The notes under the pieces: model-generated
Databases searched by the model: none
Told to the model about the DNA's origin: nothing
What the model saw: the letters and a program-made list of their open reading frames with translations, nothing else
Shown here: piece by piece, positions 1 through 64,000 of the stretch
How positions within the stretch are numbered: the stretch's first letter is position 1
How the letters are laid out: each line of letters begins with the position of its first letter
From: Serinicoccus profundi
GTDB lineage: Bacteria; Actinomycetota; Actinomycetes; Actinomycetales; Dermatophilaceae
Length of the DNA: 64,000 bases
Assembly (NCBI RefSeq): GCF_008001015.1
Contig: NZ_CP042862.1
Coordinates: forward strand, 124,001 to 188,000
Direction of reading: 5' to 3'
Program-made: the position numbers and the translations under genes

Positions 1-654
1 GGCTTCCACGCGGGCGACGCCCGTACGCTGGAGCGCACGGTCGCGGCCGCCGCCGCGCGGGGGGTCGTCATCGGCGCGCAGGTGGCCTACCGCGACCTCG
101 CGGGCTTCGGTCGGCGCTTCGTCGATGTCGATCCGGCGGACCTCGAGGCCGACGTGCTCTACCAGCTCGGCGCGCTCGAGGCGATGTGCCGCGTCGCCGG
201 GACCCGGGTCGCCTACCTCAAGCCGCACGGGGCGCTCTACCACGCGGTCGGTCGCCACGAGGGCCAGGCGCGGGCGCTGCTGCGCGCGATGAGCAGGTAT
301 GACGTGTCCCTCCCGCTCCTGCACCAGGCGGGATCGCTGGTGTCGGGGCTGGCGCAGGAGGGCGAGGTGCAGGTCGTGGCCGAGGCCTTCGCCGACCGCG
401 GCTACCTGCCGGACGGCACCCTCGTGCCGCGTTTGGAGGACGGCGCCGTGCTGCACGACCCGCAGGCGGTCGCCGCCCGGATGGTCCGGCTCGTGCGGGA
501 CGGGCTGGTGGAGGCGGTCGACGGCTCCGACGTGGCCGTGCAGGTCGCCTCGATCTGCACGCACGGCGACTCCCCGGGGGCGGTCGCGATGGCCCGGGCG
601 GTGCGCTCGGCCCTGGAGGACGACGGGGTCGAGCTCGCCGCCTTCGCCGGGTGA
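1..654 (+). CDS. pxpA: 5-oxoprolinase subunit PxpA (LamB/YcsF family), 5' partial
   Basis: This is the C-terminal part of subunit A of the ATP-dependent 5-oxoprolinase PxpABC, which opens cytosolic 5-oxoproline (pyroglutamate) to glutamate. Frame 1 is open from the first base and encodes GFHAGD, a family motif, so the true start lies upstream of the window and the GTG at 82 is internal. About 217 residues are visible of a usual ~250. Other landmarks are YLKPHGALYH near visible residue 72 and ICTHGD near the C-terminus. The stop overlaps the pxpB start in a GTGA at 651-654, which implies translational coupling of pxpA, pxpB and pxpC. The assignment rests on these motifs plus the gene order. 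Confidence 0.93.
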   Translation, partial: GFHAGDARTLERTVAAAAARGVVIGAQVAYRDLAGFGRRFVDVDPADLEADVLYQLGALEAMCRVAGTRVAYLKPHGALYHAVGRHEGQARALLRAMSRYDVSLPLLHQAGSLVSGLAQEGEVQVVAEAFADRGYLPDGTLVPRLEDGAVLHDPQAVAARMVRLVRDGLVEAVDGSDVAVQVASICTHGDSPGAVAMARAVRSALEDDGVELAAFAG

Positions 655-1343
655 GCGCGGTGGAGGTCACGCTGCTGCCGATGGGTCGGGAGGCCGTGCT
701 CGTGGAGGTGGCGGGGACGGGGGAGGTGCTGGCCCTCGCGGACGCCCTGCACGAGCAGGGCGGGCGGCAGGACGCGCCCACGTGGGTGCGGAGCCTCGCC
801 GAGGTCGTGCCGGCCGCGCGCACCCTGCTGCTGCGCGTCGCCGAGCCCAGGGACGTCCCCGCGGTCCGGGCCGGGGTGGTCACGCTGGCCGCCTCGCTCG
901 ACGTCGCGACCGCCGGGCACCCAGGAGGTCAGGAGCCCGGGGTGGGGCGGGGTGCGCCGGACACGCCGGTGGTGACCCTCCCCGTCACCTACGACGGTGC
1001 CGACCTCGCCGACGTGGCGCGGCTCATCGGGCTGGACGAGCAGGAGGTGGTGGAGGCGCATACGGGGTCGGCCTGGCGGGTGGGCTTCATCGGTTTCGCT
1101 CCCGGCTTCGCCTACCTCGTCGGCGGCGACCCCCGGCTGCACGTGCCCCGCCGCGAGACCCCGCGCACCCGGGTGCCCGCGGGGTCGGTGGGGCTGGCGG
1201 GCGAGTTCGGTGGGATCTACCCCCGCCCCTCGCCGGGCGGCTGGCAGCTCATCGGCCGCACCGAGGTCACCCTGTGGGACCTCGACCGGGACCCTCCGGC
1301 CCTCCTGCAGCCCGGCACGCTCGTGCGCTTCGAGGCGCTCTGA
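651..1343 (+). CDS. pxpB: 5-oxoprolinase subunit PxpB (KipI family)
   Basis: This 230-residue protein matches the KipI-type subunit of 5-oxoprolinase in length and motifs. The carboxyltransferase-like C-terminal half carries GFAPGFAYL (about residues 148-156) followed by PRRETPRTRVPAGSVGLAG, the family signature. It starts with GTG in a 4-base overlap with pxpA and ends in a TGATG junction with pxpC, so the three subunits are read as one operon. KipI homologues also act as kinase inhibitors in Bacillus, but the pxpABC order favours the oxoprolinase role. Confidence 0.93.
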   Translation: MSAVEVTLLPMGREAVLVEVAGTGEVLALADALHEQGGRQDAPTWVRSLAEVVPAARTLLLRVAEPRDVPAVRAGVVTLAASLDVATAGHPGGQEPGVGRGAPDTPVVTLPVTYDGADLADVARLIGLDEQEVVEAHTGSAWRVGFIGFAPGFAYLVGGDPRLHVPRRETPRTRVPAGSVGLAGEFGGIYPRPSPGGWQLIGRTEVTLWDLDRDPPALLQPGTLVRFEAL

Positions 1344-2209
1344 TGGCCGCCCTGGAGGTGCTCGACGTCGGCCCCCTGGTGCTCGTGCAGGACCTCGGCC
1401 GCCCCGGCCTGGCCGCGCTCGGGGTCGGCCGCTCCGGCGCCGCGGACCGCGGGGCTCACCGGCTGGGGGCCCGCGTCCTGGCCCAGCGCGAGTCGCTCGC
1501 GGGTCTCGAGGTGCTGCTCGGGGGGTGCACGCTGCAGGCGCGGGGCGCGGTGACCGTCGCCCTCACCGGCGCCGCGGCGCCCGTCTCCGTCGACGGGCGG
1601 GCGGTCGCGTGGGGTGCGCCCGTCCGGCTCGGGGACGGGCAGCGCCTGCAGATCGGCCTGCCCACGTCGGGGGTGCGCAGCTACCTCGCGGTGCGGGGAG
1701 GGCTGGACGTGCCCGCGGTCCTCGGCTCGCGCAGCCGTGACACGCTCGCCGGTCTGGGGCCTGAGCCGCTGCGTCCCGGCGACGTGCTCCCGGTGGGACG
1801 ACCCCCGCAGGAGGCGCCGCTGCTCGACCAGGTGCCGCCCCCTCGGGCGCCGACCGGAGCCCTGGTGATGTACGTCACCCCCGGGCCGCGGGCCGACTGG
1901 CTGGCGGACCCGACCGCGCTCACGACCGCGGAGTGGACGGTCAGCGAGCGCAGCGACCGGGTGGGCACCCGGCTCACCGGGCCGGCGCTCGGGCGGGCGC
2001 GGGCCTACCGCGACCGGGAGCTCGCGAGCGAGCCGATGGTGCGGGGCGCCATCCAGGTGCCGGCCGACGGCCAGCCGGTCGTCTTCGGGGCCGACCACCC
2101 GGTGACCGGTGGTTATCCCGTCGTCGGCGTCGTCGACCCGGCTGACGTCGACCGACTGAGCCAGGCGGAGCCCGAGCGGCGGGTGCGCCTCGTGACCGCG
2201 CATCCGTGA
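1343..2209 (+). CDS. pxpC: 5-oxoprolinase subunit PxpC (KipA / biotin-dependent carboxyltransferase family)
   Basis: This 288-residue protein is the KipA-like subunit of PxpABC. The start is the ATG at 1343, whose A is the last base of the pxpB stop (TGATG). The protein then begins MAALEVLDVGPLVLVQDLGRPG; the QDLGRPG motif and the later SDRVGTRLTG and FGADHPVTGGYP segments are typical of the family. The same frame is open far upstream inside pxpA and pxpB, but that extension is only GC-rich shadow. A strong hairpin 22 bases after the stop ends the operon. Confidence 0.93.
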   Translation: MAALEVLDVGPLVLVQDLGRPGLAALGVGRSGAADRGAHRLGARVLAQRESLAGLEVLLGGCTLQARGAVTVALTGAAAPVSVDGRAVAWGAPVRLGDGQRLQIGLPTSGVRSYLAVRGGLDVPAVLGSRSRDTLAGLGPEPLRPGDVLPVGRPPQEAPLLDQVPPPRAPTGALVMYVTPGPRADWLADPTALTTAEWTVSERSDRVGTRLTGPALGRARAYRDRELASEPMVRGAIQVPADGQPVVFGADHPVTGGYPVVGVVDPADVDRLSQAEPERRVRLVTAHP

Positions 2210-2230
2210 GCAGACGGTGGGGGGCATGAG

Positions 2231-2269
2231 GAAGGGCGCGTCGGTCCCGTGACAGCCGACGCGCCCTTC
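2231..2269 (+). terminator. Rho-independent-type hairpin after pxpABC
   Basis: GAAGGGCGCGTCGG at 2231-2244 pairs perfectly with CCGACGCGCCCTTC at 2256-2269 (14 bp stem, 11-base loop). It lies 22 bases after the pxpC stop. There is only a weak T-containing tail (TCTCGT), as is usual in high-GC actinomycetes. The rest of 2210-2507 shows no convincing gene. Confidence 0.8.
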
Positions 2270-2507
2270 TCGTCAGGCAGCCAGCCCCTCCCCGGGGACG
2301 TGGACGAGAACGGGCGCGCAGGGGGGTGTGCCCGCATCCCATCCACGTCGTGTCTGACGTGCCTGGCCGATCAGCAGACGCCGTTGCGAGCGCCTCCGAA
2401 CGACATCTCCACGCTAACCCGGGGTCGGCAAAGACGGGGTATACCGAAGGTAAGGACTTGGTCAAGTCTCACGAGGGCTCCGAGGCCGATGATCAGGAGG
2501 TCTGTCG

Positions 2508-4058
2508 GTGTCGTGCGTCACACTGGCGGGTATGCAGCTGGCCCAGGTCACCGGGACGTCCGCCGCGGTCGCCGCGACCCGGTCGCGCACCGACAAGACA
2601 TCCCTGCTCGCGCAGACGCTCACCGAGGTCGCCGGTGGGGAGGCGCTGCCGCGTGAGGTCGAGGTGGTCGCCGACTACCTCGCCGGCACCCTGCCCCAAC
2701 GCACCGTCGGTGTCGGGTGGCGCAGCCTGCGCGACCGCCCGGCGCCCGCGGCTGCCGCGTCGCTGTCGGTGCTCGAGGTCGACGCGGCGCTCACCGACCT
2801 CAAGGAGCTCATCGGGGCCGGCTCGACCGCCGCCCGCACGGGTGCGCTGCGCGACCTGCTCTCCCGCGCGACGGCTCAGGAGCAGGACTGGCTCGTCGGG
2901 CTGCTGACCGGTGAGCTGCGCCAGGGAGCCGGCGACGGGGTGCTCCTGCCGGCCATCGCCCGCGCGGCCGACGTGCCGGAGCCCCTGGTGCGGCGGGCCG
3001 TCATGCTCGCCGGCTTCCCCGGACCGGTCGCCCGGGCCGCGCTGACCGGAGGGGCGGCGGCGCTGGAGGAGGTCCGCCTCGAGGTCGGTCGCCCGCTGCG
3101 GCCGATGCTCGCGGGCTCCGAGCCCGACGTCGCGTCGGCGGTCAGCGGCCAGGCCGAGGTGGCGTTGGACCTCAAGCTCGACGGCATCCGGCTCCAGGCC
3201 CACCTCGACCGTGAGGCGACCCCGCCGGTCCGGCTCTTCACCCGGAGCCTGGAGGAGATCACCGACCGGCTGCCCGAGGTGGTGGAGGCGGTCGCGGCCC
3301 TGCCCGCGCGGACGGCGGTCCTCGACGGCGAGGTCATCGTGCTCGACGACGACGGCCGACCGCGTCCTTTCCAGGTCACCGGTGCCCGGACGGCCTCGCG
3401 CACCGACCCGGCGGAGCTGGCGCGCACGACCCCGGTGACGACCTACCTCTTCGACCTGCTGCACCTCGACGGCGCCGACCTCGTCGATCACCCGGCGCAG
3501 CAGCGGTGGGCGGCGCTCGCCGACCTGGCGCCCGATCTCGTGGTGGAGCGTCTGTCCACGGCCGACCCGACGCGGGCGCAGGAGTTCTTCGACGACGTCG
3601 TGGCGCGCGGGCACGAGGGCGTCGTCGTCAAGGACCCGCAGGCGCCCTACGCCGCGGGGCGCCGGGGCGCCGGCTGGGTCAAGGTCAAGCCCCGCCGCAC
3701 GGCCGATCTCGTCGTCACCGGGGTGGAGTGGGGCAGCGGGCGGCGCCAGGGGTGGCTGTCCAACATCCACCTGGCGGCGCTCGGGACCGACGGGGAGCTG
3801 GTGATGGTCGGCAAGACCTTCAAGGGGATGACCGATGAGACCCTGCGCTGGCAGACCGAGCGGTTCCTCGCGCTGGAGACCTCCCGCGAAGGGCACGTGG
3901 TGCACGTGCGCCCCGAGCAGGTGGTCGAGATCGCCTACGACGCGGTGCAGACCTCGCGGCGCTATCCCGGCGGCCTCGCCCTGCGCTTCGCCCGGGTCCT
4001 GCGCTACCGCGACGACAAGGGCGCCGACGAGGCGGACACCCTCGACTCCCTGCGCTGA
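2508..4058 (+). CDS. ATP-dependent DNA ligase (LigB-like)
   Basis: This is a 516-residue nick-sealing ligase of the actinobacterial LigB type. Nucleotidyltransferase motifs are visible: KLDGIR with the adenylated Lys near residue 223 (motif I), EVIVLDDDG (motif III), HEGVVVKDP (motif IV) and GWVKVKP (motif V), preceded by an N-terminal alpha-helical DNA-binding domain and followed by an OB-fold region. AGGAGG at 2495-2500 lies 7 bases before the GTG at 2508 and supports that start. However, family members usually begin near MQLAQVTGTSAAVAATRSR, which corresponds to the ATG at 2532, so the true start could be 24 bases later. Accessory role in repair or recombination is inferred. Confidence 0.92.
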   Translation: MSCVTLAGMQLAQVTGTSAAVAATRSRTDKTSLLAQTLTEVAGGEALPREVEVVADYLAGTLPQRTVGVGWRSLRDRPAPAAAASLSVLEVDAALTDLKELIGAGSTAARTGALRDLLSRATAQEQDWLVGLLTGELRQGAGDGVLLPAIARAADVPEPLVRRAVMLAGFPGPVARAALTGGAAALEEVRLEVGRPLRPMLAGSEPDVASAVSGQAEVALDLKLDGIRLQAHLDREATPPVRLFTRSLEEITDRLPEVVEAVAALPARTAVLDGEVIVLDDDGRPRPFQVTGARTASRTDPAELARTTPVTTYLFDLLHLDGADLVDHPAQQRWAALADLAPDLVVERLSTADPTRAQEFFDDVVARGHEGVVVKDPQAPYAAGRRGAGWVKVKPRRTADLVVTGVEWGSGRRQGWLSNIHLAALGTDGELVMVGKTFKGMTDETLRWQTERFLALETSREGHVVHVRPEQVVEIAYDAVQTSRRYPGGLALRFARVLRYRDDKGADEADTLDSLR

Positions 4059-4140
4059 CCCTTCCTACCACCCTCACCCTGACCCCCACCCTGACCCTCA
4101 CCCCCATCCCCACCCTCACCCCCATCCCCCTCCCCATCCC
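4059..4140. repeat. C-rich pyrimidine tract with G-quadruplex potential on the minus strand
   Basis: Directly after the ligase stop the plus strand is a run of CACCC, CATCCC and CTGACCC phrases with many C-runs of three or more. The minus strand therefore carries a dense series of G-runs separated by short spacers such as GTGA and GAT, which could fold as a G-quadruplex. The tract leads straight into the 32-bp array. I see no gene here. Confidence 0.75.
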
Positions 4141-4141
4141 G

Positions 4142-4324
4142 ACCGAGCGCCGCAGATGGTCGCTCTCACCCCCACCGGGCGTCGCAGATGGTCGCTCTCA
4201 CCCCCACCGAGCGTCGCAGATGGTCGCTGTCACCCCCACCGAGCGCCGCAGATGGTCGCTCTCACCGCCACCGAGCGCCGCAGATGGTCGCTCTCACCGC
4301 CACCGAGCGCCGCAGATGGCTTCT
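4142..4324. repeat. Tandem array, six copies of a 32-bp unit
   Basis: The phrase ACCGAGCGCCGCAGATGG recurs with an exact 32-base period at 4142, 4174, 4206, 4238, 4270 and 4302, with few substitutions; copies 2 and 3 have GCGTCGCAG. Each unit also has a short inverted repeat, GAGCG to CGCTC. There are no unique spacers, so it is a minisatellite and not a CRISPR. It ends about 12 bases before the lipoprotein stop at 4336. Confidence 0.93.
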
Positions 4325-4335
4325 GCGGTGACGGG

Positions 4336-4869
4336 CTAACCTTCGTCCGCGACACAGGGCGACTGCACGTCCACCTGCACACGGGCGTCTCCCCAGGGGG
4401 TGATGGTGACCCTGAACCCCTCGGCGTTCTGGTGGTAGCTCACCAGGTCTCCCTCGGGTGCGGGGTTGTCGAGCTCCTCCCACCCATTCTGCTGCAACCA
4501 GTCGCGGGCGAGCTGAGCCTGCTGAGCCTCGAGCTCCGGATCTTTGTCCTCGGCGACGCGCAGACGTGCTGTCTCGGCCCATGACGTGCTGTCGGAGGCC
4601 GTGGTGAAGAGGCATGCGCGGAGACTGCCGGGCGCCATCTGCTCCTCCAGGTCAGGCTTGTCCGGCAGGTCGAACTGGTCCCACAGGGTCTCCAGGATCG
4701 CTCGCACCTGGGGCTGCTGTGCGCGCGCGGCGTCTTCGGCGGTGCCGCTCATGGTGGTTCCTTCCGTCGTGGAGGCCGGGGAGGAGGTGGAGGGGCCATC
4801 GCCACGATCGGCCGCACATCCCGTGAGCACGGTGGCCAGGAGGGCCAGCCCGGTGCCTGCCCGCCTCAC
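4336..4869 (-). CDS. putative secreted lipoprotein
   Basis: This 177-residue protein begins VRRAGTGLALLATVLTGCAAD, a short signal peptide with a lipobox (LTGC) followed by a Ser/Thr-rich linker. I recognise no family in the mature part, which contains WAETARLRVAEDKD and WLQQNGWEEL and ends with a single Cys. I chose the GTG at 4869 because it overlaps the stop of the upstream hydrolase as GTGA and places the signal peptide at the very N-terminus; a longer open frame upstream would bury it. It is the last gene of a three-gene minus-strand operon with the WXG-like protein and the DUF1023 hydrolase, so a cell-surface role with that pair is inferred. Confidence 0.75.
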   Translation of the reverse strand: MRRAGTGLALLATVLTGCAADRGDGPSTSSPASTTEGTTMSGTAEDAARAQQPQVRAILETLWDQFDLPDKPDLEEQMAPGSLRACLFTTASDSTSWAETARLRVAEDKDPELEAQQAQLARDWLQQNGWEELDNPAPEGDLVSYHQNAEGFRVTITPWGDARVQVDVQSPCVADEG

Positions 4870-7137
4870 GTCGATCCGCCGCTGCCGAAGCTCCCGCCGA
4901 GGGGCCCCGGTGCCATGATCTCGGGCTGGCTCTGCTCCCACGGAGACTCCAGATCGTCGATGGGCACGGGGTCGGTGCCAGGGTAGCCGGGGTCGTCGTA
5001 GACGTTGTCCGGGGCGAACCAGTCGCCATCCTCGCGGTAGGGGATGACCTCACCCCCGGTGATCACCCCGACGAGGTTGGTCCACGAGTCTGTGGGGGGA
5101 GTGACCACCCACCCGTGCGAGTCCGCTCCTTCGAGCCGGTCACCGACCTCGACGCCGTCCGGTAGCGGATCCCTGGAAGAGGGCTCGAGCCACCGACCCG
5201 TCTCCAGACGGGTGAACTGGTCGGTGTCGAGCGGGTCGTTGCCGTGCCCCCAGTCCTCCGGCAGGCCGACCCACCACCGGACGTTCTCCGACTCCTGCGC
5301 GAGGCGGATGGTGTCGCCGGGGGCCGTCATGGTGAACCGTTGGACGTGGCGGTCCTCCCCGTCCCAGGTCTGCGTCGGATAGGACTCCGGGGTGGTGGGC
5401 TGCGCCCCACGGGTCCAGGGGCGGCGGTAGTGGCCGATGAAGCCCCAGTCCCGATCCCGAGGGCGCGATGAGGAGGGTGCGGTCGACGTCGATGCCGTAG
5501 ACGTCGGCGAAGCCGACGATGCCACCCCCCGCCGAGTGGCCGGCCGCCGTGACCGCCCGCTCGGGCATGCCCAGCCCCTCCACGAAGCGCAGCAGCGCCT
5601 GACCACCCTCCTCGGAGTAGCGCGTCTGCGTCGCGTCGGAGGCCACCGAGTCGGGCAGGTCAATGCCCATCCAGGTGATCGTGCTCGTCCCTTGTCGCGC
5701 GACCGACTCCATGTTGTCGGGGTACTTCGCGATGCTGGCCATGTCCGTGGTCGTCCCCGGCACGAAGATCCCGACGTTCTCGCTGTCGAACTCGCCGTGC
5801 CACTCGGCATACCGGCCGTCCCCTCGCGGATCGAAGAGCAGGATCGCCCGCCGGTCGGCGGACAGCACGAGTCCGGCCTCGTCCGTGACGTCGGAGAAAC
5901 GCAGCTCGGGGTCGGGCGTGACCAGCTCTTCGTAGAACTCCAGTCGATCCCGTGACCTCTCCAGCTCCTGGTCACGCAGCCGGAAGTCGTGCAGCATCGT
6001 CTGCGCGCCGTCGCCCATGAGACCGTCGACGAGCTGCTCGCCCAGCCAGTCCGGATACCACCCCGGGAGGCTGTCGAGCACGTCCTCGCGCGTGGTCGCG
6101 TTGTCGGGCAGGGCCTCGAGCAGCGCCAGTCGGCGCTGCTCCAGATCGATGGCGCTCTCGATGAGCAGCTGGTTGGCTGCCGCCCGGTGCTCCACCGGTA
6201 TGCCGTCCAGGCCGCCGATGAGCGTGGGGTAGAGCAGGCGCAGCCGGCGTTGCGCCTCCGGGGTCAGCCCGGCCCAGTAGTCGCGGATCCCCGCGATCGC
6301 CCGGGGGTCGGTGACCTGGCCGTCCTCGAGCTCCCCGATCCGGCTCCACAGCCCGGACAGCACCGGGTCGTCGGCGTTGTGCGGCGCGTAGTCGGTCGCG
6401 AGGGCCGCCATGACGTGCGGGTTGCGCTGAAGGAACCCGGCGAGCCGCTGCGGGTCGAGCTCGTCCAGCAGGGCGCGCACGGCGTTCGGGTCCTCCGCCC
6501 CCGCGATGCGAGCCAGCAGGATCTCATCGGCCCGGCTGTTGACCAGGCCGTGGTCGCGGAAGATCCGCCACGTCCCCTCCGGTGCCTGCGAGCGGGTGAA
6601 GCTCGCGGTGGACGAGCCGGGCTCCAGGCCGGCCAGGGAGGACCGGACCTGGGCCATGGTGTCGCGGCACCCCCGGTCTGCGGTGCGCAGCATCTCCTTC
6701 GGATGGTCGGTGCGCCCGCGCAGGGTGTCCTCCTGACGCCGCACCTCCTCCCAGTCGATGACGCTCACCTGCTCGCCGACATCGCCGCGGACCTCTGTGA
6801 ACGGCCGGTCGGCGTGCAGCGCGTCCCAGTCCCGCTGGATGTCGCGCAACGTCGGGCCGTGGTCGGCCAGCGCCCGCGCCAGGGCGTCGAGAGCGCCGCC
6901 CGCCGCGCGGAGGTCCTCCTGCAGGATCCGTAGTCCGTCCTGAGTCGGGTCGGCAGCGTCGTCGGCGCGGTCGGTGATCTGACCCTCCCAGCCCAGGGCG
7001 GAGGCCGCCTGACCGAGCGTGCGGCGCAGGCCCGCCCGCTCGTCGTCCACGACGTCGGCGGCGTCGCGCAGCCCCCGGGCGGCCGTCCGCAGCGGCTCGG
7101 CGTCGGCGACCATCCAGTCGGGGATCTCCAGGCTCAT
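4866..7137 (-). pseudogene. DUF1023-type alpha/beta hydrolase with N-terminal WXG-like region, frameshifted
   Basis: About 756 residues once corrected. The N-terminus (MSLEIPDWMVADAEPLRTAARGL and following) is helical and resembles proteins handled by type VII secretion. The C-terminal half is a DUF1023 alpha/beta hydrolase with the nucleophile elbow GHSAGG. The frame starting at 7137 reads TLLIAPS and then turns to nonsense; the correct continuation, DRDWGFIGHYRRPW, is in another frame. Removing one C from the CCC at about 5456-5458 (plus strand) restores APSDRDWGF. The C-terminal frame ends in a GTGA overlap with the lipoprotein gene, which supports it. The start forms an ATGA overlap with the 87-residue gene upstream. 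Either a sequencing error in a short C-run or a real lesion. Confidence 0.82.
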
Positions 7138-7397
7138 CGCTCGCCGGTGGCCTCGGCGGTGTGGTCGGCGAGCGTCACCATGCCCTCCTCCAGCGTCGCG
7201 AGCTCCCGCCCGGCGTCCACCAGGCGCTGACGACCGACGGCCTGGAGGTCGGCGAGGGTGGCGGCGGTCAAGGAGCCGGCCAGTGGCCCGGCCAGTCCCG
7301 CCACGGCCACGTCGTCCGAGGCACCGTCAAGAGCGTCGCCGCCCACGCCCAGCGCCCGCGCGGCCTCCCGCGTCGCGGTGATGTCGATCCGTGGCAT
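7134..7397 (-). CDS. small WXG100-like / type VII secretion-associated protein
   Basis: This 87-residue, mostly helical, acidic protein (MPRIDITATREAARALGVGG at the start) has the size and helix-turn-helix look of ESX/WXG100-class proteins, although a canonical WXG is not visible. Its stop overlaps the hydrolase start as ATGA. It is the first gene of the operon that continues into the DUF1023 hydrolase and lipoprotein. The pairing of a small WXG100-type protein with a DUF1023 protein is common in actinomycetes. Function is inferred from size and context only. Confidence 0.7.
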   Translation of the reverse strand: MPRIDITATREAARALGVGGDALDGASDDVAVAGLAGPLAGSLTAATLADLQAVGRQRLVDAGRELATLEEGMVTLADHTAEATGER

Positions 7398-7532
7398 CAA
7401 CCCTCCCTGCCCCGCATGGTAGGTCGATCGGGGCCACGCGCGCTCGTCGTCCGTGCCGTGGCCGGCTGCCGACAGGACACGCGGCCGCGCGTTTGGGACG
7501 ATCAGAGCCCATCCGCCCACAGGAGGTCGACG

Positions 7533-9059
7533 ATGACCCGAGCCAGCGCCAACCTTGCCCACAACCTCGCCACCACGGCGCAGGATCACCCCGACGCGCG
7601 GGCGGTGATCCTCGACGACATGGTGCTGACGTATGCCGACGTCGAGCAGTCCGCACGTCAGCTGGCCGGGTGGCTGCGTGCGCAGGGGATCGGCGAGGGC
7701 GACCGGGTGGCGCTCATGCTCCCCAACGTCCCCGCCTTCCCTGTCCTCTACTACGCGACGCTGCGGCTCGGGGCCGTCGTGGTCCCGATGAACCCGCTGT
7801 TCAAGAAGCGCGAGATCCAGTTCTACCTCGAGGACTCCGGCGCCTCGCTGCTCGCCGCGATGCCCGGCGACGACGCGGTCGCCGCTGCGGAGGCGACCGG
7901 CACCCAGCTGCTCACGGTGGGCCCGGAGGGGCTGAGCGCCTACGTCCACGGTGCGGAGGCGACCGACCCGGTGGAGGAGATCGTGGAGCGCGCCGCCGAC
8001 GACACGGCCGTCATCCTCTACACCTCCGGCACCACGGGCCGACCCAAGGGCGCCGAGCTGACCTGCGACAACCTGCAGACCAACCAGCTCGCGACGACCG
8101 AGACCCTGCTGCACCTCGACTCCTCCGACGTCGTCATGGGCTGCCTGCCGCTCTTCCACGTCTTCGGCATGACGTGCGGCATGAACACCGCCTTCGCGAC
8201 CGGCGCCGCGCTGACGATGATCCCGCGCTTCGACCCGGCCAAGGCGCTGCAGGTCATCGAGCGCGACAAGGTCACCGTCTTCGAGGGGGTGCCGACGATG
8301 TATGGCGCGATGCTGGCCGCCGCGCGCGCCGCCGAGCAGGCGCCGGACCTGTCGACGCTGCGCACCGCCGTGTCGGGCGGGGCCAGCCTGCCGCTGGAGC
8401 TGATGAAGACGTTCGAGGACACCTTCGGGGCGACCATCCTCGAGGGGTACGGCCTCTCCGAGACCTCCCCCGTCGCCTCCTTTAACCACCCGGACGTCGA
8501 GCGTAAGGCCGGCTCGATCGGCATACCGATCCGTGGGGTGGAGCTGAAGCTGGCCGGGCCCGACGGCGCCGAGGTCGGCTCCAGCACGGCGGACGACCCG
8601 CAGATCGGTGAGATCTGCATCCGCGGCGAGAACATCATGAAGGGCTACTGGCAGCGCCCGGACGCGACCGCCGAGGCGATCGACGACGACGGCTGGTTCC
8701 ACTCCGGGGACCTCGCGCGGCGCGACGAGGACGGCTACTACTTCATCGTCGACCGCAAGAAGGACATGATCATCCGCGGCGGGCTCAACATCTACCCGCG
8801 GGAGATCGAGGAGCTGCTCTACGAGCACCCGGCGGTCGCCGAGGCCGCGGTCGTCGGGGTGCCGCACGAGGAGCTCGGCGAGGAGGTCGCGGCCCACGTC
8901 GTGCTCGCCCCCGACGCCCGCGCCACGGAGGAGGAGCTGATCCAGCACGTCAAGGACCAGGTCGCGCCCTACAAGTACCCGCGCACCGTGACCCTCATCG
9001 AGGAGCTGCCCAAGGGCGCGACCGGCAAGATCCTCAAGCGGGAGCTACGTGGTGACTGA
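7533..9059 (+). CDS. long-chain acyl-CoA synthetase (AMP-forming ligase)
   Basis: This 508-residue member of the ANL adenylating superfamily activates a fatty or other carboxylic acid with ATP and CoA. Visible motifs are the P-loop-like YTSGTTGRPKG near residue 163, YGLSETSP near 310, GWFHSGDLARRDEDGYY in the hinge region and PKGATGKILKREL at the C-terminus, with the catalytic Lys. AGGAGG at 7521-7526 precedes the ATG at 7533 by 6 bases, which sets the start. The gene is isolated on the plus strand between two minus-strand type-VII-associated operons. The substrate cannot be told from sequence. Confidence 0.93.
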   Translation: MTRASANLAHNLATTAQDHPDARAVILDDMVLTYADVEQSARQLAGWLRAQGIGEGDRVALMLPNVPAFPVLYYATLRLGAVVVPMNPLFKKREIQFYLEDSGASLLAAMPGDDAVAAAEATGTQLLTVGPEGLSAYVHGAEATDPVEEIVERAADDTAVILYTSGTTGRPKGAELTCDNLQTNQLATTETLLHLDSSDVVMGCLPLFHVFGMTCGMNTAFATGAALTMIPRFDPAKALQVIERDKVTVFEGVPTMYGAMLAAARAAEQAPDLSTLRTAVSGGASLPLELMKTFEDTFGATILEGYGLSETSPVASFNHPDVERKAGSIGIPIRGVELKLAGPDGAEVGSSTADDPQIGEICIRGENIMKGYWQRPDATAEAIDDDGWFHSGDLARRDEDGYYFIVDRKKDMIIRGGLNIYPREIEELLYEHPAVAEAAVVGVPHEELGEEVAAHVVLAPDARATEEELIQHVKDQVAPYKYPRTVTLIEELPKGATGKILKRELRGD

Positions 9060-9074
9060 GGTCGGCGGGAGGGC

Positions 9075-9383
9075 TCAGCCCTCGCCCGCCTCGGTGGCCT
9101 CCTGGGTGTCGGCCTGGTCCTCCAGGTCCTGGGCGCGGTCCCGGCAGTCCTGGGCGTAGTCGAGCACGTCGGTGCGCAGGGTGCGCACGTCGCGTCGGAC
9201 GTCGCGGACCCCGTCGTAGAACTCCGCGGCGCTCGGGCCCCACCAGACGCCGTCGGGGTTCTCGGGGTAGCGCTCCAGCAGGGTGTCGATGTCGTCGTCC
9301 AGCAGCTCGGCCTTGTCGCTGATCGTGCGTGCGACCTCGCGCAGCTGACGCGCACGCTCCCGCTTCTGCTCCGGCGTCGTCAC
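9075..9383 (-). CDS. small helical protein, WXG100-like
   Basis: This 102-residue, highly charged, helical protein starts VTTPEQKRERARQL and contains a Trp pair, GVWWGPSAAEFYDGV, in its middle: helix, turn with W-x-G-like WWG, helix. That is the WXG100 pattern. The GTG start overlaps the stop of the upstream gene as GTGA. It is the last gene of a five-gene minus-strand operon (12005 to 9075) that I read as type-VII-secretion-associated. No ESX motor (EccC) or membrane component is in the window. Confidence 0.72.
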   Translation of the reverse strand: MTTPEQKRERARQLREVARTISDKAELLDDDIDTLLERYPENPDGVWWGPSAAEFYDGVRDVRRDVRTLRTDVLDYAQDCRDRAQDLEDQADTQEATEAGEG

Positions 9384-10174
9384 AGCAGGCTCATCCCCAC
9401 GAGGATGGCGAACAGCGGCTCGGACGGGAGCGGGGAGAGGACCACCTCGTCGCCCTCGTCGGTGAGCCGCAGGTGGCCGTGCCGACCGGCGTGGACGCCG
9501 GCGACCCGGTGCTCGGTGTCCGAGGTGAGGGTCCAGGTGAACCACGGCTGGCCCCAGATCTCGCGCAGGTGCTCGTCGGCCCCGGAGGGTGGTGGGGCCG
9601 TCGCGTCGTCGGTCCGTTGCGCCACCAGCTCGCGGGGGAGGCGGTCCGGGGAGAGGGCCATCGGCCACGCCGGCCCGACCTGCAGCCACGCCGCCAGGTC
9701 GGCCGCCAGGTGCATCGTGGGCAGCCACATGAGCGTGCCCGTCGTCGCCGAGGCCAACCGGTCCTTGCCGACCGGCTCGGTGCCGGCCCACGTCTGCGGG
9801 GAGTCCGTCGCCCAGACGACGACGCTGCCGCGCACCCGGGCCGCCTCGTAGGTGCCCGGCACGCCTGCCGCCGCGCTCTCGACCCGGATCCGGCGGTCCG
9901 CCGACCGCAGGAGGGTATGCGTCGACCGCCCGTCCTCGGTGAGTCGGCCGGAGCCGTCGACGAGGCCGGCGTGGTGCAGCTCCTCCACCGCCGCCTCGTC
10001 GCTCACCCGGGGGCCGCGCAGGAGGCCGGCCTCCGCGGCGGCGAACGTCGTGAACGCCGAGCGGGAGAGCGGCATACCCTCCGGGGTCCACGGCTGGGCC
10101 TCGTGCAGCCGGGAGAGGTCCTCGAGATCCTCCCCCTGGCCGCTCCAGAACGGGTCGGTGCGGGGCTCAGCCAC
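9380..10174 (-). CDS. uncharacterised protein, possibly EspG-like type VII secretion chaperone
   Basis: This 264-residue cytosolic-looking protein has an alternating alpha/beta composition. It starts with GTG at 10174 (MAEPRTDPFWSGQ) and overlaps its upstream neighbour by 8 bases and its downstream neighbour by 4. Its size, the DDGRSTHTLL-like segment and its place beside WXG100-like genes suggest an EspG-type ESX chaperone, but I see no decisive motif, so this is a weak inference. No signal peptide or membrane segment is visible. Confidence 0.6.
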   Translation of the reverse strand: MAEPRTDPFWSGQGEDLEDLSRLHEAQPWTPEGMPLSRSAFTTFAAAEAGLLRGPRVSDEAAVEELHHAGLVDGSGRLTEDGRSTHTLLRSADRRIRVESAAAGVPGTYEAARVRGSVVVWATDSPQTWAGTEPVGKDRLASATTGTLMWLPTMHLAADLAAWLQVGPAWPMALSPDRLPRELVAQRTDDATAPPPSGADEHLREIWGQPWFTWTLTSDTEHRVAGVHAGRHGHLRLTDEGDEVVLSPLPSEPLFAILVGMSLL

Positions 10175-10637
10175 GGCCGTCCTCCTCCCGGGTCGGGCGG
10201 ACGCGCAGACCGTCGACGGCGGCGCCGATCAACGGCATGACCCGCAGGTAGCGGTCGGCGTCCACGGTGGCGGTGACCGACAGCGGTCGGCACTCCTCCA
10301 CGCGCATCCACGTGGTGGTGCAGATCAGGGCGTCGCCCGAGGGCCAGGTCGACAGCAGCCGGCGACCGCCCTCGTCGCGCCACAGGTCCCACGAGACGAG
10401 GCGATGCCCCTGCTCGAGGGCGATGAGCGTCGCCGCCGTCTGCGTCGCGAGGGCGCCGATGCTCTCCTCCGACTCCGGACCCAGGCCGATGACGAGGTTG
10501 GGGCGCACGCCGAGGTCGGCCGCCCAGTCGGTCGGTGCCAGCGCGAGCAGGACGGTCCCCTCGTCGTCCGGCTCCTGCTCGATCGGGCCCCAGCCGGGGG
10601 GCGGGTCGAGCTCGACGATGAGGTCAGGAGTGCTCAT
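10167..10637 (-). CDS. uncharacterised protein in type-VII-associated operon
   Basis: This 156-residue soluble protein begins MSTPDLIVELDPPPGWGPIE and has a beta-rich look with ALATQTAATLIALEQGHRL in the middle. I do not recognise the family. The first 14 bases overlap the end of the upstream membrane-protein gene and the last 8 overlap the next gene, so it belongs firmly to the operon. Short cytosolic proteins of this kind are common next to WXG100-type genes in actinomycetes; function is unknown. Confidence 0.68.
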   Translation of the reverse strand: MSTPDLIVELDPPPGWGPIEQEPDDEGTVLLALAPTDWAADLGVRPNLVIGLGPESEESIGALATQTAATLIALEQGHRLVSWDLWRDEGGRRLLSTWPSGDALICTTTWMRVEECRPLSVTATVDADRYLRVMPLIGAAVDGLRVRPTREEDGRG

Positions 10638-10968
10638 GCGGGTCCTTCCACGACGGGGCGTCCCGCAGCCAGCGGGGGGTGAGCGGGCGCGGCAGCCACC
10701 AGACCGCCAGCACGCCGAGGGCGAAAGAGACCAGCGCCACGACGAGCATGACCATCCCGACGACCGGGCCGACCAGCGGCGACAGGGTCGTGAGGACGAG
10801 GGCGATCCCGAGGTACAGCGGCGCCAGGTGCAGGGTCCTGCTCGGCCACGAGCGGAGCATGATGGCGCGGATCCGCCCGGACCAGGCGATGAGGCCCACG
10901 ACGATCATCGCCAGGCCGAGGGCGAGCAGGATCGGGGAGAAGACGAGTGCGCTGTCGGGGGAGGTCAT
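10624..10968 (-). CDS. small integral membrane protein
   Basis: This 114-residue protein has three or four strongly hydrophobic segments (ALVFSPILLALGLAMIVVGL, APLYLGIALVLTTL, VVGMVMLVVALVSFALGVLA) and a charged C-terminal tail ending KDPHEHS. The ATG at 10968 overlaps the stop of the glycine-zipper gene as ATGA. It is therefore co-translated with a protein that has a membrane-active-looking C-terminus, and it could be an immunity or partner protein. That role is inference from position only. Confidence 0.72.
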   Translation of the reverse strand: MTSPDSALVFSPILLALGLAMIVVGLIAWSGRIRAIMLRSWPSRTLHLAPLYLGIALVLTTLSPLVGPVVGMVMLVVALVSFALGVLAVWWLPRPLTPRWLRDAPSWKDPHEHS

Positions 10969-12005
10969 CCGAAGAGCGACCCCCACACCTCTTTGGCCCC
11001 GTCGGCGATCGCGCTGCCGGCCTCCTTGATGGCGGTGCCCGCGGCCTTGCCCGCCTTGGAGCCGATGAAGGCGCCGATCGCGCCACCGATGAGGGCACCG
11101 CCCACGGTGCCGACGACGGGGATGGGGATGAAGCTGCCCGCGATGGCGCCGTAGTGGGCCCCGACGAGCCCGCCGGCGATCGCCCCGCCGCCTTCGGTCG
11201 CGACGTTGTAGCCCGCCGAGGCGACGCGCTGACCGGTGCTGTACTCGGGGTGGTACTGCTGGTCGTGCTCCCACTGGCTCGCCGCCGAGTCCCACACGGT
11301 GAGGGCGACGCCCGCACCACCGAGGAGACGGCCACCGGTGCGCGCCCACGTGGGGGGACGGCCGAGGTCCGGGCTGGTGGTGACGTTGGGGCCCGGCCGG
11401 TAGGTGGCCTCGTCGGTGAGGGTGCTGATGCGGGGCAGCCTCGGGTCTGCCGAGCTGCCCTGGGGGACGAGGATCCCGCTCGGGCGGCGCACCAGGTTGG
11501 TGCCCTCGTGCACGTCGTCGGCGCTCCCCAGGAGGGACGTGAGCTCGTCCAGGGCCCCGGCGGCGGTGACGGTGTCGACCTTGGGCACGTAGAGGCGGAA
11601 GTTGCGGTACCTGTCCAGCAGCCCCTGCCCGACACCGAGGGGGAGGGCACCGAACTCGTCGCTCCGGGCGATCTGCTCGATGTTCTCGGTGACCGTGCGG
11701 TCCTCGTCCGGCAGGAGGTTGCCGAAGTCGGGGAGCCAGTAGCCGGCCTCGCGCAGCTCCTGGATCGGCTTCTCGTGGTCGACGTAGTGGATCGCGTGGT
11801 CCTTGGCGGCACCGGCCAGCATCGACAACGTCTCGGCGAGCGTGCTCGTCCGACGTCGGGCGTCCGGCGCCGCGGCCGACAGCCACTGGTCCACCTTCTC
11901 GACCTGCGTCGTGATGTCCCCGCCGATCGTCGACAGGCTGGTGCCCACGCCCAGCGTGGCACCACTCATCGCGATCACACCGTCCGGATCGATACGGACC
12001 GTCAC
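10965..12005 (-). CDS. WXG-like protein with C-terminal glycine-zipper domain
   Basis: This 346-residue protein heads the minus-strand operon. Residues 1-90 are helical and similar in layout to ESX substrates (GATLGVGTSLSTIGGDITTQ and following). The C-terminus, about residues 270-346, is a run of glycine-zipper helices: GGAIAGGLVGAHYGAIAGSF, GGALIGGAIGAFIGSKAGKA. Such segments insert into membranes or form pores in some toxins. There is no signal peptide, which fits a type VII secreted protein. The GTG start at 12005 has GGGAGG upstream. It is followed at once by a small membrane protein in ATGA overlap. The family was not recognised; effector status is a hypothesis. Confidence 0.7.
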   Translation of the reverse strand: MTVRIDPDGVIAMSGATLGVGTSLSTIGGDITTQVEKVDQWLSAAAPDARRRTSTLAETLSMLAGAAKDHAIHYVDHEKPIQELREAGYWLPDFGNLLPDEDRTVTENIEQIARSDEFGALPLGVGQGLLDRYRNFRLYVPKVDTVTAAGALDELTSLLGSADDVHEGTNLVRRPSGILVPQGSSADPRLPRISTLTDEATYRPGPNVTTSPDLGRPPTWARTGGRLLGGAGVALTVWDSAASQWEHDQQYHPEYSTGQRVASAGYNVATEGGGAIAGGLVGAHYGAIAGSFIPIPVVGTVGGALIGGAIGAFIGSKAGKAAGTAIKEAGSAIADGAKEVWGSLFG

Positions 12006-12169
12006 CCAGCGCCTCCCTCATGCTCGACCGCCGGAGCACTCTACCGGCCACGCCTCACCAGCCCGACACTCGTGCGGACGGACCGGCCCCGGCGACGCCC
12101 TGAGTGGAGGGTCGAGCGCTGAGCGGTAGCCTGCAGAAGGCTCGTGGATCGGTGGTGAAAGGGTTGTCG

Positions 12170-13177
12170 ATGGTGCAGGGCACGGGGAGACGCCCGACGA
12201 TCTACTCCGTCGCCGATCGCGCAGGGGTCTCCATCGCGACGGTCTCGCGGGTGCTGCGGCGTCCCGGGGAGGTGCGCGCCGCCACCCGCGACAAGGTGCT
12301 GGCCGTCGTCGACGAGCTGGGCTACGTGCCGGACGGCGCCGCACGCTCGCTCGCGGTCAAGTCGCACGAGGCGCACGGCCTGGTGCTCCCGGAGCTGGGC
12401 GGGCCCTACTACGCCGACCTGCTCACGGGGTATGAGCAGGGGGCGGCCGAGGGGGGCGCGAGCGTCGTCGTGCTCCTCACCGAGGGCAAGGACGACGTCG
12501 ACCTGCTCGTGCGCCGACTGGCCGGCCGGGTGGACGGCATGGTGCTCATGGGTGCGGTGCCCGTGTCGCCCGGCACCGTCGCCGCGGTGCGGGCCAAGCT
12601 GCCCGTGCTGGGGCTGGCCAACAGCCACGAGGAGTCGGTCGAGAGCTTCAGCACCGAGAACCTCCGGAGTGCCCAGGCGCTGACCACCCACCTCATCGAG
12701 GTCCACGGGCGGCGGGCGCTGCGCTTCGTGGGGTCACCGGAGTTCGCCGACGACGTGCAGGAGAGGTATGCCGGTTTCGTCGCCGCGCACGAGGCGGCCG
12801 GTCTCGCGGCGGCCGAGCCGGTGCCCGCGACCTTCCGCGAGGACGGCGGCCCCCGGGTGGTGTCCCTGCTCGTCGACGGCGGCCCGGAGGCGGACGGGGT
12901 GGTCTGCGCCAACGACGAGCTCGCCCTGTCGGTGATGCGCGGGCTCCTCGCGGCCGGGGTCAGGGTGCCCGAGCAGATGAGCGTGACCGGCTGGGACGAC
13001 GTCATGGCTGCGCGCTACGTCACGCCGGGCCTGACCACGGTGAGCCAGCCGGTCCGTGAGCTCGGCCGGGAGGTCGCGGTGCGGATGCGGGCCCTGCTGG
13101 AGGACCGTGACTCGGCCCCCGAGCAGCACGTCCTCCCCACGCGGCCGGTCATCCGGCAGTCCTGCGGCTGTTCCTGA
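12170..13177 (+). CDS. LacI-family transcriptional regulator
   Basis: This 335-residue regulator has an N-terminal LacI helix-turn-helix (TIYSVADRAGVSIATVSRVL, residues 10-29) and a periplasmic-binding-protein-like ligand domain ending in conserved PVIRQSCGC. I chose the ATG at 12170, preceded by GAAAGGG, because the HTH should lie close to the N-terminus; the same frame is open upstream from 12104. It is immediately upstream of and co-directional with a sugar ABC importer and glycosidases. A perfect palindrome GTAAGCGCTTAC sits in the promoter of that operon at 13224-13235. It therefore most likely represses the importer operon until a sugar binds. Confidence 0.93.
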   Translation: MVQGTGRRPTIYSVADRAGVSIATVSRVLRRPGEVRAATRDKVLAVVDELGYVPDGAARSLAVKSHEAHGLVLPELGGPYYADLLTGYEQGAAEGGASVVVLLTEGKDDVDLLVRRLAGRVDGMVLMGAVPVSPGTVAAVRAKLPVLGLANSHEESVESFSTENLRSAQALTTHLIEVHGRRALRFVGSPEFADDVQERYAGFVAAHEAAGLAAAEPVPATFREDGGPRVVSLLVDGGPEADGVVCANDELALSVMRGLLAAGVRVPEQMSVTGWDDVMAARYVTPGLTTVSQPVRELGREVAVRMRALLEDRDSAPEQHVLPTRPVIRQSCGCS

Positions 13178-13181
13178 CCCC

Positions 13182-13235
13182 TTGTGCCCCTGCGGTGGAG
13201 CGTGTATCTTCTGGCTCAGGCATGTAAGCGCTTAC
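13182..13235 (+). promoter_or_regulatory. promoter and LacI-type operator of the sugar importer operon
   Basis: TTGTGC at 13182-13187 and TATCTT at 13205-13210 are spaced by 17 bases, a good sigma-70 promoter. The perfect 12-bp palindrome GTAAGCGCTTAC at 13224-13235, with the central CG typical of LacI/CcpA-family operators, covers the expected start of transcription. AAAGGAG follows just before the ATG at 13254. Repression by the adjacent LacI-type regulator is the natural reading. Confidence 0.82.
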
Positions 13236-13253
13236 GACGACAAAGGAGTCTCC

Positions 13254-14546
13254 ATGCGACGTTCCACCCTGCTGGTCGCCCTGACGACCACCACCGCCCT
13301 CGCCCTGACCGGCTGCGGTCGCGACGACGGCGGCTCGGCCGGTGAGGCCGCCCCGCAGACCGGGGAGGCGGTCTCGACCGAGGGCCTGTCCGGCGAGCTC
13401 GACGTCTGGGCCATGGGCGCCGAGGGCGAGGCCCTCCCGGACCTCGTCGCGGGCTTCGAGGAGGCATACCCCGAGGTCACCGTCAACGTCACCCCGGTGC
13501 CGTGGGACTCCGCGCACGACAAGTTCGTCAACTCCATCAGCGCCGGCACCACCCCGGACGTCGCCATGATCGGCACCACGTGGATGGGCGAGTTCGCGGG
13601 CATGGACGCGCTGGACCCGACGCCCGGGTCGATCGACACGACGAAGTTCTTCGAGGGCGCCCAGGGCACCACCGAGGTGGAGGGCACGTCCTACGGCGTC
13701 CCGTGGTACGTCGAGACCCGCATGGTCTACTACCGCTCCGACATCGCCGCCGCGGCCGGCTTCGAGGAGGTCCCGACCGACCAGGCCGGCTTCAAGGAGA
13801 TGGCCGCCGCCCTGCAGGAGCAGGACGGTGTCGACTGGGGCATCAGCCTGCAGCCGGGCCAGACCGGCTCGTGGCAGACCGTCGTGCCCTTCGCCTGGTC
13901 CGGCGGCGCCGAGATCGCCACCGAGGACGCCTACACCCTCGACACCCCCGAGACCGTCGCCGCCGTCGACTACTTCGGCAGCTTCTTCACCGACGAGATC
14001 GCCGACGCCAACCCCCCGGAGGGCCAGACCGAGGCGACCTTCACCGACGGCAGCGTCCCGATGTTCATCTCCGGTCCCTGGATGATGAGCATCGTCGAGG
14101 ACTTCGCCGCCGAGGCGGGCGAGGACAGCTTCGGCGAGATGTATGACGTGGCTCCCGTCCCCGCCGCGGACGGCGGCGAGTCCAGCTCCTTCATCGGCGG
14201 TTCCAACCTCGGCGTCTTCGCCGACACCGAGAACCGCGACGCCGCCTGGGCGCTCGTCGACTGGCTGACCCAGCCCGAGACGCAGGTGGAGTGGTACGAC
14301 ATGACCAGCGCGCTCCCGTCCGTGCAGTCCGCCTGGGAGGACCCGGCGCTGACCGAGGACGCCAAGCTCGCGAAGTTCGGCGAGGAGCTCACCACCGCGC
14401 AGGCCCCGCCGTCCTTCCCCACCTGGGAGCAGGTCGCGGCCGCCTTCGACGCCGAGATGGAGAAGGTCGCCAAGCAGGGCCTCTCCGGCGAGGAGGCCCT
14501 CCAGGCCGCCCAGCAGCAGGCCGACTCGATCGGCACCGGGCAGTAA
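13254..14546 (+). CDS. sugar ABC transporter substrate-binding lipoprotein
   Basis: This 430-residue family 1 (MalE-type) extracellular solute-binding protein starts MRRSTLLVALTTTTALALTGC; the Cys is the lipobox residue, so it is anchored outside the membrane. ELDVWAMGAEGEALPDLVAGF and GSNLGVFADTENRDAAWALVDWLTQPE are typical of carbohydrate binders. AAAGGAG at 13243-13249 sets the ATG at 13254. It is first in an operon with two permeases, a glycoamylase-like hydrolase and a GH3 enzyme, which suggests a beta-gluco-oligosaccharide ligand. Confidence 0.93.
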   Translation: MRRSTLLVALTTTTALALTGCGRDDGGSAGEAAPQTGEAVSTEGLSGELDVWAMGAEGEALPDLVAGFEEAYPEVTVNVTPVPWDSAHDKFVNSISAGTTPDVAMIGTTWMGEFAGMDALDPTPGSIDTTKFFEGAQGTTEVEGTSYGVPWYVETRMVYYRSDIAAAAGFEEVPTDQAGFKEMAAALQEQDGVDWGISLQPGQTGSWQTVVPFAWSGGAEIATEDAYTLDTPETVAAVDYFGSFFTDEIADANPPEGQTEATFTDGSVPMFISGPWMMSIVEDFAAEAGEDSFGEMYDVAPVPAADGGESSSFIGGSNLGVFADTENRDAAWALVDWLTQPETQVEWYDMTSALPSVQSAWEDPALTEDAKLAKFGEELTTAQAPPSFPTWEQVAAAFDAEMEKVAKQGLSGEEALQAAQQQADSIGTGQ

Positions 14547-14552
14547 GCTCCC

Positions 14553-15512
14553 ATGAGTCTCGTGACCGGGTCGCGCCGCCGCGACCCCCAGGGCACCCGT
14601 GACGCCACGCGGTCCCGTTCCTCGCGCGCCCCTGGTGCGGCGCGCGAGGAACGGGCCGGATGGCTGCTGACGCTGCCCTTCCTGCTGCTCTTCGCCGTCT
14701 TCACCGCCTGGCCGGTGATCCAGTCGGTCTTCTTCTCCGTCACCGACATCACCAACCGCGACCTGCGCACGCCCTTCCAGGTCAACTTCGTCGCCGTCGA
14801 GCAGTACGCCAAGGCCTTCGGTGACCCGGTCTTCCGGCAGGCGGCGCTCAACACCGCATACTTCGTGCTCATCGGCGTCCCGCTGACGATGACCGTGGCG
14901 CTCGCCGCCGCGGTCGCGCTCAACACCGGCATCACCCGCTTCCGCGCGGTCTACCGGCTCGGGTTCTACACGCCGGTCATCACCTCGATCGTCGCCGTGG
15001 CCGTCGTCTGGCGCTTCCTGCTGCACCCGGACAGCGGCCTGGTCAACACCGTGCTGTCCTGGGTCGGCATCGACGGGCCCAACTGGCTGGGGTCGACGAC
15101 GTGGGCGATGCCCTCGCTCATCGCGATGGCGACCTGGCGCAACTTCGGGACGGCGATGATCATCTTCCTCGCCGGGCTCCAGTCGGTGCCGCAGCAGCTG
15201 CACGAGGCCGCCGCGATCGACGGCGCCAACGCCTGGCAGCGCTTCCGCAACGTCACCGTGCCGATCCTGCGCCCGACCATCCTCTTCGTCTCGGTCACGA
15301 CGGCGATCGGCTACCTGCAGTTCTTCGAGGAGCCCTTCGTCATGACCCAGGGTGGCCCGCTCAACAGCACCATCTCGGCGTCGATGTACACCTACCAGCA
15401 GTTCAGCTACGGCAACTACGGGTATGCCGCGGCCCTGAGCTACCTCATCTTCCTCGTCATCGCGATCGTCACCGCCGTGCAGTTCCGCTTCCTCTCGGAC
15501 AAGGAGGACTGA
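14553..15512 (+). CDS. sugar ABC transporter permease (MalF-like)
   Basis: This 319-residue inner-membrane subunit has about six transmembrane segments, beginning with LTLPFLLLFAVFTAWPVIQS. The EAA loop is visible as EAAAIDGANAWQRFRNVTVPIL near residue 220. A basic 35-residue N-terminal tail (GSRRRDPQGTRDATRSRS) precedes the first segment. It lies 6 bases after the binding protein and 3 bases before the second permease. No ATP-binding subunit is encoded in the operon; actinomycetes commonly supply a shared MsiK-type ATPase from elsewhere. Confidence 0.94.
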   Translation: MSLVTGSRRRDPQGTRDATRSRSSRAPGAAREERAGWLLTLPFLLLFAVFTAWPVIQSVFFSVTDITNRDLRTPFQVNFVAVEQYAKAFGDPVFRQAALNTAYFVLIGVPLTMTVALAAAVALNTGITRFRAVYRLGFYTPVITSIVAVAVVWRFLLHPDSGLVNTVLSWVGIDGPNWLGSTTWAMPSLIAMATWRNFGTAMIIFLAGLQSVPQQLHEAAAIDGANAWQRFRNVTVPILRPTILFVSVTTAIGYLQFFEEPFVMTQGGPLNSTISASMYTYQQFSYGNYGYAAALSYLIFLVIAIVTAVQFRFLSDKED

Positions 15513-15515
15513 GCG

Positions 15516-16343
15516 ATGACCTCGGTCGGTATGCGCTCGCGCTGGTGGCTCTACCTCGTCCTCACGGTGGCTCTCCTCGTGGTCATCACCCCCTTCATCT
15601 GGATGGTGCTGGGGTCCTTCAAGACCAACGCCGAGCTGCGCCAGATCCCCCCGACGTGGTGGCCGCAGAACCCCACCCTCGACAACTTCCGCCAGCTCTT
15701 CAGCAGGCTGTCCTTCGGCACCTACTTCACCAACTCCACGATCGTCGCGGTCGTCGTCACGGCCGGCAACCTGCTCTTCTGCTCGATGGTCGGGTATGCC
15801 CTGGCGATGCTGCGCTTCCGCGGCAAGAAGTTCGTCTTCGCCCTCATCCTCGGCACCCTGATGATCCCCGGCGTCGTGACCTTCGTGCCGCTCTTCGTCC
15901 TCGTCGCCAACCTCGGTCTGGTCGACACCCTCCCGGGGTTGTTCCTGCCCTTCCTCGTCGGGCCGTTCGGGGTCTTCCTCATGCGGCAGTTCGTCCTCGG
16001 GCTCCCCAAGGACCTCGTCGAGGCCGCCCGGATCGACGGCGCGGGCGAGTTCCGCATCTTCTTCCAGGTGATCCTGCCGCTGCTCACCCCTGCCCTGGCG
16101 ACGCTGGGGATCCTCACCTTCCTCGGCAGCTGGAACAACTTCCTGTGGCCGCTGGTCGTGGCGCAGACCAACGACACCTACACCCTCCCGGTGGCGCTCG
16201 CGCTCTACTCCACCGGGCAGAACGAGCAGCAGTACGGCCTGCTCATGGCCGGAGCGACGATCGTCGTCCTGCCGGTCCTGGCCGTCTTCCTCATCTTCCA
16301 GCGGCGGTTCATCCAAGGGATTGCCACCACCGGGATCAAGTAG
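15516..16343 (+). CDS. sugar ABC transporter permease (MalG-like)
   Basis: This 275-residue protein is the second membrane subunit of the importer. It has six hydrophobic segments, starting WWLYLVLTVALLVVITPFIW, and the MalG-type EAA loop EAARIDGAGEFRIFFQVILP near residue 169. It ends GIATTGIK, the usual MalG-type C-terminus. It is tightly spaced behind the MalF-like gene and 25 bases ahead of the hydrolase gene. Confidence 0.94.
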   Translation: MTSVGMRSRWWLYLVLTVALLVVITPFIWMVLGSFKTNAELRQIPPTWWPQNPTLDNFRQLFSRLSFGTYFTNSTIVAVVVTAGNLLFCSMVGYALAMLRFRGKKFVFALILGTLMIPGVVTFVPLFVLVANLGLVDTLPGLFLPFLVGPFGVFLMRQFVLGLPKDLVEAARIDGAGEFRIFFQVILPLLTPALATLGILTFLGSWNNFLWPLVVAQTNDTYTLPVALALYSTGQNEQQYGLLMAGATIVVLPVLAVFLIFQRRFIQGIATTGIK

Positions 16344-16368
16344 CCCGACCACCCCAGAAGGAGCACCC

Positions 16369-17925
16369 ATGCACCCGTTCGACGCACGTCATACCCCCCT
16401 CGCCCGCCGCACCGTGCTGGCCGGCGGCCTCGCGGGAGGCCTCGCCCTCGGCCTGCCGACCGGCGCCCTCGCGGCACCCCGCGGACCCGGCCGACCGGGC
16501 CCGGCGCCGGTGGGCACCGACGCCGACACCCTCTGGCGCTGGACCCGGGACACCTGGGCCTCGATGGTCGCCATGACCCCCGAGGACACCGGGCTCGTCT
16601 CCGACAACATCACCGGTGACCTGGCGACGGCGGGGGTCTACACCTCGCCCACCAACATCGGCGGCTACCTCTGGTCGGCCGTCGTGGCCCGCGACCTCGG
16701 CATCATCACACCCGGCGAGGCGACGCGCCGGATTCGCCGGACCCTGCGCACGCTGCAGGGGATGGAGCACCACACCGCGAGCGGGATGTACTTCAACTGG
16801 TACGACCCGCGCGACGGCTCGGTGATCTACGACTGGCCCGAGAGCGGCGACCCGGTCGTGCCCTTCGTCTCCAGCGTCGACGCGTCCTGGCTCGGGGCCG
16901 CTTTGCTCGTCGTGCGCAACGCCGACCGCGCCAACGCGCGCCTGGCGGGTCAGCTCTTCGACCGGATGCGCTTCGACGTCTTCGCCGACCCGACCTTCTC
17001 CAAGCCCTACCTCAACTACGGCGGGTTCTACCTCGAGGAGCCCACGCGCCTCACCGCCCCGCCGCGCACCGAGGCCCGCGACCTCATCGGCGCCGGTGAG
17101 CCGGTCTGGTACACCGCCGACCACCACTACGACACGATCGTCTCCGAGACCCGGATCACGACCTACCTCGGCATCATCAAGGGCCAGGTGCCGCCGGAGG
17201 CCTACTTCCAGGCGTGGCGGACCTTCCCGCCGGAGTGGACCTGGCCGGAGATGCCCCCGGTGGGGCAGTGGCGCACCTACCTCGGCGTCGACGTCTTCGA
17301 GGGCGCGCACGACTACCTCGGCCACCGCACCGTGCCCGGCTGGGGCGGCTCGATGTTCGAGGAGCTCATGCCCAACGTCTTCGTGCCCGAGGAGACCTGG
17401 GCGCCGGACGCCTGGGGCCGCAACCACCCCAACCACGTCGCGGTGCAGCGGGCCCACGGGCTGGAGGAGTACGACTACTGGGGCTTCTCGCCCGCGAGCC
17501 ACCCGGCGGGCGGCTATGCCGAGTGGGGCGTCGACGCCCTCGGGCTCAACCCGGAGGGCTACTTCTCCGACGTCGAGCGCACCGACCGGGTGCACGGGCA
17601 GCCGGAGCCGGACTACGGCCAGGGGGTCGTCACCCCGCACGCCGCCTTCCTCGCGATGATGCACGCCCCGGCGCAGTCCTACGACAACCTCGTCGCCATC
17701 GAGGCCGACTTCGCCTCCTACGGCCCGGGCGGGTTCTACGACGCGGTCAACACCTCGACCGGCCAGGTCGCGACGCGCTACCTGTCCCTGGACCAGGCGA
17801 TGATCCTCGGGGCCCTCGGCAACGTGCTCGGCGGTGGGTTGCTGCAGCGCTACTTCAGCACCGGCGAGGTCGAGCGCACCCTGCGCCCGGTGCTCGCCAT
17901 GGAGGAGTTCGGCGCCAGCGCATGA
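16369..17925 (+). CDS. Tat-exported DUF3131/glycoamylase-like glycoside hydrolase (GH144-like)
   Basis: This 518-residue protein has a twin-arginine-type signal (ARRTVLAGGLAGGLALGLPT) and an (alpha/alpha)6-type hydrolase domain. TSPTNIGGYLWSAVVARDLG, GMYFNWYDPRDGSVIYDWPE and SSVDASWLGAALLVV match the DUF3131/glycoamylase-like pattern, and the C-terminus FYDAVNTSTGQVATRYLSLD is typical of the same group, to which GH144 endo-beta-1,2-glucanases belong. AGAAGGAG before the ATG at 16369 sets the start. The stop overlaps the GH3 gene as ATGA. Extracellular cleavage of a beta-glucan, perhaps beta-1,2-glucan, with uptake by the neighbouring importer is inferred; the exact bond cannot be read from sequence. 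Confidence 0.82.
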   Translation: MHPFDARHTPLARRTVLAGGLAGGLALGLPTGALAAPRGPGRPGPAPVGTDADTLWRWTRDTWASMVAMTPEDTGLVSDNITGDLATAGVYTSPTNIGGYLWSAVVARDLGIITPGEATRRIRRTLRTLQGMEHHTASGMYFNWYDPRDGSVIYDWPESGDPVVPFVSSVDASWLGAALLVVRNADRANARLAGQLFDRMRFDVFADPTFSKPYLNYGGFYLEEPTRLTAPPRTEARDLIGAGEPVWYTADHHYDTIVSETRITTYLGIIKGQVPPEAYFQAWRTFPPEWTWPEMPPVGQWRTYLGVDVFEGAHDYLGHRTVPGWGGSMFEELMPNVFVPEETWAPDAWGRNHPNHVAVQRAHGLEEYDYWGFSPASHPAGGYAEWGVDALGLNPEGYFSDVERTDRVHGQPEPDYGQGVVTPHAAFLAMMHAPAQSYDNLVAIEADFASYGPGGFYDAVNTSTGQVATRYLSLDQAMILGALGNVLGGGLLQRYFSTGEVERTLRPVLAMEEFGASA

Positions 17926-19760
17926 GCGAGATCGGCTTCTCCACCGGACCAGACGGGGTGCGCTACCGCGACCTCAACCGCAACGGCGTCCTCGACCCCT
18001 TCGAGGACCCGCGTCGGCCGGCGGCCGAGCGGGTCGACGACCTGCTCGGCCGGCTGCACCTCGACGAGAAGATCGGGCTGCTCTTCCACACCGTCATCGA
18101 GTCCGGGCCGGGTGGCAGCGTGCTCGACGGGCCGGGGGCGATCAGCAAGACCGGCACCCGACACGTCGTGGTCGACAAGCGCGTCAACCACTTCAACGTC
18201 CACCAGCTCGGGTCGGCCGGCGAGGCCGCCCGCTGGCACAACGCGGTCCAGCGGGTGGCGGAGCAGACGCCGCACGGCATACCTGTCACCATCTCGACCG
18301 ACCCCCGGCACGGCTTCAGCGAGAACGCCGGCGCGAGCTTCTCGGCCGGCTCCTTCTCCCAGTGGCCCGAGCCGCTGGGCATCGGCGCGCTGCGCGACGT
18401 CGAGCTGTGTCGGGAGTATGCCGAGGCGGTCCGCTCGGAGTACGTCGCCGTCGGCATCCGCGCGGCGCTGCACCCGACGCTGGACCTGGCGACGGAACCG
18501 CGCTGGGCACGGCAGCTGCATACCTTCGGGCAGGACCCGCAGGTGGTGACCGAGCTGGGGCTGGCCTTCCTCGAGGGACTCCAGCGGGGCCCGCTCGGGC
18601 CGGGCAGTGTCGCGTGCACGGCCAAGCACTTCCCCGGCGGCGGGCCGCAGGCGGACGGCGAGGACGCGCACTTCCCGTACGGCAAGGAGCAGGTCTACCC
18701 CGGAGGGCGCTTCGCCGACCACCTCGCCCCCTTCCTGCCGGCCATCGAGGCCGACGTGGCGGCGATGATGCCCTACTACGGCATACCGATCGGGCTCGAG
18801 CTGGACGGCGAGGACGTGCCCGAGGTCGGCTTCGGCTTCAACCGGCGGATCGTCACCGGCCTGCTGCGCGACGAGCTCGGCTACGACGGTGTCGTCCTCA
18901 CCGACTGGGAGCTGGTCAACGACAACCACGTCGGCGACCAGGTGCTCCCGGCGCGGGCCTGGGGCGTCGAGCACCTCGACGCCGCCGGCCGGATGGAGCT
19001 GCTGCTCGAGGCGGGGTGCGACCAGTTCGGCGGCGAGGAGTGCGTCGAGGTGCTGGCCGAGCTTGTGGCGTCCGGGCGGGTCACCGAGGAGCGGATCGAC
19101 GTGTCCGCGCGGCGGCTGCTCCTGGTGAAGATGCAGCTCGGCCTCTTCGACGACCCCTTCGTCGACGAGGACCTCGCCGACCGGAGGGTGGGCGTGGAGT
19201 CGGTCGTCGCGTCCGGCCTGGCCGCGCAGGCCGCCTCGGTCACGGTGCTCGCCGACGACGGTGGGCTGCTGCCGCTGGCGGGCGGGCGTCGCAGGGTCTA
19301 CGTCGAGGGGCTCTCGGCGGCGGATGCCGCGCCGCTGGGCGAGGTCGTGGAGCGGCCCGAGGACGCCGATCTCGCCGTCATCCGCCTCGCCGCCCCTCAC
19401 GAGCCGCGCTCCGACCTCTTCCTGGAGGCGTGGTTCCACCAGGGGTCGCTGGACTTCCCGCCCGGGCTGCCGGTGCGGCTGGCCCGGATCCGGGAGCACT
19501 GCCCGGTCGTGGTCGACGTCACCCTCGACCGGCCCGCCGTCCTCGGGCCGGTGCTGGAGGCGGTCGACGCGGTCGTCGCGAGCTACGGCTCCGGCGGGCC
19601 GGCGCTGGTCAGGGCGCTGCAGGGCGAGGCCCGGGGCCGGCTGCCCTTCGACCTGCCGCGGTCCATGGAGCAGGTGCGCACCCACCACCCGGACCAACCC
19701 GGGCTGGGCGACCCGCTCCTGCCCTGCGGGCACGGCATACCTCTCGGTGCGCGGGTGTGA
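17922..19760 (+). CDS. glycoside hydrolase family 3 beta-glucosidase
   Basis: This 612-residue enzyme without a signal peptide probably acts in the cytosol on imported oligosaccharides. The GH3 N-domain shows KHFPGGGPQ near residue 235 and the nucleophile Asp in GYDGVVLTDWEL near residue 325. The C-terminal alpha/beta sandwich follows, without a fibronectin-III domain. The ATG forms an ATGA overlap with the DUF3131 hydrolase gene. It closes the operon, which ends at a long hairpin at 19768-19813. Release of glucose from beta-linked oligomers is the expected reaction. Confidence 0.93.
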   Translation: MSEIGFSTGPDGVRYRDLNRNGVLDPFEDPRRPAAERVDDLLGRLHLDEKIGLLFHTVIESGPGGSVLDGPGAISKTGTRHVVVDKRVNHFNVHQLGSAGEAARWHNAVQRVAEQTPHGIPVTISTDPRHGFSENAGASFSAGSFSQWPEPLGIGALRDVELCREYAEAVRSEYVAVGIRAALHPTLDLATEPRWARQLHTFGQDPQVVTELGLAFLEGLQRGPLGPGSVACTAKHFPGGGPQADGEDAHFPYGKEQVYPGGRFADHLAPFLPAIEADVAAMMPYYGIPIGLELDGEDVPEVGFGFNRRIVTGLLRDELGYDGVVLTDWELVNDNHVGDQVLPARAWGVEHLDAAGRMELLLEAGCDQFGGEECVEVLAELVASGRVTEERIDVSARRLLLVKMQLGLFDDPFVDEDLADRRVGVESVVASGLAAQAASVTVLADDGGLLPLAGGRRRVYVEGLSAADAAPLGEVVERPEDADLAVIRLAAPHEPRSDLFLEAWFHQGSLDFPPGLPVRLARIREHCPVVVDVTLDRPAVLGPVLEAVDAVVASYGSGGPALVRALQGEARGRLPFDLPRSMEQVRTHHPDQPGLGDPLLPCGHGIPLGARV

Positions 19761-19767
19761 GGCCGGT

Positions 19768-19813
19768 CCGCTGAGAGCACGTGTCGCGGTGACGGCCCAC
19801 GTGCGCTCAGCGG
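19768..19813 (+). terminator. hairpin terminator after the glycan-utilisation operon
   Basis: CCGCTGAGAGCACGTG at 19768-19783 pairs with CACGTGCGCTCAGCGG at 19798-19813 with one mismatch, around a 14-base loop. It begins 8 bases after the GH3 stop, a good position for a terminator. Confidence 0.8.
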
Positions 19814-19865
19814 TTGGCAGGCAGCCAGCCCACGCCGGGAGCACGTGGTCGGCATAGCCCTCACC

Positions 19866-19905
19866 GTGGTGGCTGTGGGTCGCCCTGACGACCCAGAGCC
19901 ACCAC
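19866..19905. repeat. 40-base hairpin repeat R1
   Basis: GTGGTGGCTGTGGGTCG at 19866-19882 pairs with CGACCCAGAGCCACCAC at 19889-19905 (one mismatch) around the loop CCCTGA. Its central part GGGTCGCCCTGACGACCC reappears inverted in the two repeats behind the next gene (20964 and 21049), so the DUF559 gene is bracketed by copies in opposite orientation. Confidence 0.88.
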
Positions 19906-19975
19906 AGTGAGCCCGGCCGACGGCCCCTGTGGACAGTTCCCGCGAGGGACGGCCGTGAGTGGGCACACTGCCTGC

Positions 19976-20908
19976 ATGTCCCCGGTGACGACGCGCACGG
20001 AAGCCCTCGCGGGCGGAGTGACGATCTCGCGGCTCCGGCACCTCCTGGCCCGGGGTTCCTGGCAGCGGGTCTTCGACGGGGTGTTCGTCACGCACGGTGG
20101 GCCCCTCACCTATCGCGAGCGGCTCGAGGCGGCGACGAGGGCGCGCGGCCCCGGCGCGGTCGTCAGCCTCGAGTGCGCGCTGCACCTCTGGGGTCTGACT
20201 GATCGCCAGCCCCCGGTCATCACGCTCGCCGAGCCGGCGGGGACCCACCGCACCCGCGCCCTGCCGGGGGTGCGCGCACGGCGGCGACGTCGGCTGACGA
20301 CGGCCCGGCGCTACGGCATACCGGTGACGGCACTGCCGCAGACGCTGCTCGATGTGGCCGCCATGATGGACGCGGACGCGATCATCGCCCGGCTGACCCG
20401 CGCGGTCGCGGGCCGCCGGGTCACGGTCGGGCAGCTGCGCGAGGAGCTCGCCCATCACCCGCGGCACCCGCGCCGCCTGCTGCTCGAGCAGGTGCTGACC
20501 GCGGCCGACGAGGGGCTGGAGAGTGTGGCCGAGGTGAGGTATGCCCGTGACGTCGAGCGCGCGCACGGACTTCCGCGGATGCAGCGTCAGGCCGCACTGG
20601 ACGGGGGCGAGCGTGGCCGATCGCGCCGCCTGGACTTCCGGGACGCCGAGCGTGGGCTGGGGGTCGAGATCGACGGGGAGATCTTCCACCGGGACCGCGC
20701 CCACCTGGACCGCGGGCGTGACCGGGAGGCCGCCGGCCGCGGTGACATCATCCTGAGGGCGGGGTGGTTCGAGGTGGTGGAACGGCCCTGCCAGCTCGCG
20801 GCCGATGTCGCCGCAGCCCTCCTCGCCCGCGGCTGGACCGGCTCCCCGACGCCCTGCAGCCCGGCCTGCGCGGTCCGACGTGACCCCCGCCTGAGAAAGG
20901 CCGGCTGA
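19976..20908 (+). CDS. AbiEi-like/DUF559 nuclease-fold protein
   Basis: This 310-residue protein has an N-terminal winged-helix-like region similar to AbiEi-type antitoxins (GGVTISRLRHLLARGSWQRV, then GVFVTHGGPLTYRERLEAA) and a C-terminal DUF559/Vsr-like restriction fold: RLDFRDAERGLGVEIDGEIFHRD, with candidate catalytic Asp and Glu. Such genes are abundant in actinomycetes but without assigned function. I prefer the ATG at 19976; an upstream GTG at 19907 is in frame but lies against the R1 hairpin. The gene stands alone, with hairpin R1 70 bases upstream and R2/R3 behind it. A nicking or antitoxin role is possible but unproved. Confidence 0.8.
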   Translation: MSPVTTRTEALAGGVTISRLRHLLARGSWQRVFDGVFVTHGGPLTYRERLEAATRARGPGAVVSLECALHLWGLTDRQPPVITLAEPAGTHRTRALPGVRARRRRRLTTARRYGIPVTALPQTLLDVAAMMDADAIIARLTRAVAGRRVTVGQLREELAHHPRHPRRLLLEQVLTAADEGLESVAEVRYARDVERAHGLPRMQRQAALDGGERGRSRRLDFRDAERGLGVEIDGEIFHRDRAHLDRGRDREAAGRGDIILRAGWFEVVERPCQLAADVAAALLARGWTGSPTPCSPACAVRRDPRLRKAG

Positions 20909-20963
20909 CCCGGGCGCGTGGGGCGGCTGACTGTGGTGGGTGAGGCGATCCCTGGTGGGGTGT

Positions 20964-21003
20964 GTGGTGGGGGTGGGTCGTCAGGGCGACGCGTAGCCAC
21001 CAC
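20964..21003. repeat. hairpin repeat R2
   Basis: GTGGTGGGGGTGGGTCG, loop TCAGGG, then CGACGCGTAGCCACCAC. The loop and inner stem are the reverse complement of R1. It lies 55 bases after the DUF559 gene stop and is followed by a near-identical copy, R3, 85 bases on. Confidence 0.85.
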
Positions 21004-21048
21004 GGAGACGCCCCCGGGGGTGGGTTGGGCGATCTCTGGCAGGGGTGT

Positions 21049-21088
21049 GTGGTGGGGGTGGGTCGTCAGGGCGACGCGTAGCCACCAC
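21049..21088. repeat. hairpin repeat R3
   Basis: A second direct copy of R2, identical over the 40-base hairpin and also in the upstream phrase GGGGTGTGTG. The surrounding bases (GGCGATC, then CTGG) are also partly shared, so the duplicated unit is about 85 bases. Nothing else is visible between 20909 and 21141. Confidence 0.88.
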
Positions 21089-21141
21089 GCAGAGGGCGCT
21101 GGCGGGCTCCCCAGCCCCGACCAGTCCAGCCCAGCCGGTGC

Positions 21142-22413
21142 TCAGGCCTCGGCGGCGAGGGGTGCCGCCCGGTCCCCGCGGCGCCGCAGGAAGCCCTCGG
21201 CGGCGCGGCGGCCGGAGACTATCGCCCCCTGGATCGACCCGGTGTCGACGTGGTCGCCGGCGAGGATGAGGCCGGGCTCGACCTCCAGGGCCTCCCGGTC
21301 GTGCAGGGGAGCGGGCTGGGCGGGCAGGGCATACCTGATGTCGTCGCGGCGCAGGAGCTGCCAGCCGTCGGTGGGGACGCCGTAGATCCCCGCGAGCTGG
21401 GTGGCGACCACGTCGTCGGCGACCGGCTCCTGGCCGGGGCGCAGCAGGCTGCTGGCCTGCACGAGGTGGCGACCGGCCGGGGCGTAGGACGGCGCGGCAT
21501 TGCTCATGACCGCCGTGTTGATGACCGGGCCGGCCTTCTCGCGCTGGTCGATGACGAGCAGCGACAGGTCGGTGGGGGCCTGCTCGACGGCGTACCAGTG
21601 CGTCGTCACGCCCTTGCCCCCGGCACTCGGGCGTCCGGTCAGGGCCGTCGCCGCCTCGGCTCCCGTGGCGACGACGACGAGGTCGGCGCCGATGTCCTCG
21701 CCGCCGGCCGTGCGCACCCGGCCGCCGCTGACGGAGACGACCTCGGTGCCGAGCTCGACAGGGGTATGCAGTGTCTCCGCCAGCTGCTCCGGCAAGGCCT
21801 GCATGCCGCGCTCGGGCAGGCCCGGTCGGCCGGTGGCGAACATCCGGGTGAGCAGGTGGGTGAAGGCGGTGGAGGTGCTGCCGTCGTCCTCGAGGAGCAC
21901 CCCGGCCAGGAAGGTGTCGACGACCCGGCGCAGGGGCCCGTGGAAGTTGGCCCGGTCCATGGACTCGCGGCGCGAGACGTCCTCCCGGTCACCGTGCAGG
22001 GCCCAGTCGGCGCGCAGGGCGGGCGCGGCCCACCGGGCCAGCGAGCCCAGCGCCGCGGGGTGCAGCTTGCCCGAGCGCATCGTCTGCCCGATGAGCTGGG
22101 GCTCGCGGCGGGGGTCGGCCATGACGAGCAGGGAGTCCGACCGGTCGCTGCGGCAGGCCAGGCCCGCGCGGAAGGGCTGCAGCGCCAGCGCGTCGAGGTC
22201 GACGTCGGAGCGGACCATCGGATAGGCCGGGTTGAGCAGCTGGAATCCGCGGTCGAGCAGGAATCCGTCGACCTCGTCGGTGCGGATGCGTCCGCCGACC
22301 GCGTCAGCCGCCTCGAGCACGCGCACCCCCACCCCGTGGTCCTGCAGGGTGCGGGCACAGGTGAGCCCCGCGAGCCCGGCTCCGACAACGACGACCTCGA
22401 CCGACTGGGACAT
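21142..22413 (-). CDS. FAD-dependent amine oxidase-family oxidoreductase
   Basis: This 423-residue flavoprotein has an N-terminal Rossmann dinucleotide-binding motif VVVGAGLAGLTCARTL (residues 8-23) followed by VLEAADAVGGRIRTD. The C-terminus LILAGDHVDTGSIQGAIVSGR is the second FAD-contact motif of the amine-oxidase/phytoene-desaturase group. I start at the ATG at 22413 (MSQSVEVVVVGAG); an upstream in-frame ATG at 22473 would add 20 residues ahead of the Rossmann fold. It is monocistronic and faces the DUF559 gene. The substrate is unknown; there is no adjacent isoprenoid gene. Confidence 0.88.
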   Translation of the reverse strand: MSQSVEVVVVGAGLAGLTCARTLQDHGVGVRVLEAADAVGGRIRTDEVDGFLLDRGFQLLNPAYPMVRSDVDLDALALQPFRAGLACRSDRSDSLLVMADPRREPQLIGQTMRSGKLHPAALGSLARWAAPALRADWALHGDREDVSRRESMDRANFHGPLRRVVDTFLAGVLLEDDGSTSTAFTHLLTRMFATGRPGLPERGMQALPEQLAETLHTPVELGTEVVSVSGGRVRTAGGEDIGADLVVVATGAEAATALTGRPSAGGKGVTTHWYAVEQAPTDLSLLVIDQREKAGPVINTAVMSNAAPSYAPAGRHLVQASSLLRPGQEPVADDVVATQLAGIYGVPTDGWQLLRRDDIRYALPAQPAPLHDREALEVEPGLILAGDHVDTGSIQGAIVSGRRAAEGFLRRRGDRAAPLAAEA

Positions 22414-22629
22414 GCCACTCAGCCTAGGACCGGTGACGGCGCGCGTCACATCGTGGCCGGCCACCCCGATCACGACCCGGTCAGGGACGTGCCGTCGCCA
22501 GGTGACAGTCCAGGCGGCGCAGCCGTGCGTCTCGACCTAGGGTCCAGACTGAGCTGCGCTGGGCGAGCCTGCTGGTGCAGGCATACACCCACGTCACCCC
22601 GCCCCACCGGATGCCTGGAGGTTCGTGCT

Positions 22630-22722
22630 GTGCAGGTCGTGGTCGTCGCCCACCCCGGCGCGCGGTGGGCCAGCCCCGCGTCGAGGGGGGACGGGTCCAG
22701 ACGATGGTCCCTGAGCCGGTGA
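22630..22722 (+). CDS. possible 30-residue small protein or leader, coupled to the glycosyltransferase
   Basis: GGAGG at 22617-22621 lies 8 bases before a GTG at 22630 that opens a 30-codon frame starting VQVVVVAHPGARW. Its TGA at 22720-22722 overlaps the GTG at 22719, the preferred start of the glycosyltransferase, as GTGA. The same GTGA coupling is used at the next two junctions of the operon, which makes this short frame more credible than its length alone would. It could also be the relic of a longer gene. No function is proposed. Confidence 0.35.
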   Translation: MQVVVVAHPGARWASPASRGDGSRRWSLSR

Positions 22723-23837
22723 GCGGCGTGCGGGTGCGGCACGTCCCTGCAGCCCATCCCTACGTCGAGCACGTCCACGCGCTGCCGTCGACCGCCTCCG
22801 CGCCTGCTGTGGCCGTGCTCCCCGACCCGCCGGTGCCGGGTGCGCCTCCGGGTCAGTGGTGGCCACATCCTGCGCTGGAGGAGGCGTGGGTGCGCGAGCA
22901 CGCCCACGAGCAGGACGTCCTGCACGTGCACTTCGGGGTGGAGGGGCGCAGCCTCCCCGAGCTGCGCGCCTGGCTGGATGCGCTCGCCGACCTGGGTCTT
23001 CCGCTGGTCCACACCGTCCACGACGTCGACCATCCCCACCTGCACGACCAGAGGCACCATCGGGAGCAGCTGGCCCTGCTCGTCGAGCGCGCCGACGGCC
23101 TGCTCACCCTCAGCGAGGGTGCGGCACAGCGCGTCGAGCGGGAGCACGGCCGGCGGCCCCTCGTCCTGCCGCACCCGCACGTCGTCCCCATGGACCTGCT
23201 CGACCGGCCCCGCCCGGTCCACGAGGAGCTGCGCATCGGGATGCACCTCAAGAGCCTGCGCACCAACGTGACGCCGATGCGTGTCCTGCCGGCGCTGCTC
23301 GAGGCGGTGCCGCACCTGGCGGCCCGGACCGGGCGGCCCGCCGTGCTGGAGATCCGGGCGCACCCCGAGGTGCTGGACCCGGACTTCACCCGCCACGACG
23401 AGGCGCTCGCCCGGCTGCTGCGTCGGCTGCTCGACGACCCGCCGCCCGGGGTGGAGGTGCTGGTGGGTCCGCGCCTGGACAACGTGCAGCTGTGGGCCGC
23501 CCTGCAGGCGGTGGACGTGTCGGTGCTGCCCTATGCTTGGGCGACGCACTCCGGCTGGGTCGAGGCGTGTCGTGACCTGGGCACCTGGGTGCTCTCACCG
23601 GACGTCGGCCACCTCGAGGAGCAGGGTGCAGGGATGGTGATCGCCTGGGGGCCTCCGCACCAGGCGCCCCTCCCGTCCCGGCTCGTCGACCTTCTCGCGC
23701 TCTGCGCAGCCGGACCCCCCGCCCGCCCGGGTGCGCAGGCGCGGGCCGCCCAACGGGCCGAGCTGGCGCGACGGCACGCCCAGGTGTATGCCGGTGTCAT
23801 CGACGGACGACGGATCGACGGAGGGAGCCCACCGTGA
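22719..23837 (+). CDS. glycosyltransferase (GT-B type), surface polysaccharide operon
   Basis: This roughly 372-residue GT-B type protein has the N-domain phrase HVHFGVEGRSLPELR and LVHTVHDVDHPH, and later LLTLSEGAAQRVER, typical of GT4-like enzymes that move a sugar from a nucleotide donor. I prefer GTG 22719 (VSGVRVRHVPAAHPYV) because it overlaps the preceding short frame as GTGA; ATG 22704 and an open frame from 22575 are alternatives. It is followed by a WcbI-type gene (GTGA overlap at 23834). The donor and acceptor are unknown; a capsule or teichoic-type polymer is inferred from context. Confidence 0.78.
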   Translation: MSGVRVRHVPAAHPYVEHVHALPSTASAPAVAVLPDPPVPGAPPGQWWPHPALEEAWVREHAHEQDVLHVHFGVEGRSLPELRAWLDALADLGLPLVHTVHDVDHPHLHDQRHHREQLALLVERADGLLTLSEGAAQRVEREHGRRPLVLPHPHVVPMDLLDRPRPVHEELRIGMHLKSLRTNVTPMRVLPALLEAVPHLAARTGRPAVLEIRAHPEVLDPDFTRHDEALARLLRRLLDDPPPGVEVLVGPRLDNVQLWAALQAVDVSVLPYAWATHSGWVEACRDLGTWVLSPDVGHLEEQGAGMVIAWGPPHQAPLPSRLVDLLALCAAGPPARPGAQARAAQRAELARRHAQVYAGVIDGRRIDGGSPP

Positions 23838-24745
23838 GCGAGGACGGACGGCGCCGCCACTACGGCGGCTTCTACGGGCTGGAGGAGCTCCCTGCCACCG
23901 GGCGCCCGCGGCTCGCGGTCTTCGGCAACTGCCAGGCCGAGGCCCTCAGGGTCGCACTCGACACCGCCGGTGTCCTCGACAGCGTGCGGATGCCGCCGGT
24001 GCACGAGCTGGACGAGGCGGACCTGCCCCACCTGGACCGCCTGCTGGCGTGGGTGGACGTCCTCGTCGCCCAGTCGGTGGCCGACGACTACCGGGGTATG
24101 CCGCTCGGCACCTCCCAGGTCGCGACGCGGCTGCGACCGCAGGCGCGCGTGGTGCGCGCACCCAACTACTTCTTCAGCGGGCTCTACCCGGAGCAGGTAC
24201 TGGTGCGCCACCCGGAGATCGAGGACCCGCCGGTGGTGCCCTACCACGACGTGCGGCGGCTGGGCCGCGCCGCCGGGTGGGACGGCCCGTGGGAGGCGCC
24301 GGCCGAGCTCGTGCGCGAGGTCGCCGCCGCCTCCCTGGCCGAGCTCGAGCGCCGGGAGCGGGCGCAGCAGAGCCTGCGCATCAGCGACGTCGTGCGCGCC
24401 AGCGGTGCCGGTGCGGGCAGGACGGTCGACCATCCTGGCAACGAGGTGCTGCTGGCGCTGGCCCGTCGGGTGCTCGAGGGGGTCCGCCCCGGCTCGGGGG
24501 AGGCCGTCCAGGACCCGGGCCGCGTGCTGCTCGCCTCCGTGGCCACCCCCCTGTCGCGTAGCGTCCTCGAGGCGCTCGACCTGCCGGGGGAGCCTCGCGA
24601 GGGGTGGCTGGTCGACGGCGAGGCGCTCTCCGACGACGAGGTGGGGGCGGCGCATCAGGAGTTCTACGCACGCCATCCTCGGGTCGTCGAGGTGGGGATG
24701 GAGAAGAGGGAGGACCTGCTGCGGCGGTGGGGTTGGCGAGCGTGA
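23834..24745 (+). CDS. WcbI-family polysaccharide biosynthesis putative acetyltransferase
   Basis: This 303-residue protein carries LAVFGNCQAEALR near residues 30-42, the signature of WcbI-type proteins found in capsule clusters, and PNYFFSGLYPEQV further on. The rest is helical. The GTG at 23834 overlaps the upstream GT stop as GTGA, and its own stop overlaps the next gene in the same way. The WcbI fold is related to acetyltransferases or CoA-binding proteins, so modification of the polysaccharide is the likely role. Confidence 0.82.
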   Translation: MSEDGRRRHYGGFYGLEELPATGRPRLAVFGNCQAEALRVALDTAGVLDSVRMPPVHELDEADLPHLDRLLAWVDVLVAQSVADDYRGMPLGTSQVATRLRPQARVVRAPNYFFSGLYPEQVLVRHPEIEDPPVVPYHDVRRLGRAAGWDGPWEAPAELVREVAAASLAELERRERAQQSLRISDVVRASGAGAGRTVDHPGNEVLLALARRVLEGVRPGSGEAVQDPGRVLLASVATPLSRSVLEALDLPGEPREGWLVDGEALSDDEVGAAHQEFYARHPRVVEVGMEKREDLLRRWGWRA

Positions 24746-27036
24746 CCCTGCCGCTGGTCCACCTCGTGCCCGGGCCGGTGGAGCACGGCGTCGTGCGGCA
24801 CGCGCTCGGTGTCCACCCGCACCTGGGAGAGGCCGAGCTCCTGCGGTGCGACCGGCTGGACGAGCTCCCCGACGACGCCGTCGCCGGGCGGGTGGTTGTC
24901 GCGCAGGTGACCGACCGGTTGCTGGCGTCCTCGCCGGCCCAGGGGATGCAGGTGTGGCACCGGGTGCTGCGGGGGGCTGCCCGGGTGCTGGTGGTCCTGC
25001 ACGACCTGCCGCAGCGGTCGGACGGCCGCCACCGGCGGGCACGCAGCCAGCTCTATGCCTCCCTGGCCGCCTCGGCGGACACGGTCGTGGTGGCGAGCGC
25101 GCACGAGCGGCTGCTCCTCGCGGCGGCGCTGCGCTGGGCCCGCCCGGACGCGGCCCGCGCCGTGCTCGGCCGCACCGTGGTGGCGCCGCTGCCGGTCGAG
25201 CCCGACACCGACGCCGCGCCGAGGCCTCCCTCGCCGGTGACCCGGTCGCAGGCCCTCACCATCGTCACCCTGGGGTTCGTCTACCCCGGCAAGGGGCTCG
25301 AGGAGGTGGTCGACGCCGCGGCGCTGGCGGCCCAGGACCCGCGACTGGAGGGCCGGACGATCGAGGTCGTCAACCTCGGGGGCGCGTCCCAGGGGCATGA
25401 GGACCTCCTGGAGGAGCTGGCGGTGCGTGCCCGGGACAGGGGGGTGCGCTGGCACAGCACCGGCTACGTCCCGGACGAGCGGCTGCCCGGTCTGCTCGCC
25501 ACGGCGACGGTGCCTGTCGCGGCGCACCGGCACGTGTCCGCCTCCGGCTCGGTGGCGACCTGGCTGGCCGCGGGACGACGGCCGCTGCTGCTGGACTCGC
25601 GCTACGCCCGTGAGCTCGACGCCCGGCTGCCCGGGGCCGTGCAGCCGGTCTCTGCCGACCGGCTCGCCCCGGCGCTCGCCGACGCCCTGGTCCGGGCGTG
25701 CTCGGCGGAGGGCACGGACCCGACCTGGCTGCCCCCCGACGTCCGTCTCGGACCCACCTGGGGGGAGGCGGGACGGCTGGTCTCGGAACTGGCCCGGGAG
25801 CCCGCGGTCTCGGTGGTGGTGCCGTACTACCGCGACCAGGAGATGCTCGACCTGCTCGTCGATCGCCTCGGGGCCCAGAGAGGGGTCCTGGGTGGTCTGG
25901 AGCTGGTGGTGGCCGATGACGGCTCGCCGCGGCCGCCCAGGCTGCCGGCCGCCCCTCACGGGGCGCTCGGGCGGATCCGGGTGCTGCGCCAGCCGGACGA
26001 GGGCTTCCGGCTCGCGGCGGCCCGCAACCTCGGCCTCAGGGTGACGACGGGGCGGGTGGTGATCCTGCTCGACGGGGACACCGTGCCCGAGGACGGCTAC
26101 GTCGCCGCCCTGCAGCAGGCGTGCCGGGTCCGGCCCACCCTCGCGGTCGGGCGGCGTCGGCACGCCGACCTGCGCGGTGAGGGGCGCTGGCCCCCGACCA
26201 CGGAGCTTCCGGCGCCCGCGTGGCTGGCCGAGGGGTATGCGCAGACGCAGGACCTGCAGGTCGCCGATGACACGTCCTTCCGCTTCGTCATCGGGGCCGT
26301 GCTCGGCGTGTCCCGTGCGGTGCTCGACACCGTGGGCGGGTTCGAGGGCGACCTGACCGGCTACGGCGGGGAGGACTGGGAGTTTGCGTGGCGGTGCTGG
26401 CTGGCGGGGGCGGCCATGCAGCACGTGCCGGACGCGGTGGCCTGGCACGACGGTCCGGACGTCGCGGGCCGCGTGGACGGCACAGCCGCCGGCCTGAGCG
26501 GGGTCAAGAACGCCGAGACCGCCCGCCTCGCCCGGCTGCTTCCCCACCCGCTGGTGCGCGGCCGCGGCTGGACCTACCCTCAGCCGGACGTCGTCGTGCG
26601 CCTCGACGTCCGGGGCTGGACGCACGGGCAGGTCGTGCTCGCGGTGGAGTCGGTGCTGCGGCAGGGCGACGTGGGGGTGTGGCTGACGGGGGCGGACGAG
26701 ACCGCGGAGCATGCGGTGCACGACCCCCGGGTCCACCTCGGGCGGCCACCGGCCGAGGTCGTCGCACGGGCCAGGGCCGAGGTGCTGCTGCAGCGGCCGG
26801 TCTGGGTCAGGCGGCTCCCCTGGGGTCCGTGGCCGGCCCACGTGGACGCGCCGGAGCTGTGCTGCGAGACGTGGACGGACGACTCGGCGAGCGGCGTGCA
26901 GGCGCAGGTCACCCGTAGCAGCGGCCTCACCCGACTCCAGGGTGCCCCGCCGGGGCCCTGCTGGTTGAGCGCGGAGGCCGTCGAGCCGATCCCCTCCGGC
27001 GTCGTCGTCGAGCACTGGCGCGCCGCACACCCCTGA
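24742..27036 (+). CDS. bifunctional glycosyltransferase, GT4-like plus GT2/galactosyltransferase domain
   Basis: This 764-residue protein joins two glycosyltransferases. Residues about 1-345 form a GT-B unit (TIVTLGFVYPGKGLEEVVDA near 173, HRHVSASGSVATWLAAG later). From about residue 356 a GT-A/GT2 unit starts with VSVVVPYYRDQEMLD, followed by VILLDGDTVPEDGY (the metal-binding DxD-like motif, near 440) and GGFEGDLTGYGGEDWEFAWR near 532, typical of chondroitin-polymerase-like C-domains. The last ~150 residues are unassigned. Start GTG 24742 overlaps WcbI as GTGA. One protein adding two different sugars of a repeat unit is the natural inference. Confidence 0.85.
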   Translation: MTLPLVHLVPGPVEHGVVRHALGVHPHLGEAELLRCDRLDELPDDAVAGRVVVAQVTDRLLASSPAQGMQVWHRVLRGAARVLVVLHDLPQRSDGRHRRARSQLYASLAASADTVVVASAHERLLLAAALRWARPDAARAVLGRTVVAPLPVEPDTDAAPRPPSPVTRSQALTIVTLGFVYPGKGLEEVVDAAALAAQDPRLEGRTIEVVNLGGASQGHEDLLEELAVRARDRGVRWHSTGYVPDERLPGLLATATVPVAAHRHVSASGSVATWLAAGRRPLLLDSRYARELDARLPGAVQPVSADRLAPALADALVRACSAEGTDPTWLPPDVRLGPTWGEAGRLVSELAREPAVSVVVPYYRDQEMLDLLVDRLGAQRGVLGGLELVVADDGSPRPPRLPAAPHGALGRIRVLRQPDEGFRLAAARNLGLRVTTGRVVILLDGDTVPEDGYVAALQQACRVRPTLAVGRRRHADLRGEGRWPPTTELPAPAWLAEGYAQTQDLQVADDTSFRFVIGAVLGVSRAVLDTVGGFEGDLTGYGGEDWEFAWRCWLAGAAMQHVPDAVAWHDGPDVAGRVDGTAAGLSGVKNAETARLARLLPHPLVRGRGWTYPQPDVVVRLDVRGWTHGQVVLAVESVLRQGDVGVWLTGADETAEHAVHDPRVHLGRPPAEVVARARAEVLLQRPVWVRRLPWGPWPAHVDAPELCCETWTDDSASGVQAQVTRSSGLTRLQGAPPGPCWLSAEAVEPIPSGVVVEHWRAAHP

Positions 27037-27074
27037 GGGGGCCGCCCGGGGCCCCGGGAGGTGGGTCGCGTCGG

Positions 27075-28439
27075 TCAGCCGAGGGGTGGCTGGTGCAGCG
27101 CGGACATCCCGCGCAGCACGCCGAGGTCGTCGAAGGACCGCCCGACGACCTGCACGCCGAGGGGCTTGCCCTCCACCGTGAGTCCCACGGCCGCCGTGCC
27201 GGCCGGCTGGCCGGTCATGTTCCACGGCATCGTGTAGTTGATGTGCCACATGCCCCGCCCGTCGTCGGGATAGGGCATGGGCTGCTCGGCGGGGAAGGCC
27301 ACGCCCGGGGCGACGGGGGAGAGGAGCAGGTCGGGGTCGCCCGCCGCGGCCCAGGCGGCGCACGTGCGGGCCTGCACCTCGGCGAAGCAGTGGTAGGCGT
27401 CCATCACCTCGGTCCCGGTGAGGTCGCGGGCGCCGCTCACCCAGTCGGCGATGAAGGGCAGCACCCGCCCCTGCGCGTCCGGCGTGAGCCGGCTGAAGTC
27501 CGCCCAGGACCGCGCCTGCCAGAACCTGTTGACCCCCTCGAGCAGGTCCTGGGTCAGCCAGGGACGCACGGGCTCGACCTGTGCGCCGGCGTCGGCCAGT
27601 CGTCCGGCCGCCGCCTCGACCGCGGCGACGACCTCGGGGTCGGCCTCGACGCCATACCCCGCCTCGGTCCACAGGGCGACCCGCAGCCCGCGGACGTGCG
27701 GTCGGGCGTCGCTCCAGTCGATCTCCTCCCGCGGCAGCGAGGTCCAGTCGACCGGGTCGGGGCCGGAGAGCACCGCCATGAGCAGGGCGCAGTCACGCGC
27801 GGTGCGGGCCATCGGTCCGGCGGCGCGGCCGAGGTATGGCGCGTGCAGGGGGATGCGCCCGGCGCTGGGTTTGAGGGTCGCGAGGCCGAGCCAGGTGCCC
27901 GGCAGCCTGATCGAGCCGCCGATGTCGGTGCCGACGTGCAGCGGGCCGTAGCCCCCGGCCGCCGCGGCTCCGGCCCCCGAGCTGGACCCGCCGGTCGTCC
28001 AGGTCGGGTCGAGCGGGGAGCGGGTGATGCCGTGCTGGCTGGAGACGCCGGAGGAGAGCATGCCCCAGTCCGGCATGACGGTGGAGCCGAGCACGATCAG
28101 CCCGGCCTCGCGGCACCGGCGGGCGACGGGTGAGTCGACGTCCGGCACCACCGGCGTCGCGCCGGCGCACCCTGCCGTCATGAGGACGCCCGCGCGGGCG
28201 AGGTTCTCCTTGAGCGTGACGGGGACGCCGTCCAGCGGTCCGAGCGGCCGACCCGTCGCCCACCGCTGCGCAGCGGCCTGCGCCTGTCGCAGGGTGTCCT
28301 CGACGTCGTCGCGGACGGCGAGGGCGTTGAGCTCGGGCTCCCGCGCCTCGATGACCTGCTGGATCTCGGCGACGACATCGACCGGGGAGAGCGAGCCCTC
28401 GGCATACCCGGCGGCGAGGGCCGCTGCGTCACGGGGCAT
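27075..28439 (-). CDS. amidase (amidase-signature family)
   Basis: This 454-residue amidase-signature enzyme hydrolyses an amide to acid and ammonia. The Ser-cisSer-Lys triad is visible: Lys77 in VTLKENL, Ser152 in TTGGSSSGAGAA and Ser176 in TDIGGSIRLPG. It begins MPRDAAALAAGYAEGSLSP, the usual first helix. The gene is convergent with the polysaccharide operon, with a 14-bp perfect palindrome CCCGGGGCCCCGGG at 27045-27058 between the two stops. The substrate is unknown; it is not a GatA because the partner subunits are missing. Confidence 0.9.
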   Translation of the reverse strand: MPRDAAALAAGYAEGSLSPVDVVAEIQQVIEAREPELNALAVRDDVEDTLRQAQAAAQRWATGRPLGPLDGVPVTLKENLARAGVLMTAGCAGATPVVPDVDSPVARRCREAGLIVLGSTVMPDWGMLSSGVSSQHGITRSPLDPTWTTGGSSSGAGAAAAGGYGPLHVGTDIGGSIRLPGTWLGLATLKPSAGRIPLHAPYLGRAAGPMARTARDCALLMAVLSGPDPVDWTSLPREEIDWSDARPHVRGLRVALWTEAGYGVEADPEVVAAVEAAAGRLADAGAQVEPVRPWLTQDLLEGVNRFWQARSWADFSRLTPDAQGRVLPFIADWVSGARDLTGTEVMDAYHCFAEVQARTCAAWAAAGDPDLLLSPVAPGVAFPAEQPMPYPDDGRGMWHINYTMPWNMTGQPAGTAAVGLTVEGKPLGVQVVGRSFDDLGVLRGMSALHQPPLG

Positions 28440-28578
28440 CGGTGCCCACCTTCCTCGTGGTCGTCGCGGACGCGGTGAGTCACCCTCATCAGCCGGGGCA
28501 CCAGTATGCGTCGTGCCCGCCGTGGCTGCGGCGTCGCCACGGTCGGACGGAAAAGTCCGAAAAAGATTCGTCGACCTC

Positions 28579-28606
28579 CAATCCGTTCACGAGGTCGGTC
28601 CCGAAT
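28579..28606 (+). promoter_or_regulatory. candidate ECF-sigma (SigK-like) promoter of the CHRD gene
   Basis: CAATCC at 28579-28584 and CCGAAT at 28601-28606 are separated by 16 bases. The pair is close to the mycobacterial SigK consensus (CCATCC and CCGAAT, 16-17 bases apart, recalled from the literature). It leaves a leader of about 90 bases before the ATG at 28701. A related pair stands before the DUF4397 gene at 40701-40728. Confidence 0.5.
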
Positions 28607-28700
28607 AGCAGTTGCGAGCCCTGGTACCCACAGGGTCGACATTGCCTGTCGGTGCGCAACGGTTGCGTGCTGCGGGTCCGATCAGAAGGATGATGTCTCG

Positions 28701-29471
28701 ATGAAGATCTCCCGAAAGTTTTTGGCCGCTCCCGCCGCCGGTGCAGCGGTGCTGCTGATGGCTGCTGGCCCTGCGCTGGCTGCTGGTCACACCGAGGGCA
28801 TGGCTGACCTTCAGCCGGTGCCTGTCAACGACGCTCCGGGCTCGGGCTCGGCGATGATCACGCTGGATGGCACGACGCTGGACTTCACCCTGGCCTACCA
28901 GGGTCTGCTGGCTGACGCCCCGCACGCCGCGCACATCCACTACGCCGGCGACGCGGCCAACATGTGCCCGACCGCTGAGGACGACGCCGATGGCGATGGC
29001 TTCCTGACCACGACCGAGGGCGCCCCGTCCTACGGTGGCATCAAGGTCTCGCTGACCACCGAGGGTGACACCACCCCGGACTCCGGCCTGGCGGTCGACC
29101 GTTTCGGTGTCGGTGACGACGTGAGCTACTCCCGTGGTGGCGTCGAGGTCGACCAGGAGACCGCTGACGCGCTCGCCGATGGTGAGGCCGTCGTCGTCGT
29201 CCACGGTGTGGACCACGACGGCAGCGGCGCCTACGACGAGGGCGAGCGTGGCGCGTCCGATCTGGACCCCTCGCTGCCTGGTGAGGCGACCGACCCGGCC
29301 CTGTGTGGTGTCGTCGAGGTCTCCCAGATGGATGAGATGCCCGGTGGTGGCGTCGAGACCGGTGCGGCCACCGATGGTGGTCAGAACATCGCGCTCGCTG
29401 CTGCTGGTGGCGCTGCCCTGGTCGGAGGCGCGCTGGTCCTGGCCCGTCGCCGCACCGCCGAGCAGAGCTGA
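28701..29471 (+). CDS. secreted CHRD-domain protein with C-terminal membrane anchor
   Basis: This 256-residue protein starts MKISRKFLAAPAAGAAVLLM with a Sec signal ending at ALAA. A CHRD-type beta domain follows, with HAAHIHYAGDAANMC, and two Cys that may pair. The C-terminus is a hydrophobic helix (IALAAAGGAALVGGALVLA) and an RRR tail, as in sortase substrates, yet no LPXTG-like motif is visible before it. AGAAGGA precedes the ATG at 28701. The codon choice is unlike its neighbours, with many GCT, GGT and CGT codons, as in highly expressed genes. A class F-like sortase gene follows after 15 bases, so covalent or anchored surface display is inferred. Confidence 0.88.
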   Translation: MKISRKFLAAPAAGAAVLLMAAGPALAAGHTEGMADLQPVPVNDAPGSGSAMITLDGTTLDFTLAYQGLLADAPHAAHIHYAGDAANMCPTAEDDADGDGFLTTTEGAPSYGGIKVSLTTEGDTTPDSGLAVDRFGVGDDVSYSRGGVEVDQETADALADGEAVVVVHGVDHDGSGAYDEGERGASDLDPSLPGEATDPALCGVVEVSQMDEMPGGGVETGAATDGGQNIALAAAGGAALVGGALVLARRRTAEQS

Positions 29472-29486
29472 CACCAGGCTCTCCTC

Positions 29487-30266
29487 ATGAAGACCGGTGA
29501 CGTCGGGCAGCGCGGTACCCACCGCGCCGCCCGACGTCACCGTCCGCTGTTGCCGACCCTGGCCGCGATCGGCCTCATGCTCGGTGGCGGCACCGCGGTC
29601 GCGGTCGGCGTCGCCGGCCCCGAACCCGCGCGACCCCCCTCGCTGGCCGATGTCCCACGCGCCAGCACGTCCGGCGACGACACCGCGTCGCCCCGCACCC
29701 TCCCGATGCCTGCCACCGTGGACACCGACGTCCCAGCCGTGCAGGACTCCCGCGAACCTGCCGTGCAGGACTCCGGCCTGGACCGCCAGGACCCCGAGGA
29801 GCCCGAGCAGGCTCCGCCCGTGGGCGAGCCGGTGTCGGTGTCGATCCCCGCGATCGGGGTGACCTCCGAACTGCTCCACCTCGGCCTCGACGACCAGGGC
29901 GCACTGGAGGTCCCCGAGGGTGAGGACTACGACTCCGCCGCGTGGTACGACGGCTCCCCCCGGCCCGGCGAGCCCGGCCCGGCCGTCGTCCTCGGCCACG
30001 TCAGCGGCGCCGCCGGTCCCTCCGTCTTCTTCGACCTCGCCCTCCTGCAGGTCGGTGACACCGTCGAGGTCGACCGTGCCGACGGCACCACCGCGACCTT
30101 CGAGATCTACGACCTCCAGCAGTTCCCCAAGGACGCCTTCCCCACCCTGGCCGTCTACGGCAACACCCCCGGCCCCGAGCTGCGCCTCATCACCTGCGCC
30201 GGCACCTTCGACGACGACACCGGCCACTACGACGACAACATCATCGTCTACGCCCGCGAGGCCTGA
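29487..30266 (+). CDS. class F (E/F-type) sortase
   Basis: This 259-residue membrane-anchored sortase has one N-terminal transmembrane segment (LPTLAAIGLMLGGGTAVAVG, residues 22-41) and a Pro/Ser/Asp-rich linker with a repeated AVQDS phrase. The catalytic beta-barrel carries His in VVLGHVSG and Cys in LRLITCAGTFDD; the catalytic Arg is expected in the C-terminal strand region, but only KDAFPTLAVY and YDDNIIVYAREA are seen, so I could not locate it with certainty. It sits between the CHRD gene and the CopD-like gene, and its likely partner is the CHRD protein. Confidence 0.9.
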   Translation: MKTGDVGQRGTHRAARRHRPLLPTLAAIGLMLGGGTAVAVGVAGPEPARPPSLADVPRASTSGDDTASPRTLPMPATVDTDVPAVQDSREPAVQDSGLDRQDPEEPEQAPPVGEPVSVSIPAIGVTSELLHLGLDDQGALEVPEGEDYDSAAWYDGSPRPGEPGPAVVLGHVSGAAGPSVFFDLALLQVGDTVEVDRADGTTATFEIYDLQQFPKDAFPTLAVYGNTPGPELRLITCAGTFDDDTGHYDDNIIVYAREA

Positions 30267-30269
30267 GCC

Positions 30270-31934
30270 GTGAGCCGATCGACCCTCGAGGGGACGACCC
30301 CGCCCCGAGCCCACGACCCGGACGGGCACGCCGCGCGTACCGTCGGGGAGGTGGAGAACACCTCGCGCGGGTCCGCCCGCGTGGTCGACGAGGGGGACGC
30401 CGCACCGACCGAGCCGCCGGTCCGCCCCGCCCGGGCTCCGCTGACCGGACCCGCCTTCCCCCGTCGTCGCGTGGGTGCCGTCGCCGGCGCCCTCCTCGTC
30501 GGCGTCCTCGTCCTCGCGCTCGTCGTCGGGGGAGGAGCGCCGAGCCCCGCTCCCGCGGGGCTGCCCGATGCCGGACCGGTCACCGGGTGGGGACTCCCGG
30601 TGGCCGAGCTGTCCACCCGGGTGCTGGCCGTCCTCACGATCGGCCAGCTCCTCTTCGCCGCGGTCCTCGCTCCGTCGCGAGGCGCCGCGCCCTCGGCAGG
30701 GGCACTGCGGGCGCTGCACGCCACCACGTGGACCGCCGCCGGGTGGGTGGTGGCCGAGGTCGTGGCTCTCGTGCTCACCGCCAGCACGATCTACGGCGTC
30801 CCGGTCGGACGCCTGTCCACCCAGTCCGTCCTGGGTGTGCTCACTGAGCTGCCGGCCGGCCGGTCCGCGCTCTGGGTGGGCCTGCTGCTCGTCGTCGTCA
30901 CCGTCGGCAGCGCCCTGCTGACCCGGCGGCCCACCGCCCTCCGGGCGGCGGCCGGCCTGCTGCTGGTCGCCGCCCTGGGGGCCGTCACCATCCCGGGGGT
31001 CCTCGCCGGCCACTCCGCGGCGGCGGGCAACCACGTGCCCGCGGTGGTCGCCCTCTCGGTGCACGTCGTCACCGCCAGCCTGTGGGTCGGGGGGCTCGCC
31101 GCCCTGCTGATGTATGGCCGTGGCCGCGTCGAGAGCGTCCACGCGGTCCGCCGGTTCAGCGCGGTGGCGTTGACGTGCCTCGCGCTGCTGCTCATCTCCG
31201 GGGTCATCGCCGCCCTGCTGGTCGCGGGGGTGCCGTCCTGGTCCTGGCTGGGTGAGGGATGGGCACAACTGCTGGCCGTCAAGACCGTCCTGCTGACCGC
31301 TCTCGGACTCATCGGCTGGCAGCACCGCCGCGCCACGCTCCCCGCACTGGAGGCAGGGAGGCCGTGGACCTTCGTGCGACTCGGTGTCGTCGAGGTGGCG
31401 CTCATGGCCCTGACGATCACCGTGTCCGTCGCGCTCGGTGCCTCGGCGGCGCCCTCCCCGCAGTCGAGCGGCACGACGACGAGCAGCGTGGGGGCGGCAG
31501 CCGACGCGGGCGGGGAGCAGGAGACACCCGAGGACGGCCCGTCGTCCGCGGCGGAGGAGCGGGGCGGCGAGGCGGACGAGCCCGACGCCGGCGACGAGCC
31601 GCTGGTCGAGGACATGAGCGGGCACGATCACGGCGACCTGTCGGTGGCCATCCTCATCGACGACGAGCGCTTCCACGTCGCCGCGACCGTCCGGCCGGGG
31701 CAGGTGGTGACGGTCTACAACAGCAGCGACGACGCCGCGACCATCACCGCGCTCGGCGCGGACGACGCTGCTGGCGAGGCCCGCGGCGACGCCGACTTCG
31801 ACGTCGAGGTCCCCGCCCGGACCTTCATCACCTTCTCGGCCCCCGAGGCCGAGGGTGACTACGCCTTCGTCAGCAGCCCCGACGCCGAGCCGGTCGACGG
31901 CTTCGCCGACACCCTCGTCGTCCGCGCCCCCTGA
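30270..31934 (+). CDS. CopD-family membrane protein with C-terminal cupredoxin-like domain
   Basis: This 554-residue protein begins with a 75-residue polar tail and then about eight transmembrane segments of the CopD type, including GHSAAAGNHVPAVVALSVHVVTASLWVGG, with conserved His residues of a copper-resistance/import protein (quoted here in parts: HSAAAGNH, HVVTASLWVGG). After an acidic linker, residues about 450-554 form an extracellular cupredoxin-like domain (MSGHDHGDLSVAILIDDERF, then FITFSAPEAEGDYAFV) with His residues that could bind copper. The GTG at 30270 lies 3 bases after the sortase stop. Copper handling at the surface is inferred. Confidence 0.85.
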   Translation: MSRSTLEGTTPPRAHDPDGHAARTVGEVENTSRGSARVVDEGDAAPTEPPVRPARAPLTGPAFPRRRVGAVAGALLVGVLVLALVVGGGAPSPAPAGLPDAGPVTGWGLPVAELSTRVLAVLTIGQLLFAAVLAPSRGAAPSAGALRALHATTWTAAGWVVAEVVALVLTASTIYGVPVGRLSTQSVLGVLTELPAGRSALWVGLLLVVVTVGSALLTRRPTALRAAAGLLLVAALGAVTIPGVLAGHSAAAGNHVPAVVALSVHVVTASLWVGGLAALLMYGRGRVESVHAVRRFSAVALTCLALLLISGVIAALLVAGVPSWSWLGEGWAQLLAVKTVLLTALGLIGWQHRRATLPALEAGRPWTFVRLGVVEVALMALTITVSVALGASAAPSPQSSGTTTSSVGAAADAGGEQETPEDGPSSAAEERGGEADEPDAGDEPLVEDMSGHDHGDLSVAILIDDERFHVAATVRPGQVVTVYNSSDDAATITALGADDAAGEARGDADFDVEVPARTFITFSAPEAEGDYAFVSSPDAEPVDGFADTLVVRAP

Positions 31935-31968
31935 CGCGGCACCGGCCCGCGGAGCGACCGCATCCCGC

Positions 31969-32820
31969 TCAGGAGTGCAGCACCTGGCAGCCGGGGCACC
32001 AGTAGGCCGTCTGCAACCCCATCCGCTCGGCACGGACCGTCTCGCCGCAGCGCGGGCAGGGTCGGCCGCGGCGCAGGTAGACGGCGTAGCGCTTGGGCCA
32101 GCGGGGGACCGGCTCGCCGCGGGTGAGCAGGTCGCGCGCGTCGGTGAGCTGCCCGGGGTCGGTGACGATCCAGCCCGCCCCGAGCCCGACCGTCATGAGG
32201 TCGATCGCGTCCTGCCACAGGGTCTGCAGCGCCTCCGGCGGGACGGCGCGGCCGGGCGAGTGCGGGTCGATCCTGGCCCGCCACAGCAGCTCGGCGCGGT
32301 AGACGTTGCCGATGCCGGAGACCACGCCCTGGTCGAGCAGCAGCACCCCCAACGCCCGTCGTGAGCGGTGCAGGCGCGAGACCGCCACCTCGGGGTCGGC
32401 GTCGTCGCGCAGCGGGTCGGGACCGAGCCGGGCATGCAGCGCGGCCAGCCCCTCGGCGTCCAGCAGCTCGCAGACCGTCGGTCGAGTCACCTCGAGCAGG
32501 AACGCCCCGGTGAGGAACCTCCAGGCCAACCCCTCCGGCACCGGTGGGTCGGTGCGGGGCAGCCCGTCCTCGCCCAGGGCCCGCCGGTGACGACGCACCG
32601 AGACGCGACCGTGCATACCGAGGTGGAAGTGCCCCGACCACCGGGACTCGCCCAGGTGGACGAGCAGGTGCTTGCCGTGCGCCTCGGCTCCCGCCACGGC
32701 GGACCCGTCGACGACGGCCGGGTCGAAGACCTCGGTCACCGGACCGGAGGACCGCCCCGTCTGGCCGACCAGCTGGCGCACCCGCGCGGCCATCCCGTGG
32801 ACGGCGTGACCCTCGGCCAT
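31969..32820 (-). CDS. Fpg/Nei-family DNA glycosylase with Ala in place of the N-terminal Pro
   Basis: This 283-residue base-excision repair glycosylase/AP lyase has FHLGMHGRV, the conserved GIGNVYRAELL of the helix-two-turn-helix, and a C-terminal zinc finger CPRCGETVRAERMG...YWCPGC. It starts MAEGHAVHGM; the family has MPEGH, and the Pro2 amine is the catalytic nucleophile. Here codon 2 is GCC (Ala) where CCC would be expected. The Glu at position 3 is kept. Human NEIL3 works with an N-terminal Val, so Ala may not be inactivating. The ATG at 32820 aligns with the family start. Confidence 0.92.
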   Translation of the reverse strand: MAEGHAVHGMAARVRQLVGQTGRSSGPVTEVFDPAVVDGSAVAGAEAHGKHLLVHLGESRWSGHFHLGMHGRVSVRRHRRALGEDGLPRTDPPVPEGLAWRFLTGAFLLEVTRPTVCELLDAEGLAALHARLGPDPLRDDADPEVAVSRLHRSRRALGVLLLDQGVVSGIGNVYRAELLWRARIDPHSPGRAVPPEALQTLWQDAIDLMTVGLGAGWIVTDPGQLTDARDLLTRGEPVPRWPKRYAVYLRRGRPCPRCGETVRAERMGLQTAYWCPGCQVLHS

Positions 32821-32857
32821 GAGGTGAGCGTAGGCGCCGCCACCCCGGCTCTCGCGC

Positions 32858-33652
32858 TCAGTCGGCCAGCGGGGTGACGTAGGCCGAGCTGATCCCACCG
32901 TCGACGAGGAACTCCGAGGCCGTCATGAACGAGCTGTCGTCGCTGGCGAGGAAGGCCACGGCCGCAGCCATCTCCTCCGGCTCACCGAAGCGGCCCATGG
33001 GCACGTGCACCAGCCGGCGCTGGGCCCGCTCGGGGTCCGAGGCGAACAGCTCCTGCAGCAGGGGCGTGTTGACCGGCCCGGGGCACAGGGCGTTGACCCG
33101 GATGCCCTGGCGGGCGAACTGCACCCCGAGCTCGCGGGTCATCGACAGCACCCCGCCCTTGGAGGCGGAGTAGGAGATCTGCGAGGTCGCCGCACCCATG
33201 ACGGCGACGAAGGACGCGGTGTTGATGATCGACCCGCGCCCCTGCTCGACCATGTGCGGCAGCGCCGCCTTGCAGCACAGGTAGACGCTCGTGAGGTTGA
33301 CCTCCTGCACCCGACGCCACGCCTCCAGCCCCGTCGTGAGGATCGAGTCGTCCTCGGGCGGGGAGATGCCGGCGTTGTTGAAGGCGATGTCGACCGAACC
33401 GTAGGTCTCCTTGGCGGTCGCGAAGAGGCGCTGCACCTGCTCGGCGTCGGTGACGTCGGTCTGGACGAAGAGCCCACCCAGCTCCTGCGCCAGCGGGCCG
33501 CCCACCTCCTCTCCGCAGATGTCGGCGAGGACGACCCGCGCCCCCTCCGCGGCGAGCCGACGGGCGCTGGCCAGGCCGATCCCGCTCGCTCCGCCGGTGA
33601 CGACGGCCACCCTCCCGGCCAGGCGCTGGGTCAGGTCGATCGTGCTGCTCAT
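32858..33652 (-). CDS. SDR-family dehydrogenase of the gamma-glutamylation operon
   Basis: This 264-residue classical short-chain dehydrogenase has GGASGIG for NAD(P) binding (near residue 20), FNNAG near 87 and the catalytic Ser with YSASK (Tyr-x3-Lys). I chose ATG 33652 (MSSTIDLTQRLAGRVAVVTGG), preceded by GGGAG; an upstream in-frame start at 33673 is weaker. It lies 17 bases behind the aldehyde dehydrogenase gene and is the last gene of a five-gene operon with a GS-like ligase, permease and hydrolase. An alcohol dehydrogenase fits a gamma-glutamylethanolamide pathway, in which the alcohol must first be oxidised to an aldehyde. Confidence 0.9.
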   Translation of the reverse strand: MSSTIDLTQRLAGRVAVVTGGASGIGLASARRLAAEGARVVLADICGEEVGGPLAQELGGLFVQTDVTDAEQVQRLFATAKETYGSVDIAFNNAGISPPEDDSILTTGLEAWRRVQEVNLTSVYLCCKAALPHMVEQGRGSIINTASFVAVMGAATSQISYSASKGGVLSMTRELGVQFARQGIRVNALCPGPVNTPLLQELFASDPERAQRRLVHVPMGRFGEPEEMAAAVAFLASDDSSFMTASEFLVDGGISSAYVTPLAD

Positions 33653-33669
33653 GGGTTCACTCCCTGTGC

Positions 33670-35031
33670 TCACTCGCCGGTGGCGATGTAGACGGTCTTG
33701 GTCTCGGTGAAGGCGTCCAGTGCGTGCGGGCCGAGCTCCCGGCCCAGCCCCGACTGCCCGAACCCGCCGAACGGCGTGTTGTAGCGCACCGAGCTGTGGC
33801 TGTTGACCGACAGGTTGCCGGCCTCCAGGCCGCGCGAGACGCGCAGGGCGCGGCCGACGTCACGGGTCCAGATCGACCCGCTCAGCCCGTATGCCGTGTC
33901 GTTGGCGATCCGCAGCGCGTCGGCCTCGTCGCGGAACGGCAGCACCGAGATGACCGGGCCGAAGATCTCCTCGGTGAAGGCTGGGTCGGTCTCGCTGCGC
34001 GAGCGCAGCACGGTCGGGGCCTGCCAGAAGCCGGGACCGGTCGGGGCGCTGCCCTCGATGAGCACGTCGGCGCCGTCGAGGTAGCCGCGGACGCTCTCGC
34101 GCTGCCCCGCGGAGATGAGCGGACCCATCCCCGTCCCCTCCTGCGCCGGGTCGCCGCAGACGAAGCCCCGCACGGCCGGCTCCAGCCGGGTCAGGAAGTC
34201 GTCGAGCACGTCGGCCTGCACGAGCAACCGGGACCGCGCGCAGCAGTCCTGGCCGGCGTTGTCGAAGGACCCGCCGGGCGCGGCGGCCGCGGCGGCGTCG
34301 AGGTCGGCGTCGGCGAAGACGATGCTGGCGTTCTTGCCGCCGAGCTCCAGCGTCACCCTCTTGACCTGCTCGGCGCACCCGGCCATGACCCGCTTGCCGA
34401 CGGCCGTGGACCCGGTGAAGACGACCTTGCGCACGAGCGGGTGGGTGACGAAGCGCTCGCCGACCACGGACCCGCGCCCCGGCACCACCTGGAGCACGCC
34501 CTCCGGGATCCCCGCCTCGAGCGCCAGCTCGGCCAGGCGCAGCGCGGTCAGCGGCGTCAGCTCGGCCGGCTTGAGCACGACGGTGTTGCCCGCCGCGAGC
34601 GCGGGGCCGATCGCCCAGCCGGCGATCGGCATCGGGAAGTTCCACGGCACGATGACGCCGACGACGCCCAGCGGCTCGGCGAAGGTCATCGCGACCCCGC
34701 CCTCGACGGGGATCGTCTCGCCGCCGGGCCGCTCGGGGGCGCCGGAGAAGTAGGTGAGGACGTCGCGGACGTTGCCCGCCTCCCACCGCGCGTTGCCGAT
34801 CGTGTGCCCGGCGTTGCGCACCTCCAGCGCGGCGAGCTCCTCGAGGTGCTCGTCGACGGCGGCGGCGAACCTGCGCAGCAGCCGGGCCCGGTCGGCCGGG
34901 CTCACCCGGCGCCAGGTCCCGAAGGCCCGCGCGGCGGCCTCGATCGCGCGGTCGGCCTCGGCCTCGTCGGCCAGCTCCAGGGTCGTGATGACGTCCTCGG
35001 TGGCCGGGTTGATGACATCGGTCGTGCTCAT
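33670..35031 (-). CDS. aldehyde dehydrogenase (PuuC-like)
   Basis: This 453-residue NAD(P)-dependent aldehyde dehydrogenase has the catalytic Glu in LELGGKN near residue 233 and the Cys in NAGQDCCARSR near residue 266, with PWNFPMPI and FTGSTAVG for cofactor contact. The C-terminus is PFGGFGQSGLGRELG. The ATG at 35031 overlaps the stop of the class I glutamine amidotransferase-type hydrolase gene as ATGA, so it is co-translated with the gamma-glutamyl pathway genes. The likely substrate is a gamma-glutamylamino-aldehyde. Confidence 0.93.
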   Translation of the reverse strand: MSTTDVINPATEDVITTLELADEAEADRAIEAAARAFGTWRRVSPADRARLLRRFAAAVDEHLEELAALEVRNAGHTIGNARWEAGNVRDVLTYFSGAPERPGGETIPVEGGVAMTFAEPLGVVGVIVPWNFPMPIAGWAIGPALAAGNTVVLKPAELTPLTALRLAELALEAGIPEGVLQVVPGRGSVVGERFVTHPLVRKVVFTGSTAVGKRVMAGCAEQVKRVTLELGGKNASIVFADADLDAAAAAAPGGSFDNAGQDCCARSRLLVQADVLDDFLTRLEPAVRGFVCGDPAQEGTGMGPLISAGQRESVRGYLDGADVLIEGSAPTGPGFWQAPTVLRSRSETDPAFTEEIFGPVISVLPFRDEADALRIANDTAYGLSGSIWTRDVGRALRVSRGLEAGNLSVNSHSSVRYNTPFGGFGQSGLGRELGPHALDAFTETKTVYIATGE

Positions 35032-35753
35032 GTGGTGCTGCTCTCCTCTCGCTCGGTTCTCGTGGTGGCCTGCGCGACCAGAGCCGCGAAGAGGCGGCGG
35101 TCGGCGGGGTTCTCCTCGGGGTGGAACTGCACGCCGATGGCCCAGGTGTCCTCTCCCGCGGGTTCCAGGGCCTGCACGACGCCGTCCGCCGAGCGCGCCG
35201 TGACGACCAGGCCGTCGGCGACCCGGTCCACGCACTGGTGGTGGTAGCACGGCGACGCCGCCTCCTCACCCAGGACCGCGGCGACCCGTGAGCCGGGCTC
35301 GGTGCGGAAGGTCACCTCCCCGAACACCCCCGGGCTCGGCTGGTATGCCGTGTGGCCCAGTCGGTCCGGCAGGTGCTGGTCGAGGGTGCCGCCGAGGGCG
35401 ACGTTGAGCACCTGCACGCCGCGGCAGATCGCGAGCAGCGGCACGCCCCGCTCCAGGGCGCCACGGGCCAGCGCCAGCTCGGGGGCGTCCCGGACCGGCT
35501 CCGCGGCCGTGCTCGGGTGGGGGGCGGCGGCATACTGCGCGGCCTCCACGTCGGCGCCGCCGATGAGGACGAGGCCGTCGAGCACCTCGAGCACCTCTGG
35601 GTCCAGGCCGACGGGGGGCAGGAGCAGCGGCGTCCCTCCGGCCGAGGCCACGGCGTCGACGTAGACCGCCGGGACGATCGCCGCCTCGCGGCGCCACACC
35701 CCCCATGCGGCCTCCTTGTAGTAGGTGGTCAACCCGATCCGTGGCCTGCTCAC
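35028..35753 (-). CDS. gamma-glutamyl-amino-acid hydrolase (PuuD-like, class I glutamine amidotransferase fold)
   Basis: This 241-residue peptidase C26-type enzyme has the nucleophile Cys in LLAICRGVQVLNVALGG and the His-Glu pair in IGVQFHPEE. It would release glutamate from the gamma-glutamyl product of the pathway. The GTG at 35753 overlaps the GS-like gene as GTGA and gives VSRPRIGLTTYYKEAAWGVW as N-terminus, which suits the family. The same frame is open further upstream within the neighbouring gene, as shadow only. Confidence 0.92.
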   Translation of the reverse strand: MSRPRIGLTTYYKEAAWGVWRREAAIVPAVYVDAVASAGGTPLLLPPVGLDPEVLEVLDGLVLIGGADVEAAQYAAAPHPSTAAEPVRDAPELALARGALERGVPLLAICRGVQVLNVALGGTLDQHLPDRLGHTAYQPSPGVFGEVTFRTEPGSRVAAVLGEEAASPCYHHQCVDRVADGLVVTARSADGVVQALEPAGEDTWAIGVQFHPEENPADRRLFAALVAQATTRTEREESSTT

Positions 35754-37114
35754 AGACGTTCGAATCCTCTGCGCAGCTCCCAGTCGGTGACCGCGGCGTC
35801 GAAGGCGGTGATCTCGACGTCGGCCATGTTGACGTAGTGGTCCACGACGTCCTGCCCGAAGGCCTCGCGCGCCACCTCCGAGGCGGCGAAGAGGTCGCGG
35901 GCCTCCCGCAGGGTGTGCGGGACGAGCGGAGCGTCGGACTCGTAGGCGTTGCCGGTCATCATCGGCTCCAGCTCGAGCTCGTTCTCGATGCCGTGCAGCC
36001 CGCCGGCCATCATCGCCGCCACCGCGAGGTAGGGGTTGCAGTCGCCGCCGGGCACGCGGTTCTCCATCCGCGCCGAGGAGCCCTCGCCGACGGTCCGCAC
36101 CGAGCAGGTGCGGTTGTCCTGCCCCCAGGCGACCGCGGTCGGGGCGAAGGAGCCCTGGGCGAAGCGCTTGTAGGAGTTGATGTTGGGGGCGTAGAAGAGG
36201 GTGAACTCGCGCATGGTCGCGAGCACGCCGGCGATGAAGTGCTCGTAGAGCGCGCTGCGCCCGTCGTCCTCCCAGAAGACGGTGGAGCCGTCCAGCCCGC
36301 GCAGCGAGAGGTGGATGTGGCAGGAGTTGCCCTCCCGCTCGTTGGGCTTGGCCATGAAGGTCAGCGACTGGCCCAGCTGCGCGGCGATCATCTTGGCGCC
36401 GGTCTTGTAGACGCTGTGGTTGTCGCACGTCGTGACGACGTCGTCGAAGAGGAAGCCGATCTCGTGCTGGCCGAGGTTGCACTCGCCCTTGGCCGACTCG
36501 ACCGTCATCCCCGCCGTCCACATGTCGCCGCGGATCCGGCGCAGCAGCGGCTCGACCCGGCCGGACCCGACGATGGAGTAGTCGATGTTGTACTGGTTCG
36601 CGGGGGTGAGACCGGTATACCCCTTGGCCCAGGCCTCCTCGTAGGAGTCGGTGTAGACGACGAACTCCAGCTCGGTGCCGGCGACCGCCGACCAGCCGTG
36701 CTCGGCGGCGCGCTCGACCTGGGAGGTGAGCATCGAGCGCGGCGACATGGGCACCGGGGAGCCGTCGGTGAGGGCGAGGTCGCACTGGATCATCACCGTG
36801 CGCTCCAGCCACGGCACCCACCGGATGGTGTCGGTGTCGAGGGTGAACTCCATGTCGCCGTAGCCGGCCTCCCAGGAGGAGATGGCGTAGCCGTCGACGG
36901 TGTTCATCTCGGTGTCCACGGCGAGAAGGTAGTTGCAGCCCTCGACGCCGTGGCCGAGGGCGTGCTCGACGAAGTAGGGCGCGTGGAGGTACTTGCCCTG
37001 GAGGCGACCCTGCATGTCGGTGAAGGCGACGACGACGGTCTCGATCGAGCCGTCCGCCACCCCGCCCCGGAGCTGGTCGACGGTGAGCATGCGGTCGCTG
37101 CGGGGGTGGGTCAT
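35750..37114 (-). CDS. glutamine synthetase-like gamma-glutamylamide ligase (GlnA3/GlnA4/PuuA type)
   Basis: This 454-residue member of the GS family shows GTELEFVVYTDSYEEA near residue 144, NSCHIHLSLRG near 257, the ATP-site APNINSYKRF and RMENRVPGGDCNPYLAVAA. It is shorter in the adenylylation loop region than true GlnA and sits in a catabolic operon, so it more likely attaches glutamate to an amine. AAGGAGG precedes ATG 37114, which overlaps the permease stop as ATGA. Because the permease is of the ethanolamine type, GlnA4-like gamma-glutamylethanolamide synthesis is favoured over polyamine use. Confidence 0.92.
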   Translation of the reverse strand: MTHPRSDRMLTVDQLRGGVADGSIETVVVAFTDMQGRLQGKYLHAPYFVEHALGHGVEGCNYLLAVDTEMNTVDGYAISSWEAGYGDMEFTLDTDTIRWVPWLERTVMIQCDLALTDGSPVPMSPRSMLTSQVERAAEHGWSAVAGTELEFVVYTDSYEEAWAKGYTGLTPANQYNIDYSIVGSGRVEPLLRRIRGDMWTAGMTVESAKGECNLGQHEIGFLFDDVVTTCDNHSVYKTGAKMIAAQLGQSLTFMAKPNEREGNSCHIHLSLRGLDGSTVFWEDDGRSALYEHFIAGVLATMREFTLFYAPNINSYKRFAQGSFAPTAVAWGQDNRTCSVRTVGEGSSARMENRVPGGDCNPYLAVAAMMAGGLHGIENELELEPMMTGNAYESDAPLVPHTLREARDLFAASEVAREAFGQDVVDHYVNMADVEITAFDAAVTDWELRRGFERL

Positions 37115-38544
37115 CGCAGGCCTCCTTCTGCCTCGGTGAGCTGGGCGAACTCTTCTTCTGGCGCGGTCGAGACCAGGTGGTGGCGACTGTAGAACCAGAA
37201 GTAGGCCACGAAGGCCAGGAAGACGGCTGCGGTGATGCCGGCCGCGGTGGTGTCCACGAAGAAGGTGGCGATGACGGCGATCACGCTGAGCGTGAGGGCG
37301 ATACCGGTGGTGACGACACCACCGGGGGTGCGGTAGCCGCGCTCCAGGTCCGGCTCGCGACGACGCAGGACGATGTGCGAGAGGTTGAGCAGGACGTAGG
37401 AGACGGTCGCGCCGAAGACGGCGATGTTGATGAGGAGTGCCCCGTCCTGGGTGATCGCCGCCAGCAGGAAACCGATGGTGCCGGGCACCAGAAGAGCTAC
37501 CCAGGGGGTCTTGCGGGAGCCGGTCAACGACAGTGCCCGGGGCAGGTAGCCCGCGCGGGAGAGCGCGAAGAGCTGGCGTGAGTAGGCGTAGATGATCGAG
37601 AAGAAGCTCGCGACCAGCCCGGCGAGGCCGGCGTAGTTGACGAAGCCGGCGACCCACGAGTCCTCGCCGAGCGCGGTGCGCAGGGCCAGCGGCAGGGGGT
37701 TGTCCGAGGTCCGGACGGTCTCGGCACCGGCCGAACCCGGCACCAGCAGCAGCATGAGGGCGGCGAAGACGAGCAGGACGCCCATCGCGACGATGATGCC
37801 GCGGGGCATGTCGCGCTTGGGGTCGGCGGTCTCCTCGGCGGCCAGCGGCACACCCTCCACGGCGAGGAAGAACCAGATGCCGTAGACCAGGGCCGCCAGC
37901 ATCCCGGCGAAGCCGTAGGGCAGGAACTCGCTGGCGCCGACGGCGTCGGTGGGCGCGATGTCGAAGAGGTTGTCGACCCGGAAGTGCGGCAGGAGTCCCA
38001 CCACCGTGGCGACCAGGGCGATCACGGCGATCGCGGTGATCCCGAACATGATCTTCAGCGCCTCCCCGACGCCCCAGATGTGCAACCCGATGAAGACGAG
38101 GTAGGCGATGAGATAGACCGGCCAGGAGTTGGTCAGGCCGAAGAGCCCCAACGCCTCGACGTAGCCACCGATGAAGACGGCGATCGCGGCGGGGGCGACG
38201 GCATACTCGATGAGGACGGCGACACCGGTGGCGTAGCCGCCCAGCGGTCCGAGCGCCCGTCGCGCGAAGCCGTACCCGGCGCCGGCGGTCGGCAGCGTCG
38301 AGGACATCTCGGCCAGGCCGAGGACCATGCAGGTGTACATCACGGCCATGAGCACGGTGGCGATGAGCAGACCTCCCCAGCCGCCCTCGTCGATGCCGAA
38401 GTTCCACCCGGCGAAGTCGCCGGAGATGACGTAGCTGACCCCGAGCCCGGCGAGGAGGACCCACCCGGCGGCGCCCTTCTTGAGCTGCCGGTGCTGGTGG
38501 TAGTCGTCGGCGACGTCCTGGTAGTCGACCCTGCGCTTGGGCAT
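37111..38544 (-). CDS. APC-family amine/amino-acid permease (ethanolamine permease-like)
   Basis: This 477-residue inner-membrane transporter has twelve predicted hydrophobic segments. The N-terminal part VDYQDVADDYHQHRQLKKGA and the first segments GWVLLAGLGVSYVISGDFAGW resemble the ethanolamine permease group of the APC superfamily more than the putrescine carriers PuuP. It ends EEEFAQLTEAEGGLR. It is the first gene of the operon and is divergent from the FadR-type regulator across a 110-base region with an inverted repeat. Confidence 0.9.
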   Translation of the reverse strand: MPKRRVDYQDVADDYHQHRQLKKGAAGWVLLAGLGVSYVISGDFAGWNFGIDEGGWGGLLIATVLMAVMYTCMVLGLAEMSSTLPTAGAGYGFARRALGPLGGYATGVAVLIEYAVAPAAIAVFIGGYVEALGLFGLTNSWPVYLIAYLVFIGLHIWGVGEALKIMFGITAIAVIALVATVVGLLPHFRVDNLFDIAPTDAVGASEFLPYGFAGMLAALVYGIWFFLAVEGVPLAAEETADPKRDMPRGIIVAMGVLLVFAALMLLLVPGSAGAETVRTSDNPLPLALRTALGEDSWVAGFVNYAGLAGLVASFFSIIYAYSRQLFALSRAGYLPRALSLTGSRKTPWVALLVPGTIGFLLAAITQDGALLINIAVFGATVSYVLLNLSHIVLRRREPDLERGYRTPGGVVTTGIALTLSVIAVIATFFVDTTAAGITAAVFLAFVAYFWFYSRHHLVSTAPEEEFAQLTEAEGGLR

Positions 38545-38563
38545 GGGGAACCTTCCTCGAGAT

Positions 38564-38587
38564 CAATGGATCATCGTTGGTCCATTG
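38564..38587. promoter_or_regulatory. inverted repeat, candidate operator between permease and FadR-type regulator
   Basis: CAATGGA at 38564-38570 and TCCATTG at 38581-38587 are perfect inverted arms around 10 bases. The element lies 20 bases upstream of the permease ATG and 67 bases upstream of the regulator ATG, so one bound repressor could control both directions. GntR/FadR-type factors usually bind such short inverted repeats. Confidence 0.55.
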
Positions 38588-38654
38588 GCGTGCAGGTCGA
38601 GTCTGGCGGGGGTGGAGGCGCCTCGTCAAGGGGTCGGACGCCTAGGTTGGGGGT

Positions 38655-39356
38655 ATGCAGCCCGCCGAGACGCCGCACGTCCGTCCGGTGCGCAGCGGCA
38701 ACGTCTTCGAGGAGACGATGGAGCACCTGCTCCGCCTGCTGCGGCTGGGGACCTTCCCGCCCGGCGCCAAGCTGCCCGCCGAGCGTGAGCTGGCCGAGTC
38801 GCTGCGGGTGTCGCGCACGACGCTGCGCGAGGTGCTCGCCGAGCTCCAGGAGGCGGGCTACGTCACGGTGAGCCGGGGCCGGTATGGCGGCACCCACGTC
38901 TCCCCGGCGCCGCCGGCGCGCGCGGGGCAGGGCGCGCTCGATGCGGCCGAGGTCGAGGACCTGCTCACCCTCCGGATGATCGTCGAGCCCGCGGCCGCGG
39001 GTCTCGTGGCGCGGCGAGAGCTCGCCGGTCCCGAGCAGCAGCGGCTCGTCGCGGCCGCGACCGAGTGCGCGGCGGCCGGGGTGGAGCAGTACCGCCCCTT
39101 CGACGCCCGCTTCCACCTCACCCTCGCCGAGCTCGGCGGCTCACCCTCCCTCGCCGGGGTCGTCGCCGACGTCCGCGACCGGGTCAACGCCATGCTCGAC
39201 CAGATCCCGCTCATCCCGCCCAACCTCGTGCACTCCTCCGACCAGCACGAGGCGGTGGTGGTGGCGGTCCTCGCCGGGCGGCCCGCCGCTGCGCAGGAGG
39301 CCATGCGCGAGCACCTCGAGGGCACGGCGGCCCTGCTGCGCGGCTTCCTGGCCTGA
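38655..39356 (+). CDS. FadR-subfamily GntR transcriptional regulator
   Basis: This 233-residue regulator has an N-terminal GntR winged helix (PPGAKLPAERELAESLRVSR, then TTLREVLAELQEAGYV) and an all-helical FCD ligand domain with DARFHLTLAELGGSP, whose Asp/His residues bind a metal in this subfamily. It is divergent from the amine-utilisation operon and shares its 110-base control region. Repression of that operon, relieved by an intermediate, is inferred. Confidence 0.9.
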   Translation: MQPAETPHVRPVRSGNVFEETMEHLLRLLRLGTFPPGAKLPAERELAESLRVSRTTLREVLAELQEAGYVTVSRGRYGGTHVSPAPPARAGQGALDAAEVEDLLTLRMIVEPAAAGLVARRELAGPEQQRLVAAATECAAAGVEQYRPFDARFHLTLAELGGSPSLAGVVADVRDRVNAMLDQIPLIPPNLVHSSDQHEAVVVAVLAGRPAAAQEAMREHLEGTAALLRGFLA

Positions 39357-39361
39357 GCCGT

Positions 39362-39397
39362 GGCCGACGGCCCGAGCAGGCGCCGCCGCCGTCGGCC
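39362..39397. terminator. hairpin between convergent FadR-type and FHA genes
   Basis: GGCCGACGG at 39362-39370 pairs with CCGTCGGCC at 39389-39397 around an 18-base GC-rich loop. It lies 6 bases after one stop and 24 before the other, so it could serve both convergent genes. Confidence 0.5.
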
Positions 39398-39420
39398 TCA
39401 CGCCATGGCCGCCACCGGCC

Positions 39421-40299
39421 TCAGGCGTCGTAGCGCGGCCGCCGCTGCGGGCGCTGCCGGCTGAACTCCCCGCCCTCGCGGCCGCCGAAGGGGCGCCCGT
39501 GGTCGGCATACTCGTCCCGGACGTAGACGAAGGTCTGCGTGCCGCAGGCGAGGGTGGCGCCGGTGCGCAGCACCCGGCCCTCGGTGGCCTGCTCGCCAGC
39601 GACGGTGGCCGGCTCAGGGCCGAGCGCGTGCAGGAGGTACTCGTCGGTGGCGGGGTCGCGCCGGATCTCCGCGTGCTGCGGTCGCAGGCCGGGGATGCGC
39701 ACATCGCTGTCCGGTGCGGAGCCGATCGTCGTCGTGCCCCGGCGCAGGTAGGCCGTCTCGCGCGGCGCGCCCTGCTCCGGCCCGGGCGGGAGGTAGTAGA
39801 CGAGGCGAGGACGACCGCCGCCGGCGGGGTCGTGGGTCGTGCGCACGCGCCGGCGCAGCACCGGCGCGAGGGTGGGTGCGGGCGGCCAGGGGGTGCCGGG
39901 CGGCGTGAGATCGGCCACCGAGGGGCCGGAGCGCCGGCTCCCCCGCAGCAGCTGCAGGGCGGCGCGGCGGTCACGGATCGCGACGTGCCGTGAGCCGGTC
40001 ACGGCGCGGTCGAGGAGACCGGCCCGCACCGAGCCCAGGGAGAGGATCGGGCCGCGGGGGCCGACGACGGACAACGTGAGGCCGGCCTCCGCCGCCGCCT
40101 CCGCGAGGTCGGAGGCGAGATCGGTGGCCGCCCGACGCCCCAGGCCGACGGGCAGACCGTCGAGGCGGTCGAGCACGACCTCGATGTCCTGTCCGGCCCC
40201 CTGGATGCGGGCCGACCACCGGCCGGCCGGGCCGTCGTCGGTGGCCGGGACGTCGACCGTCAGCCGGAGGTCCGCCTCGACGCGGAGCTGTGCAGTCAT
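39421..40299 (-). CDS. FHA-domain protein
   Basis: This 292-residue soluble protein has a C-terminal forkhead-associated domain, residues about 190-265 (YLRRGTTTIGSAPDSDVRIP, then HAEIRRDPATDEYLLHALG), with the Gly, Ser and His positions used to bind phospho-threonine. The N-terminal 130 residues are not recognised. It follows an 82-residue gene on the same strand. FHA proteins often serve Ser/Thr kinase signalling or type VII secretion in actinomycetes; no kinase is in the window. Confidence 0.82.
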   Translation of the reverse strand: MTAQLRVEADLRLTVDVPATDDGPAGRWSARIQGAGQDIEVVLDRLDGLPVGLGRRAATDLASDLAEAAAEAGLTLSVVGPRGPILSLGSVRAGLLDRAVTGSRHVAIRDRRAALQLLRGSRRSGPSVADLTPPGTPWPPAPTLAPVLRRRVRTTHDPAGGGRPRLVYYLPPGPEQGAPRETAYLRRGTTTIGSAPDSDVRIPGLRPQHAEIRRDPATDEYLLHALGPEPATVAGEQATEGRVLRTGATLACGTQTFVYVRDEYADHGRPFGGREGGEFSRQRPQRRPRYDA

Positions 40300-40314
40300 G
40301 CGCCGACGACCACG

Positions 40315-40563
40315 TCAGGAGGCGCCGTGGGCGCGGTCCTCGGTGGTGATCCGCAGCGTGCCGTCCAGCTTCCAGGTCGCTCGCGGCGCGTCGGCGCCGG
40401 TGTCGCGCGGCACCTGGACCGCGAGGTCCTGGAAGGTGTAGTTGATCGCCGCACCCTGGCCCGTGAGGTAGTTCCACATCTCCTTGCCGAGGTCGGTCCA
40501 GGAGACGGTGTCGCCGCCCGTCCCGGTCATCTGGCCCTGCTCGTGACCGTGCTGCTCGCTCAT
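40315..40563 (-). CDS. small uncharacterised actinobacterial protein
   Basis: This 82-residue protein reads MSEQHGHEQGQMTGTGGDTV at the start and WTDLGKEMWNYLTGQGAAIN in the middle. It has no signal peptide or membrane segment. I recall no function. It lies 15 bases upstream of the FHA gene and is probably co-transcribed with it; the start is the ATG at 40563 with GAAGGG upstream. Confidence 0.7.
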   Translation of the reverse strand: MSEQHGHEQGQMTGTGGDTVSWTDLGKEMWNYLTGQGAAINYTFQDLAVQVPRDTGADAPRATWKLDGTLRITTEDRAHGAS

Positions 40564-40686
40564 GGTGAACCCTTCGTCTCGACGGACCCACGTCTAATGT
40601 GTGTCCAAGGTTTTCCCACTATGCACCCGCTCGAGGCGGGCGCGCAACCGCTGCTGACCAGTGACGTCCACACCTTTCCCACAAAC

Positions 40687-40695
40687 TGTGGACAA
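40687..40695 (-). promoter_or_regulatory. perfect DnaA-box-like 9-mer
   Basis: The plus strand reads TGTGGACAA, whose complement TTGTCCACA is the actinobacterial DnaA box consensus. It also forms the right arm of CCACA-AAC-TGTGG (40679-40691). It is a single box in a region that holds no origin. Confidence 0.4.
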
Positions 40696-40700
40696 AGGGT

Positions 40701-40728
40701 GAATCCGCACCGGGGTCCTGGACGTAGT
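40701..40728 (+). promoter_or_regulatory. candidate ECF-sigma promoter of the DUF4397 gene
   Basis: GAATCC at 40701-40706 and CGTAGT at 40723-40728 are 16 bases apart, matching in spacing and -35 sequence the element before the CHRD gene (CAATCC, 16 bases, CCGAAT). Both genes encode secreted anchored proteins followed by sortases. Confidence 0.42.
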
Positions 40729-40781
40729 GGTGGGTGAGGGCGGAACAGGTCCGCCCCAGCTGCGATGAAGGAGCACCCCTC

Positions 40782-41594
40782 ATGCGGAAGTTCACTGCCA
40801 CCACCACGGCCGCGCTGCTCGCCGGCGTCGGCACGGCGGCGCTCGCCACCCCGGCCCTGGCCGACGGCCACGAGTCCACCGTGTCGGTCCTGCACGCCGT
40901 ACCCGGCCTGACGGTCGACGTCTACGTCAACGGCGAGGAGACGGTCCCCGACTTCGAGCCCGGCACGCTCACGGACCCGCTGATGCTGGCCGAGGGCAGC
41001 TACGACATCGAGGTGTATGCCGACGGCGACGACCCCGAGTCCGCCGAGCCGGCGATCTCCGCGGAGGGCCTCGCGGTCCCTGCGGGGGCCAACCTCACCC
41101 TCGCCGCGCACCTCGCCGAGGACGGCACGCCGATGCTCTCGGCCTTCGTCAACGACACCTCGATGCTCGAGGCCGGCCAGGCCCGGCTCACCGTCCGCCA
41201 CGCCGCCGCGGCGCCCGCGGTCGACGTCCGCGCCGGGGGCAGCCCGGTCATCGAGGGCCTCACCAACCCGAACGAGGAGGTCCTCGACCTCGAGGCCGCG
41301 ATGGTGTCGGCCGACGTGGTGCTCGCGGGCACCGAGGACGTCGCGATCGGCCCGGCCGACCTGGACCTCGCCGAGGGCACCAACACCATCGTGTATGCCT
41401 GGGGCTCGGCCGAGGACGGCACCCTCGACCTCGCGGTGCAGACGATCGAGGGCCTGCACGGCGACCCGGGCGGCGTCCCCTCCGGTCAGGGCGGGCTCTC
41501 CTCCTCGACCGGAGCGCTGACCGTGCTCCTCATGGCCGGCGCTGCTGGCGCGGTGCTCGCCGGCAGCCGCCTGGTCCGTCGCGAGGTCGCCTGA
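40782..41594 (+). CDS. secreted DUF4397-domain protein with C-terminal anchor
   Basis: This 270-residue protein begins MRKFTATTTAALLAGVGTAA with a Sec signal ending ALADG. A DUF4397 domain follows, with VSVLHAVPGLTVDVYVNGEE and a second repeat starting LTVRHAAAAPAVDVRAGG. A C-terminal hydrophobic helix (LTVLLMAGAAGAVLAGS) and RLVRREVA tail resemble a sortase-type sorting region without a clear LPXTG; only GGLSSSTG stands before it. AAGGAG sets ATG 40782. A second sortase gene follows after 3 bases. A surface or cell-wall role is inferred. Confidence 0.88.
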   Translation: MRKFTATTTAALLAGVGTAALATPALADGHESTVSVLHAVPGLTVDVYVNGEETVPDFEPGTLTDPLMLAEGSYDIEVYADGDDPESAEPAISAEGLAVPAGANLTLAAHLAEDGTPMLSAFVNDTSMLEAGQARLTVRHAAAAPAVDVRAGGSPVIEGLTNPNEEVLDLEAAMVSADVVLAGTEDVAIGPADLDLAEGTNTIVYAWGSAEDGTLDLAVQTIEGLHGDPGGVPSGQGGLSSSTGALTVLLMAGAAGAVLAGSRLVRREVA

Positions 41595-41597
41595 GCC

Positions 41598-42419
41598 TTG
41601 CCTCGGACCCAGCCCCGCCGCGGCCGGTTCTCACCGGCCGCGGCGGCGGTCCTGCTCAGCTCGCTGGTGGTGGTGGCGCTCGCCCTGTGGGGCCTGCAGC
41701 GTGGACCGCTGCCGGCGGCCGCCGACTTCGGGTCGTCCGCCCCTGCGACGCCGTCGACCGAAGGGGGATCGGCGGTGCCCGGCGCCGCGGTGGGCCCTGT
41801 CACCACCGCGGCGCCCCTGGGCGGGGTCGTCACCCGTGCGGACCCCGATCGCGAGGCCGCCGACCGCGAAGGAGCCGATCGCGAGGAGACCGATCGCGCG
41901 GCCGACCGCACCCGGGTCCGGGTCGAGACGCCGGGGGTGAGGGACGCCTCCGTCGCGGCGGTGGCCCCGGACCCGGGCGGGGTCCCGGTGCGCCTGCTGG
42001 CGCCCACCCTCGGCCTCGACGTCCCGCTCGACGCCGTCGGGGTGACCGGTGACGGCCTCATGGAGATCCCGGAGGACGCCGACCGCGCCGGGTGGTACCG
42101 CTTCGGTCCGCAGCCGGGCGAGGACGGCTCGGCCGTCATCGCCGGGCACGTCGACGACCGGGAGGGACCGGGTGCCTTCCTGGCGCTCGACGGGGCGCGC
42201 GAGGGCACCCCGATCACCGTGGTGCGGGCCGACGGCACGGAGCTCGACTACACCGTGACGGCGCGCCGCACCACCGAGAAGAAGGAGCTCCCCGTCGATG
42301 ACGTCTTCGACCGTGATGGTCCTGCGCGCCTGCAGCTCATCACCTGCACCGGTGAGTGGTCCGAGCGCGCCGGGAGCTACTCCGACAACCTCGTCATCAC
42401 GGCGACGCCTGCCCGTTGA
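41598..42419 (+). CDS. class F (E/F-type) sortase, second copy
   Basis: This sortase of about 273 residues probably starts at the TTG at 41598, 3 bases after the DUF4397 stop, which places its membrane segment (AAAVLLSSLVVVALALWGL) near the N-terminus. The catalytic residues are clear: His in VIAGHVDDREG, Cys in LQLITCTGEW and an Arg in SERAGSYSDN. The linker has five-residue repeats of the type DREAA, DREGA, DREET. Its gene order mirrors the CHRD-sortase pair at 28.7-30.3 kb, so it most likely processes the DUF4397 protein. Confidence 0.87.
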   Translation: MPRTQPRRGRFSPAAAAVLLSSLVVVALALWGLQRGPLPAAADFGSSAPATPSTEGGSAVPGAAVGPVTTAAPLGGVVTRADPDREAADREGADREETDRAADRTRVRVETPGVRDASVAAVAPDPGGVPVRLLAPTLGLDVPLDAVGVTGDGLMEIPEDADRAGWYRFGPQPGEDGSAVIAGHVDDREGPGAFLALDGAREGTPITVVRADGTELDYTVTARRTTEKKELPVDDVFDRDGPARLQLITCTGEWSERAGSYSDNLVITATPAR

Positions 42420-42462
42420 CGGCGCCCGCGCCGACGAGGTGCCGTGCACCGCGCCCGCAGCC

Positions 42463-43734
42463 TCAGTCCGGCCGGCGGAGCAGCAGCTGGTCGACGCCCA
42501 TCCGGCCAGCGGCGAAGGTCCAGGCGCCACCGGCGAGGTAGAGCTCCCACACCCGGGTGACCTCCTCGCCCACCATCTCGACCACCTCGGCGCGCCGCTG
42601 GCGCAGGCGCTCCTCCCAGGAGCGGATGGTCCAGGCGTAGTGCTCGCGCAGCGCCTGCACCCCCCGCAGCTCCAGGCCGGCCCGCTCGAGGAGCTGGATC
42701 GTCGCGCCGACCGGCCGCATCGACATGTCGGGGGCGATGAAGGACTCGATGAAGGGCCCGCCGCCCGGGTTCTTGCCCGGCCGGCTCATCTGCTGTACCA
42801 GCACGTGCGCACCGGGCGCGGCGAGACGGTGCAGGGTCGCGGCATACGTCGCGTAGTTCTTGTCGCCGACGTGCTCACCCATCTCGAGGGAGGCGACCGC
42901 GTCGAAGCCGGACTCCGGCACCTCGCGGTAGTCCTGCAGCCGCACGTCGACCCGGTCGGCCACCCCCTGCTCCTGCGCGCGCGCCTGCACGAAGGCCTGC
43001 TGCTCGCGGCTGATCGTCACCGCGGTGACCCGCGCCCCGTGCTCCCGGGCGGCGTGCAGCGTGAGCGACCCCCAGCCGCACCCGACGTCGACGAAGCGCT
43101 GGTCGGGGCGGGTGTGCAGGCCGAGCTTGCGGCAGACGAGGTCGAGCTTGTCGAACTGCGCCTGCTCCAGGGTGTAGGCCGCGTCCTCCCGGCCGTGGAC
43201 CAGATCGGCTCCCTCGGCGGTGACGTAGGCGCAGGAGTAGGCCATCTGGTCATCGAGGATGAGCTCGTAGAAGTCGTTGGACAGGTCGTAGTGGTGGCTG
43301 ATCGCCGCCCGGTCGCGGCCCAGGCTGTGCAGCCGCCCGGTGACCACGGCCTGGGAGGCGGGCGGCGCCGGGCGCGCGCCGAGGAGCCCGAGGTCCTTGG
43401 CGAGCAGGCCCACCCCGGCGACGGCCTTGGCGCGCTCGGCGGCGCTGGGCTGCGGCGCGCGGCGCAGCAGCTCGTCGCGGACCTGCGTGAGGGCTTCCCC
43501 GAGGTCGCCGTCGACGACGACCTCCCCGGTGACGAAGGCCTGCGCGGCCCCGAGCTCACCGGGCGACCACAGCAGGCGCCGCAGGGCCTGCGGGCTGGTG
43601 ATCCGCACGGTCGGGGCGGTCGCGGGGTCGGCGCCGGCGGTGGACCCGTCCCAGGCGATCAGGTGGACCGGGAGCGGTCCGCCGGCCAGCGGCGTGAGCA
43701 GGGTGTCGAGGCGTGGGGCGACGGCGACGGGCAT
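42463..43734 (-). CDS. cyclopropane-fatty-acyl-phospholipid synthase family methyltransferase (copy 1)
   Basis: This 423-residue SAM-dependent enzyme modifies unsaturated acyl chains of membrane lipids. It shows ISHHYDLSNDFYELILDDQMAYSC (in parts HHYDLSNDFY, MAYSCAY), the SAM site FVDVGCGWGSLTLHAA near residue 200, and VTISREQQAFVQARA. The acceptor-site segment is SLEMGEHVGDKNY, where most relatives have VEMVEAVG. ATG 43734 gives MPVAVAPRLDTLL. It faces away from the ECF sigma gene, 56 bases apart, in a divergent arrangement, so the two may share control. A second, interrupted copy is at 48970. Confidence 0.9.
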   Translation of the reverse strand: MPVAVAPRLDTLLTPLAGGPLPVHLIAWDGSTAGADPATAPTVRITSPQALRRLLWSPGELGAAQAFVTGEVVVDGDLGEALTQVRDELLRRAPQPSAAERAKAVAGVGLLAKDLGLLGARPAPPASQAVVTGRLHSLGRDRAAISHHYDLSNDFYELILDDQMAYSCAYVTAEGADLVHGREDAAYTLEQAQFDKLDLVCRKLGLHTRPDQRFVDVGCGWGSLTLHAAREHGARVTAVTISREQQAFVQARAQEQGVADRVDVRLQDYREVPESGFDAVASLEMGEHVGDKNYATYAATLHRLAAPGAHVLVQQMSRPGKNPGGGPFIESFIAPDMSMRPVGATIQLLERAGLELRGVQALREHYAWTIRSWEERLRQRRAEVVEMVGEEVTRVWELYLAGGAWTFAAGRMGVDQLLLRRPD

Positions 43735-43790
43735 ACCGCAGACCCTAGTCACCCCAGGCTGGCCGGGCGCACGTCGCCTAGGCTTGCGGC

Positions 43791-44330
43791 ATGACCGGCG
43801 CCGGTGATGACGACGACGACATCGCCACCGCGTGGGTCCGTGGTGAGCGCGACGCCCTCGAGCGGGCCTACCGCCGCTGGTCCGGCCTCGTGCACGGGCT
43901 GGCCCGTCGCGCGGTGGGGGCCGATGGCGCGGACGACGTCACCCAGGTGGTGTTCGTCTCCGCGTGGCGGGGGCGCGACACCTACGACCCCTCGGCGGGA
44001 CCGCTCGGCGCGTGGCTGGTCGGGATCACCCGCCGCCGGATCGTCGATGAGCTGCGCTCCCGGCAGCGCCAGGTGCCAGTCGCCGACGCGGCGCCCGAGG
44101 TCTCGGACGCCCAGGCCTGGACGGCCGCCGACAGCACCGACCTGCTCACGATCTACGAGGAGCTGGAACGCATCGGCGACCCCCAACGACGCATCATCCT
44201 GCTCGCCTACGTCGAGGACCTCACGCAACGGGAGATCGCCGAGCGGCTCGACCTCCCGCTCGGGACGGTCAAGACCCATACGAACCGAACACTGGCTCGG
44301 CTCCGAACACTCCTCGGAGGTGCGCGATGA
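43791..44330 (+). CDS. ECF-type RNA polymerase sigma factor
   Basis: This 179-residue sigma factor has region 2 (VTQVVFVSAWRGRDTYDP and GAWLVGITRRRIVDELR) and region 4 (GDPQRRIILLAYVEDLTQRE, then IAERLDLPLGTVKTHTNRTL). It is followed with ATGA overlap by its anti-sigma gene. The group with an RskA-type anti-sigma factor includes SigK and SigL of mycobacteria. Candidate targets by position are the divergent CFA-type gene, the PPOX-DUF2177-TspO genes and perhaps the DUF4397 and CHRD genes. Confidence 0.93.
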   Translation: MTGAGDDDDDIATAWVRGERDALERAYRRWSGLVHGLARRAVGADGADDVTQVVFVSAWRGRDTYDPSAGPLGAWLVGITRRRIVDELRSRQRQVPVADAAPEVSDAQAWTAADSTDLLTIYEELERIGDPQRRIILLAYVEDLTQREIAERLDLPLGTVKTHTNRTLARLRTLLGGAR

Positions 44331-44995
44331 ACCCTGACCGGTATGCCGACCGGCCCGCGGGCGACCCCCCGGCCGATCGCGTCGAGGGTCTCCTGCGTCG
44401 GGCCGGCGACGTCTCCGCCGGCCCTCCGCCCGGCGTCTGGGAGGCAGTGCGTGCCGAGCTGACCGAGGACGAGCCCGCCCAGGGTGCCGTGGGCACCCCA
44501 CGACGTGATGACCTCGCGGGCCGGCGTGGCGCCGACGGTGGGCGCCGCCCGGCCCGCTGGCCGCTGCTCGCCGCCGCGGCGGTCGGCGCGCTCGTGGCGT
44601 GGCTCGGCACCCAGGTGCTCGGCGCCGGCCCGGGCGCCAGCGAGGTCGTCGTGGCCGACGGCACCCTCGCCGAGCTCCCCGACGCGGGTGAGCCGGTCGA
44701 GGGCACGGCCCAGGTCGTCGCGGTCGACGGCGAGCAGCGGCTGCGGGTCGAGGTCGCCGAGCTGCCCGACGCCGGGGAGGGCTACCTCGAGGTCTGGCTG
44801 CTGCGGCCCGACCTCAGCGGCATGGTCACCGTCGGGGTGATCTCCGGCACCAGCGCGGAGTTCAGCCTCCCGGCCGGGGTCGACCTCGCGGACTACGCCG
44901 TCGTCGACATCTCCCGCGAGGCGCTCGACGGCGACCCCGCCCACGGCGGTCAGAGCGTGGTCCGCGGCGAGCTGAGGGACGCCTCCGCGGGATGA
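44327..44995 (+). CDS. anti-sigma factor, RskA-like
   Basis: This 222-residue membrane protein has a short cytosolic N-terminus, one transmembrane helix (RWPLLAAAAVGALVAWLGTQ, about residues 77-96) and an extracellular RskA-type domain with GEGYLEVWLLRPDLSGMVTVG. The N-terminal part would hold the sigma factor at the membrane until proteolysis releases it. ATGA overlap with the sigma gene supports co-translation. No zinc-finger HxxxCxxC motif is present, so it is not a ZAS/ChrR type. Confidence 0.9.
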   Translation: MNPDRYADRPAGDPPADRVEGLLRRAGDVSAGPPPGVWEAVRAELTEDEPAQGAVGTPRRDDLAGRRGADGGRRPARWPLLAAAAVGALVAWLGTQVLGAGPGASEVVVADGTLAELPDAGEPVEGTAQVVAVDGEQRLRVEVAELPDAGEGYLEVWLLRPDLSGMVTVGVISGTSAEFSLPAGVDLADYAVVDISREALDGDPAHGGQSVVRGELRDASAG

Positions 44996-45015
44996 GGGAG
45001 CCCGGCTGTCCTAGA

Positions 45016-45048
45016 CTGAACAAACCTTGTGCAAAACCTTGAACAAGG
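45016..45048. promoter_or_regulatory. spaced repeats before the PPOX gene, candidate MerR/B12-regulator operator
   Basis: CTGAAC at 45016, TTGTGC at 45027 and TTGAAC at 45039 recur at 11- and 12-base intervals, and the last forms CCTTGAACAAGG. The AT-rich patch is exceptional for this genome. It resembles the 11-base spaced repeats before the MerR/B12 gene at 59454-59481. It lies between the anti-sigma stop and the ATG at 45072. Confidence 0.42.
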
Positions 45049-45071
45049 CACTTCCCGAAAGGCAGACGACC

Positions 45072-45608
45072 ATGACTGAGCACCATGACTCCAGCCCCGC
45101 CGACCCGGTGACCGTCACCTCCGACCCCGAGGCCGTGGCGGAGGCCCACAAGGTCATGTCCGGGATGGACATCGCCATGCTCACGACGGTCGACTCCAGC
45201 TCCGGCGACGGACGGCTGACCAGCCGGCCGCTGTCGACCCAGGTCCACGAGGAGGACGGCGACGTGCTCTTCCTCGTGCGGGGCAGCAGCGCCGTGGTGA
45301 GCGACGTGCGCGCCCACCCCAACGTCAATGTCGCCTACTCCTCGATGAAGGCGTGGGTGTCCCTCGCGGGGACGGCCAGCATCATCGAGGACCGCGCGCT
45401 CGTCGAGCAGCTGTGGTCCAAGGGCGCCGACGCCTTCATGGAGGGCGGCCCGGAGAACCCCGACAACGTCGTGCTCAAGGTCAACGGCGACACCGTCATG
45501 TACTGGGGCGGCTCCTCCCTCGTCGGCACCGCCGTCGACACGCTCAAGATGGTCACCGGCAAGGGTGACCAGGAGGACCCCGGCCCGACCGTCGTCGAGC
45601 TGCCATGA
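45072..45608 (+). CDS. pyridoxamine 5'-phosphate oxidase-family protein
   Basis: This 178-residue split-barrel flavoprotein of the general stress protein 26 type contains MDIAMLTTVDSSSGDGRLTS, RPLSTQVHEEDGDVLFLV and NVAYSSMKAWVSLAGTA. It lacks the full active-site set of true PdxH, so an FMN- or F420-binding stress role is more likely. CCCGAAAGG lies before the ATG at 45072. ATGA overlap with the DUF2177 gene makes it the first of a three-gene operon. Confidence 0.85.
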   Translation: MTEHHDSSPADPVTVTSDPEAVAEAHKVMSGMDIAMLTTVDSSSGDGRLTSRPLSTQVHEEDGDVLFLVRGSSAVVSDVRAHPNVNVAYSSMKAWVSLAGTASIIEDRALVEQLWSKGADAFMEGGPENPDNVVLKVNGDTVMYWGGSSLVGTAVDTLKMVTGKGDQEDPGPTVVELP

Positions 45609-46045
45609 GCGACGGCCGTCGCGAGGCGCGGCTGAGCCCCGGCCGGTGGCTCGCCTCCCTGGCGGCCACCGGCGTGGCCTTCGGCGCGCTGGACGCCCTC
45701 TGGCTCGGGGTCCTGGCCAAGGAGGAGTACGCCGACAGCTTCGGCTCGCTCATGGCCGACCCGATCAACGTGCCCGCGGCGGCCGCCTTCTACGGCATCT
45801 ACACCGTGGGGCTCACCCACTTCGCGACCGCCCCGGGGGTGGCCTCGGGCAGCATCGCCCGCGCCGCCCTCCAGGGCGGGGCGCTGGGTCTGGTGGCCTA
45901 TGCCGCCTACGACCTCACCAGCCTGGCCGTCATCGAGGGCTTCCCGGCCGACGTCGTCGGGCTCGACCTCGCCTGGGGCACGGTGGCCAGCGCCGCTGCT
46001 GCCGCCGTGGCCACCGCCCTGCTCCGCAGGAAGGCCGACCGGTGA
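45605..46045 (+). CDS. DUF2177 family membrane protein
   Basis: This 146-residue protein has four hydrophobic segments and the DUF2177 phrases ALDALWLGVLAKEEYAD and GLVAYAAYDLTSLAVIEGFP, DLAWGTVASA. No biochemical function is established. It overlaps its neighbours by ATGA and GTGA. DUF2177 genes often accompany CFA-type, DUF1365 and FAD oxidoreductase genes in light- or oxidant-induced loci, which is the case here. Confidence 0.87.
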   Translation: MSDGRREARLSPGRWLASLAATGVAFGALDALWLGVLAKEEYADSFGSLMADPINVPAAAAFYGIYTVGLTHFATAPGVASGSIARAALQGGALGLVAYAAYDLTSLAVIEGFPADVVGLDLAWGTVASAAAAAVATALLRRKADR

Positions 46046-46842
46046 GCACCCGCACCCAGCAGATCGTCGTGACCCTGGCCGCCCTCCTGTGGGTCGGCGG
46101 CACCCTCATCGGCCTCGGCCTGGTCGGCGGCGGCGGTGTGGAGAACCAGGGCGGTGGGCTCTTCTCCGACAGCGCCACCCTCATCGCACCGCAGGGCCCG
46201 GCCTTCTCCATCTGGTCGGTGATCTACCTCGGTCTCGCCGGGTATGTCGTGTGGCAGTGGCTCCCGGCCGTCGCCGACTCGCGCTGGGCACGGGTGACGA
46301 GGCTGCCCGCCGCCGCCGCCATCGCGCTCAACGGGTTGTGGCTCCTCGTCGTCTTCGCCGGCTGGATCGCCGTGTCGGTGCTCGTGATGATCGGCATCGT
46401 CCTCTCGCTCGGCCTCGTGCTGCGCCGCACCGCCGGTCTGCCCCGGCAGGGCCTCGGCGCGGACGTCTGGGTGTCGGCGACGTTCGGGCTCTACCTCGGG
46501 TGGATCTGCGTCGCCACCTGCGCCAACATCGCCTCCTGGCTGGTCGGCCTCGGCGTGCCCGTCGACACCACCCTCTCCACCTGGCTGACCGTGGCCGTGC
46601 TCGCCACCGTCGTCGCCATCGCCGCCGTGCTGCTGGGGCGCACCGACCAGCGCCTCTTCCAGATCGGGCTGGCGGCCGCCGTCGTCTGGGGCACCGCCTG
46701 GGTGTCCTCCGGCCGACTCACCGGCGAGCTGCGCTCCGACGTCGTCGGCGTCGCCGCGGCCCTCACGGCCCTGGTCGTCCTCGGCCTCGGGGTGTGGGCG
46801 GTCGCCCGCCGCCGTGGGGCGACACCCCAGACCGTCCGCTGA
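46042..46842 (+). CDS. TspO/MBR-related membrane protein
   Basis: This 266-residue protein has about seven transmembrane segments and the TspO-like phrase GPAFSIWSVIYLGLAGYVVWQW; WVSATFGLYLGWICVATCAN follows. It is longer than bacterial TspO (about 160 residues) and belongs to the broader tryptophan-rich sensory group. The GTG at 46042 overlaps DUF2177 as GTGA. TspO-type proteins bind tetrapyrroles and affect oxidative and light responses, in keeping with the neighbourhood. Confidence 0.8.
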   Translation: MSTRTQQIVVTLAALLWVGGTLIGLGLVGGGGVENQGGGLFSDSATLIAPQGPAFSIWSVIYLGLAGYVVWQWLPAVADSRWARVTRLPAAAAIALNGLWLLVVFAGWIAVSVLVMIGIVLSLGLVLRRTAGLPRQGLGADVWVSATFGLYLGWICVATCANIASWLVGLGVPVDTTLSTWLTVAVLATVVAIAAVLLGRTDQRLFQIGLAAAVVWGTAWVSSGRLTGELRSDVVGVAAALTALVVLGLGVWAVARRRGATPQTVR

Positions 46843-46888
46843 CCCCACCCTGCCCCCACCCACCCCTTCCGACAGGCCATCACCCGCC

Positions 46889-48215
46889 GTGAGCGACCAC
46901 CGACCTACCGCTGCCGTCATCGGCGCCCGGCATCGCCGGGCTGAGCGCGGCATACCACCTGCGGCGCACCCACCGGGTGCTCCTGCTGGAGGCCGATGAC
47001 CGTCTCGGCGGGCACGCCGACACCCACGACGTCACGAGCCCGCAGGGCACCGACCTGCGCATCGACTCTGGGTTCATCGTGCACAACGACAAGACCTACC
47101 CGATGCTGCGCCGGATCTTCGCCGAGCTCGACATCCCCACGCAGGAGACGGAGATGTCGATGTCGATCACCTGCGACGAGTGCGGGCTCTCCTTCGCCGG
47201 CGCCAAGGGCATCAGCGGCCTGCTGGCGCAACCGACTCGGCTCCTGGACGGCCGCTACCGGCGGCTCCTGCGGGAGGTGCCCCGCTTCCACCAAGCGGCG
47301 CTCGCCGAGCTGGCCGACGCGCGGCGGGGCGAGGCGGCGCCCATCACCTGGGGCGGCTTCCTGCAGCGGGAGTCCTTCGACCCCTACTTCGTCCACCACT
47401 ACGCCATCCCGCTCATCTCGTGCGTGTGGTCCTCCGGCCACGACGACGCCGCGGCCTACCCCGCGCACCACCTCTTCGAGTTCCTCGACCACCACGGCCT
47501 GCTCACCATCGGTGGGTCGCCGACCTGGCGCACGGTCGTCGGCGGCAGCCGGGTCTACGTCGAGGCGATCCGCTCCGCGCTTCTCGCCTCGGGCGCCACC
47601 GTGCGCACCGGAGCCCCCGTCCGGGGCATCGTCCGGCACGGCGACGGGGTGGACCTCACCATCGGTGGCGACGCCCCCGGGACCGAGCAGGTCGACCGCG
47701 TCGTGCTGGCCACGCACGCCGACGTGGCGCTGGAGATGCTCACCGACGCGACCGACGCCGAGCGCGCCGACCTGGCCTCGATCCGCTACTCGGTCAACCC
47801 GACCGTGCTGCATACCGACACCGCGGTGCTGCCGACCGCGCGCCGGGCCCGGGCCTCGTGGAACTACCGCCTCACCGGGTGCGCCGCCCGCGACGACCGG
47901 GTGCTCGTGAGCTACTGGATGAACAACCTGCACCGGCTGGACCCCGACGACGTCGCGGGCACCGACTACGTCGTCACCCTCAACCACGTCGGCCGGGTCG
48001 ACCCCGGTCGGGTGCTGGTGGAGCGGCAGTACGCCCATCCGGTCTTCACGCACGAGGCGATCGAGGCGGCGGCGCGACTGCGCGAGGCGGGAGGGCCGCG
48101 CCTGGCCTTCGCCGGTGCGCACCTGGGGTGGGGCTTCCACGAGGACGGCGCGCGGTCTGGTCTCGGGGCGGTGCACAAGCTGGAAGGGGAGCTCGAGCTC
48201 GGCGGCGTGGCATGA
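46889..48215 (+). pseudogene. FAD-dependent oxidoreductase (amine-oxidase type), frameshifted in the Rossmann motif
   Basis: The intact part, from 46977, gives about 412 residues with EADDRLGGHADTHDV, IDSGFIVHNDKTYP, ISCVWSSG and AGAHLGWGFHEDGARSG, typical of the FAD oxidoreductases that accompany DUF1365 and CFA-type genes. The expected N-terminus starts at GTG 46889 (VSDHRPTAAVIGA), but one extra C in the CCC at 46926-46928 breaks the frame; without it the sequence reads VIGAGIAGLSAAYHLRRTH, the FAD-binding motif. So the gene is either inactivated or miscalled by one base. The stop overlaps DUF1365 as ATGA. Confidence 0.82.
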
Positions 48216-48973
48216 GCCCGCTGGCCCTCGAACCGACCCGGGTCCCGGCCCTGGTCGTCGGCACGGTGGCCCACACCCGCCACCGGCCGGTGCGGCACGC
48301 CTTCCGCTACCGCGCCTACCAGTGGCTCGTGGACGTCGACGACCTGCCGGAGCACCACCTGCCGCGGTCCTGGCGCTGGGCCAGCCGGTTCAGCGCCGAG
48401 GACCACCTCGACGAGGGTCGCCTCGGCGGCGGCATCCGCGGTGACGTCACCCGTTTCCTCGCCCACCGTGGCGTCGAGCTGGAGCCCACCGACCGGGTCC
48501 TCATGCTGGCCAACGCCCGGGTCCTGGGCTACGTCTTCGACCCGCTCACCGTCTTCTGGTGCCTCGACCGCGACGACCGGGTGCGCGCTGTGGTGTTCGA
48601 GGTCCACAACACCTACGGCGAGCGCCACGCCTACCTCCTCGACGTCGACGAGGACGGTCGCTCGGGCATGGACAAGGCGTTCTACGTCTCGCCCTTCAAC
48701 GACGTCTCGGGCCGGTATGCCGTGTCCCTGCGGCTGACCCCCGGCCGGGTCGCGGTGAGCATCGGGCTCGATCGCGACGGCGAGCGCGTCATCACGGCGG
48801 TGACCGACGGCCTACCCGAGCCGGCGACACCCCGCTCCCTGCGCCGGGTGGCGCTGCGGCACGCCCTCATGCCGCAGGTCGTCACCCTGCTCATCCGCCT
48901 GCACGGTCTGCGCCTGTGGCGCAAGCTGCCGCTGCAGGCACGTCCCCCCCACCCGAAGGAGGCTGTCCGATGA
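48212..48973 (+). CDS. DUF1365 family protein
   Basis: This 253-residue protein carries VGTVAHTRHRPVRHAFRYRA at the start and NPLT-like FDPLTVFWCLDRDD, then VHNTYGERHAYLL and MDKAFYVSPFNDVSGRY, the DUF1365 signature. It is soluble and of unproved function. It lies between the FAD oxidoreductase and the CFA-type methyltransferase with ATGA overlaps at both ends. The trio is a conserved cluster linked to membrane-lipid modification, including furan fatty acid synthesis in Rhodobacter. Confidence 0.9.
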   Translation: MSPLALEPTRVPALVVGTVAHTRHRPVRHAFRYRAYQWLVDVDDLPEHHLPRSWRWASRFSAEDHLDEGRLGGGIRGDVTRFLAHRGVELEPTDRVLMLANARVLGYVFDPLTVFWCLDRDDRVRAVVFEVHNTYGERHAYLLDVDEDGRSGMDKAFYVSPFNDVSGRYAVSLRLTPGRVAVSIGLDRDGERVITAVTDGLPEPATPRSLRRVALRHALMPQVVTLLIRLHGLRLWRKLPLQARPPHPKEAVR

Positions 48974-50217
48974 CCGGACCCGCACCGATCCCCGTCCGCA
49001 CCGACCCCGTGGGCCGGGCCCGCGCCGCGGCCGCGCGCCGGGTCATGGACCAGGTGCTGCGCCGGGTCGAGATCGAGGTGCTCACCGACCCTGCCGCGCC
49101 GGCACCGGCCGACCGTCCGGCCATCGTCATGCACGACGCGGAGAGCTTCTACGCCCGGCTGGGCGCCTCGCACAAGGTGGCGGTCGGCGAGGGCTACACC
49201 GAGGGCGACTGGAGCCCGGCGCCCGGCCACGACCTGGCCGCCGTGCTCATGCCCTTCGCCGAGCGCCTCTCCGACGGCCTGCCCGGGCCGGTGCGGGCCC
49301 TGCGCCACCTGGCCGACCAGGCCTTGCCGCGCTCGACGCGCAACACGATGACCGGGTCGCGGCGCAACATCGAGTCGCACTACGACCTGTCCAACGAGAT
49401 GTTCACGGCCTTCCTCGACGAGTCGATGACCTACTCCTGCGCGCTCTTCGACGAGAACGAGCCGTGGGAGGCCCAGACCCTCGCCGACGCCCAGCTGCGC
49501 AAGGTCGACGCGGCCCTGGACCGCGCCGGTGTCCGGGACGGCACGCGGCTGCTGGAGATCGGGACCGGCTGGGGCACCCTGGCCATGCGGGCGGCGTAGC
49601 GCGGCGCGCAGGTGCTGACGATCACCCTGTCGCGGGAGCAGGCGGCGCTCGCCGAGAAGCGGATCGCCGAGGCCGGCCTGGCCGACCGGGTCGAGGTCCG
49701 GCTGCAGGACTACCGCGAGGTCGAGGGGGAGTTCGACGCCGCCGTGGTCTCGGTCGAGATGGTGGAGGCGGTCGGTGAGGAGTTCTGGCCGACCTACTTC
49801 GCCACGATCGACGCGCGGCTGGCCCCGGGCGGCACCGCGGTGGTGCAGGCGATCACCCTGCCGCACGACCGCTACCTGTCGACCCGTAACACCTACGGCT
49901 GGATCCAGAAGTACATCTTCCCCGGCGGGGCCCTGCCGAGCGTGGACGCCATCGAGCGCACCTGCACGGCGCACACGGGTCTGCGACTGCGGGAGTTCCA
50001 CGCCTTCGGCCAGCACTACGCCGAGACGTTGCGCCGGTGGCGGACGACCTTCCTCGCGGCCTGGCCGACCGTGCAGGACCTCGGCTTCGACGAGCGGTTC
50101 CGGCGGATCTGGGAGTTCTACTTCGCCTACTGCCAGGCCGGTTTCACGGCGGGCTCGATCGACGTGGGCCAGGTCGTCCTCAGCCGGCCGACCCGCGGCC
50201 CGGTGGCCGCGGGCTGA
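48970..50217 (+). pseudogene. cyclopropane-fatty-acyl-phospholipid synthase family methyltransferase (copy 2) with in-frame TAG
   Basis: The reading frame runs from ATG 48970 to TGA 50215-50217 and encodes 415 codons, with a single in-frame TAG at 49597-49599. Before it come ESHYDLSNEMFTAFLDESMT, YSCALFDE and the SAM motif LEIGTGWGTLAMRAA; after it RGAQVLTITLSREQAALAEK and VSVEMVEAVGEEFWPTYF continue in the same frame. GAG or CAG at that codon would give a normal protein (AAERGAQV or AAQRGAQV). So one base change stops it within the SAM-binding fold. It is either a real nonsense mutation or a base-call error. It ends the FAD-DUF1365 operon. Confidence 0.88.
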
Positions 50218-50269
50218 GGCGGGGCGGGCACCCGCCCGCACCCCGGGTGGGCACGAGAGTCCGGGCCCG

Positions 50270-50318
50270 CACGAGGTATGCCCCGGGCCGCAGGTGCGGC
50301 GCCGGGGCATGTCTCGTG
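50270..50318 (+). terminator. hairpin terminator after the CFA-type operon
   Basis: CACGAGGTATGCCCCGG at 50270-50286 pairs with CCGGGGCATGTCTCGTG at 50302-50318 (15 of 17 positions) around a 15-base loop. It is 53 bases after the stop. The left arm includes a perfect GGTATGCC octamer. The rest of 50218-50508 shows promoter-like sequence but no gene. Confidence 0.75.
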
Positions 50319-50448
50319 GTGCTGGGCGCCCCGAAGTCCCTGTCGGGGGCCGGTGGTCGCGGCGTTGAGCGCCGGGCGACCCGGAGGAGGTGTTGCGTGA
50401 CACGTCACACCCTCCATCTGGCGCCAAGGAGCATCATGCTGCACAATG

Positions 50449-50465
50449 TTTGTCAAAGGATTGTC
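50449..50465. promoter_or_regulatory. 11-base-spaced TTGTC repeats before the CPBP gene
   Basis: TTTGTC at 50449-50454 and ATTGTC at 50460-50465 are 11 bases apart in an AT-rich patch. The complement of the upstream region of the MerR/B12 gene contains TTGTCACA with the same period. It may be an operator of that regulator. Confidence 0.35.
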
Positions 50466-50508
50466 GGAGGCGAGCTTGAGGAGGCACGACGGTGCCGCGT
50501 GAGACAGG

Positions 50509-51237
50509 GTGGGGAGCGTGAATCCGGTCACAGAGCTGCGTGCCTTCCTGCGGGCCGCCCTGGTCACGCCGGTGCCGCGCGACCACCGTGACCCGCCGCA
50601 GGTCCTGCGCCGCCGGCGCGTCGTGTCGGTCCTCACCCTGCTGGCCGGCGCCGCCCTGCTGTGGTGGTCGCTGCAGCTCGAGCCGGGCAACCCGTGGTTC
50701 TACCTCGGCACGACCGCCCTCGCGGGCGTGTGGGTCGTGGGGGCCTTCGCGTCCGGGCGTCTCTACCTCGGCCGGGGGCATACCCGTGGCGGCCACTACG
50801 CCCGGCCGATCGTGCAGTCGCTGGCCCTGGGGCTCCTGCTGCTCGCGCTCTTCCTCGCCGGCGCCCTGGTCGTGGCCCGCGTCCCGGTGCTGGCCGGGCC
50901 GGTCGACGACCTGCTCGACCACGCGAGGTTCGCCTCCCTGCCGCTCGTCCTGCTCATCACCGTGGTCAACGGCATCGCCGAGGAGATCTTCTTCCGCGGC
51001 GCGCTCTACGCCGCGATCCCGCAACGGTGGACGGTGCTCGCCACCACCGCCGTGTATGCCCTCGCCACCGTCGGCTCCGGCGTGCCCCTCCTCGTCTTCG
51101 CCGCCGTCGTCATCGGCCTCGTGTGCGGGCTGCAGCGCCGGGTCACCGGCGGGATCCTCGGCCCGGCCATCACGCACGTCACCTGGTCCGCCGGGATGCT
51201 CCTGCTCCTCCCTCCCCTCCTACAGATCGTGAGCTGA
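50509..51237 (+). CDS. CPBP-family intramembrane metalloprotease
   Basis: This protein of about 240 residues has six to seven transmembrane segments and the CPBP motifs: the EExxxR-type AEEIFFRGALYAAI near residue 155 and a His in PAITHVTWSAGM near residue 226. These residues form the intramembrane metal site. Starts GTG 50509 and GTG 50518 are both possible; neither has an ideal ribosome binding site. It is followed after 3 bases by an NAD(P)-binding protein. Its substrate is unknown. Confidence 0.85.
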   Translation: MGSVNPVTELRAFLRAALVTPVPRDHRDPPQVLRRRRVVSVLTLLAGAALLWWSLQLEPGNPWFYLGTTALAGVWVVGAFASGRLYLGRGHTRGGHYARPIVQSLALGLLLLALFLAGALVVARVPVLAGPVDDLLDHARFASLPLVLLITVVNGIAEEIFFRGALYAAIPQRWTVLATTAVYALATVGSGVPLLVFAAVVIGLVCGLQRRVTGGILGPAITHVTWSAGMLLLLPPLLQIVS

Positions 51238-51240
51238 CCC

Positions 51241-52170
51241 ATGACCGCATCGACCCCTGACACGCGACGGGCCCTGGTGACCGGGGCCACCGGCTACATC
51301 GGCGGGCTCATGGTGCCGCGCCTGCTGGAGGCCGGGCATACCGTCCGCGTGCTCACCCGCTCGGCCGACAAGCTCCCGCAGGAGTGGGCGGACCGGGTGC
51401 AGGTCAGCGAGGGTGACGCGAGCGAGCGCTCCGACCTCGAGTCCGCGCTCGCCGACGTCGACCTGGCCTACTACTTCATCCACTCGATGGACGGCTCGGG
51501 CGACTTCGTGGAGCGCGACCGCAGGTTGGCTCGCGAGTTCGGTCGTGCGGCGCGGGAGGCCGGTGTCGGGCGGATCGTCTACCTCTCCGGGCTGCACCCC
51601 CAGGGCAAGCTCTCCAAGCATCTGGCCTCCCGGGTCGAGGTCGGCGAGATCCTCATGGCCTCCGGTGTCCCGACCGCCGTCCTCCAGGCGGCCACCGTCA
51701 TCGGGTCGGGCTCGGCGAGCTTCGAGATGCTGCGCCACCTCACCAAGCGGCTGCCGGTCATGGTGGCCCCCAAGTGGCTCAAGAACCGGATCCAGCCGAT
51801 CGGGATCGACGACGTGCTGCACTACCTCGTGGCCGCCGCCGACCTGCCCCCGGAGGTCAACCGCACCTTCGACATCGGCGGCCCCGACGTGCTGACCTAC
51901 CGCGCGATGATGCAGGGCTTCGCGGAGGAGACCGGCCTGGCGCACCGGCTCATCGTCACCGTGCCGGTGCTCACCCCGTGGTTGGCCAGCCACTGGGTCG
52001 GCCTGGTCACCCCGGTCGACGCGGGGGTCGCCAAGCCGCTCGTCGGCTCGCTGGTCCACGAGGTCGTGTGCCAGGAGGACGACCTGCGCGACCTCGTCGG
52101 TGCACCCCCCGGCGGGGCGACGCCCTACCGCGACGCGGTCCGCGCCGCCGTGGGTGGGGCCCGTCGGTAG
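51241..52170 (+). CDS. NAD(P)-binding atypical SDR (NmrA/epimerase-like)
   Basis: This 309-residue protein begins with ALVTGATGYIGGLMVPRLLE, a Rossmann motif of extended or atypical SDRs, and has YYFIHSMDGSGDFVERDR and YLSGLHPQGKLSKHLASR in place of a canonical YxxxK. A C-terminal region with PEVNRTFDIGGPDVLTYRAM follows. It is probably a nucleotide-sensing or oxidoreductase protein rather than a sugar epimerase. It is co-transcribed with the CPBP gene. Confidence 0.88.
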   Translation: MTASTPDTRRALVTGATGYIGGLMVPRLLEAGHTVRVLTRSADKLPQEWADRVQVSEGDASERSDLESALADVDLAYYFIHSMDGSGDFVERDRRLAREFGRAAREAGVGRIVYLSGLHPQGKLSKHLASRVEVGEILMASGVPTAVLQAATVIGSGSASFEMLRHLTKRLPVMVAPKWLKNRIQPIGIDDVLHYLVAAADLPPEVNRTFDIGGPDVLTYRAMMQGFAEETGLAHRLIVTVPVLTPWLASHWVGLVTPVDAGVAKPLVGSLVHEVVCQEDDLRDLVGAPPGGATPYRDAVRAAVGGARR

Positions 52171-52270
52171 GTCCGGGAGCGCGTGGCCGGGCCACTCTTC
52201 TGCGTGATCGTGCGCTAATCTGCCTCCAAGTCATCACAAACACTCACGACGATAGTGGGGAGGAGGCCCC

Positions 52271-53191
52271 GTGGCCGCTGCGGACCGCGCCAGGCTGCCC
52301 GCCGTCGGCATCGACATCGGCGGCACCCGGACGAAGTCGGTGGCCCTGACCCGCGGGGGTGACGAGGGGCTGGACCGCGCCACCCACGTCGTGCACGACA
52401 CCCCGGACGACCTCGGTGCGGGCCTCGTCGACCACGTCCGCCGCATCCTGCGCGACCTCGACGTGACACCGGCCCGGCTCGGGGTCGTGGTCCCCGGGCT
52501 CGTCGACGACCGGGCGGGTCAGGTGCAGTGGGCCGCCAACGTCGGGCTGCGCGACCTCGACCTGCGGGCCCTGCTCACCCGAGAGCTCCAGCTCCCGGTC
52601 GCCGTCGGGCACGACGTGCGGGCCGGGCTGCTGGGCGAGCACCGCTTCGGTGCCGCCCGAGGCGTCGACGACGTGCTCTTCGTCCCCGTCGGGACCGGGT
52701 TGGCCGGGGCCCTGCTCACCGGCGGGCGCCTGGTCACGGGGTCGGTCTGGACCGGCGAGATCGGCCACGTCGTCGTCGACCCCGAGGGGCCGCCGTGCGG
52801 GTGCGGTGGGCGGGGCTGCCTCGAGGCGGTCGCCAGCGCGGGAGCCCTCGGCCGGCTCTGGAGCGAGACGACCGGCGCCCGGCGCGACGCCCGGGATCTC
52901 CTCGGGGCGGTCGGCGCCGGTGACTCCCGCGCCCAGCGCCTCCTCGACGCGGCGGTGGGGGCGTTGGCGGGGGTGCTGGCCCCGGTGGTCGCTGCGGCCG
53001 GCACCGAGCGGGTCATCCTCGGCGGCGGGCTGGCGCAGGCCGGGGAGAGGCTCCGGGAGCCGGTCGACGCGCGCCTGCGGGCGCTGCTGCCCGGCCGCAC
53101 GGTGCAGGTGCGGCTCGCTTCGCTGGGCGACCGCGCCGCCGCCCTCGGCGCCCTGGTCCTCGGGCAGGAGCAGGAGCAGGTGACGGCGTGA
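52271..53191 (+). CDS. ROK-family sugar kinase (glucokinase-like)
   Basis: This 306-residue ROK protein lacks a DNA-binding domain, so it is a kinase and not a repressor. It shows VGIDIGGTRTKSVAL near residue 12, the substrate His and zinc site in GEIGHVVVDPEGPPCGCGGR and the GCLE motif, and GTERVILGGGLAQ at the ADP site. GGGGAGGAGG before the GTG at 52271 sets the start. The stop overlaps the PfkB gene. With PfkB and aldolase genes it forms a sugar-phosphate pathway; the sugar is not evident. Confidence 0.92.
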   Translation: MAAADRARLPAVGIDIGGTRTKSVALTRGGDEGLDRATHVVHDTPDDLGAGLVDHVRRILRDLDVTPARLGVVVPGLVDDRAGQVQWAANVGLRDLDLRALLTRELQLPVAVGHDVRAGLLGEHRFGAARGVDDVLFVPVGTGLAGALLTGGRLVTGSVWTGEIGHVVVDPEGPPCGCGGRGCLEAVASAGALGRLWSETTGARRDARDLLGAVGAGDSRAQRLLDAAVGALAGVLAPVVAAAGTERVILGGGLAQAGERLREPVDARLRALLPGRTVQVRLASLGDRAAALGALVLGQEQEQVTA

Positions 53192-54156
53192 TCGTCACGC
53201 TCACGCCCAACCCGGCGATCGACCTCACCTACCGGGTCGACCGGCTGCACGTGGGGGAGTCCGCCCGCGTCGACGCCCCGGCCCGACGGGCGGGGGGCAA
53301 AGGGGTCAACACCGCGGCGGTGCTCACCCTCATGGGGGTCCCGGCGCTCTCGGTCGTGCACCTCGACGCGGCGACGGCGTCGTGGTGGGGGGCGCAGCTG
53401 GAGGAGCGGGGGATCGGCTCCCGCGTCGTGGTCGTGGACGACCCCTACCGGACCGGCGCCAGCGTCGCCGTCGTGGACGATCAGGGCGCCGCGACGGTCC
53501 TCAACGAGCCTGGTGCGGCTCCGCCGCCGCAGGTATGGCGTGCGCTGTCGGGTCTCGTCCTGGAGCAGCTGGAGCACCCTGCCGACCCCGGCAGCCGCCA
53601 CGTGCTCGCCCTCTGCGGGAGCCTGCCCGAGGGGCTGGCCCCGGCGGCCGTCGGGGCGCTGGTCGCCGAGGCCGGGCGGCGCTGGGCGGCGGTCGTCGTC
53701 GACGGCTCGGCGCGGCCCTGGAGGCCGCCCTGCCCGCGCGCCCGGCCGTGGTCAAGCCCAACCAGGCCGAGGCCGCCGCCACCACCGGGCGAGGTCGACC
53801 CGGTGGCCTCCGCCAGGGCGCTGGTGGCCGCTGGTGCGCGAGCCGCGCTCATCAGCTGCGGTGCGGACGGCGTCGTGCTCGTCTCCGGGGAGGGGGCCGC
53901 GGAGGTGGTGCGGACCGCACGCCCCGGCGAGCGACTCACCGGCAACCCGGCCGGTGCCGGGGACGCCGCGACCGCGGCGGTCGCCGCCCACCTGGCCGGC
54001 GTCGGCATACCGGACCACGACGCGCTGCTGCGCGACGTCGTCGCGTGGTCGGCGGCCGCCGTGCTCTCCCCGCTGGCCGGTGACCTCGACCCCGCCGACG
54101 TGGCCCGGCAGCGGCCACTCGTCCGGCTCGACGGGCCACCCCCGACCTCCGCGTGA
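53188..54156 (+). CDS. PfkB-family phosphofructokinase/tagatose-6-phosphate kinase with a compensated frameshift
   Basis: This 322-codon frame encodes a PfkB kinase of the 1-phosphofructokinase/tagatose-6-P type: MIVTLTPNPAIDLTYRVDRL at the N-terminus, GGKGVNTAAVL, and the catalytic GNPAGAGDAATAAVAAHL near residue 254. Between about 53709 and 53789 the frame reads Pro/Arg-rich nonsense, while the alternative frame gives GAALEAALPARPAVVKPNQA, the expected family segment. A missing G near 53709 and a balancing extra base near 53789 explain it. The GTG start overlaps the ROK gene as GTGA. The kinase probably feeds the aldolase downstream. Confidence 0.85.
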   Translation: MIVTLTPNPAIDLTYRVDRLHVGESARVDAPARRAGGKGVNTAAVLTLMGVPALSVVHLDAATASWWGAQLEERGIGSRVVVVDDPYRTGASVAVVDDQGAATVLNEPGAAPPPQVWRALSGLVLEQLEHPADPGSRHVLALCGSLPEGLAPAAVGALVAEAGRRWAAVVVDGSARPWRPPCPRARPWSSPTRPRPPPPPGEVDPVASARALVAAGARAALISCGADGVVLVSGEGAAEVVRTARPGERLTGNPAGAGDAATAAVAAHLAGVGIPDHDALLRDVVAWSAAAVLSPLAGDLDPADVARQRPLVRLDGPPPTSA

Positions 54157-54193
54157 CCCTCAGACCCCCAGCAGATCTCCCCTGGAGCCGACC

Positions 54194-55066
54194 ATGCCCC
54201 TGAGCACCCTCACCCCGATCCTGCGGCGCGCCCGTGAGAAGGGTCAGGGGGTCGCGGCGTTCAACGTCATCCAGCTCGAGGACGCCGAGGCCTACGTCGC
54301 GGCAGCCGAGGAGGCTGGACGGCCCATGGTCCTGCAGATCAGCGAGAACTGCGTGCGCTACCACGGCAGTCTGCGCCCCCTGGCGCTCGCCTCGCTGGCC
54401 CTGGCCGAGGCATGCGCCCAGCCCGTCGTGGTCCACCTCGACCACGCCGAGAGCACCGATCTCGTCCGGGAGGCGGTCGAGCTCGGTCTGTCCTCCGTGA
54501 TGTTCGACGGGTCCCACCTCGACGACGAGCAGAACCGCCGGGTCACCGCGCAGATGGTTCAGCTGTGCCACGCTGCGGGGGTCAGCATCGAGGCCGAGCT
54601 GGGGGAGGTCGGCGGCAAGGACGGCGTCCACGCCCCCGGGGTGCGGACCGACCCCGGTGACGCCGCGCGCTTCGTGGCCGACACCGGCGTCGACGCGCTC
54701 GCCGTCGCGGTCGGCAGCTCCCACGCGATGACCACCCGGACCGCCGCGCTGGACCTCGACCTCATCGACGAGCTGGCCCGCCGCGTCCCGGTGCCGCTGG
54801 TGCTGCACGGCTCCTCCGGGGTCGCCGACGACGGGCTCGCCGCGGCCGTGCGCGTCGGGATGACCAAGATCAACCTCGCCACCCACCTCAACGTCGTCCT
54901 CACCGAGGCGATCCGCTCGACGCTGGTCTCCACGGACACCGTCGACCCCCGGCGTTACCTCGGTGCCGGCCGGTCCGCGGTGTGCAGGGGGAGGCGCGGC
55001 GTCTGCTCGCGCTGCTGGCGGGCCCGGAGCAGGGGGCGGCACCCCCGCGCTGAGGCGGGCGCGTGA
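54194..55066 (+). CDS. class II fructose/tagatose-bisphosphate aldolase, frameshifted at the C-terminus
   Basis: This zinc aldolase of about 286 residues shows GVAAFNVIQLEDAEAYV, the zinc-ligand segment VVHLDHAES, LGEVGGKDG and LVLHGSSGVADDGL with MTKINLATHL. It would split a ketose bisphosphate into two trioses. After YLGAGRSAV (about 54984) the frame reads CRGRRGV, whereas another frame reads QGEARRLLALLAGPEQ and ends at 55053; the motif YLGxAR then EAxRxLL is usual. An extra TG in GGTGTGCAG explains this. The start ATG 54194 follows GGAG. Confidence 0.87.
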   Translation: MPLSTLTPILRRAREKGQGVAAFNVIQLEDAEAYVAAAEEAGRPMVLQISENCVRYHGSLRPLALASLALAEACAQPVVVHLDHAESTDLVREAVELGLSSVMFDGSHLDDEQNRRVTAQMVQLCHAAGVSIEAELGEVGGKDGVHAPGVRTDPGDAARFVADTGVDALAVAVGSSHAMTTRTAALDLDLIDELARRVPVPLVLHGSSGVADDGLAAAVRVGMTKINLATHLNVVLTEAIRSTLVSTDTVDPRRYLGAGRSAVCRGRRGVCSRCWRARSRGRHPRAEAGA

Positions 55067-55116
55067 GGCGTCGGCACGAGTCGCCTCTGTCGGTGCGGCA
55101 CCGTAGGGTCAGGGCG

Positions 55117-56174
<1,058 letters not shown>

Positions 56175-56178
<4 letters not shown>

Positions 56179-56816
56179 TCGGCGGGGTGGCCTGGTCCAC
56201 GATCGGGGACCTCCTGCTGCGCCACCTCTACCTCGCCGGGGTGCCGCTGCTGCTGGGTCTGCTCATCAGCCTCCCGCTCGGGTGGCTGGCGACGCGCTAC
56301 CGCTGGGTGGCGCCGCCGATGATCGCGGGCACCGGCCTGCTCTACACCATCCCGTCGCTGGCGTTGTTCATCCTGCTGCCGCTGGTGCTGGGCACCCGGG
56401 TCCTCGACGACGCCAACGTGCTCGTCGCCATGACCCTCTACTCCGTGGCCCTGCTCACCCGGACGGTGGCCGACGGGCTCGGCTCGGTCCCGGGAGCGAC
56501 CCGGCAGGCCGCGACGGCGATGGGCTACGGCGAGCTGCGGCGCACCCTGGTCGTCGACCTGCCGCTCGCCGTGCCTGTCATCACGGCCGGGTTGCGGGTC
56601 GCCGCGGTGAGCAACGTCTCGATCGTCTCGGTGGCCGCGCTCATCGGCGTCAGCCAGCTCGGTCAGCTGTTCACCGAGGGTTTCAACCGCAACGACATGG
56701 GGCCCATCCTCGTCGGGATCGGCGCCTGCGTGGCGCTGGCCCTGGTGCTCGACGCGGGGATCGCGCTGCTCTCCCGGGCCTTGACCCCGTGGCTCCGGAC
56801 GGGGGTGGCCCGATGA
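56175..56816 (+). CDS. OpuC-type ABC transporter permease (first)
   Basis: This 213-residue membrane protein has five to six segments and the OpuCB-like phrases GTGLLYTIPSLALFILLPLV and GSVPGATRQAATAMGYGELR (EAA loop). It starts with GTG 56175 and overlaps the ATPase gene by 4 bases and the second permease by 4. Confidence 0.92.
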
Positions 56817-57502
56817 TCGGCCTCACCTGGCAGTGGCTCACCGATCCCGCCACCTGGACCGGCCCCGGCGGCATCCTCGCCCAGAGCCTCACGCACCTGC
56901 GGATCTCGCTCATCGCTCTGGTGCTCGCGGCGCTGGTCGCGGTGCCGGTCGGCCTCTTCATCGGGCATACCGGCCGCGGTCGCTGGCTGGCGATCAACCT
57001 CGCCGGTGCGTTCCGGGCGATCCCCTCGCTCGGCGTGCTCTTCGTCGCCACCCTCATCCTGCTGCCCCGGCTCGAGGGTGACCTGGCCTTCGAGCTGCCG
57101 GTCATCCTCGTCCTCGTCCTGCTCGCCGTCCCGCCGATCCTCTCGGGCACCTATGCCGGGGTGGAGGCGGTCGACCCCGCCGCGCGTGATGCCGCCCGGG
57201 GCGTGGGGATGACCGAGGCCCAGATCCTGTGGCAGGTGGAGGTCCCGGCGGCACTGCCGTTGCTGCTCTCCGGGCTGCGCTCGGCCATGCTGCAGATCAT
57301 CGCCACCGCCACCATCGCCGCGATCGTCGGGATCGGCGGGCTCGGGCGCTACCTCATCGACGGGCAGGCCTCGCGCCAGTACGACGTCATGGCTGGGGGA
57401 GCGATCGTCGTGGCGCTGCTGGCGCTGCTCGTCGACCTCGTCATGGCCGGGATCCAACGGCTCGTCGTCTCACCCGGGCTCGTGGTGGCCAAGGAGCACT
57501 GA
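56813..57502 (+). CDS. OpuC-type ABC transporter permease (second)
   Basis: This 229-residue membrane protein is homologous in layout to the first permease: AINLAGAFRAIPSLGVLFVA, DPAARDAARGVGMTEAQILW (EAA loop) and a Gly-rich GIGGLGRYLIDG. Two permeases, one ATPase and one binding protein form an OpuC-type importer. The ATG overlaps the previous stop as ATGA. Confidence 0.92.
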   Translation: MIGLTWQWLTDPATWTGPGGILAQSLTHLRISLIALVLAALVAVPVGLFIGHTGRGRWLAINLAGAFRAIPSLGVLFVATLILLPRLEGDLAFELPVILVLVLLAVPPILSGTYAGVEAVDPAARDAARGVGMTEAQILWQVEVPAALPLLLSGLRSAMLQIIATATIAAIVGIGGLGRYLIDGQASRQYDVMAGGAIVVALLALLVDLVMAGIQRLVVSPGLVVAKEH

Positions 57503-57604
57503 TGGCGCACCGATCTCGTGACCACATCGTGACCTGGGCGCGGCATACCGCGCTCGGGCCGGACGTTTGACCAAGCAACCGAACCCCACCGGGAGGACCC
57601 CCTC

Positions 57605-58543
57605 ATGCGCCGCACCGCAGTGATCACCCTCGCCCTGAGTGCCACCCTCGGCCTCGCCGCCTGCGGCGGCGGAGGCGACCCCATGGACACCGACACCGGC
57701 GGCGACAACGCCGACGCCGGCAGCAGCGGTGAAGCCGGCGGCGACGCCGGCAGCCTCACCATCGGCTCGGCCAACTTCCCGGAGAACGAGCTGCTCGCCG
57801 AGATCTACGCCGCGGCCCTCGACGACGCCGGGGTGGAGGTCGACACCCAGCTCAACATCGGCAGCCGCGAGGCCTACATCGCCGGCATCGAGGACGGCTC
57901 GATCGACGCCATCCCCGAGTACACCGGTGGCCTCGCGACCTTCCTCAACCCCGAGATCACCGCGACCTCCTCCGAGGATGTCCTGGCCGACCTGCAGGAG
58001 AACCTCCCCGAGGAGATGCAGGTGCTGGAGATCAGCGAGGCCGAGGACAAGGACTCCCTCGTCGTCACCGCCGAGACGGCCGAGGAGCTCGACCTCACGA
58101 GCATCGCCGACCTGGCCGACCACGCCGGCGACCTGACCCTTGGCGGACCGCCGGAGTTCGAGAGCCGGCCCAACGGCGTCGACGGGCTGAGCGAGGTCTA
58201 CGGCCTGGAGTTCGCCAGCTTCCGGTCCCTGGCGGCGGGCGCCAACCTCACCGTGCAGTCCCTGGCCAACGGCCAGGTCGACGTCGCCAACATCTTCACC
58301 ACCAACCCGGCCATCGAGGAGAACGACTTCGTCGTGCTCGAGGACCCGGAGTCCCTCTTCGCCGCCCAGAACGTCGTGCCCCTCATCCGGGCCGATGCGG
58401 TCACCCCGACCATCGAGGAGACCCTCAACGAGGTCTCGGCCGCGCTGGACACCGACAACCTCACCTCGATGATGGTGCAGGTGCAGAGCGAGGGCGAGGA
58501 CCCGGCGGAGGTCGCCCGGGAGTTCGTCGACGAGAACCTCTGA
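57605..58543 (+). CDS. OpuC-type substrate-binding lipoprotein
   Basis: This 312-residue lipoprotein has the signal MRRTAVITLALSATLGLAAC with the lipobox Cys, followed by a Gly/Asp linker and an OpuAC-type domain: TIGSANFPENELLAEIYAAA and AIPEYTGGLATFLN, where aromatic residues would cage a quaternary ammonium group. GGGAGG before ATG 57605 sets the start. It is convergent with the MerR gene, 10 bases apart. The 100 bases before it carry no gene. Confidence 0.92.
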   Translation: MRRTAVITLALSATLGLAACGGGGDPMDTDTGGDNADAGSSGEAGGDAGSLTIGSANFPENELLAEIYAAALDDAGVEVDTQLNIGSREAYIAGIEDGSIDAIPEYTGGLATFLNPEITATSSEDVLADLQENLPEEMQVLEISEAEDKDSLVVTAETAEELDLTSIADLADHAGDLTLGGPPEFESRPNGVDGLSEVYGLEFASFRSLAAGANLTVQSLANGQVDVANIFTTNPAIEENDFVVLEDPESLFAAQNVVPLIRADAVTPTIEETLNEVSAALDTDNLTSMMVQVQSEGEDPAEVAREFVDENL

Positions 58544-58553
58544 GCGGAGCCCG

Positions 58554-59432
58554 TCAGCGCCGCAGGAGGTCGCGCGACACGGTGCGCGCGGCCTCCACGG
58601 CGGAGGGTGGCAGCGGGGTGCCGAGTGCGCGGTCGGCCGTGCCGTGGCCCCCGACCCACGCCCGCAGGGTGGGGTGGGACTCCTCGAGGCTCGCGATGAG
58701 CTCGGCCGCCGCCTCGGCGTCCCGGGGCATCGGCACCGAGACCACCACCCCGGCGGGGTTCAGGGTCCGGACCGAGTGCTCCCAGCTGGCGTGCGGGACA
58801 TCCGCGCCGAGGAAGCGCACGTCGATGCCCTGCCGGCGCAGGCAGACGGCGAAGGCCAGCGCCCCGAGCTGGTGCAGCGCCCCCGCAGGCAGGCCCACGA
58901 GCGCGACGGGCGCGCCCTCGTTGAGCCCGGCTGCGTCGAAGGCCGCCGAGAGGCGTCGGTGGACGGCGGCCGACACGAAGTGCTCGCTGCCGACGTCGAC
59001 CTCCCCCCGCTCCCAGGCCCGACCCAGCTCGGTGAGGGCGGGCATGAGCCAGCCCTCCAGCGCGTGCTCGAAGGACACCTTGGACAACGCGCGGTCGAGC
59101 ACCCGGGTGAGCAGCTGCTGGTCGTAGCGCTGGGCGGCCTCGATGAGGTCGGCGACCGGCGGTCCGTCCACGCTGCGGAACTCGGCGGTGGCGTTCTGCA
59201 CCGACTCCTCGTCCCGCACCTGGGTGGCCGCGAGCGAGGCCGGGCTCCCCTCGCGGACGAGCTCGGCCATACGGGTGAGGCGGCGCACGTCGGCCTGGTC
59301 GTAGAGCCGGTAGCGCGAGGAGCTGCGCTGCGGGGCGACGACGGCATACCGACGCTCCCAGGCACGCAGGGTGGCCGGTGCCACACCGGTGAGATCCGCC
59401 ACCTGCTTGACGGTGTAGCGCGCCTGCCCCAT
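58554..59432 (-). CDS. MerR-type regulator with cobalamin-binding domain (CarH/LitR-like photoreceptor)
   Basis: This 292-residue protein has a MerR helix-turn-helix at residues 7-50 (VKQVADLTGVAPATLRAWER) and a B12-binding unit. Trp140, Glu150 and His151 reproduce the W-x9-EH motif of CarH, and His187 in GALHQLG matches the lower axial ligand of adenosylcobalamin. These are the residues used in CarH to sense light. ATG 59432 is chosen because a longer frame from 59483 would cover the repeat operator. Repression in the dark and release by light is the known mode of the family; the target genes here are inferred. Confidence 0.9.
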   Translation of the reverse strand: MGQARYTVKQVADLTGVAPATLRAWERRYAVVAPQRSSSRYRLYDQADVRRLTRMAELVREGSPASLAATQVRDEESVQNATAEFRSVDGPPVADLIEAAQRYDQQLLTRVLDRALSKVSFEHALEGWLMPALTELGRAWERGEVDVGSEHFVSAAVHRRLSAAFDAAGLNEGAPVALVGLPAGALHQLGALAFAVCLRRQGIDVRFLGADVPHASWEHSVRTLNPAGVVVSVPMPRDAEAAAELIASLEESHPTLRAWVGGHGTADRALGTPLPPSAVEAARTVSRDLLRR

Positions 59433-59453
59433 CGCTGCGGCCACCTCTCCAGC

Positions 59454-59481
59454 TGTGACAAAAGTGTGACGATCGTTGAAC
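59454..59481. promoter_or_regulatory. 11-base direct repeats, candidate CarH/LitR-type operator
   Basis: TGTGAC at 59454, TGTGAC at 59465 and TTGAAC at 59476 are spaced by exactly 11 bases, just upstream of the MerR/B12 gene. CarH-type regulators bind 11-bp direct repeats, so autoregulation is likely. Read on the minus strand they are GTTCAA, GTCACA, GTCACA. Confidence 0.62.
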
Positions 59482-59517
59482 AACTTCGACGATGCTACCG
59501 CGTGGACGGTCCCTGGG

Positions 59518-60640
59518 TCAGGACCGTGGCTCCGGGCCCCCTTCGAGCGTCAGCTCCTCGCCCGCCACCGTGACCCCCTGCAGGCGCCACTGACGCGGCA
59601 GCACCCCCGACGGGTCGGTCCGCACGACCCCGCCCGGCACGTCGACCTCCAGCCCGACGGCGGCGGTCATGAGGACGCCGGCGGTCGCGGCCGACCACGC
59701 CTGCGGCCGGCATGACGCGGGGTAGGGCACCGCGGTGGACCCCAGGGGCTCACCGGAGGTGAGCTCCGGGAAGCGCCCGTCCACGGCCTGGGCCAGTCGC
59801 AGCAGCGCCTCGATGACGATGTCCGCCTCGGCCCGGTGACCGGTGGCGACCAGGCCGCGCAGCGCGATCGCGGTGTCGTGGGTCCAGACCGATCCGGTGT
59901 GGTAGCCGAGCGGGTTGTAGGCCGGGTTGTCCGCGGACAGCGTGGCCACGCCGAAGGGGGTGAGCAGGTCGGGTCGCATGAGCCGGCGGACGACGCGTGC
60001 CGACTCCTCCTCGGTGAGCAGGCCCGTCTCCAGGACGTGCCCCATGTTGGACCCGACGCCATCGACCGGGCGTCCGTCGCGGTCCAGCGCCATGGCGAGG
60101 TAGGCCTCCTCGCCCGAGCCGACCCAGAAGTGGTCGCGGACCCGACCGGCCAGGGCGTCCGCCCACGAGCGCCACCCGGCGGGGTCGCCCTCGCCGAGCG
60201 CCTCGAGGAGCCGGGCCGCGCCGCGGGCAGCTTCCACGGCATACCCCTGGGCCTCGAGCAGGGCGATGGGGGCCGGGGCGATGCTGCCGTCGGCGCGGCG
60301 CATGGCGTCGCCGGAGTCCTTCCACCCCTGGTTGGACAGGCCGTGCCCGGAGTCGTCGAGGTAGCGCAGCAGGCCGTCCGTGGACTGCGCGACGCTGCGC
60401 TCCATCCAGCCCAGCGCCGCCTGGAGGGTGGGGAGGAACTCGCGCAGGCCCTCGGTGGGCAGGCCGAACCGCCACGTGTCGTGCAGCAGGCAGATCCACA
60501 GCGGGGTGGCGTCGACCGTGCCGTAGTAGAGCGGCGGCAGCGCGATCTCGTGGTCCTCGAAGGAGGCGCGCCGCACCTCGTGCAGGATCTTGCCGACCTC
60601 CGCCGCGGTGGCCAGGTCGTGCGTCTCGCCGGTGAGGATG
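59518..60640 (-). pseudogene. amylo-alpha-1,6-glucosidase (glycogen debranching enzyme), 5'-truncated
   Basis: About 370 C-terminal residues of a debranching enzyme are left: VGKILHEVRRASFED, YYGTVDATPLWICLLHD, KDSGDAMRRADGSIAP, NPLGYHTGSVWTHDTAIALR and RPQAWSAATAGVLM. The N-terminal ~300 residues (including the debranching N-domain) are absent; upstream of about 60632 the frame runs into a 52-bp tandem repeat that translates to HAQASSPPQPPRAGRIGARA-type repeats. So the gene has no proper start. Probably a relic after deletion or rearrangement at the repeats; a misassembly at the repeat is the alternative. Confidence 0.82.
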
Positions 60641-60880
60641 GCTGCGCGTGCACCGATCCTTCCCGCCCGGGGTGGCTGGGGTGGTGAGGATGCCTGCGCG
60701 TGCACCGATCCTTCCCGCCCGGGGTGGCTGTGGTGGTGAGGATGGCTGCGCGTGCACCGATCCTTCCCGTGTGGGGTGGCACTTGTGGTGAGGATGGCTG
60801 CGCGTGCACCGATCCTTCCCGCCCGGGGTGGCTGTGGTGGTGAGGATGCCTGCGCGTGCACGGATCCTCCCCGCACCCCG
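60632..60880. repeat. tandem array, about five copies of a 52-bp unit
   Basis: The phrase GTGAGGATGGCTGCGCGTG starts at 60632, 60684, 60736, 60788 and 60840, an exact 52-base period, with few changes; the fourth linker (ACTTGTG) and the fifth copy differ most. It abuts the truncated end of the debranching gene. Of the 60641-61010 gap the rest holds a GGTATGCC octamer and a terminator hairpin, and no gene. Confidence 0.93.
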
Positions 60881-60921
60881 CACCCCGCGCTCCCGGCACG
60901 CTCCGCACCAGGTATGCCGAA

Positions 60922-60949
60922 GGGCCGCCACCCGGATGGGTGGCGGCCC
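60922..60949. terminator. perfect 12-bp hairpin terminator
   Basis: GGGCCGCCACCC at 60922-60933 pairs perfectly with GGGTGGCGGCCC at 60938-60949 around GGAT. It lies downstream of the minus-strand nucleotidase gene that ends at 61011, so it most likely terminates that transcript. Confidence 0.78.
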
Positions 60950-61010
60950 CTCGTGCGTTCAGACCGGGGTGCTCACCCGGCGCTGGTGGCGCCGGGTGTG
61001 ACCGCGTGCC

Positions 61011-63710
61011 TCACAGACCGTCGACGCGGCTCTCCGGAGCGGTGAGGTCCGGGTTGGCGCGCAGGTAGTCCACCAGGTTGGCGAGATCCTCCGGGCCGCC
61101 GACGAGGTTGGTGCCCTCGGTGAAGGCGGTGAAGCTGTCGCCGCCCTGCTGGAGGAAGTTGAGGGTCGAGACCCGGTAGGTCTGATCCATCTCCAGCGCC
61201 ACGCCGTCGAGCTGCATGTCGCTCACCTTGCTGCCCTCGGGCTGCTCGTCGTCCCACGTGTAGGTGAAGCCCTCGGAGACGCCGAGCGCGAGGTACTGAC
61301 GGCCGCGGTCCGGGACGAACTGCTGCTCCAGGACCGCCTTGATGTCGGCACCGGTCATGTCGATCGACACGAGGATGTTGCCGAACGGCATGACGTCGTA
61401 GGCCTCCTGGTAGGTGACCTCACCGGGCGCCTCCTCGTTGCTGATCTCGTCGACGAGCAAGCTGTCGCGCACGCCACCGACGTTCATGAAGGAGATCTGT
61501 GCGCCACCCTCGTCGTCACCGTCGGTGCCGTAGAGGATGGAGTCGGCGATGAGGTCGGCCATCGGGGTCTCGATGCCGCGGTCGCCACCGGCGTCACCGG
61601 TGATGTCCTCGACGACGGTGCCGACGACCTCGCCGCCGAGCACCTCGCCACGGGCGACCCACTTGTCGACGGCGGCAGCCATCTCCGGGTCGTCGTCGAT
61701 CGACTGGAGCACGAGGTTGTTGTCGGCGTAGGCCCGCTCGCGGATCACGTCACCGCTCTCGCGGGAGATGGTGAGCGCGGTCTCGGTCACCACCCGGCCG
61801 TACTGGTTGGCGCTGGTGACCAGGCGGTCGGCGCCGGACGGGTCGGGGATCGAGCAGACGTAGGGCTCGTGGGTGTGGCCGGTGACGACCGCGTCGATGG
61901 CGGGGTCGAGGTTCTCGGCGATCTCCACGACCGGGCCCGAGACGCCCTCGCACTCACGGTAGGTCCCGCTCTGGTAGCCGCCCTCGTGCAGCAGCACGAC
62001 GATCGACTCCACGCCCTGCTCGCGCAGTTCGGCGGCCTGGGCGTTGGCGGTCTCGACCTCGTCGAGGAACTCGACGCTGGCCACGCCACCGGGGCTGACT
62101 AGGGTGGGGGTCTCCTCCAGGGTCATCCCGATGAAGCCCACGTCGACATCGTCGACGGTGCGGACCTCGGTCGCCGGCAGGACGGACTCGCCGGACTCCT
62201 TGTCCACGACGTTGGCGGCGAGCCACTGGAAGTCGGCGCCGTCGTAGGGCTCCTCCTCGAAGCAGCCGCGCTCGGGGTGGCAGCCGCCGTTCTGCATCCG
62301 CAGCAGCTCCTCGACACCCTCGTCGAACTCGTGGTTGCCGACACCGGAGATGTCCAGCCCCGCGATCTCGAGGGTCTCGACCGACGGCTCGTCCTGGAAG
62401 AGGCCGGAGACGAAGGTCGACCCGCCGATGAGGTCACCCGCGGCGACCGTCAGCGACTGCTCGTCGAAGGAGCGGGTGCGCAGCGCATCCAGCGTGGAGC
62501 TGAGGTTGACCGCGCCGCCGACGAGGTTCTGGTCGGGGTCCTGCTCCTCGTCGAGCGTGCCGTCCTCCTCCTCGATGTGCCCGTGGTAGTCGTTGAACGA
62601 CAGCATCTGGACGACGAGCTCGTCGACCCAGAGCGGCAGCCAGGTGTTGAGCGGGGTGGCGACGCCGAGCTCGCTCAGCGCACCCTCCCCACCGAAGAGG
62701 ACGACGCCCTGAGGAGAGAGGCGGTCGAGCGCGGCGACGGTCGGCTCGGGCACGCTGTCCGCGCGGCTGAGCAGCAGCGGACCACCGTGGTATGCCGCGA
62801 GGGCGCCGCCGGTGAGCGCGTCCGGGTAGTTCTCGCCGCTGGCGACGTAGGCCACCGAGTCGAACTCGTAGGAGGCGGCGAGGGCGACGGCCGTCTCGTA
62901 GCGGTTGGCGCCGAAGACCCGGGTCGTGTCGGGGACCAGGGCGGTGACCGACTCGACGACCTCGTCGGAGACGGCGCCGGAGCCACCGAGGACGACCACG
63001 GACTGCGGCTGCAGCGCCTCGATCGCGTCGGCGGTGCTGGGGCGCAGGGTGTCCGGGTCGGTGAGCAGCATCGGTGCGCCGTCGCGCCCGGCGCGGGCTC
63101 CACCCGTGAGGGCGTCCGGGAAGTCGGTGCCGGTCGCGAGGTAGAGGACGGGCAGGCCGGTCGGGAAGAGGGAGGCGATCTCCGCGGAGGTGTCGTAGCG
63201 GTTCTCCCCGGAGATCCGCACCACCTCGGCGCCGAAGCTCTCAAGCTCGGCCTCGACGTCCGCGGAGATGGCGACGGTGCCACCCACGATGATGATCTGG
63301 CTCGGGGCGAGGTCGGTGAGTGCGGACGCGGTCGCGCCGGGCAGGGCGTCCTGCTTGGTGAGCAGCATGGGCACCGGCAGGCCGGCGCCGTCGGCGTCCG
63401 GACGGGCCATGCCACCGGCGGCACCGGCGGAGGTGGAGGGCATCTGCGCGCTCAGCGCGTCGGGGAAGACCTCGCCGGAGGCGACGACTATGGTGTCGGT
63501 CGCGTCCGCGGGGAAGGCGCGGGCGATCTCGGCGGCGGTCTCGTAGCGGTCGGTGCCCGCGATGCGGTGCACCTGGGTCGGGTCCTCGATCTCGGGGGCT
63601 GTCGGCAGGCTGGGCGCGCTCGTCGCGGCGACCGCTCCGCCACCGACGAGGGCGACCGCTGCGCCGACGGCCACGAGACCACGACGTGCGGAGGGGGTTC
63701 GGGGGGACAT
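61011..63710 (-). CDS. secreted protein with three cell-wall-binding repeats and a 5'-nucleotidase/metallophosphatase
   Basis: This 899-residue protein begins with a Sec signal (RRGLVAVGAAVALVGGGAVA). Residues about 45-345 hold three CWB2-type repeats, each with an R-[IV]-x-G-x-[ND]-RY-[ED]-T phrase: RIAGTDRYETA, RISGENRYDTS, VFGANRYETA. Residues about 368-640 are a calcineurin-like phosphatase domain with FNDYHGHI, GNHEFD and GHTHEPY metal ligands, followed by a 5'-nucleotidase C-terminal domain (about 690-860). It should hydrolyse extracellular nucleotides or cyclic nucleotides while bound to the wall. Start ATG 63710 has GAGGAG upstream. Confidence 0.92.
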   Translation of the reverse strand: MSPRTPSARRGLVAVGAAVALVGGGAVAATSAPSLPTAPEIEDPTQVHRIAGTDRYETAAEIARAFPADATDTIVVASGEVFPDALSAQMPSTSAGAAGGMARPDADGAGLPVPMLLTKQDALPGATASALTDLAPSQIIIVGGTVAISADVEAELESFGAEVVRISGENRYDTSAEIASLFPTGLPVLYLATGTDFPDALTGGARAGRDGAPMLLTDPDTLRPSTADAIEALQPQSVVVLGGSGAVSDEVVESVTALVPDTTRVFGANRYETAVALAASYEFDSVAYVASGENYPDALTGGALAAYHGGPLLLSRADSVPEPTVAALDRLSPQGVVLFGGEGALSELGVATPLNTWLPLWVDELVVQMLSFNDYHGHIEEEDGTLDEEQDPDQNLVGGAVNLSSTLDALRTRSFDEQSLTVAAGDLIGGSTFVSGLFQDEPSVETLEIAGLDISGVGNHEFDEGVEELLRMQNGGCHPERGCFEEEPYDGADFQWLAANVVDKESGESVLPATEVRTVDDVDVGFIGMTLEETPTLVSPGGVASVEFLDEVETANAQAAELREQGVESIVVLLHEGGYQSGTYRECEGVSGPVVEIAENLDPAIDAVVTGHTHEPYVCSIPDPSGADRLVTSANQYGRVVTETALTISRESGDVIRERAYADNNLVLQSIDDDPEMAAAVDKWVARGEVLGGEVVGTVVEDITGDAGGDRGIETPMADLIADSILYGTDGDDEGGAQISFMNVGGVRDSLLVDEISNEEAPGEVTYQEAYDVMPFGNILVSIDMTGADIKAVLEQQFVPDRGRQYLALGVSEGFTYTWDDEQPEGSKVSDMQLDGVALEMDQTYRVSTLNFLQQGGDSFTAFTEGTNLVGGPEDLANLVDYLRANPDLTAPESRVDGL

Positions 63711-64000
63711 GCGTTGAGTTCTCCTCGCGGGGGGATGTGCGTCGCGAACTCGTCACTGAGCCCGCCGGTAGCAACGTAGCCCATGGAGACCGTCCGTCAC
63801 CCGACGAAAAGGTCACGGTCCGGTGAACGCGGGCGGTCGGCCAGCCGCGGCCAGTGGGGCACGTGTAACGTATGTGGTTGTTGGGGTTCGTGGGGAAGTG
63901 CGCAGTCACGAGTTGGCAAAGATTGGCAGACGGGGGTACCGCGCACGAGGGGGCCGACGTAGGCTTCCGACCAGCGTCGAGTCCTACCTGCGGGTGGCGT
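63711..64000. other. intergenic region, no gene seen
   Basis: This 290-base stretch lies upstream of the nucleotidase gene and runs to the window end. It is less GC-rich than average. The direct repeat TTGGCA at 63913 and 63923 (10-base period) could be a regulatory site. No reading frame here looks coding. Confidence 0.5.

What the first reader, a model, noticed from the sequence alone, without database searches (positions are those of the whole stretch)
1..64000. Octamer GGTATGCC/GGCATACC is strongly over-represented on both strands and in every reading frame
I count about 30 perfect copies by eye. GGTATGCC: 6197, 12765, 15421, 15793, 20538, 24095, 35342, 44340, 48714, 50275, 60911, 62789. 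GGCATACC: about 5806, 8520, 10071, 13463, 18276, 18780, 19734, 20315, 21328, 28401, 43730, 46949, 50778, 51335, 54004, 56964, 57542, 59343, 60238. A composition-only estimate at 73% GC gives about 2 on both strands together. Near-copies (GGTATGCA/G, AGTATGCC, TGCATACC) are also common. The octamer is read as Gly-Ile-Pro with the very rare ATA codon at 8520, 18276, 18780, 19734, 20315 and 54004, as RGMP at 24095, EAYP at 13463 and GHT at 50778, and it also occurs between genes at 50275 and 60911. Selection is therefore on DNA, not protein. It could be a Chi-like, uptake-like, nucleoid-organising or methylation motif, or be kept by restriction avoidance.
Basis: partly seen in the sequence, partly recalled or inferred. 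Interest (0 to 1): 0.72.

Follow-up and report, generated by a model that had tools for sequence, protein, structure and literature searches.

The report
Repeated DNA word with dialects
A short DNA word occurs about 1,700 times in this bacterium and far above chance in more than half of the related genomes searched, some others carrying a different word instead; its pattern resembles the 'passwords' by which certain bacteria recognise DNA of their own kind, but no experiment has tested that.

Summary
The window holds 31 GGCATACC/GGTATGCC (0.7 expected from shuffles); the one-contig genome holds 1,695 against 24 of the reversed word. The genome belongs to GTDB's Dermatophilaceae (nearest named LeuS: Ornithinimicrobium). 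CGGCATACC exceeds 40 copies per Mb in 107 of 186 family genomes; among 22 genomes of other families the highest GGCATACC count is 111 (control 24). It is no codon effect and has no strand bias to replication or transcription. It is thinner in low-GC genes. Same-strand copies avoid each other below about 1 kb, opposite-strand copies do not (lowest of 442 octamers). Three genomes lacking the word inside genera that have it each carry a private, more weakly enriched octamer (GCCGCTAC, CGGTCTAC, CGCCGTAC), all ending in TAC, as DNA-uptake-sequence dialects of Neisseriaceae share a core. My best reading is a DUS-like self-DNA signal for transformation or recombination with an unknown reader; I know of none in Actinomycetota. 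RecBCD Chi and KOPS/AIMS are disfavoured; a methyltransferase-linked HIP-like word is the main rival. No uptake, methylation or binding was tested, and no gene searched for predicts the word.

The parts
5806..5813 (+). GGCATACC copy
   Evidence: exact match
6197..6204 (-). GGCATACC copy
   Evidence: exact match
8520..8527 (+). GGCATACC copy
   Evidence: exact match
10071..10078 (+). GGCATACC copy
   Evidence: exact match
12765..12772 (-). GGCATACC copy
   Evidence: exact match
13463..13470 (+). GGCATACC copy
   Evidence: exact match
15421..15428 (-). GGCATACC copy
   Evidence: exact match
15793..15800 (-). GGCATACC copy
   Evidence: exact match
18276..18283 (+). GGCATACC copy
   Evidence: exact match
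18780..18787 (+). GGCATACC copy
   Evidence: exact match
19734..19741 (+). GGCATACC copy
   Evidence: exact match
20315..20322 (+). GGCATACC copy
   Evidence: exact match
20538..20545 (-). GGCATACC copy
   Evidence: exact match
21328..21335 (+). GGCATACC copy
   Evidence: exact match
24095..24102 (-). GGCATACC copy
   Evidence: exact match
28401..28408 (+). GGCATACC copy
   Evidence: exact match
35342..35349 (-). GGCATACC copy
   Evidence: exact match
43730..43737 (+). GGCATACC copy
   Evidence: exact match
44340..44347 (-). GGCATACC copy
   Evidence: exact match
46949..46956 (+). GGCATACC copy
   Evidence: exact match
48714..48721 (-). GGCATACC copy
   Evidence: exact match
50275..50282 (-). 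GGCATACC copy, between predicted genes
   Evidence: exact match; gene calls
50777..50784 (+). GGCATACC copy
   Evidence: exact match
51335..51342 (+). GGCATACC copy
   Evidence: exact match
54004..54011 (+). GGCATACC copy
   Evidence: exact match
56964..56971 (+). GGCATACC copy
   Evidence: exact match
57542..57549 (+). GGCATACC copy
   Evidence: exact match
59343..59350 (+). GGCATACC copy
   Evidence: exact match
60238..60245 (+). GGCATACC copy
   Evidence: exact match
60911..60918 (-). GGCATACC copy, between predicted genes
   Evidence: exact match; gene calls
62789..62796 (-). GGCATACC copy
   Evidence: exact match

Best explanation
R-CGGCATAC-C is a genome-wide self-DNA recognition signal of the DNA-uptake-sequence (DUS/USS) type, used in DNA exchange (natural transformation and/or the recombination that follows it) in the actinobacterial family Dermatophilaceae (GTDB). 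A sequence-specific protein prefers DNA carrying the word; repeated preferential uptake or recombination of word-bearing DNA multiplies it in resident DNA to about one copy per 2 kb, and it wears away where the preference is lost or changed. Some lineages changed the preference, giving dialects (CGGCATAC, GCCGCTAC, CGGTCTAC, CGCCGTAC) that keep a TAC end. SHOWN: the excess, its DNA-level nature, lack of replication and transcription polarity, graded tolerance, lower density in low-GC genes, same-strand avoidance below about 1 kb, patchy family-wide distribution, private replacement words in three genomes, and comEC and tadE-like genes in every genome in which they were sought.
For: Density: 1,695 copies in 3.48 Mb; Neisseria genomes hold 1,888-2,245 DUS in 2.2-2.3 Mb (PMC2397512, Table 1). 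No replichore bias: 231 leading-type vs 234 lagging-type in the sample; uptake sequences likewise show none and have an excess outside genes (PMC1939737 passages). Outside predicted genes: 105 of 465 vs 14.6% of the sequence, p=5e-6. Lower density in low-GC genes (0.23/kb below 68.3% GC, about 0.6/kb above 72.4%), as for low-GC transferred genes in Neisseria (PMC2397512 passages); 4 of the 6 largest word-free gaps of the sample hold integrase or transposase genes. Graded tolerance: GGCATACA 12x, TGCATACC 5x, GGCGTACC 0.08x of expectation. Same-strand avoidance below 1 kb: 74 pairs vs 121 expected, opposite 143 vs 121 (p=3e-6); five other genomes pooled 50 vs 91 and 103 vs 91 (p=2e-5); lowest same-strand share of 442 octamers. 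Dialects: G022 625 GCCGCTACC vs 22-148 in 185 other genomes; G065 859 CGGTCTAC vs 150-232 in 4 congeners; G140 3,117 CGCCGTAC vs 193 and 429 in 2 congeners. Neisseriaceae DUS dialects share a CTG core (PMC3630211 passages). ComEC in 58 of 58 and TadE in 45 of 45 genomes searched; M. luteus transforms with comEA/comEC and Flp/Tad pili (PMC4322843 passages). Aligned window copies are conserved more often than octamers of the same S/W pattern: G007 16 of 24 vs 31% of 77, G011 12 of 24 vs 20% of 84, G021 5 of 14 vs 19% of 59.
Against: No uptake, transformation or binding was tested, and my searches found no report of competence in this family. ComEC and TadE occur equally in genomes without the word, so the machinery does not predict it. 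The PilT model of type IV pili exceeds its cut-off in only 2 of 186 genomes and not in this one; the known DUS receptor ComP belongs to such pili. In H. influenzae the orientation of the uptake sequence has no effect on uptake (PMC1939737 passages), so strand-specific avoidance is not what a classical DUS would give. The replacement words are weaker than the main word (enriched 4.7x in G022, 6.7x in G065, 3.4x in G140 in genes), other octamers come close to them in G065 and G140, and in G022 the reversed word is itself common (257). The shared TAC end was noticed afterwards and not tested statistically. The replacements do not clearly show the spacing rule: G022 6 vs 20 pairs below 500 bp but 23 vs 33 below 1 kb, with an excess of same-strand pairs at 500-1000 bp (16 vs 8.8) in the newly fetched part; G140 27 vs 30; G065 too few. 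By codon typicality the picture of 'resident genes have more' fails: the most typical tenth of genes has 0.35/kb, the least typical 0.45/kb. In low-GC genes the word is still 11x over its own null. In G022 the single aligned window copy is not conserved. The four sampled genomes of wholly word-less genera show no TAC-ended replacement among their listed top octamers.
Confidence: 0.5

Rival explanations
1. HIP1-like word: made and kept by a DNA methyltransferase, possibly through methylation-dependent mismatch repair, with no role in uptake. Replacement words follow a change of methyltransferase.
For: Cyanobacterial HIP1 has the same look: a very abundant octamer, strong variation between genomes, replacement by other words in exceptional strains, and one-base deviations biased to the outer bases (PMC4390886 passages). 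Here too the outer bases are tolerant and three strains have replacements. BGTACV is avoided in the same genomes, which could point to restriction or methylation.
Against: HIPs are palindromic; this word and its three replacements are not. The two strands behave independently in spacing, which a duplex methylation site does not obviously produce. No methyltransferase was sought, so this rival was not put to a direct test.
Confidence: 0.2
2. Chi-like recombination signal read by a directional helicase-nuclease other than RecBCD (for instance AdnAB), each strand serving one direction of end processing.
For: Avoidance on the same strand only is what a directional signal would give, because + and - copies serve different ends. 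Copies are conserved in orthologous sequence.
Against: Chi is recognised by RecC and polarised on the leading strand, so neighbouring Chi sites share a strand more often than chance (PMC8022716 passages). Here 231 vs 234, and neighbours alternate (243 opposite vs 181 same). Of 41 genomes searched, RecC passes its cut-off in 9 of 20 word-rich genomes and in 12 genomes without the word. Copy number runs from 38 to 2,180 inside one genus. AdnAB was not examined.
Confidence: 0.12
3. Chromosome-architecture word (KOPS, AIMS, translocase or nucleoid-protein site).
For: Octamer length, abundance, slightly even spacing (variance/mean 0.92 in 1 kb bins, but 1.13 in 10 kb bins).
Against: AIMS are defined by leading-strand bias rising to the terminus (PMC5993296 passages; KOPS recalled). 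None is seen for the four terminus positions tried.
Confidence: 0.06
4. Compositional or codon-usage artefact.
For: High GC and strong codon bias.
Against: More than 20 times over a synonymous-codon null in genes, excess outside predicted genes, both senses, reversed word 70 times rarer.
Confidence: 0.01

Closest known systems
DNA uptake sequences (DUS) of Neisseriaceae and their dialects
   Same: Short non-palindromic word, about one per 1-2 kb, no replication bias, excess outside genes, fewer in low-GC transferred genes, graded effect around a 3-base core, lineage-specific dialects sharing that core (PMC2397512 section and passages, PMC3630211 and PMC1939737 passages).
   Different: Actinomycetota; PilT-type type IV pilus over cut-off in 2 of 186 genomes; core TAC instead of CTG; strand-specific spacing; uptake not shown; 1 pair closer than 20 bp among 424 gaps, so no terminator hairpins.
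Uptake signal sequences (USS) of Pasteurellaceae
   Same: Density, spacing near 1 kb, no orientation bias (PMC1939737 and PMC7811141 passages).
   Different: No flanking AT tracts in the logo; orientation plays no part in USS uptake, whereas the two strands are independent here.
HIP1 and alternate HIPs of cyanobacteria
   Same: Abundant octamer with outer-base tolerance and strain-specific replacements (PMC4390886 passages).
   Different: HIPs are palindromic and tied to methyltransferases; this word is not palindromic and methylation is untested.
Chi of RecBCD
   Same: Octamer, strand-specific behaviour.
   Different: No polarity to replication, present in genomes without RecC, denser than Chi in E. 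coli (E. coli density recalled).
Flp/Tad-pilus natural transformation of Micrococcus luteus
   Same: comEC, a ComEA-like gene and TadE-like genes present.
   Different: The term 'uptake sequence' does not occur in PMC4322843 or PMC8467076.

Membership tests
DNA uptake sequence (DUS/USS) | Short word far in excess of chance through the whole genome | tested here: met
   1,695 vs 24 reversed; 360 vs 13-16.5 under synonymous redraw
[quoted passage not shown] excess outside genes | tested here: met
   231 vs 234; 105 of 465 outside predicted genes vs 14.6%; gene finder is a simple one of my own
DNA uptake sequence (DUS/USS) | Fewer copies in recently acquired DNA | tested here: inconclusive
   met by GC class and by 4 of 6 largest gaps with integrase/transposase genes; not met by codon typicality, where the most typical genes have the lowest density
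DNA uptake sequence (DUS/USS) | Dialects between lineages that share a core | tested here: met
   three private replacements ending in TAC; enrichment 3-7 fold, common end noticed afterwards
DNA uptake sequence (DUS/USS) | Competence machinery (ComEC, uptake pilus) | tested here: inconclusive
   ComEC 58 of 58, TadE 45 of 45, but equally in word-less genomes
DNA uptake sequence (DUS/USS) | Type IV pilus with a DUS-binding minor pilin (Neisseria type) | tested here: not met
   PilT model over cut-off in 2 of 186 genomes, not in this one; ComP itself was not searched
DNA uptake sequence (DUS/USS) | The word raises uptake or transformation of DNA | not testable with these tools
   needs an experiment
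Chi (RecBCD) | RecC present wherever the word is used | tested here: not met
   no match in G034, G064, G092, G095, G101, G130, G133, G155, G161, G173, G192
Chi (RecBCD) | Polarised to the leading strand | tested here: not met
   231 vs 234
KOPS / AIMS | Strand bias toward the terminus | tested here: not met
   (25% sample of the genome)
HIP | Palindromic octamer | tested here: not met
   GGCATACC and the three replacements are non-palindromic, seen directly
HIP | Matching DNA methyltransferase | not tested
   no methyltransferase search was made

The most novel reading that the evidence does not exclude
A strand-resolved self-recognition signal: each DNA strand carries its own set of copies, spaced so that one copy per roughly 1 kb of that strand is enough, and read on the single strand, either the strand imported by ComEC or a strand exposed by end processing or repair. 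It evolves as dialects around a TAC core and is accompanied by avoidance of BGTACV in the same genomes, as if the process attracts one word and repels another. No described DUS, Chi, KOPS or HIP combines these features as far as I know.
Probability: 0.35. Interest if true: 0.9.

Novelty: new variant of a known kind. Interest (0 to 1): 0.8.

Why it matters
Genome-wide uptake sequences are described, as far as I know, only for two Gram-negative families (PMC7811141 names Pasteurellaceae and Neisseriaceae). A word of this kind with dialects in a Gram-positive family would predict natural transformation, and a sequence-specific DNA receptor outside type IV pili, in a family known from soil, sea and sludge (general knowledge). 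It would give a cloning aid (put the word on donor DNA) and a second, independent case for the old question 'selection or molecular drive?'. The 186 genomes, the three natural switches of word and the strand-specific spacing rule make it testable now.

Tried and rejected
Chance and codon artefact: rejected. KOPS/AIMS/skewed Chi: rejected by replichore counts at four assumed terminus positions. RecBCD Chi: rejected as a family-wide explanation. Classical type IV pilus DUS of Neisseria type: PilT nearly absent. Mutational conversion of GGCGTACC to GGCATACC through GTAC deamination: GGCGTACC is depleted 12-fold (7 vs 83), but other NATAC words are not raised (GATAC 59 vs 330) and GTAC is avoided in most contexts, so conversion alone does not explain the excess. 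Terminator hairpin pairs: 1 pair closer than 20 bp, convergent and divergent pairs equal. RNA-level role: no sense bias. Presence of ComEC, TadE or RecC as predictor of the word: none. CCCCCTTCG in G108 as a dialect: enriched (30 vs 3.7-4.5) but no same-strand avoidance and no TAC; left open. CGCCGTAC spacing in G140: no avoidance. The first G022 spacing result (3 same vs 15 opposite below 1 kb in 147 kb) did not hold on the added 283 kb. The two-pattern count (GCCGCTAC plus CCGCTACC) counts the same copies twice and is disregarded. Ten window proteins scanned to choose a marker gave no housekeeping gene, so LeuS of L012 was used. Not done: pair spacing of Chi in E. coli and of USS/DUS in Haemophilus or Neisseria, methyltransferase search, phage and plasmid counts, search for the receptor, phylogenetic correction of the GTAC correlation.
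Full report
WHAT WAS CHECKED. In the whole genome (one contig, 3,475,711 bases; the window is bases 124,001-188,000) there are 837+858 copies against 11+13 of the reversed word. I read 864 kb of it (40 stretches of 20 kb plus the window): 465 copies against 28.5 expected; the next octamer not overlapping the word, CTGCGCGA, stands at 319 vs 100.

THE WORD. The logo from 463 copies with full flanks is R-C-GGCATACC: C at -1 in 360 of 463, A (167) or G (158) at -2, little else and no AT tracts. Under a null that redraws synonymous codons in 813 predicted genes, GGCATACC stands at 360 vs 16.5, CGGCATACC at 281 vs 8.8 and ACGGCATACC at 114 vs 2.0. Changes at the last base are still enriched 6-12 fold and five of six changes of the first two bases 2-5 fold (the sixth, AGCATACC, is 1 vs 6.9), whereas changes inside CATAC run from 0 to 1.4 of expectation. 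This is not a decay pattern dominated by transitions but looks like the tolerance of something that recognises the word. The gene finder is a simple one of my own with coding fraction 0.85, so some 'intergenic' copies may lie in missed genes.

IT ACTS AS DNA. In predicted genes 169 copies are sense and 191 antisense (p=0.27), in all frames. 105 of 465 lie outside predicted genes, which leave 14.6% of the sample (p=5e-6). With origin near base 1 (dnaA- and dnaN-like genes recognised by eye in L001) and terminus near 1.65 Mb (GC skew), 231 copies are oriented with and 234 against the leading strand, and three other terminus positions give the same.

SPACING RULE. Copies on the same strand avoid each other: below 1 kb there are 74 same-strand pairs (121 expected) but 143 opposite-strand pairs (121 expected), p=3e-6. 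The effect is strongest at short range (ratio 0.26 below 100 bp, then 0.48, 0.62 and 0.71 up to 1 kb, 1.05 beyond). Five other genomes (G007, G163, G188, G135, G157, 100 kb each, CGGCATAC) pooled show the same: 50 vs 91 and 103 vs 91, p=2e-5. Taken singly G188 gives p=0.0015, G163 0.049, G007 (GGCATACC) 0.053, G157 0.20, G135 0.34. Convergent and divergent pairs are equal. Among 442 octamers with 250-800 copies in the same sample, GGCATACC and CGGCATAC have the lowest and second-lowest same-strand share below 1 kb (0.34 and 0.36, median 0.54). So each strand is served separately, and one copy per about 1 kb seems to be enough.

WHERE IT IS THIN. Density rises from 0.23 per kb in genes below 68.3% GC to about 0.6 above 72.4%, although low-GC genes are still 11x over their own null. 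By codon typicality there is no such trend: 0.45 per kb in the least typical tenth, 0.62 in the middle, 0.35 in the most typical tenth. I listed the largest gaps without the word or its close form and scanned 20 proteins from five of them. Of the six largest, four hold integrase or transposase genes: L015 (two tyrosine recombinases, three transposases), L039 (one ISL3 transposase among metabolic genes), L028 (IS110 and two Mutator fragments beside the GTPase YchF) and the end of L001 (one Mutator transposase). The other two were not scanned: one holds gyrB- and gyrA-like genes (by eye), one is at 1,657,067.

WHO HAS IT. The nearest named LeuS are Ornithinimicrobium sp. CNJ-824 and O. pekingense (77%), with other members of GTDB's Dermatophilaceae next (family name recalled). 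G022 of the same GTDB genus is Ornithinicoccus halotolerans EGI 80423 (contig identical over 8,504 bases), and G188 has the contig length of Phycicoccus elongatus Lp2 (length only). Of 186 family genomes in 53 genera, 107 have more than 40 CGGCATACC per Mb, 65 at most 12 and 14 lie between; by genus median 29, 19 and 5. In 22 genomes of other families of the order the highest GGCATACC count is 111 (G045, control 24). Among the named LeuS loci it is present in Ornithinimicrobium, Intrasporangium, Phycicoccus, Flexivirga and one unassigned MAG (L098), absent in those of Janibacter indicus, Austwickia and Ornithinicoccus; 67 further loci (L100-L166, nearly all labelled as actinobacteria; 1.42 Mb) hold 12 against 9 reversed. 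The word is the top octamer (runs of N aside) in each of the five other word-rich genomes sampled, GGCATACC in G007 and CGGCATAC in the other four.

DIALECTS. Three genomes lack the word inside genera whose median is above 40 per Mb. Each has its own octamer. G022: GCCGCTAC is its top octamer (117 vs 24.9 in genes); GCCGCTACC has 292+333 copies against 22-148 in the other 185 genomes, its reversed word 257. G065: CGGTCTAC is the top octamer (34 vs 5.1, closely followed by CGAGCAGC), 418+441 copies against 150-232 in its four congeners and 76-329 in 20 others. G140: CGCCGTAC is first or second (104 vs 30.2), 1,536+1,581 copies against 193 and 429 in its two congeners and 80-520 in 19 others. 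All end in TAC like CGGCATAC; this was noticed afterwards and has no test behind it. Four genomes of genera without the word (G178, G108, G206, G139; 100 kb each) show no TAC-ended octamer among their listed best. The spacing rule is not established for the replacements: G022 has 6 same- vs 20 opposite-strand pairs below 500 bp (p=0.009) but 23 vs 33 below 1 kb, and its second, independent part shows an excess of same-strand pairs at 500-1000 bp; G140 shows none; G065 has too few.

CANDIDATE MACHINERY. ComEC is present in 58 of 58 genomes searched (G000 at 1,054,769, behind a ComEA-like gene) and TadE-like pseudopilins in 45 of 45. The PilT model exceeds its cut-off in 2 of 186. None separates genomes with and without the word. 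RecC does not either: of 41 genomes it passes its cut-off in 9 of 20 word-rich ones and in 12 without the word.

CONSERVATION. Of the window copies that align, 16 of 24 are unchanged in G007, 12 of 24 in G011 and 5 of 14 in G021, against 31% of 77, 20% of 84 and 19% of 59 octamers of the same strong/weak pattern; in G022 only one copy aligned and it is changed.

A SECOND ANOMALY. GTAC is avoided (543 vs 1,758), except after A or before T: BGTACV words stand at 0.12-0.27 of expectation, AGTAC at 0.77. Several other words with TA are also low (TATA 0.11, CTTA 0.17, GATA 0.29), so this may not be one cause. Across the family GGTACC/CCATGG falls as word density rises (genus medians, n=53, rho -0.78; 186 genomes rho -0.68; inside the own genus +0.29, not significant; G065 is low in both). 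No phylogenetic correction was made. BGTACV is rarer within 1 kb of a copy (0.23-0.34 per kb) than beyond 4 kb (0.94), which the gaps with mobile genes may explain. I have no explanation.

READING. Most of what distribution can tell matches DNA uptake sequences: density, no polarity, excess outside genes, spacing on the scale of conversion fragments, fewer copies in low-GC genes, a strict core with graded flanks, and dialects that share an end (PMC2397512 section 7 and passages; PMC1939737, PMC7811141, PMC3630211 passages). Micrococcus luteus, of the same phylum, transforms with ComEC and Flp/Tad pili (PMC4322843, PMC8467076 passages). Against it stand the lack of any experiment, the lack of a predictor gene, the mixed test for foreign genes, and the strand-specific spacing, which orientation-blind uptake would not produce and which suggests reading on a single strand. 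The chief rival is a HIP-like, methyltransferase-driven word (PMC4390886 passages), then a non-RecBCD Chi-like signal. Full-text searches for the word itself as a whole word and for uptake sequences in Actinobacteria found no description of it in the held open-access library; papers outside it were not searched.

Noticed in passing
own genome, 864 kb sample; family-wide: BGTACV is avoided 4-8 fold while AGTAC and GTACT contexts are nearly tolerated; GGTACC/CCATGG anticorrelates with word density between genera. Cause unknown.
   Followed up: partly
G108 (L050-L054): CCCCCTTCG is enriched (30 vs 3.7-4.5) in a word-less genome, without clear strand skew in five stretches and without same-strand avoidance; possibly another kind of signal.
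   Followed up: partly
G139 (L223-L227): CCGCATCG is the top octamer (64 vs 17.9) in a word-less genome; could be a further dialect without TAC, or unrelated.
   Followed up: no
own genome 203,635-204,232, about 16 kb beyond the window end: Two neighbouring TadE-like matches, presumably part of a Tad/Flp pilus locus; others at 489,448 and 2,225,292.
   Followed up: no
G142, G203, G035, G106: Strong PilT/PilB-like matches in a few members of a family whose other members give only weak matches to the PilT model.
   Followed up: no
own genome sample: Adjacent word copies alternate orientation more often than they repeat it (243 vs 181), which goes with the same-strand avoidance.
   Followed up: yes
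L015 4,866-14,125: An 11 kb word-free stretch with two tyrosine recombinases, three transposase genes and a weak BrnT-like hit below its cut-off.
   Followed up: partly
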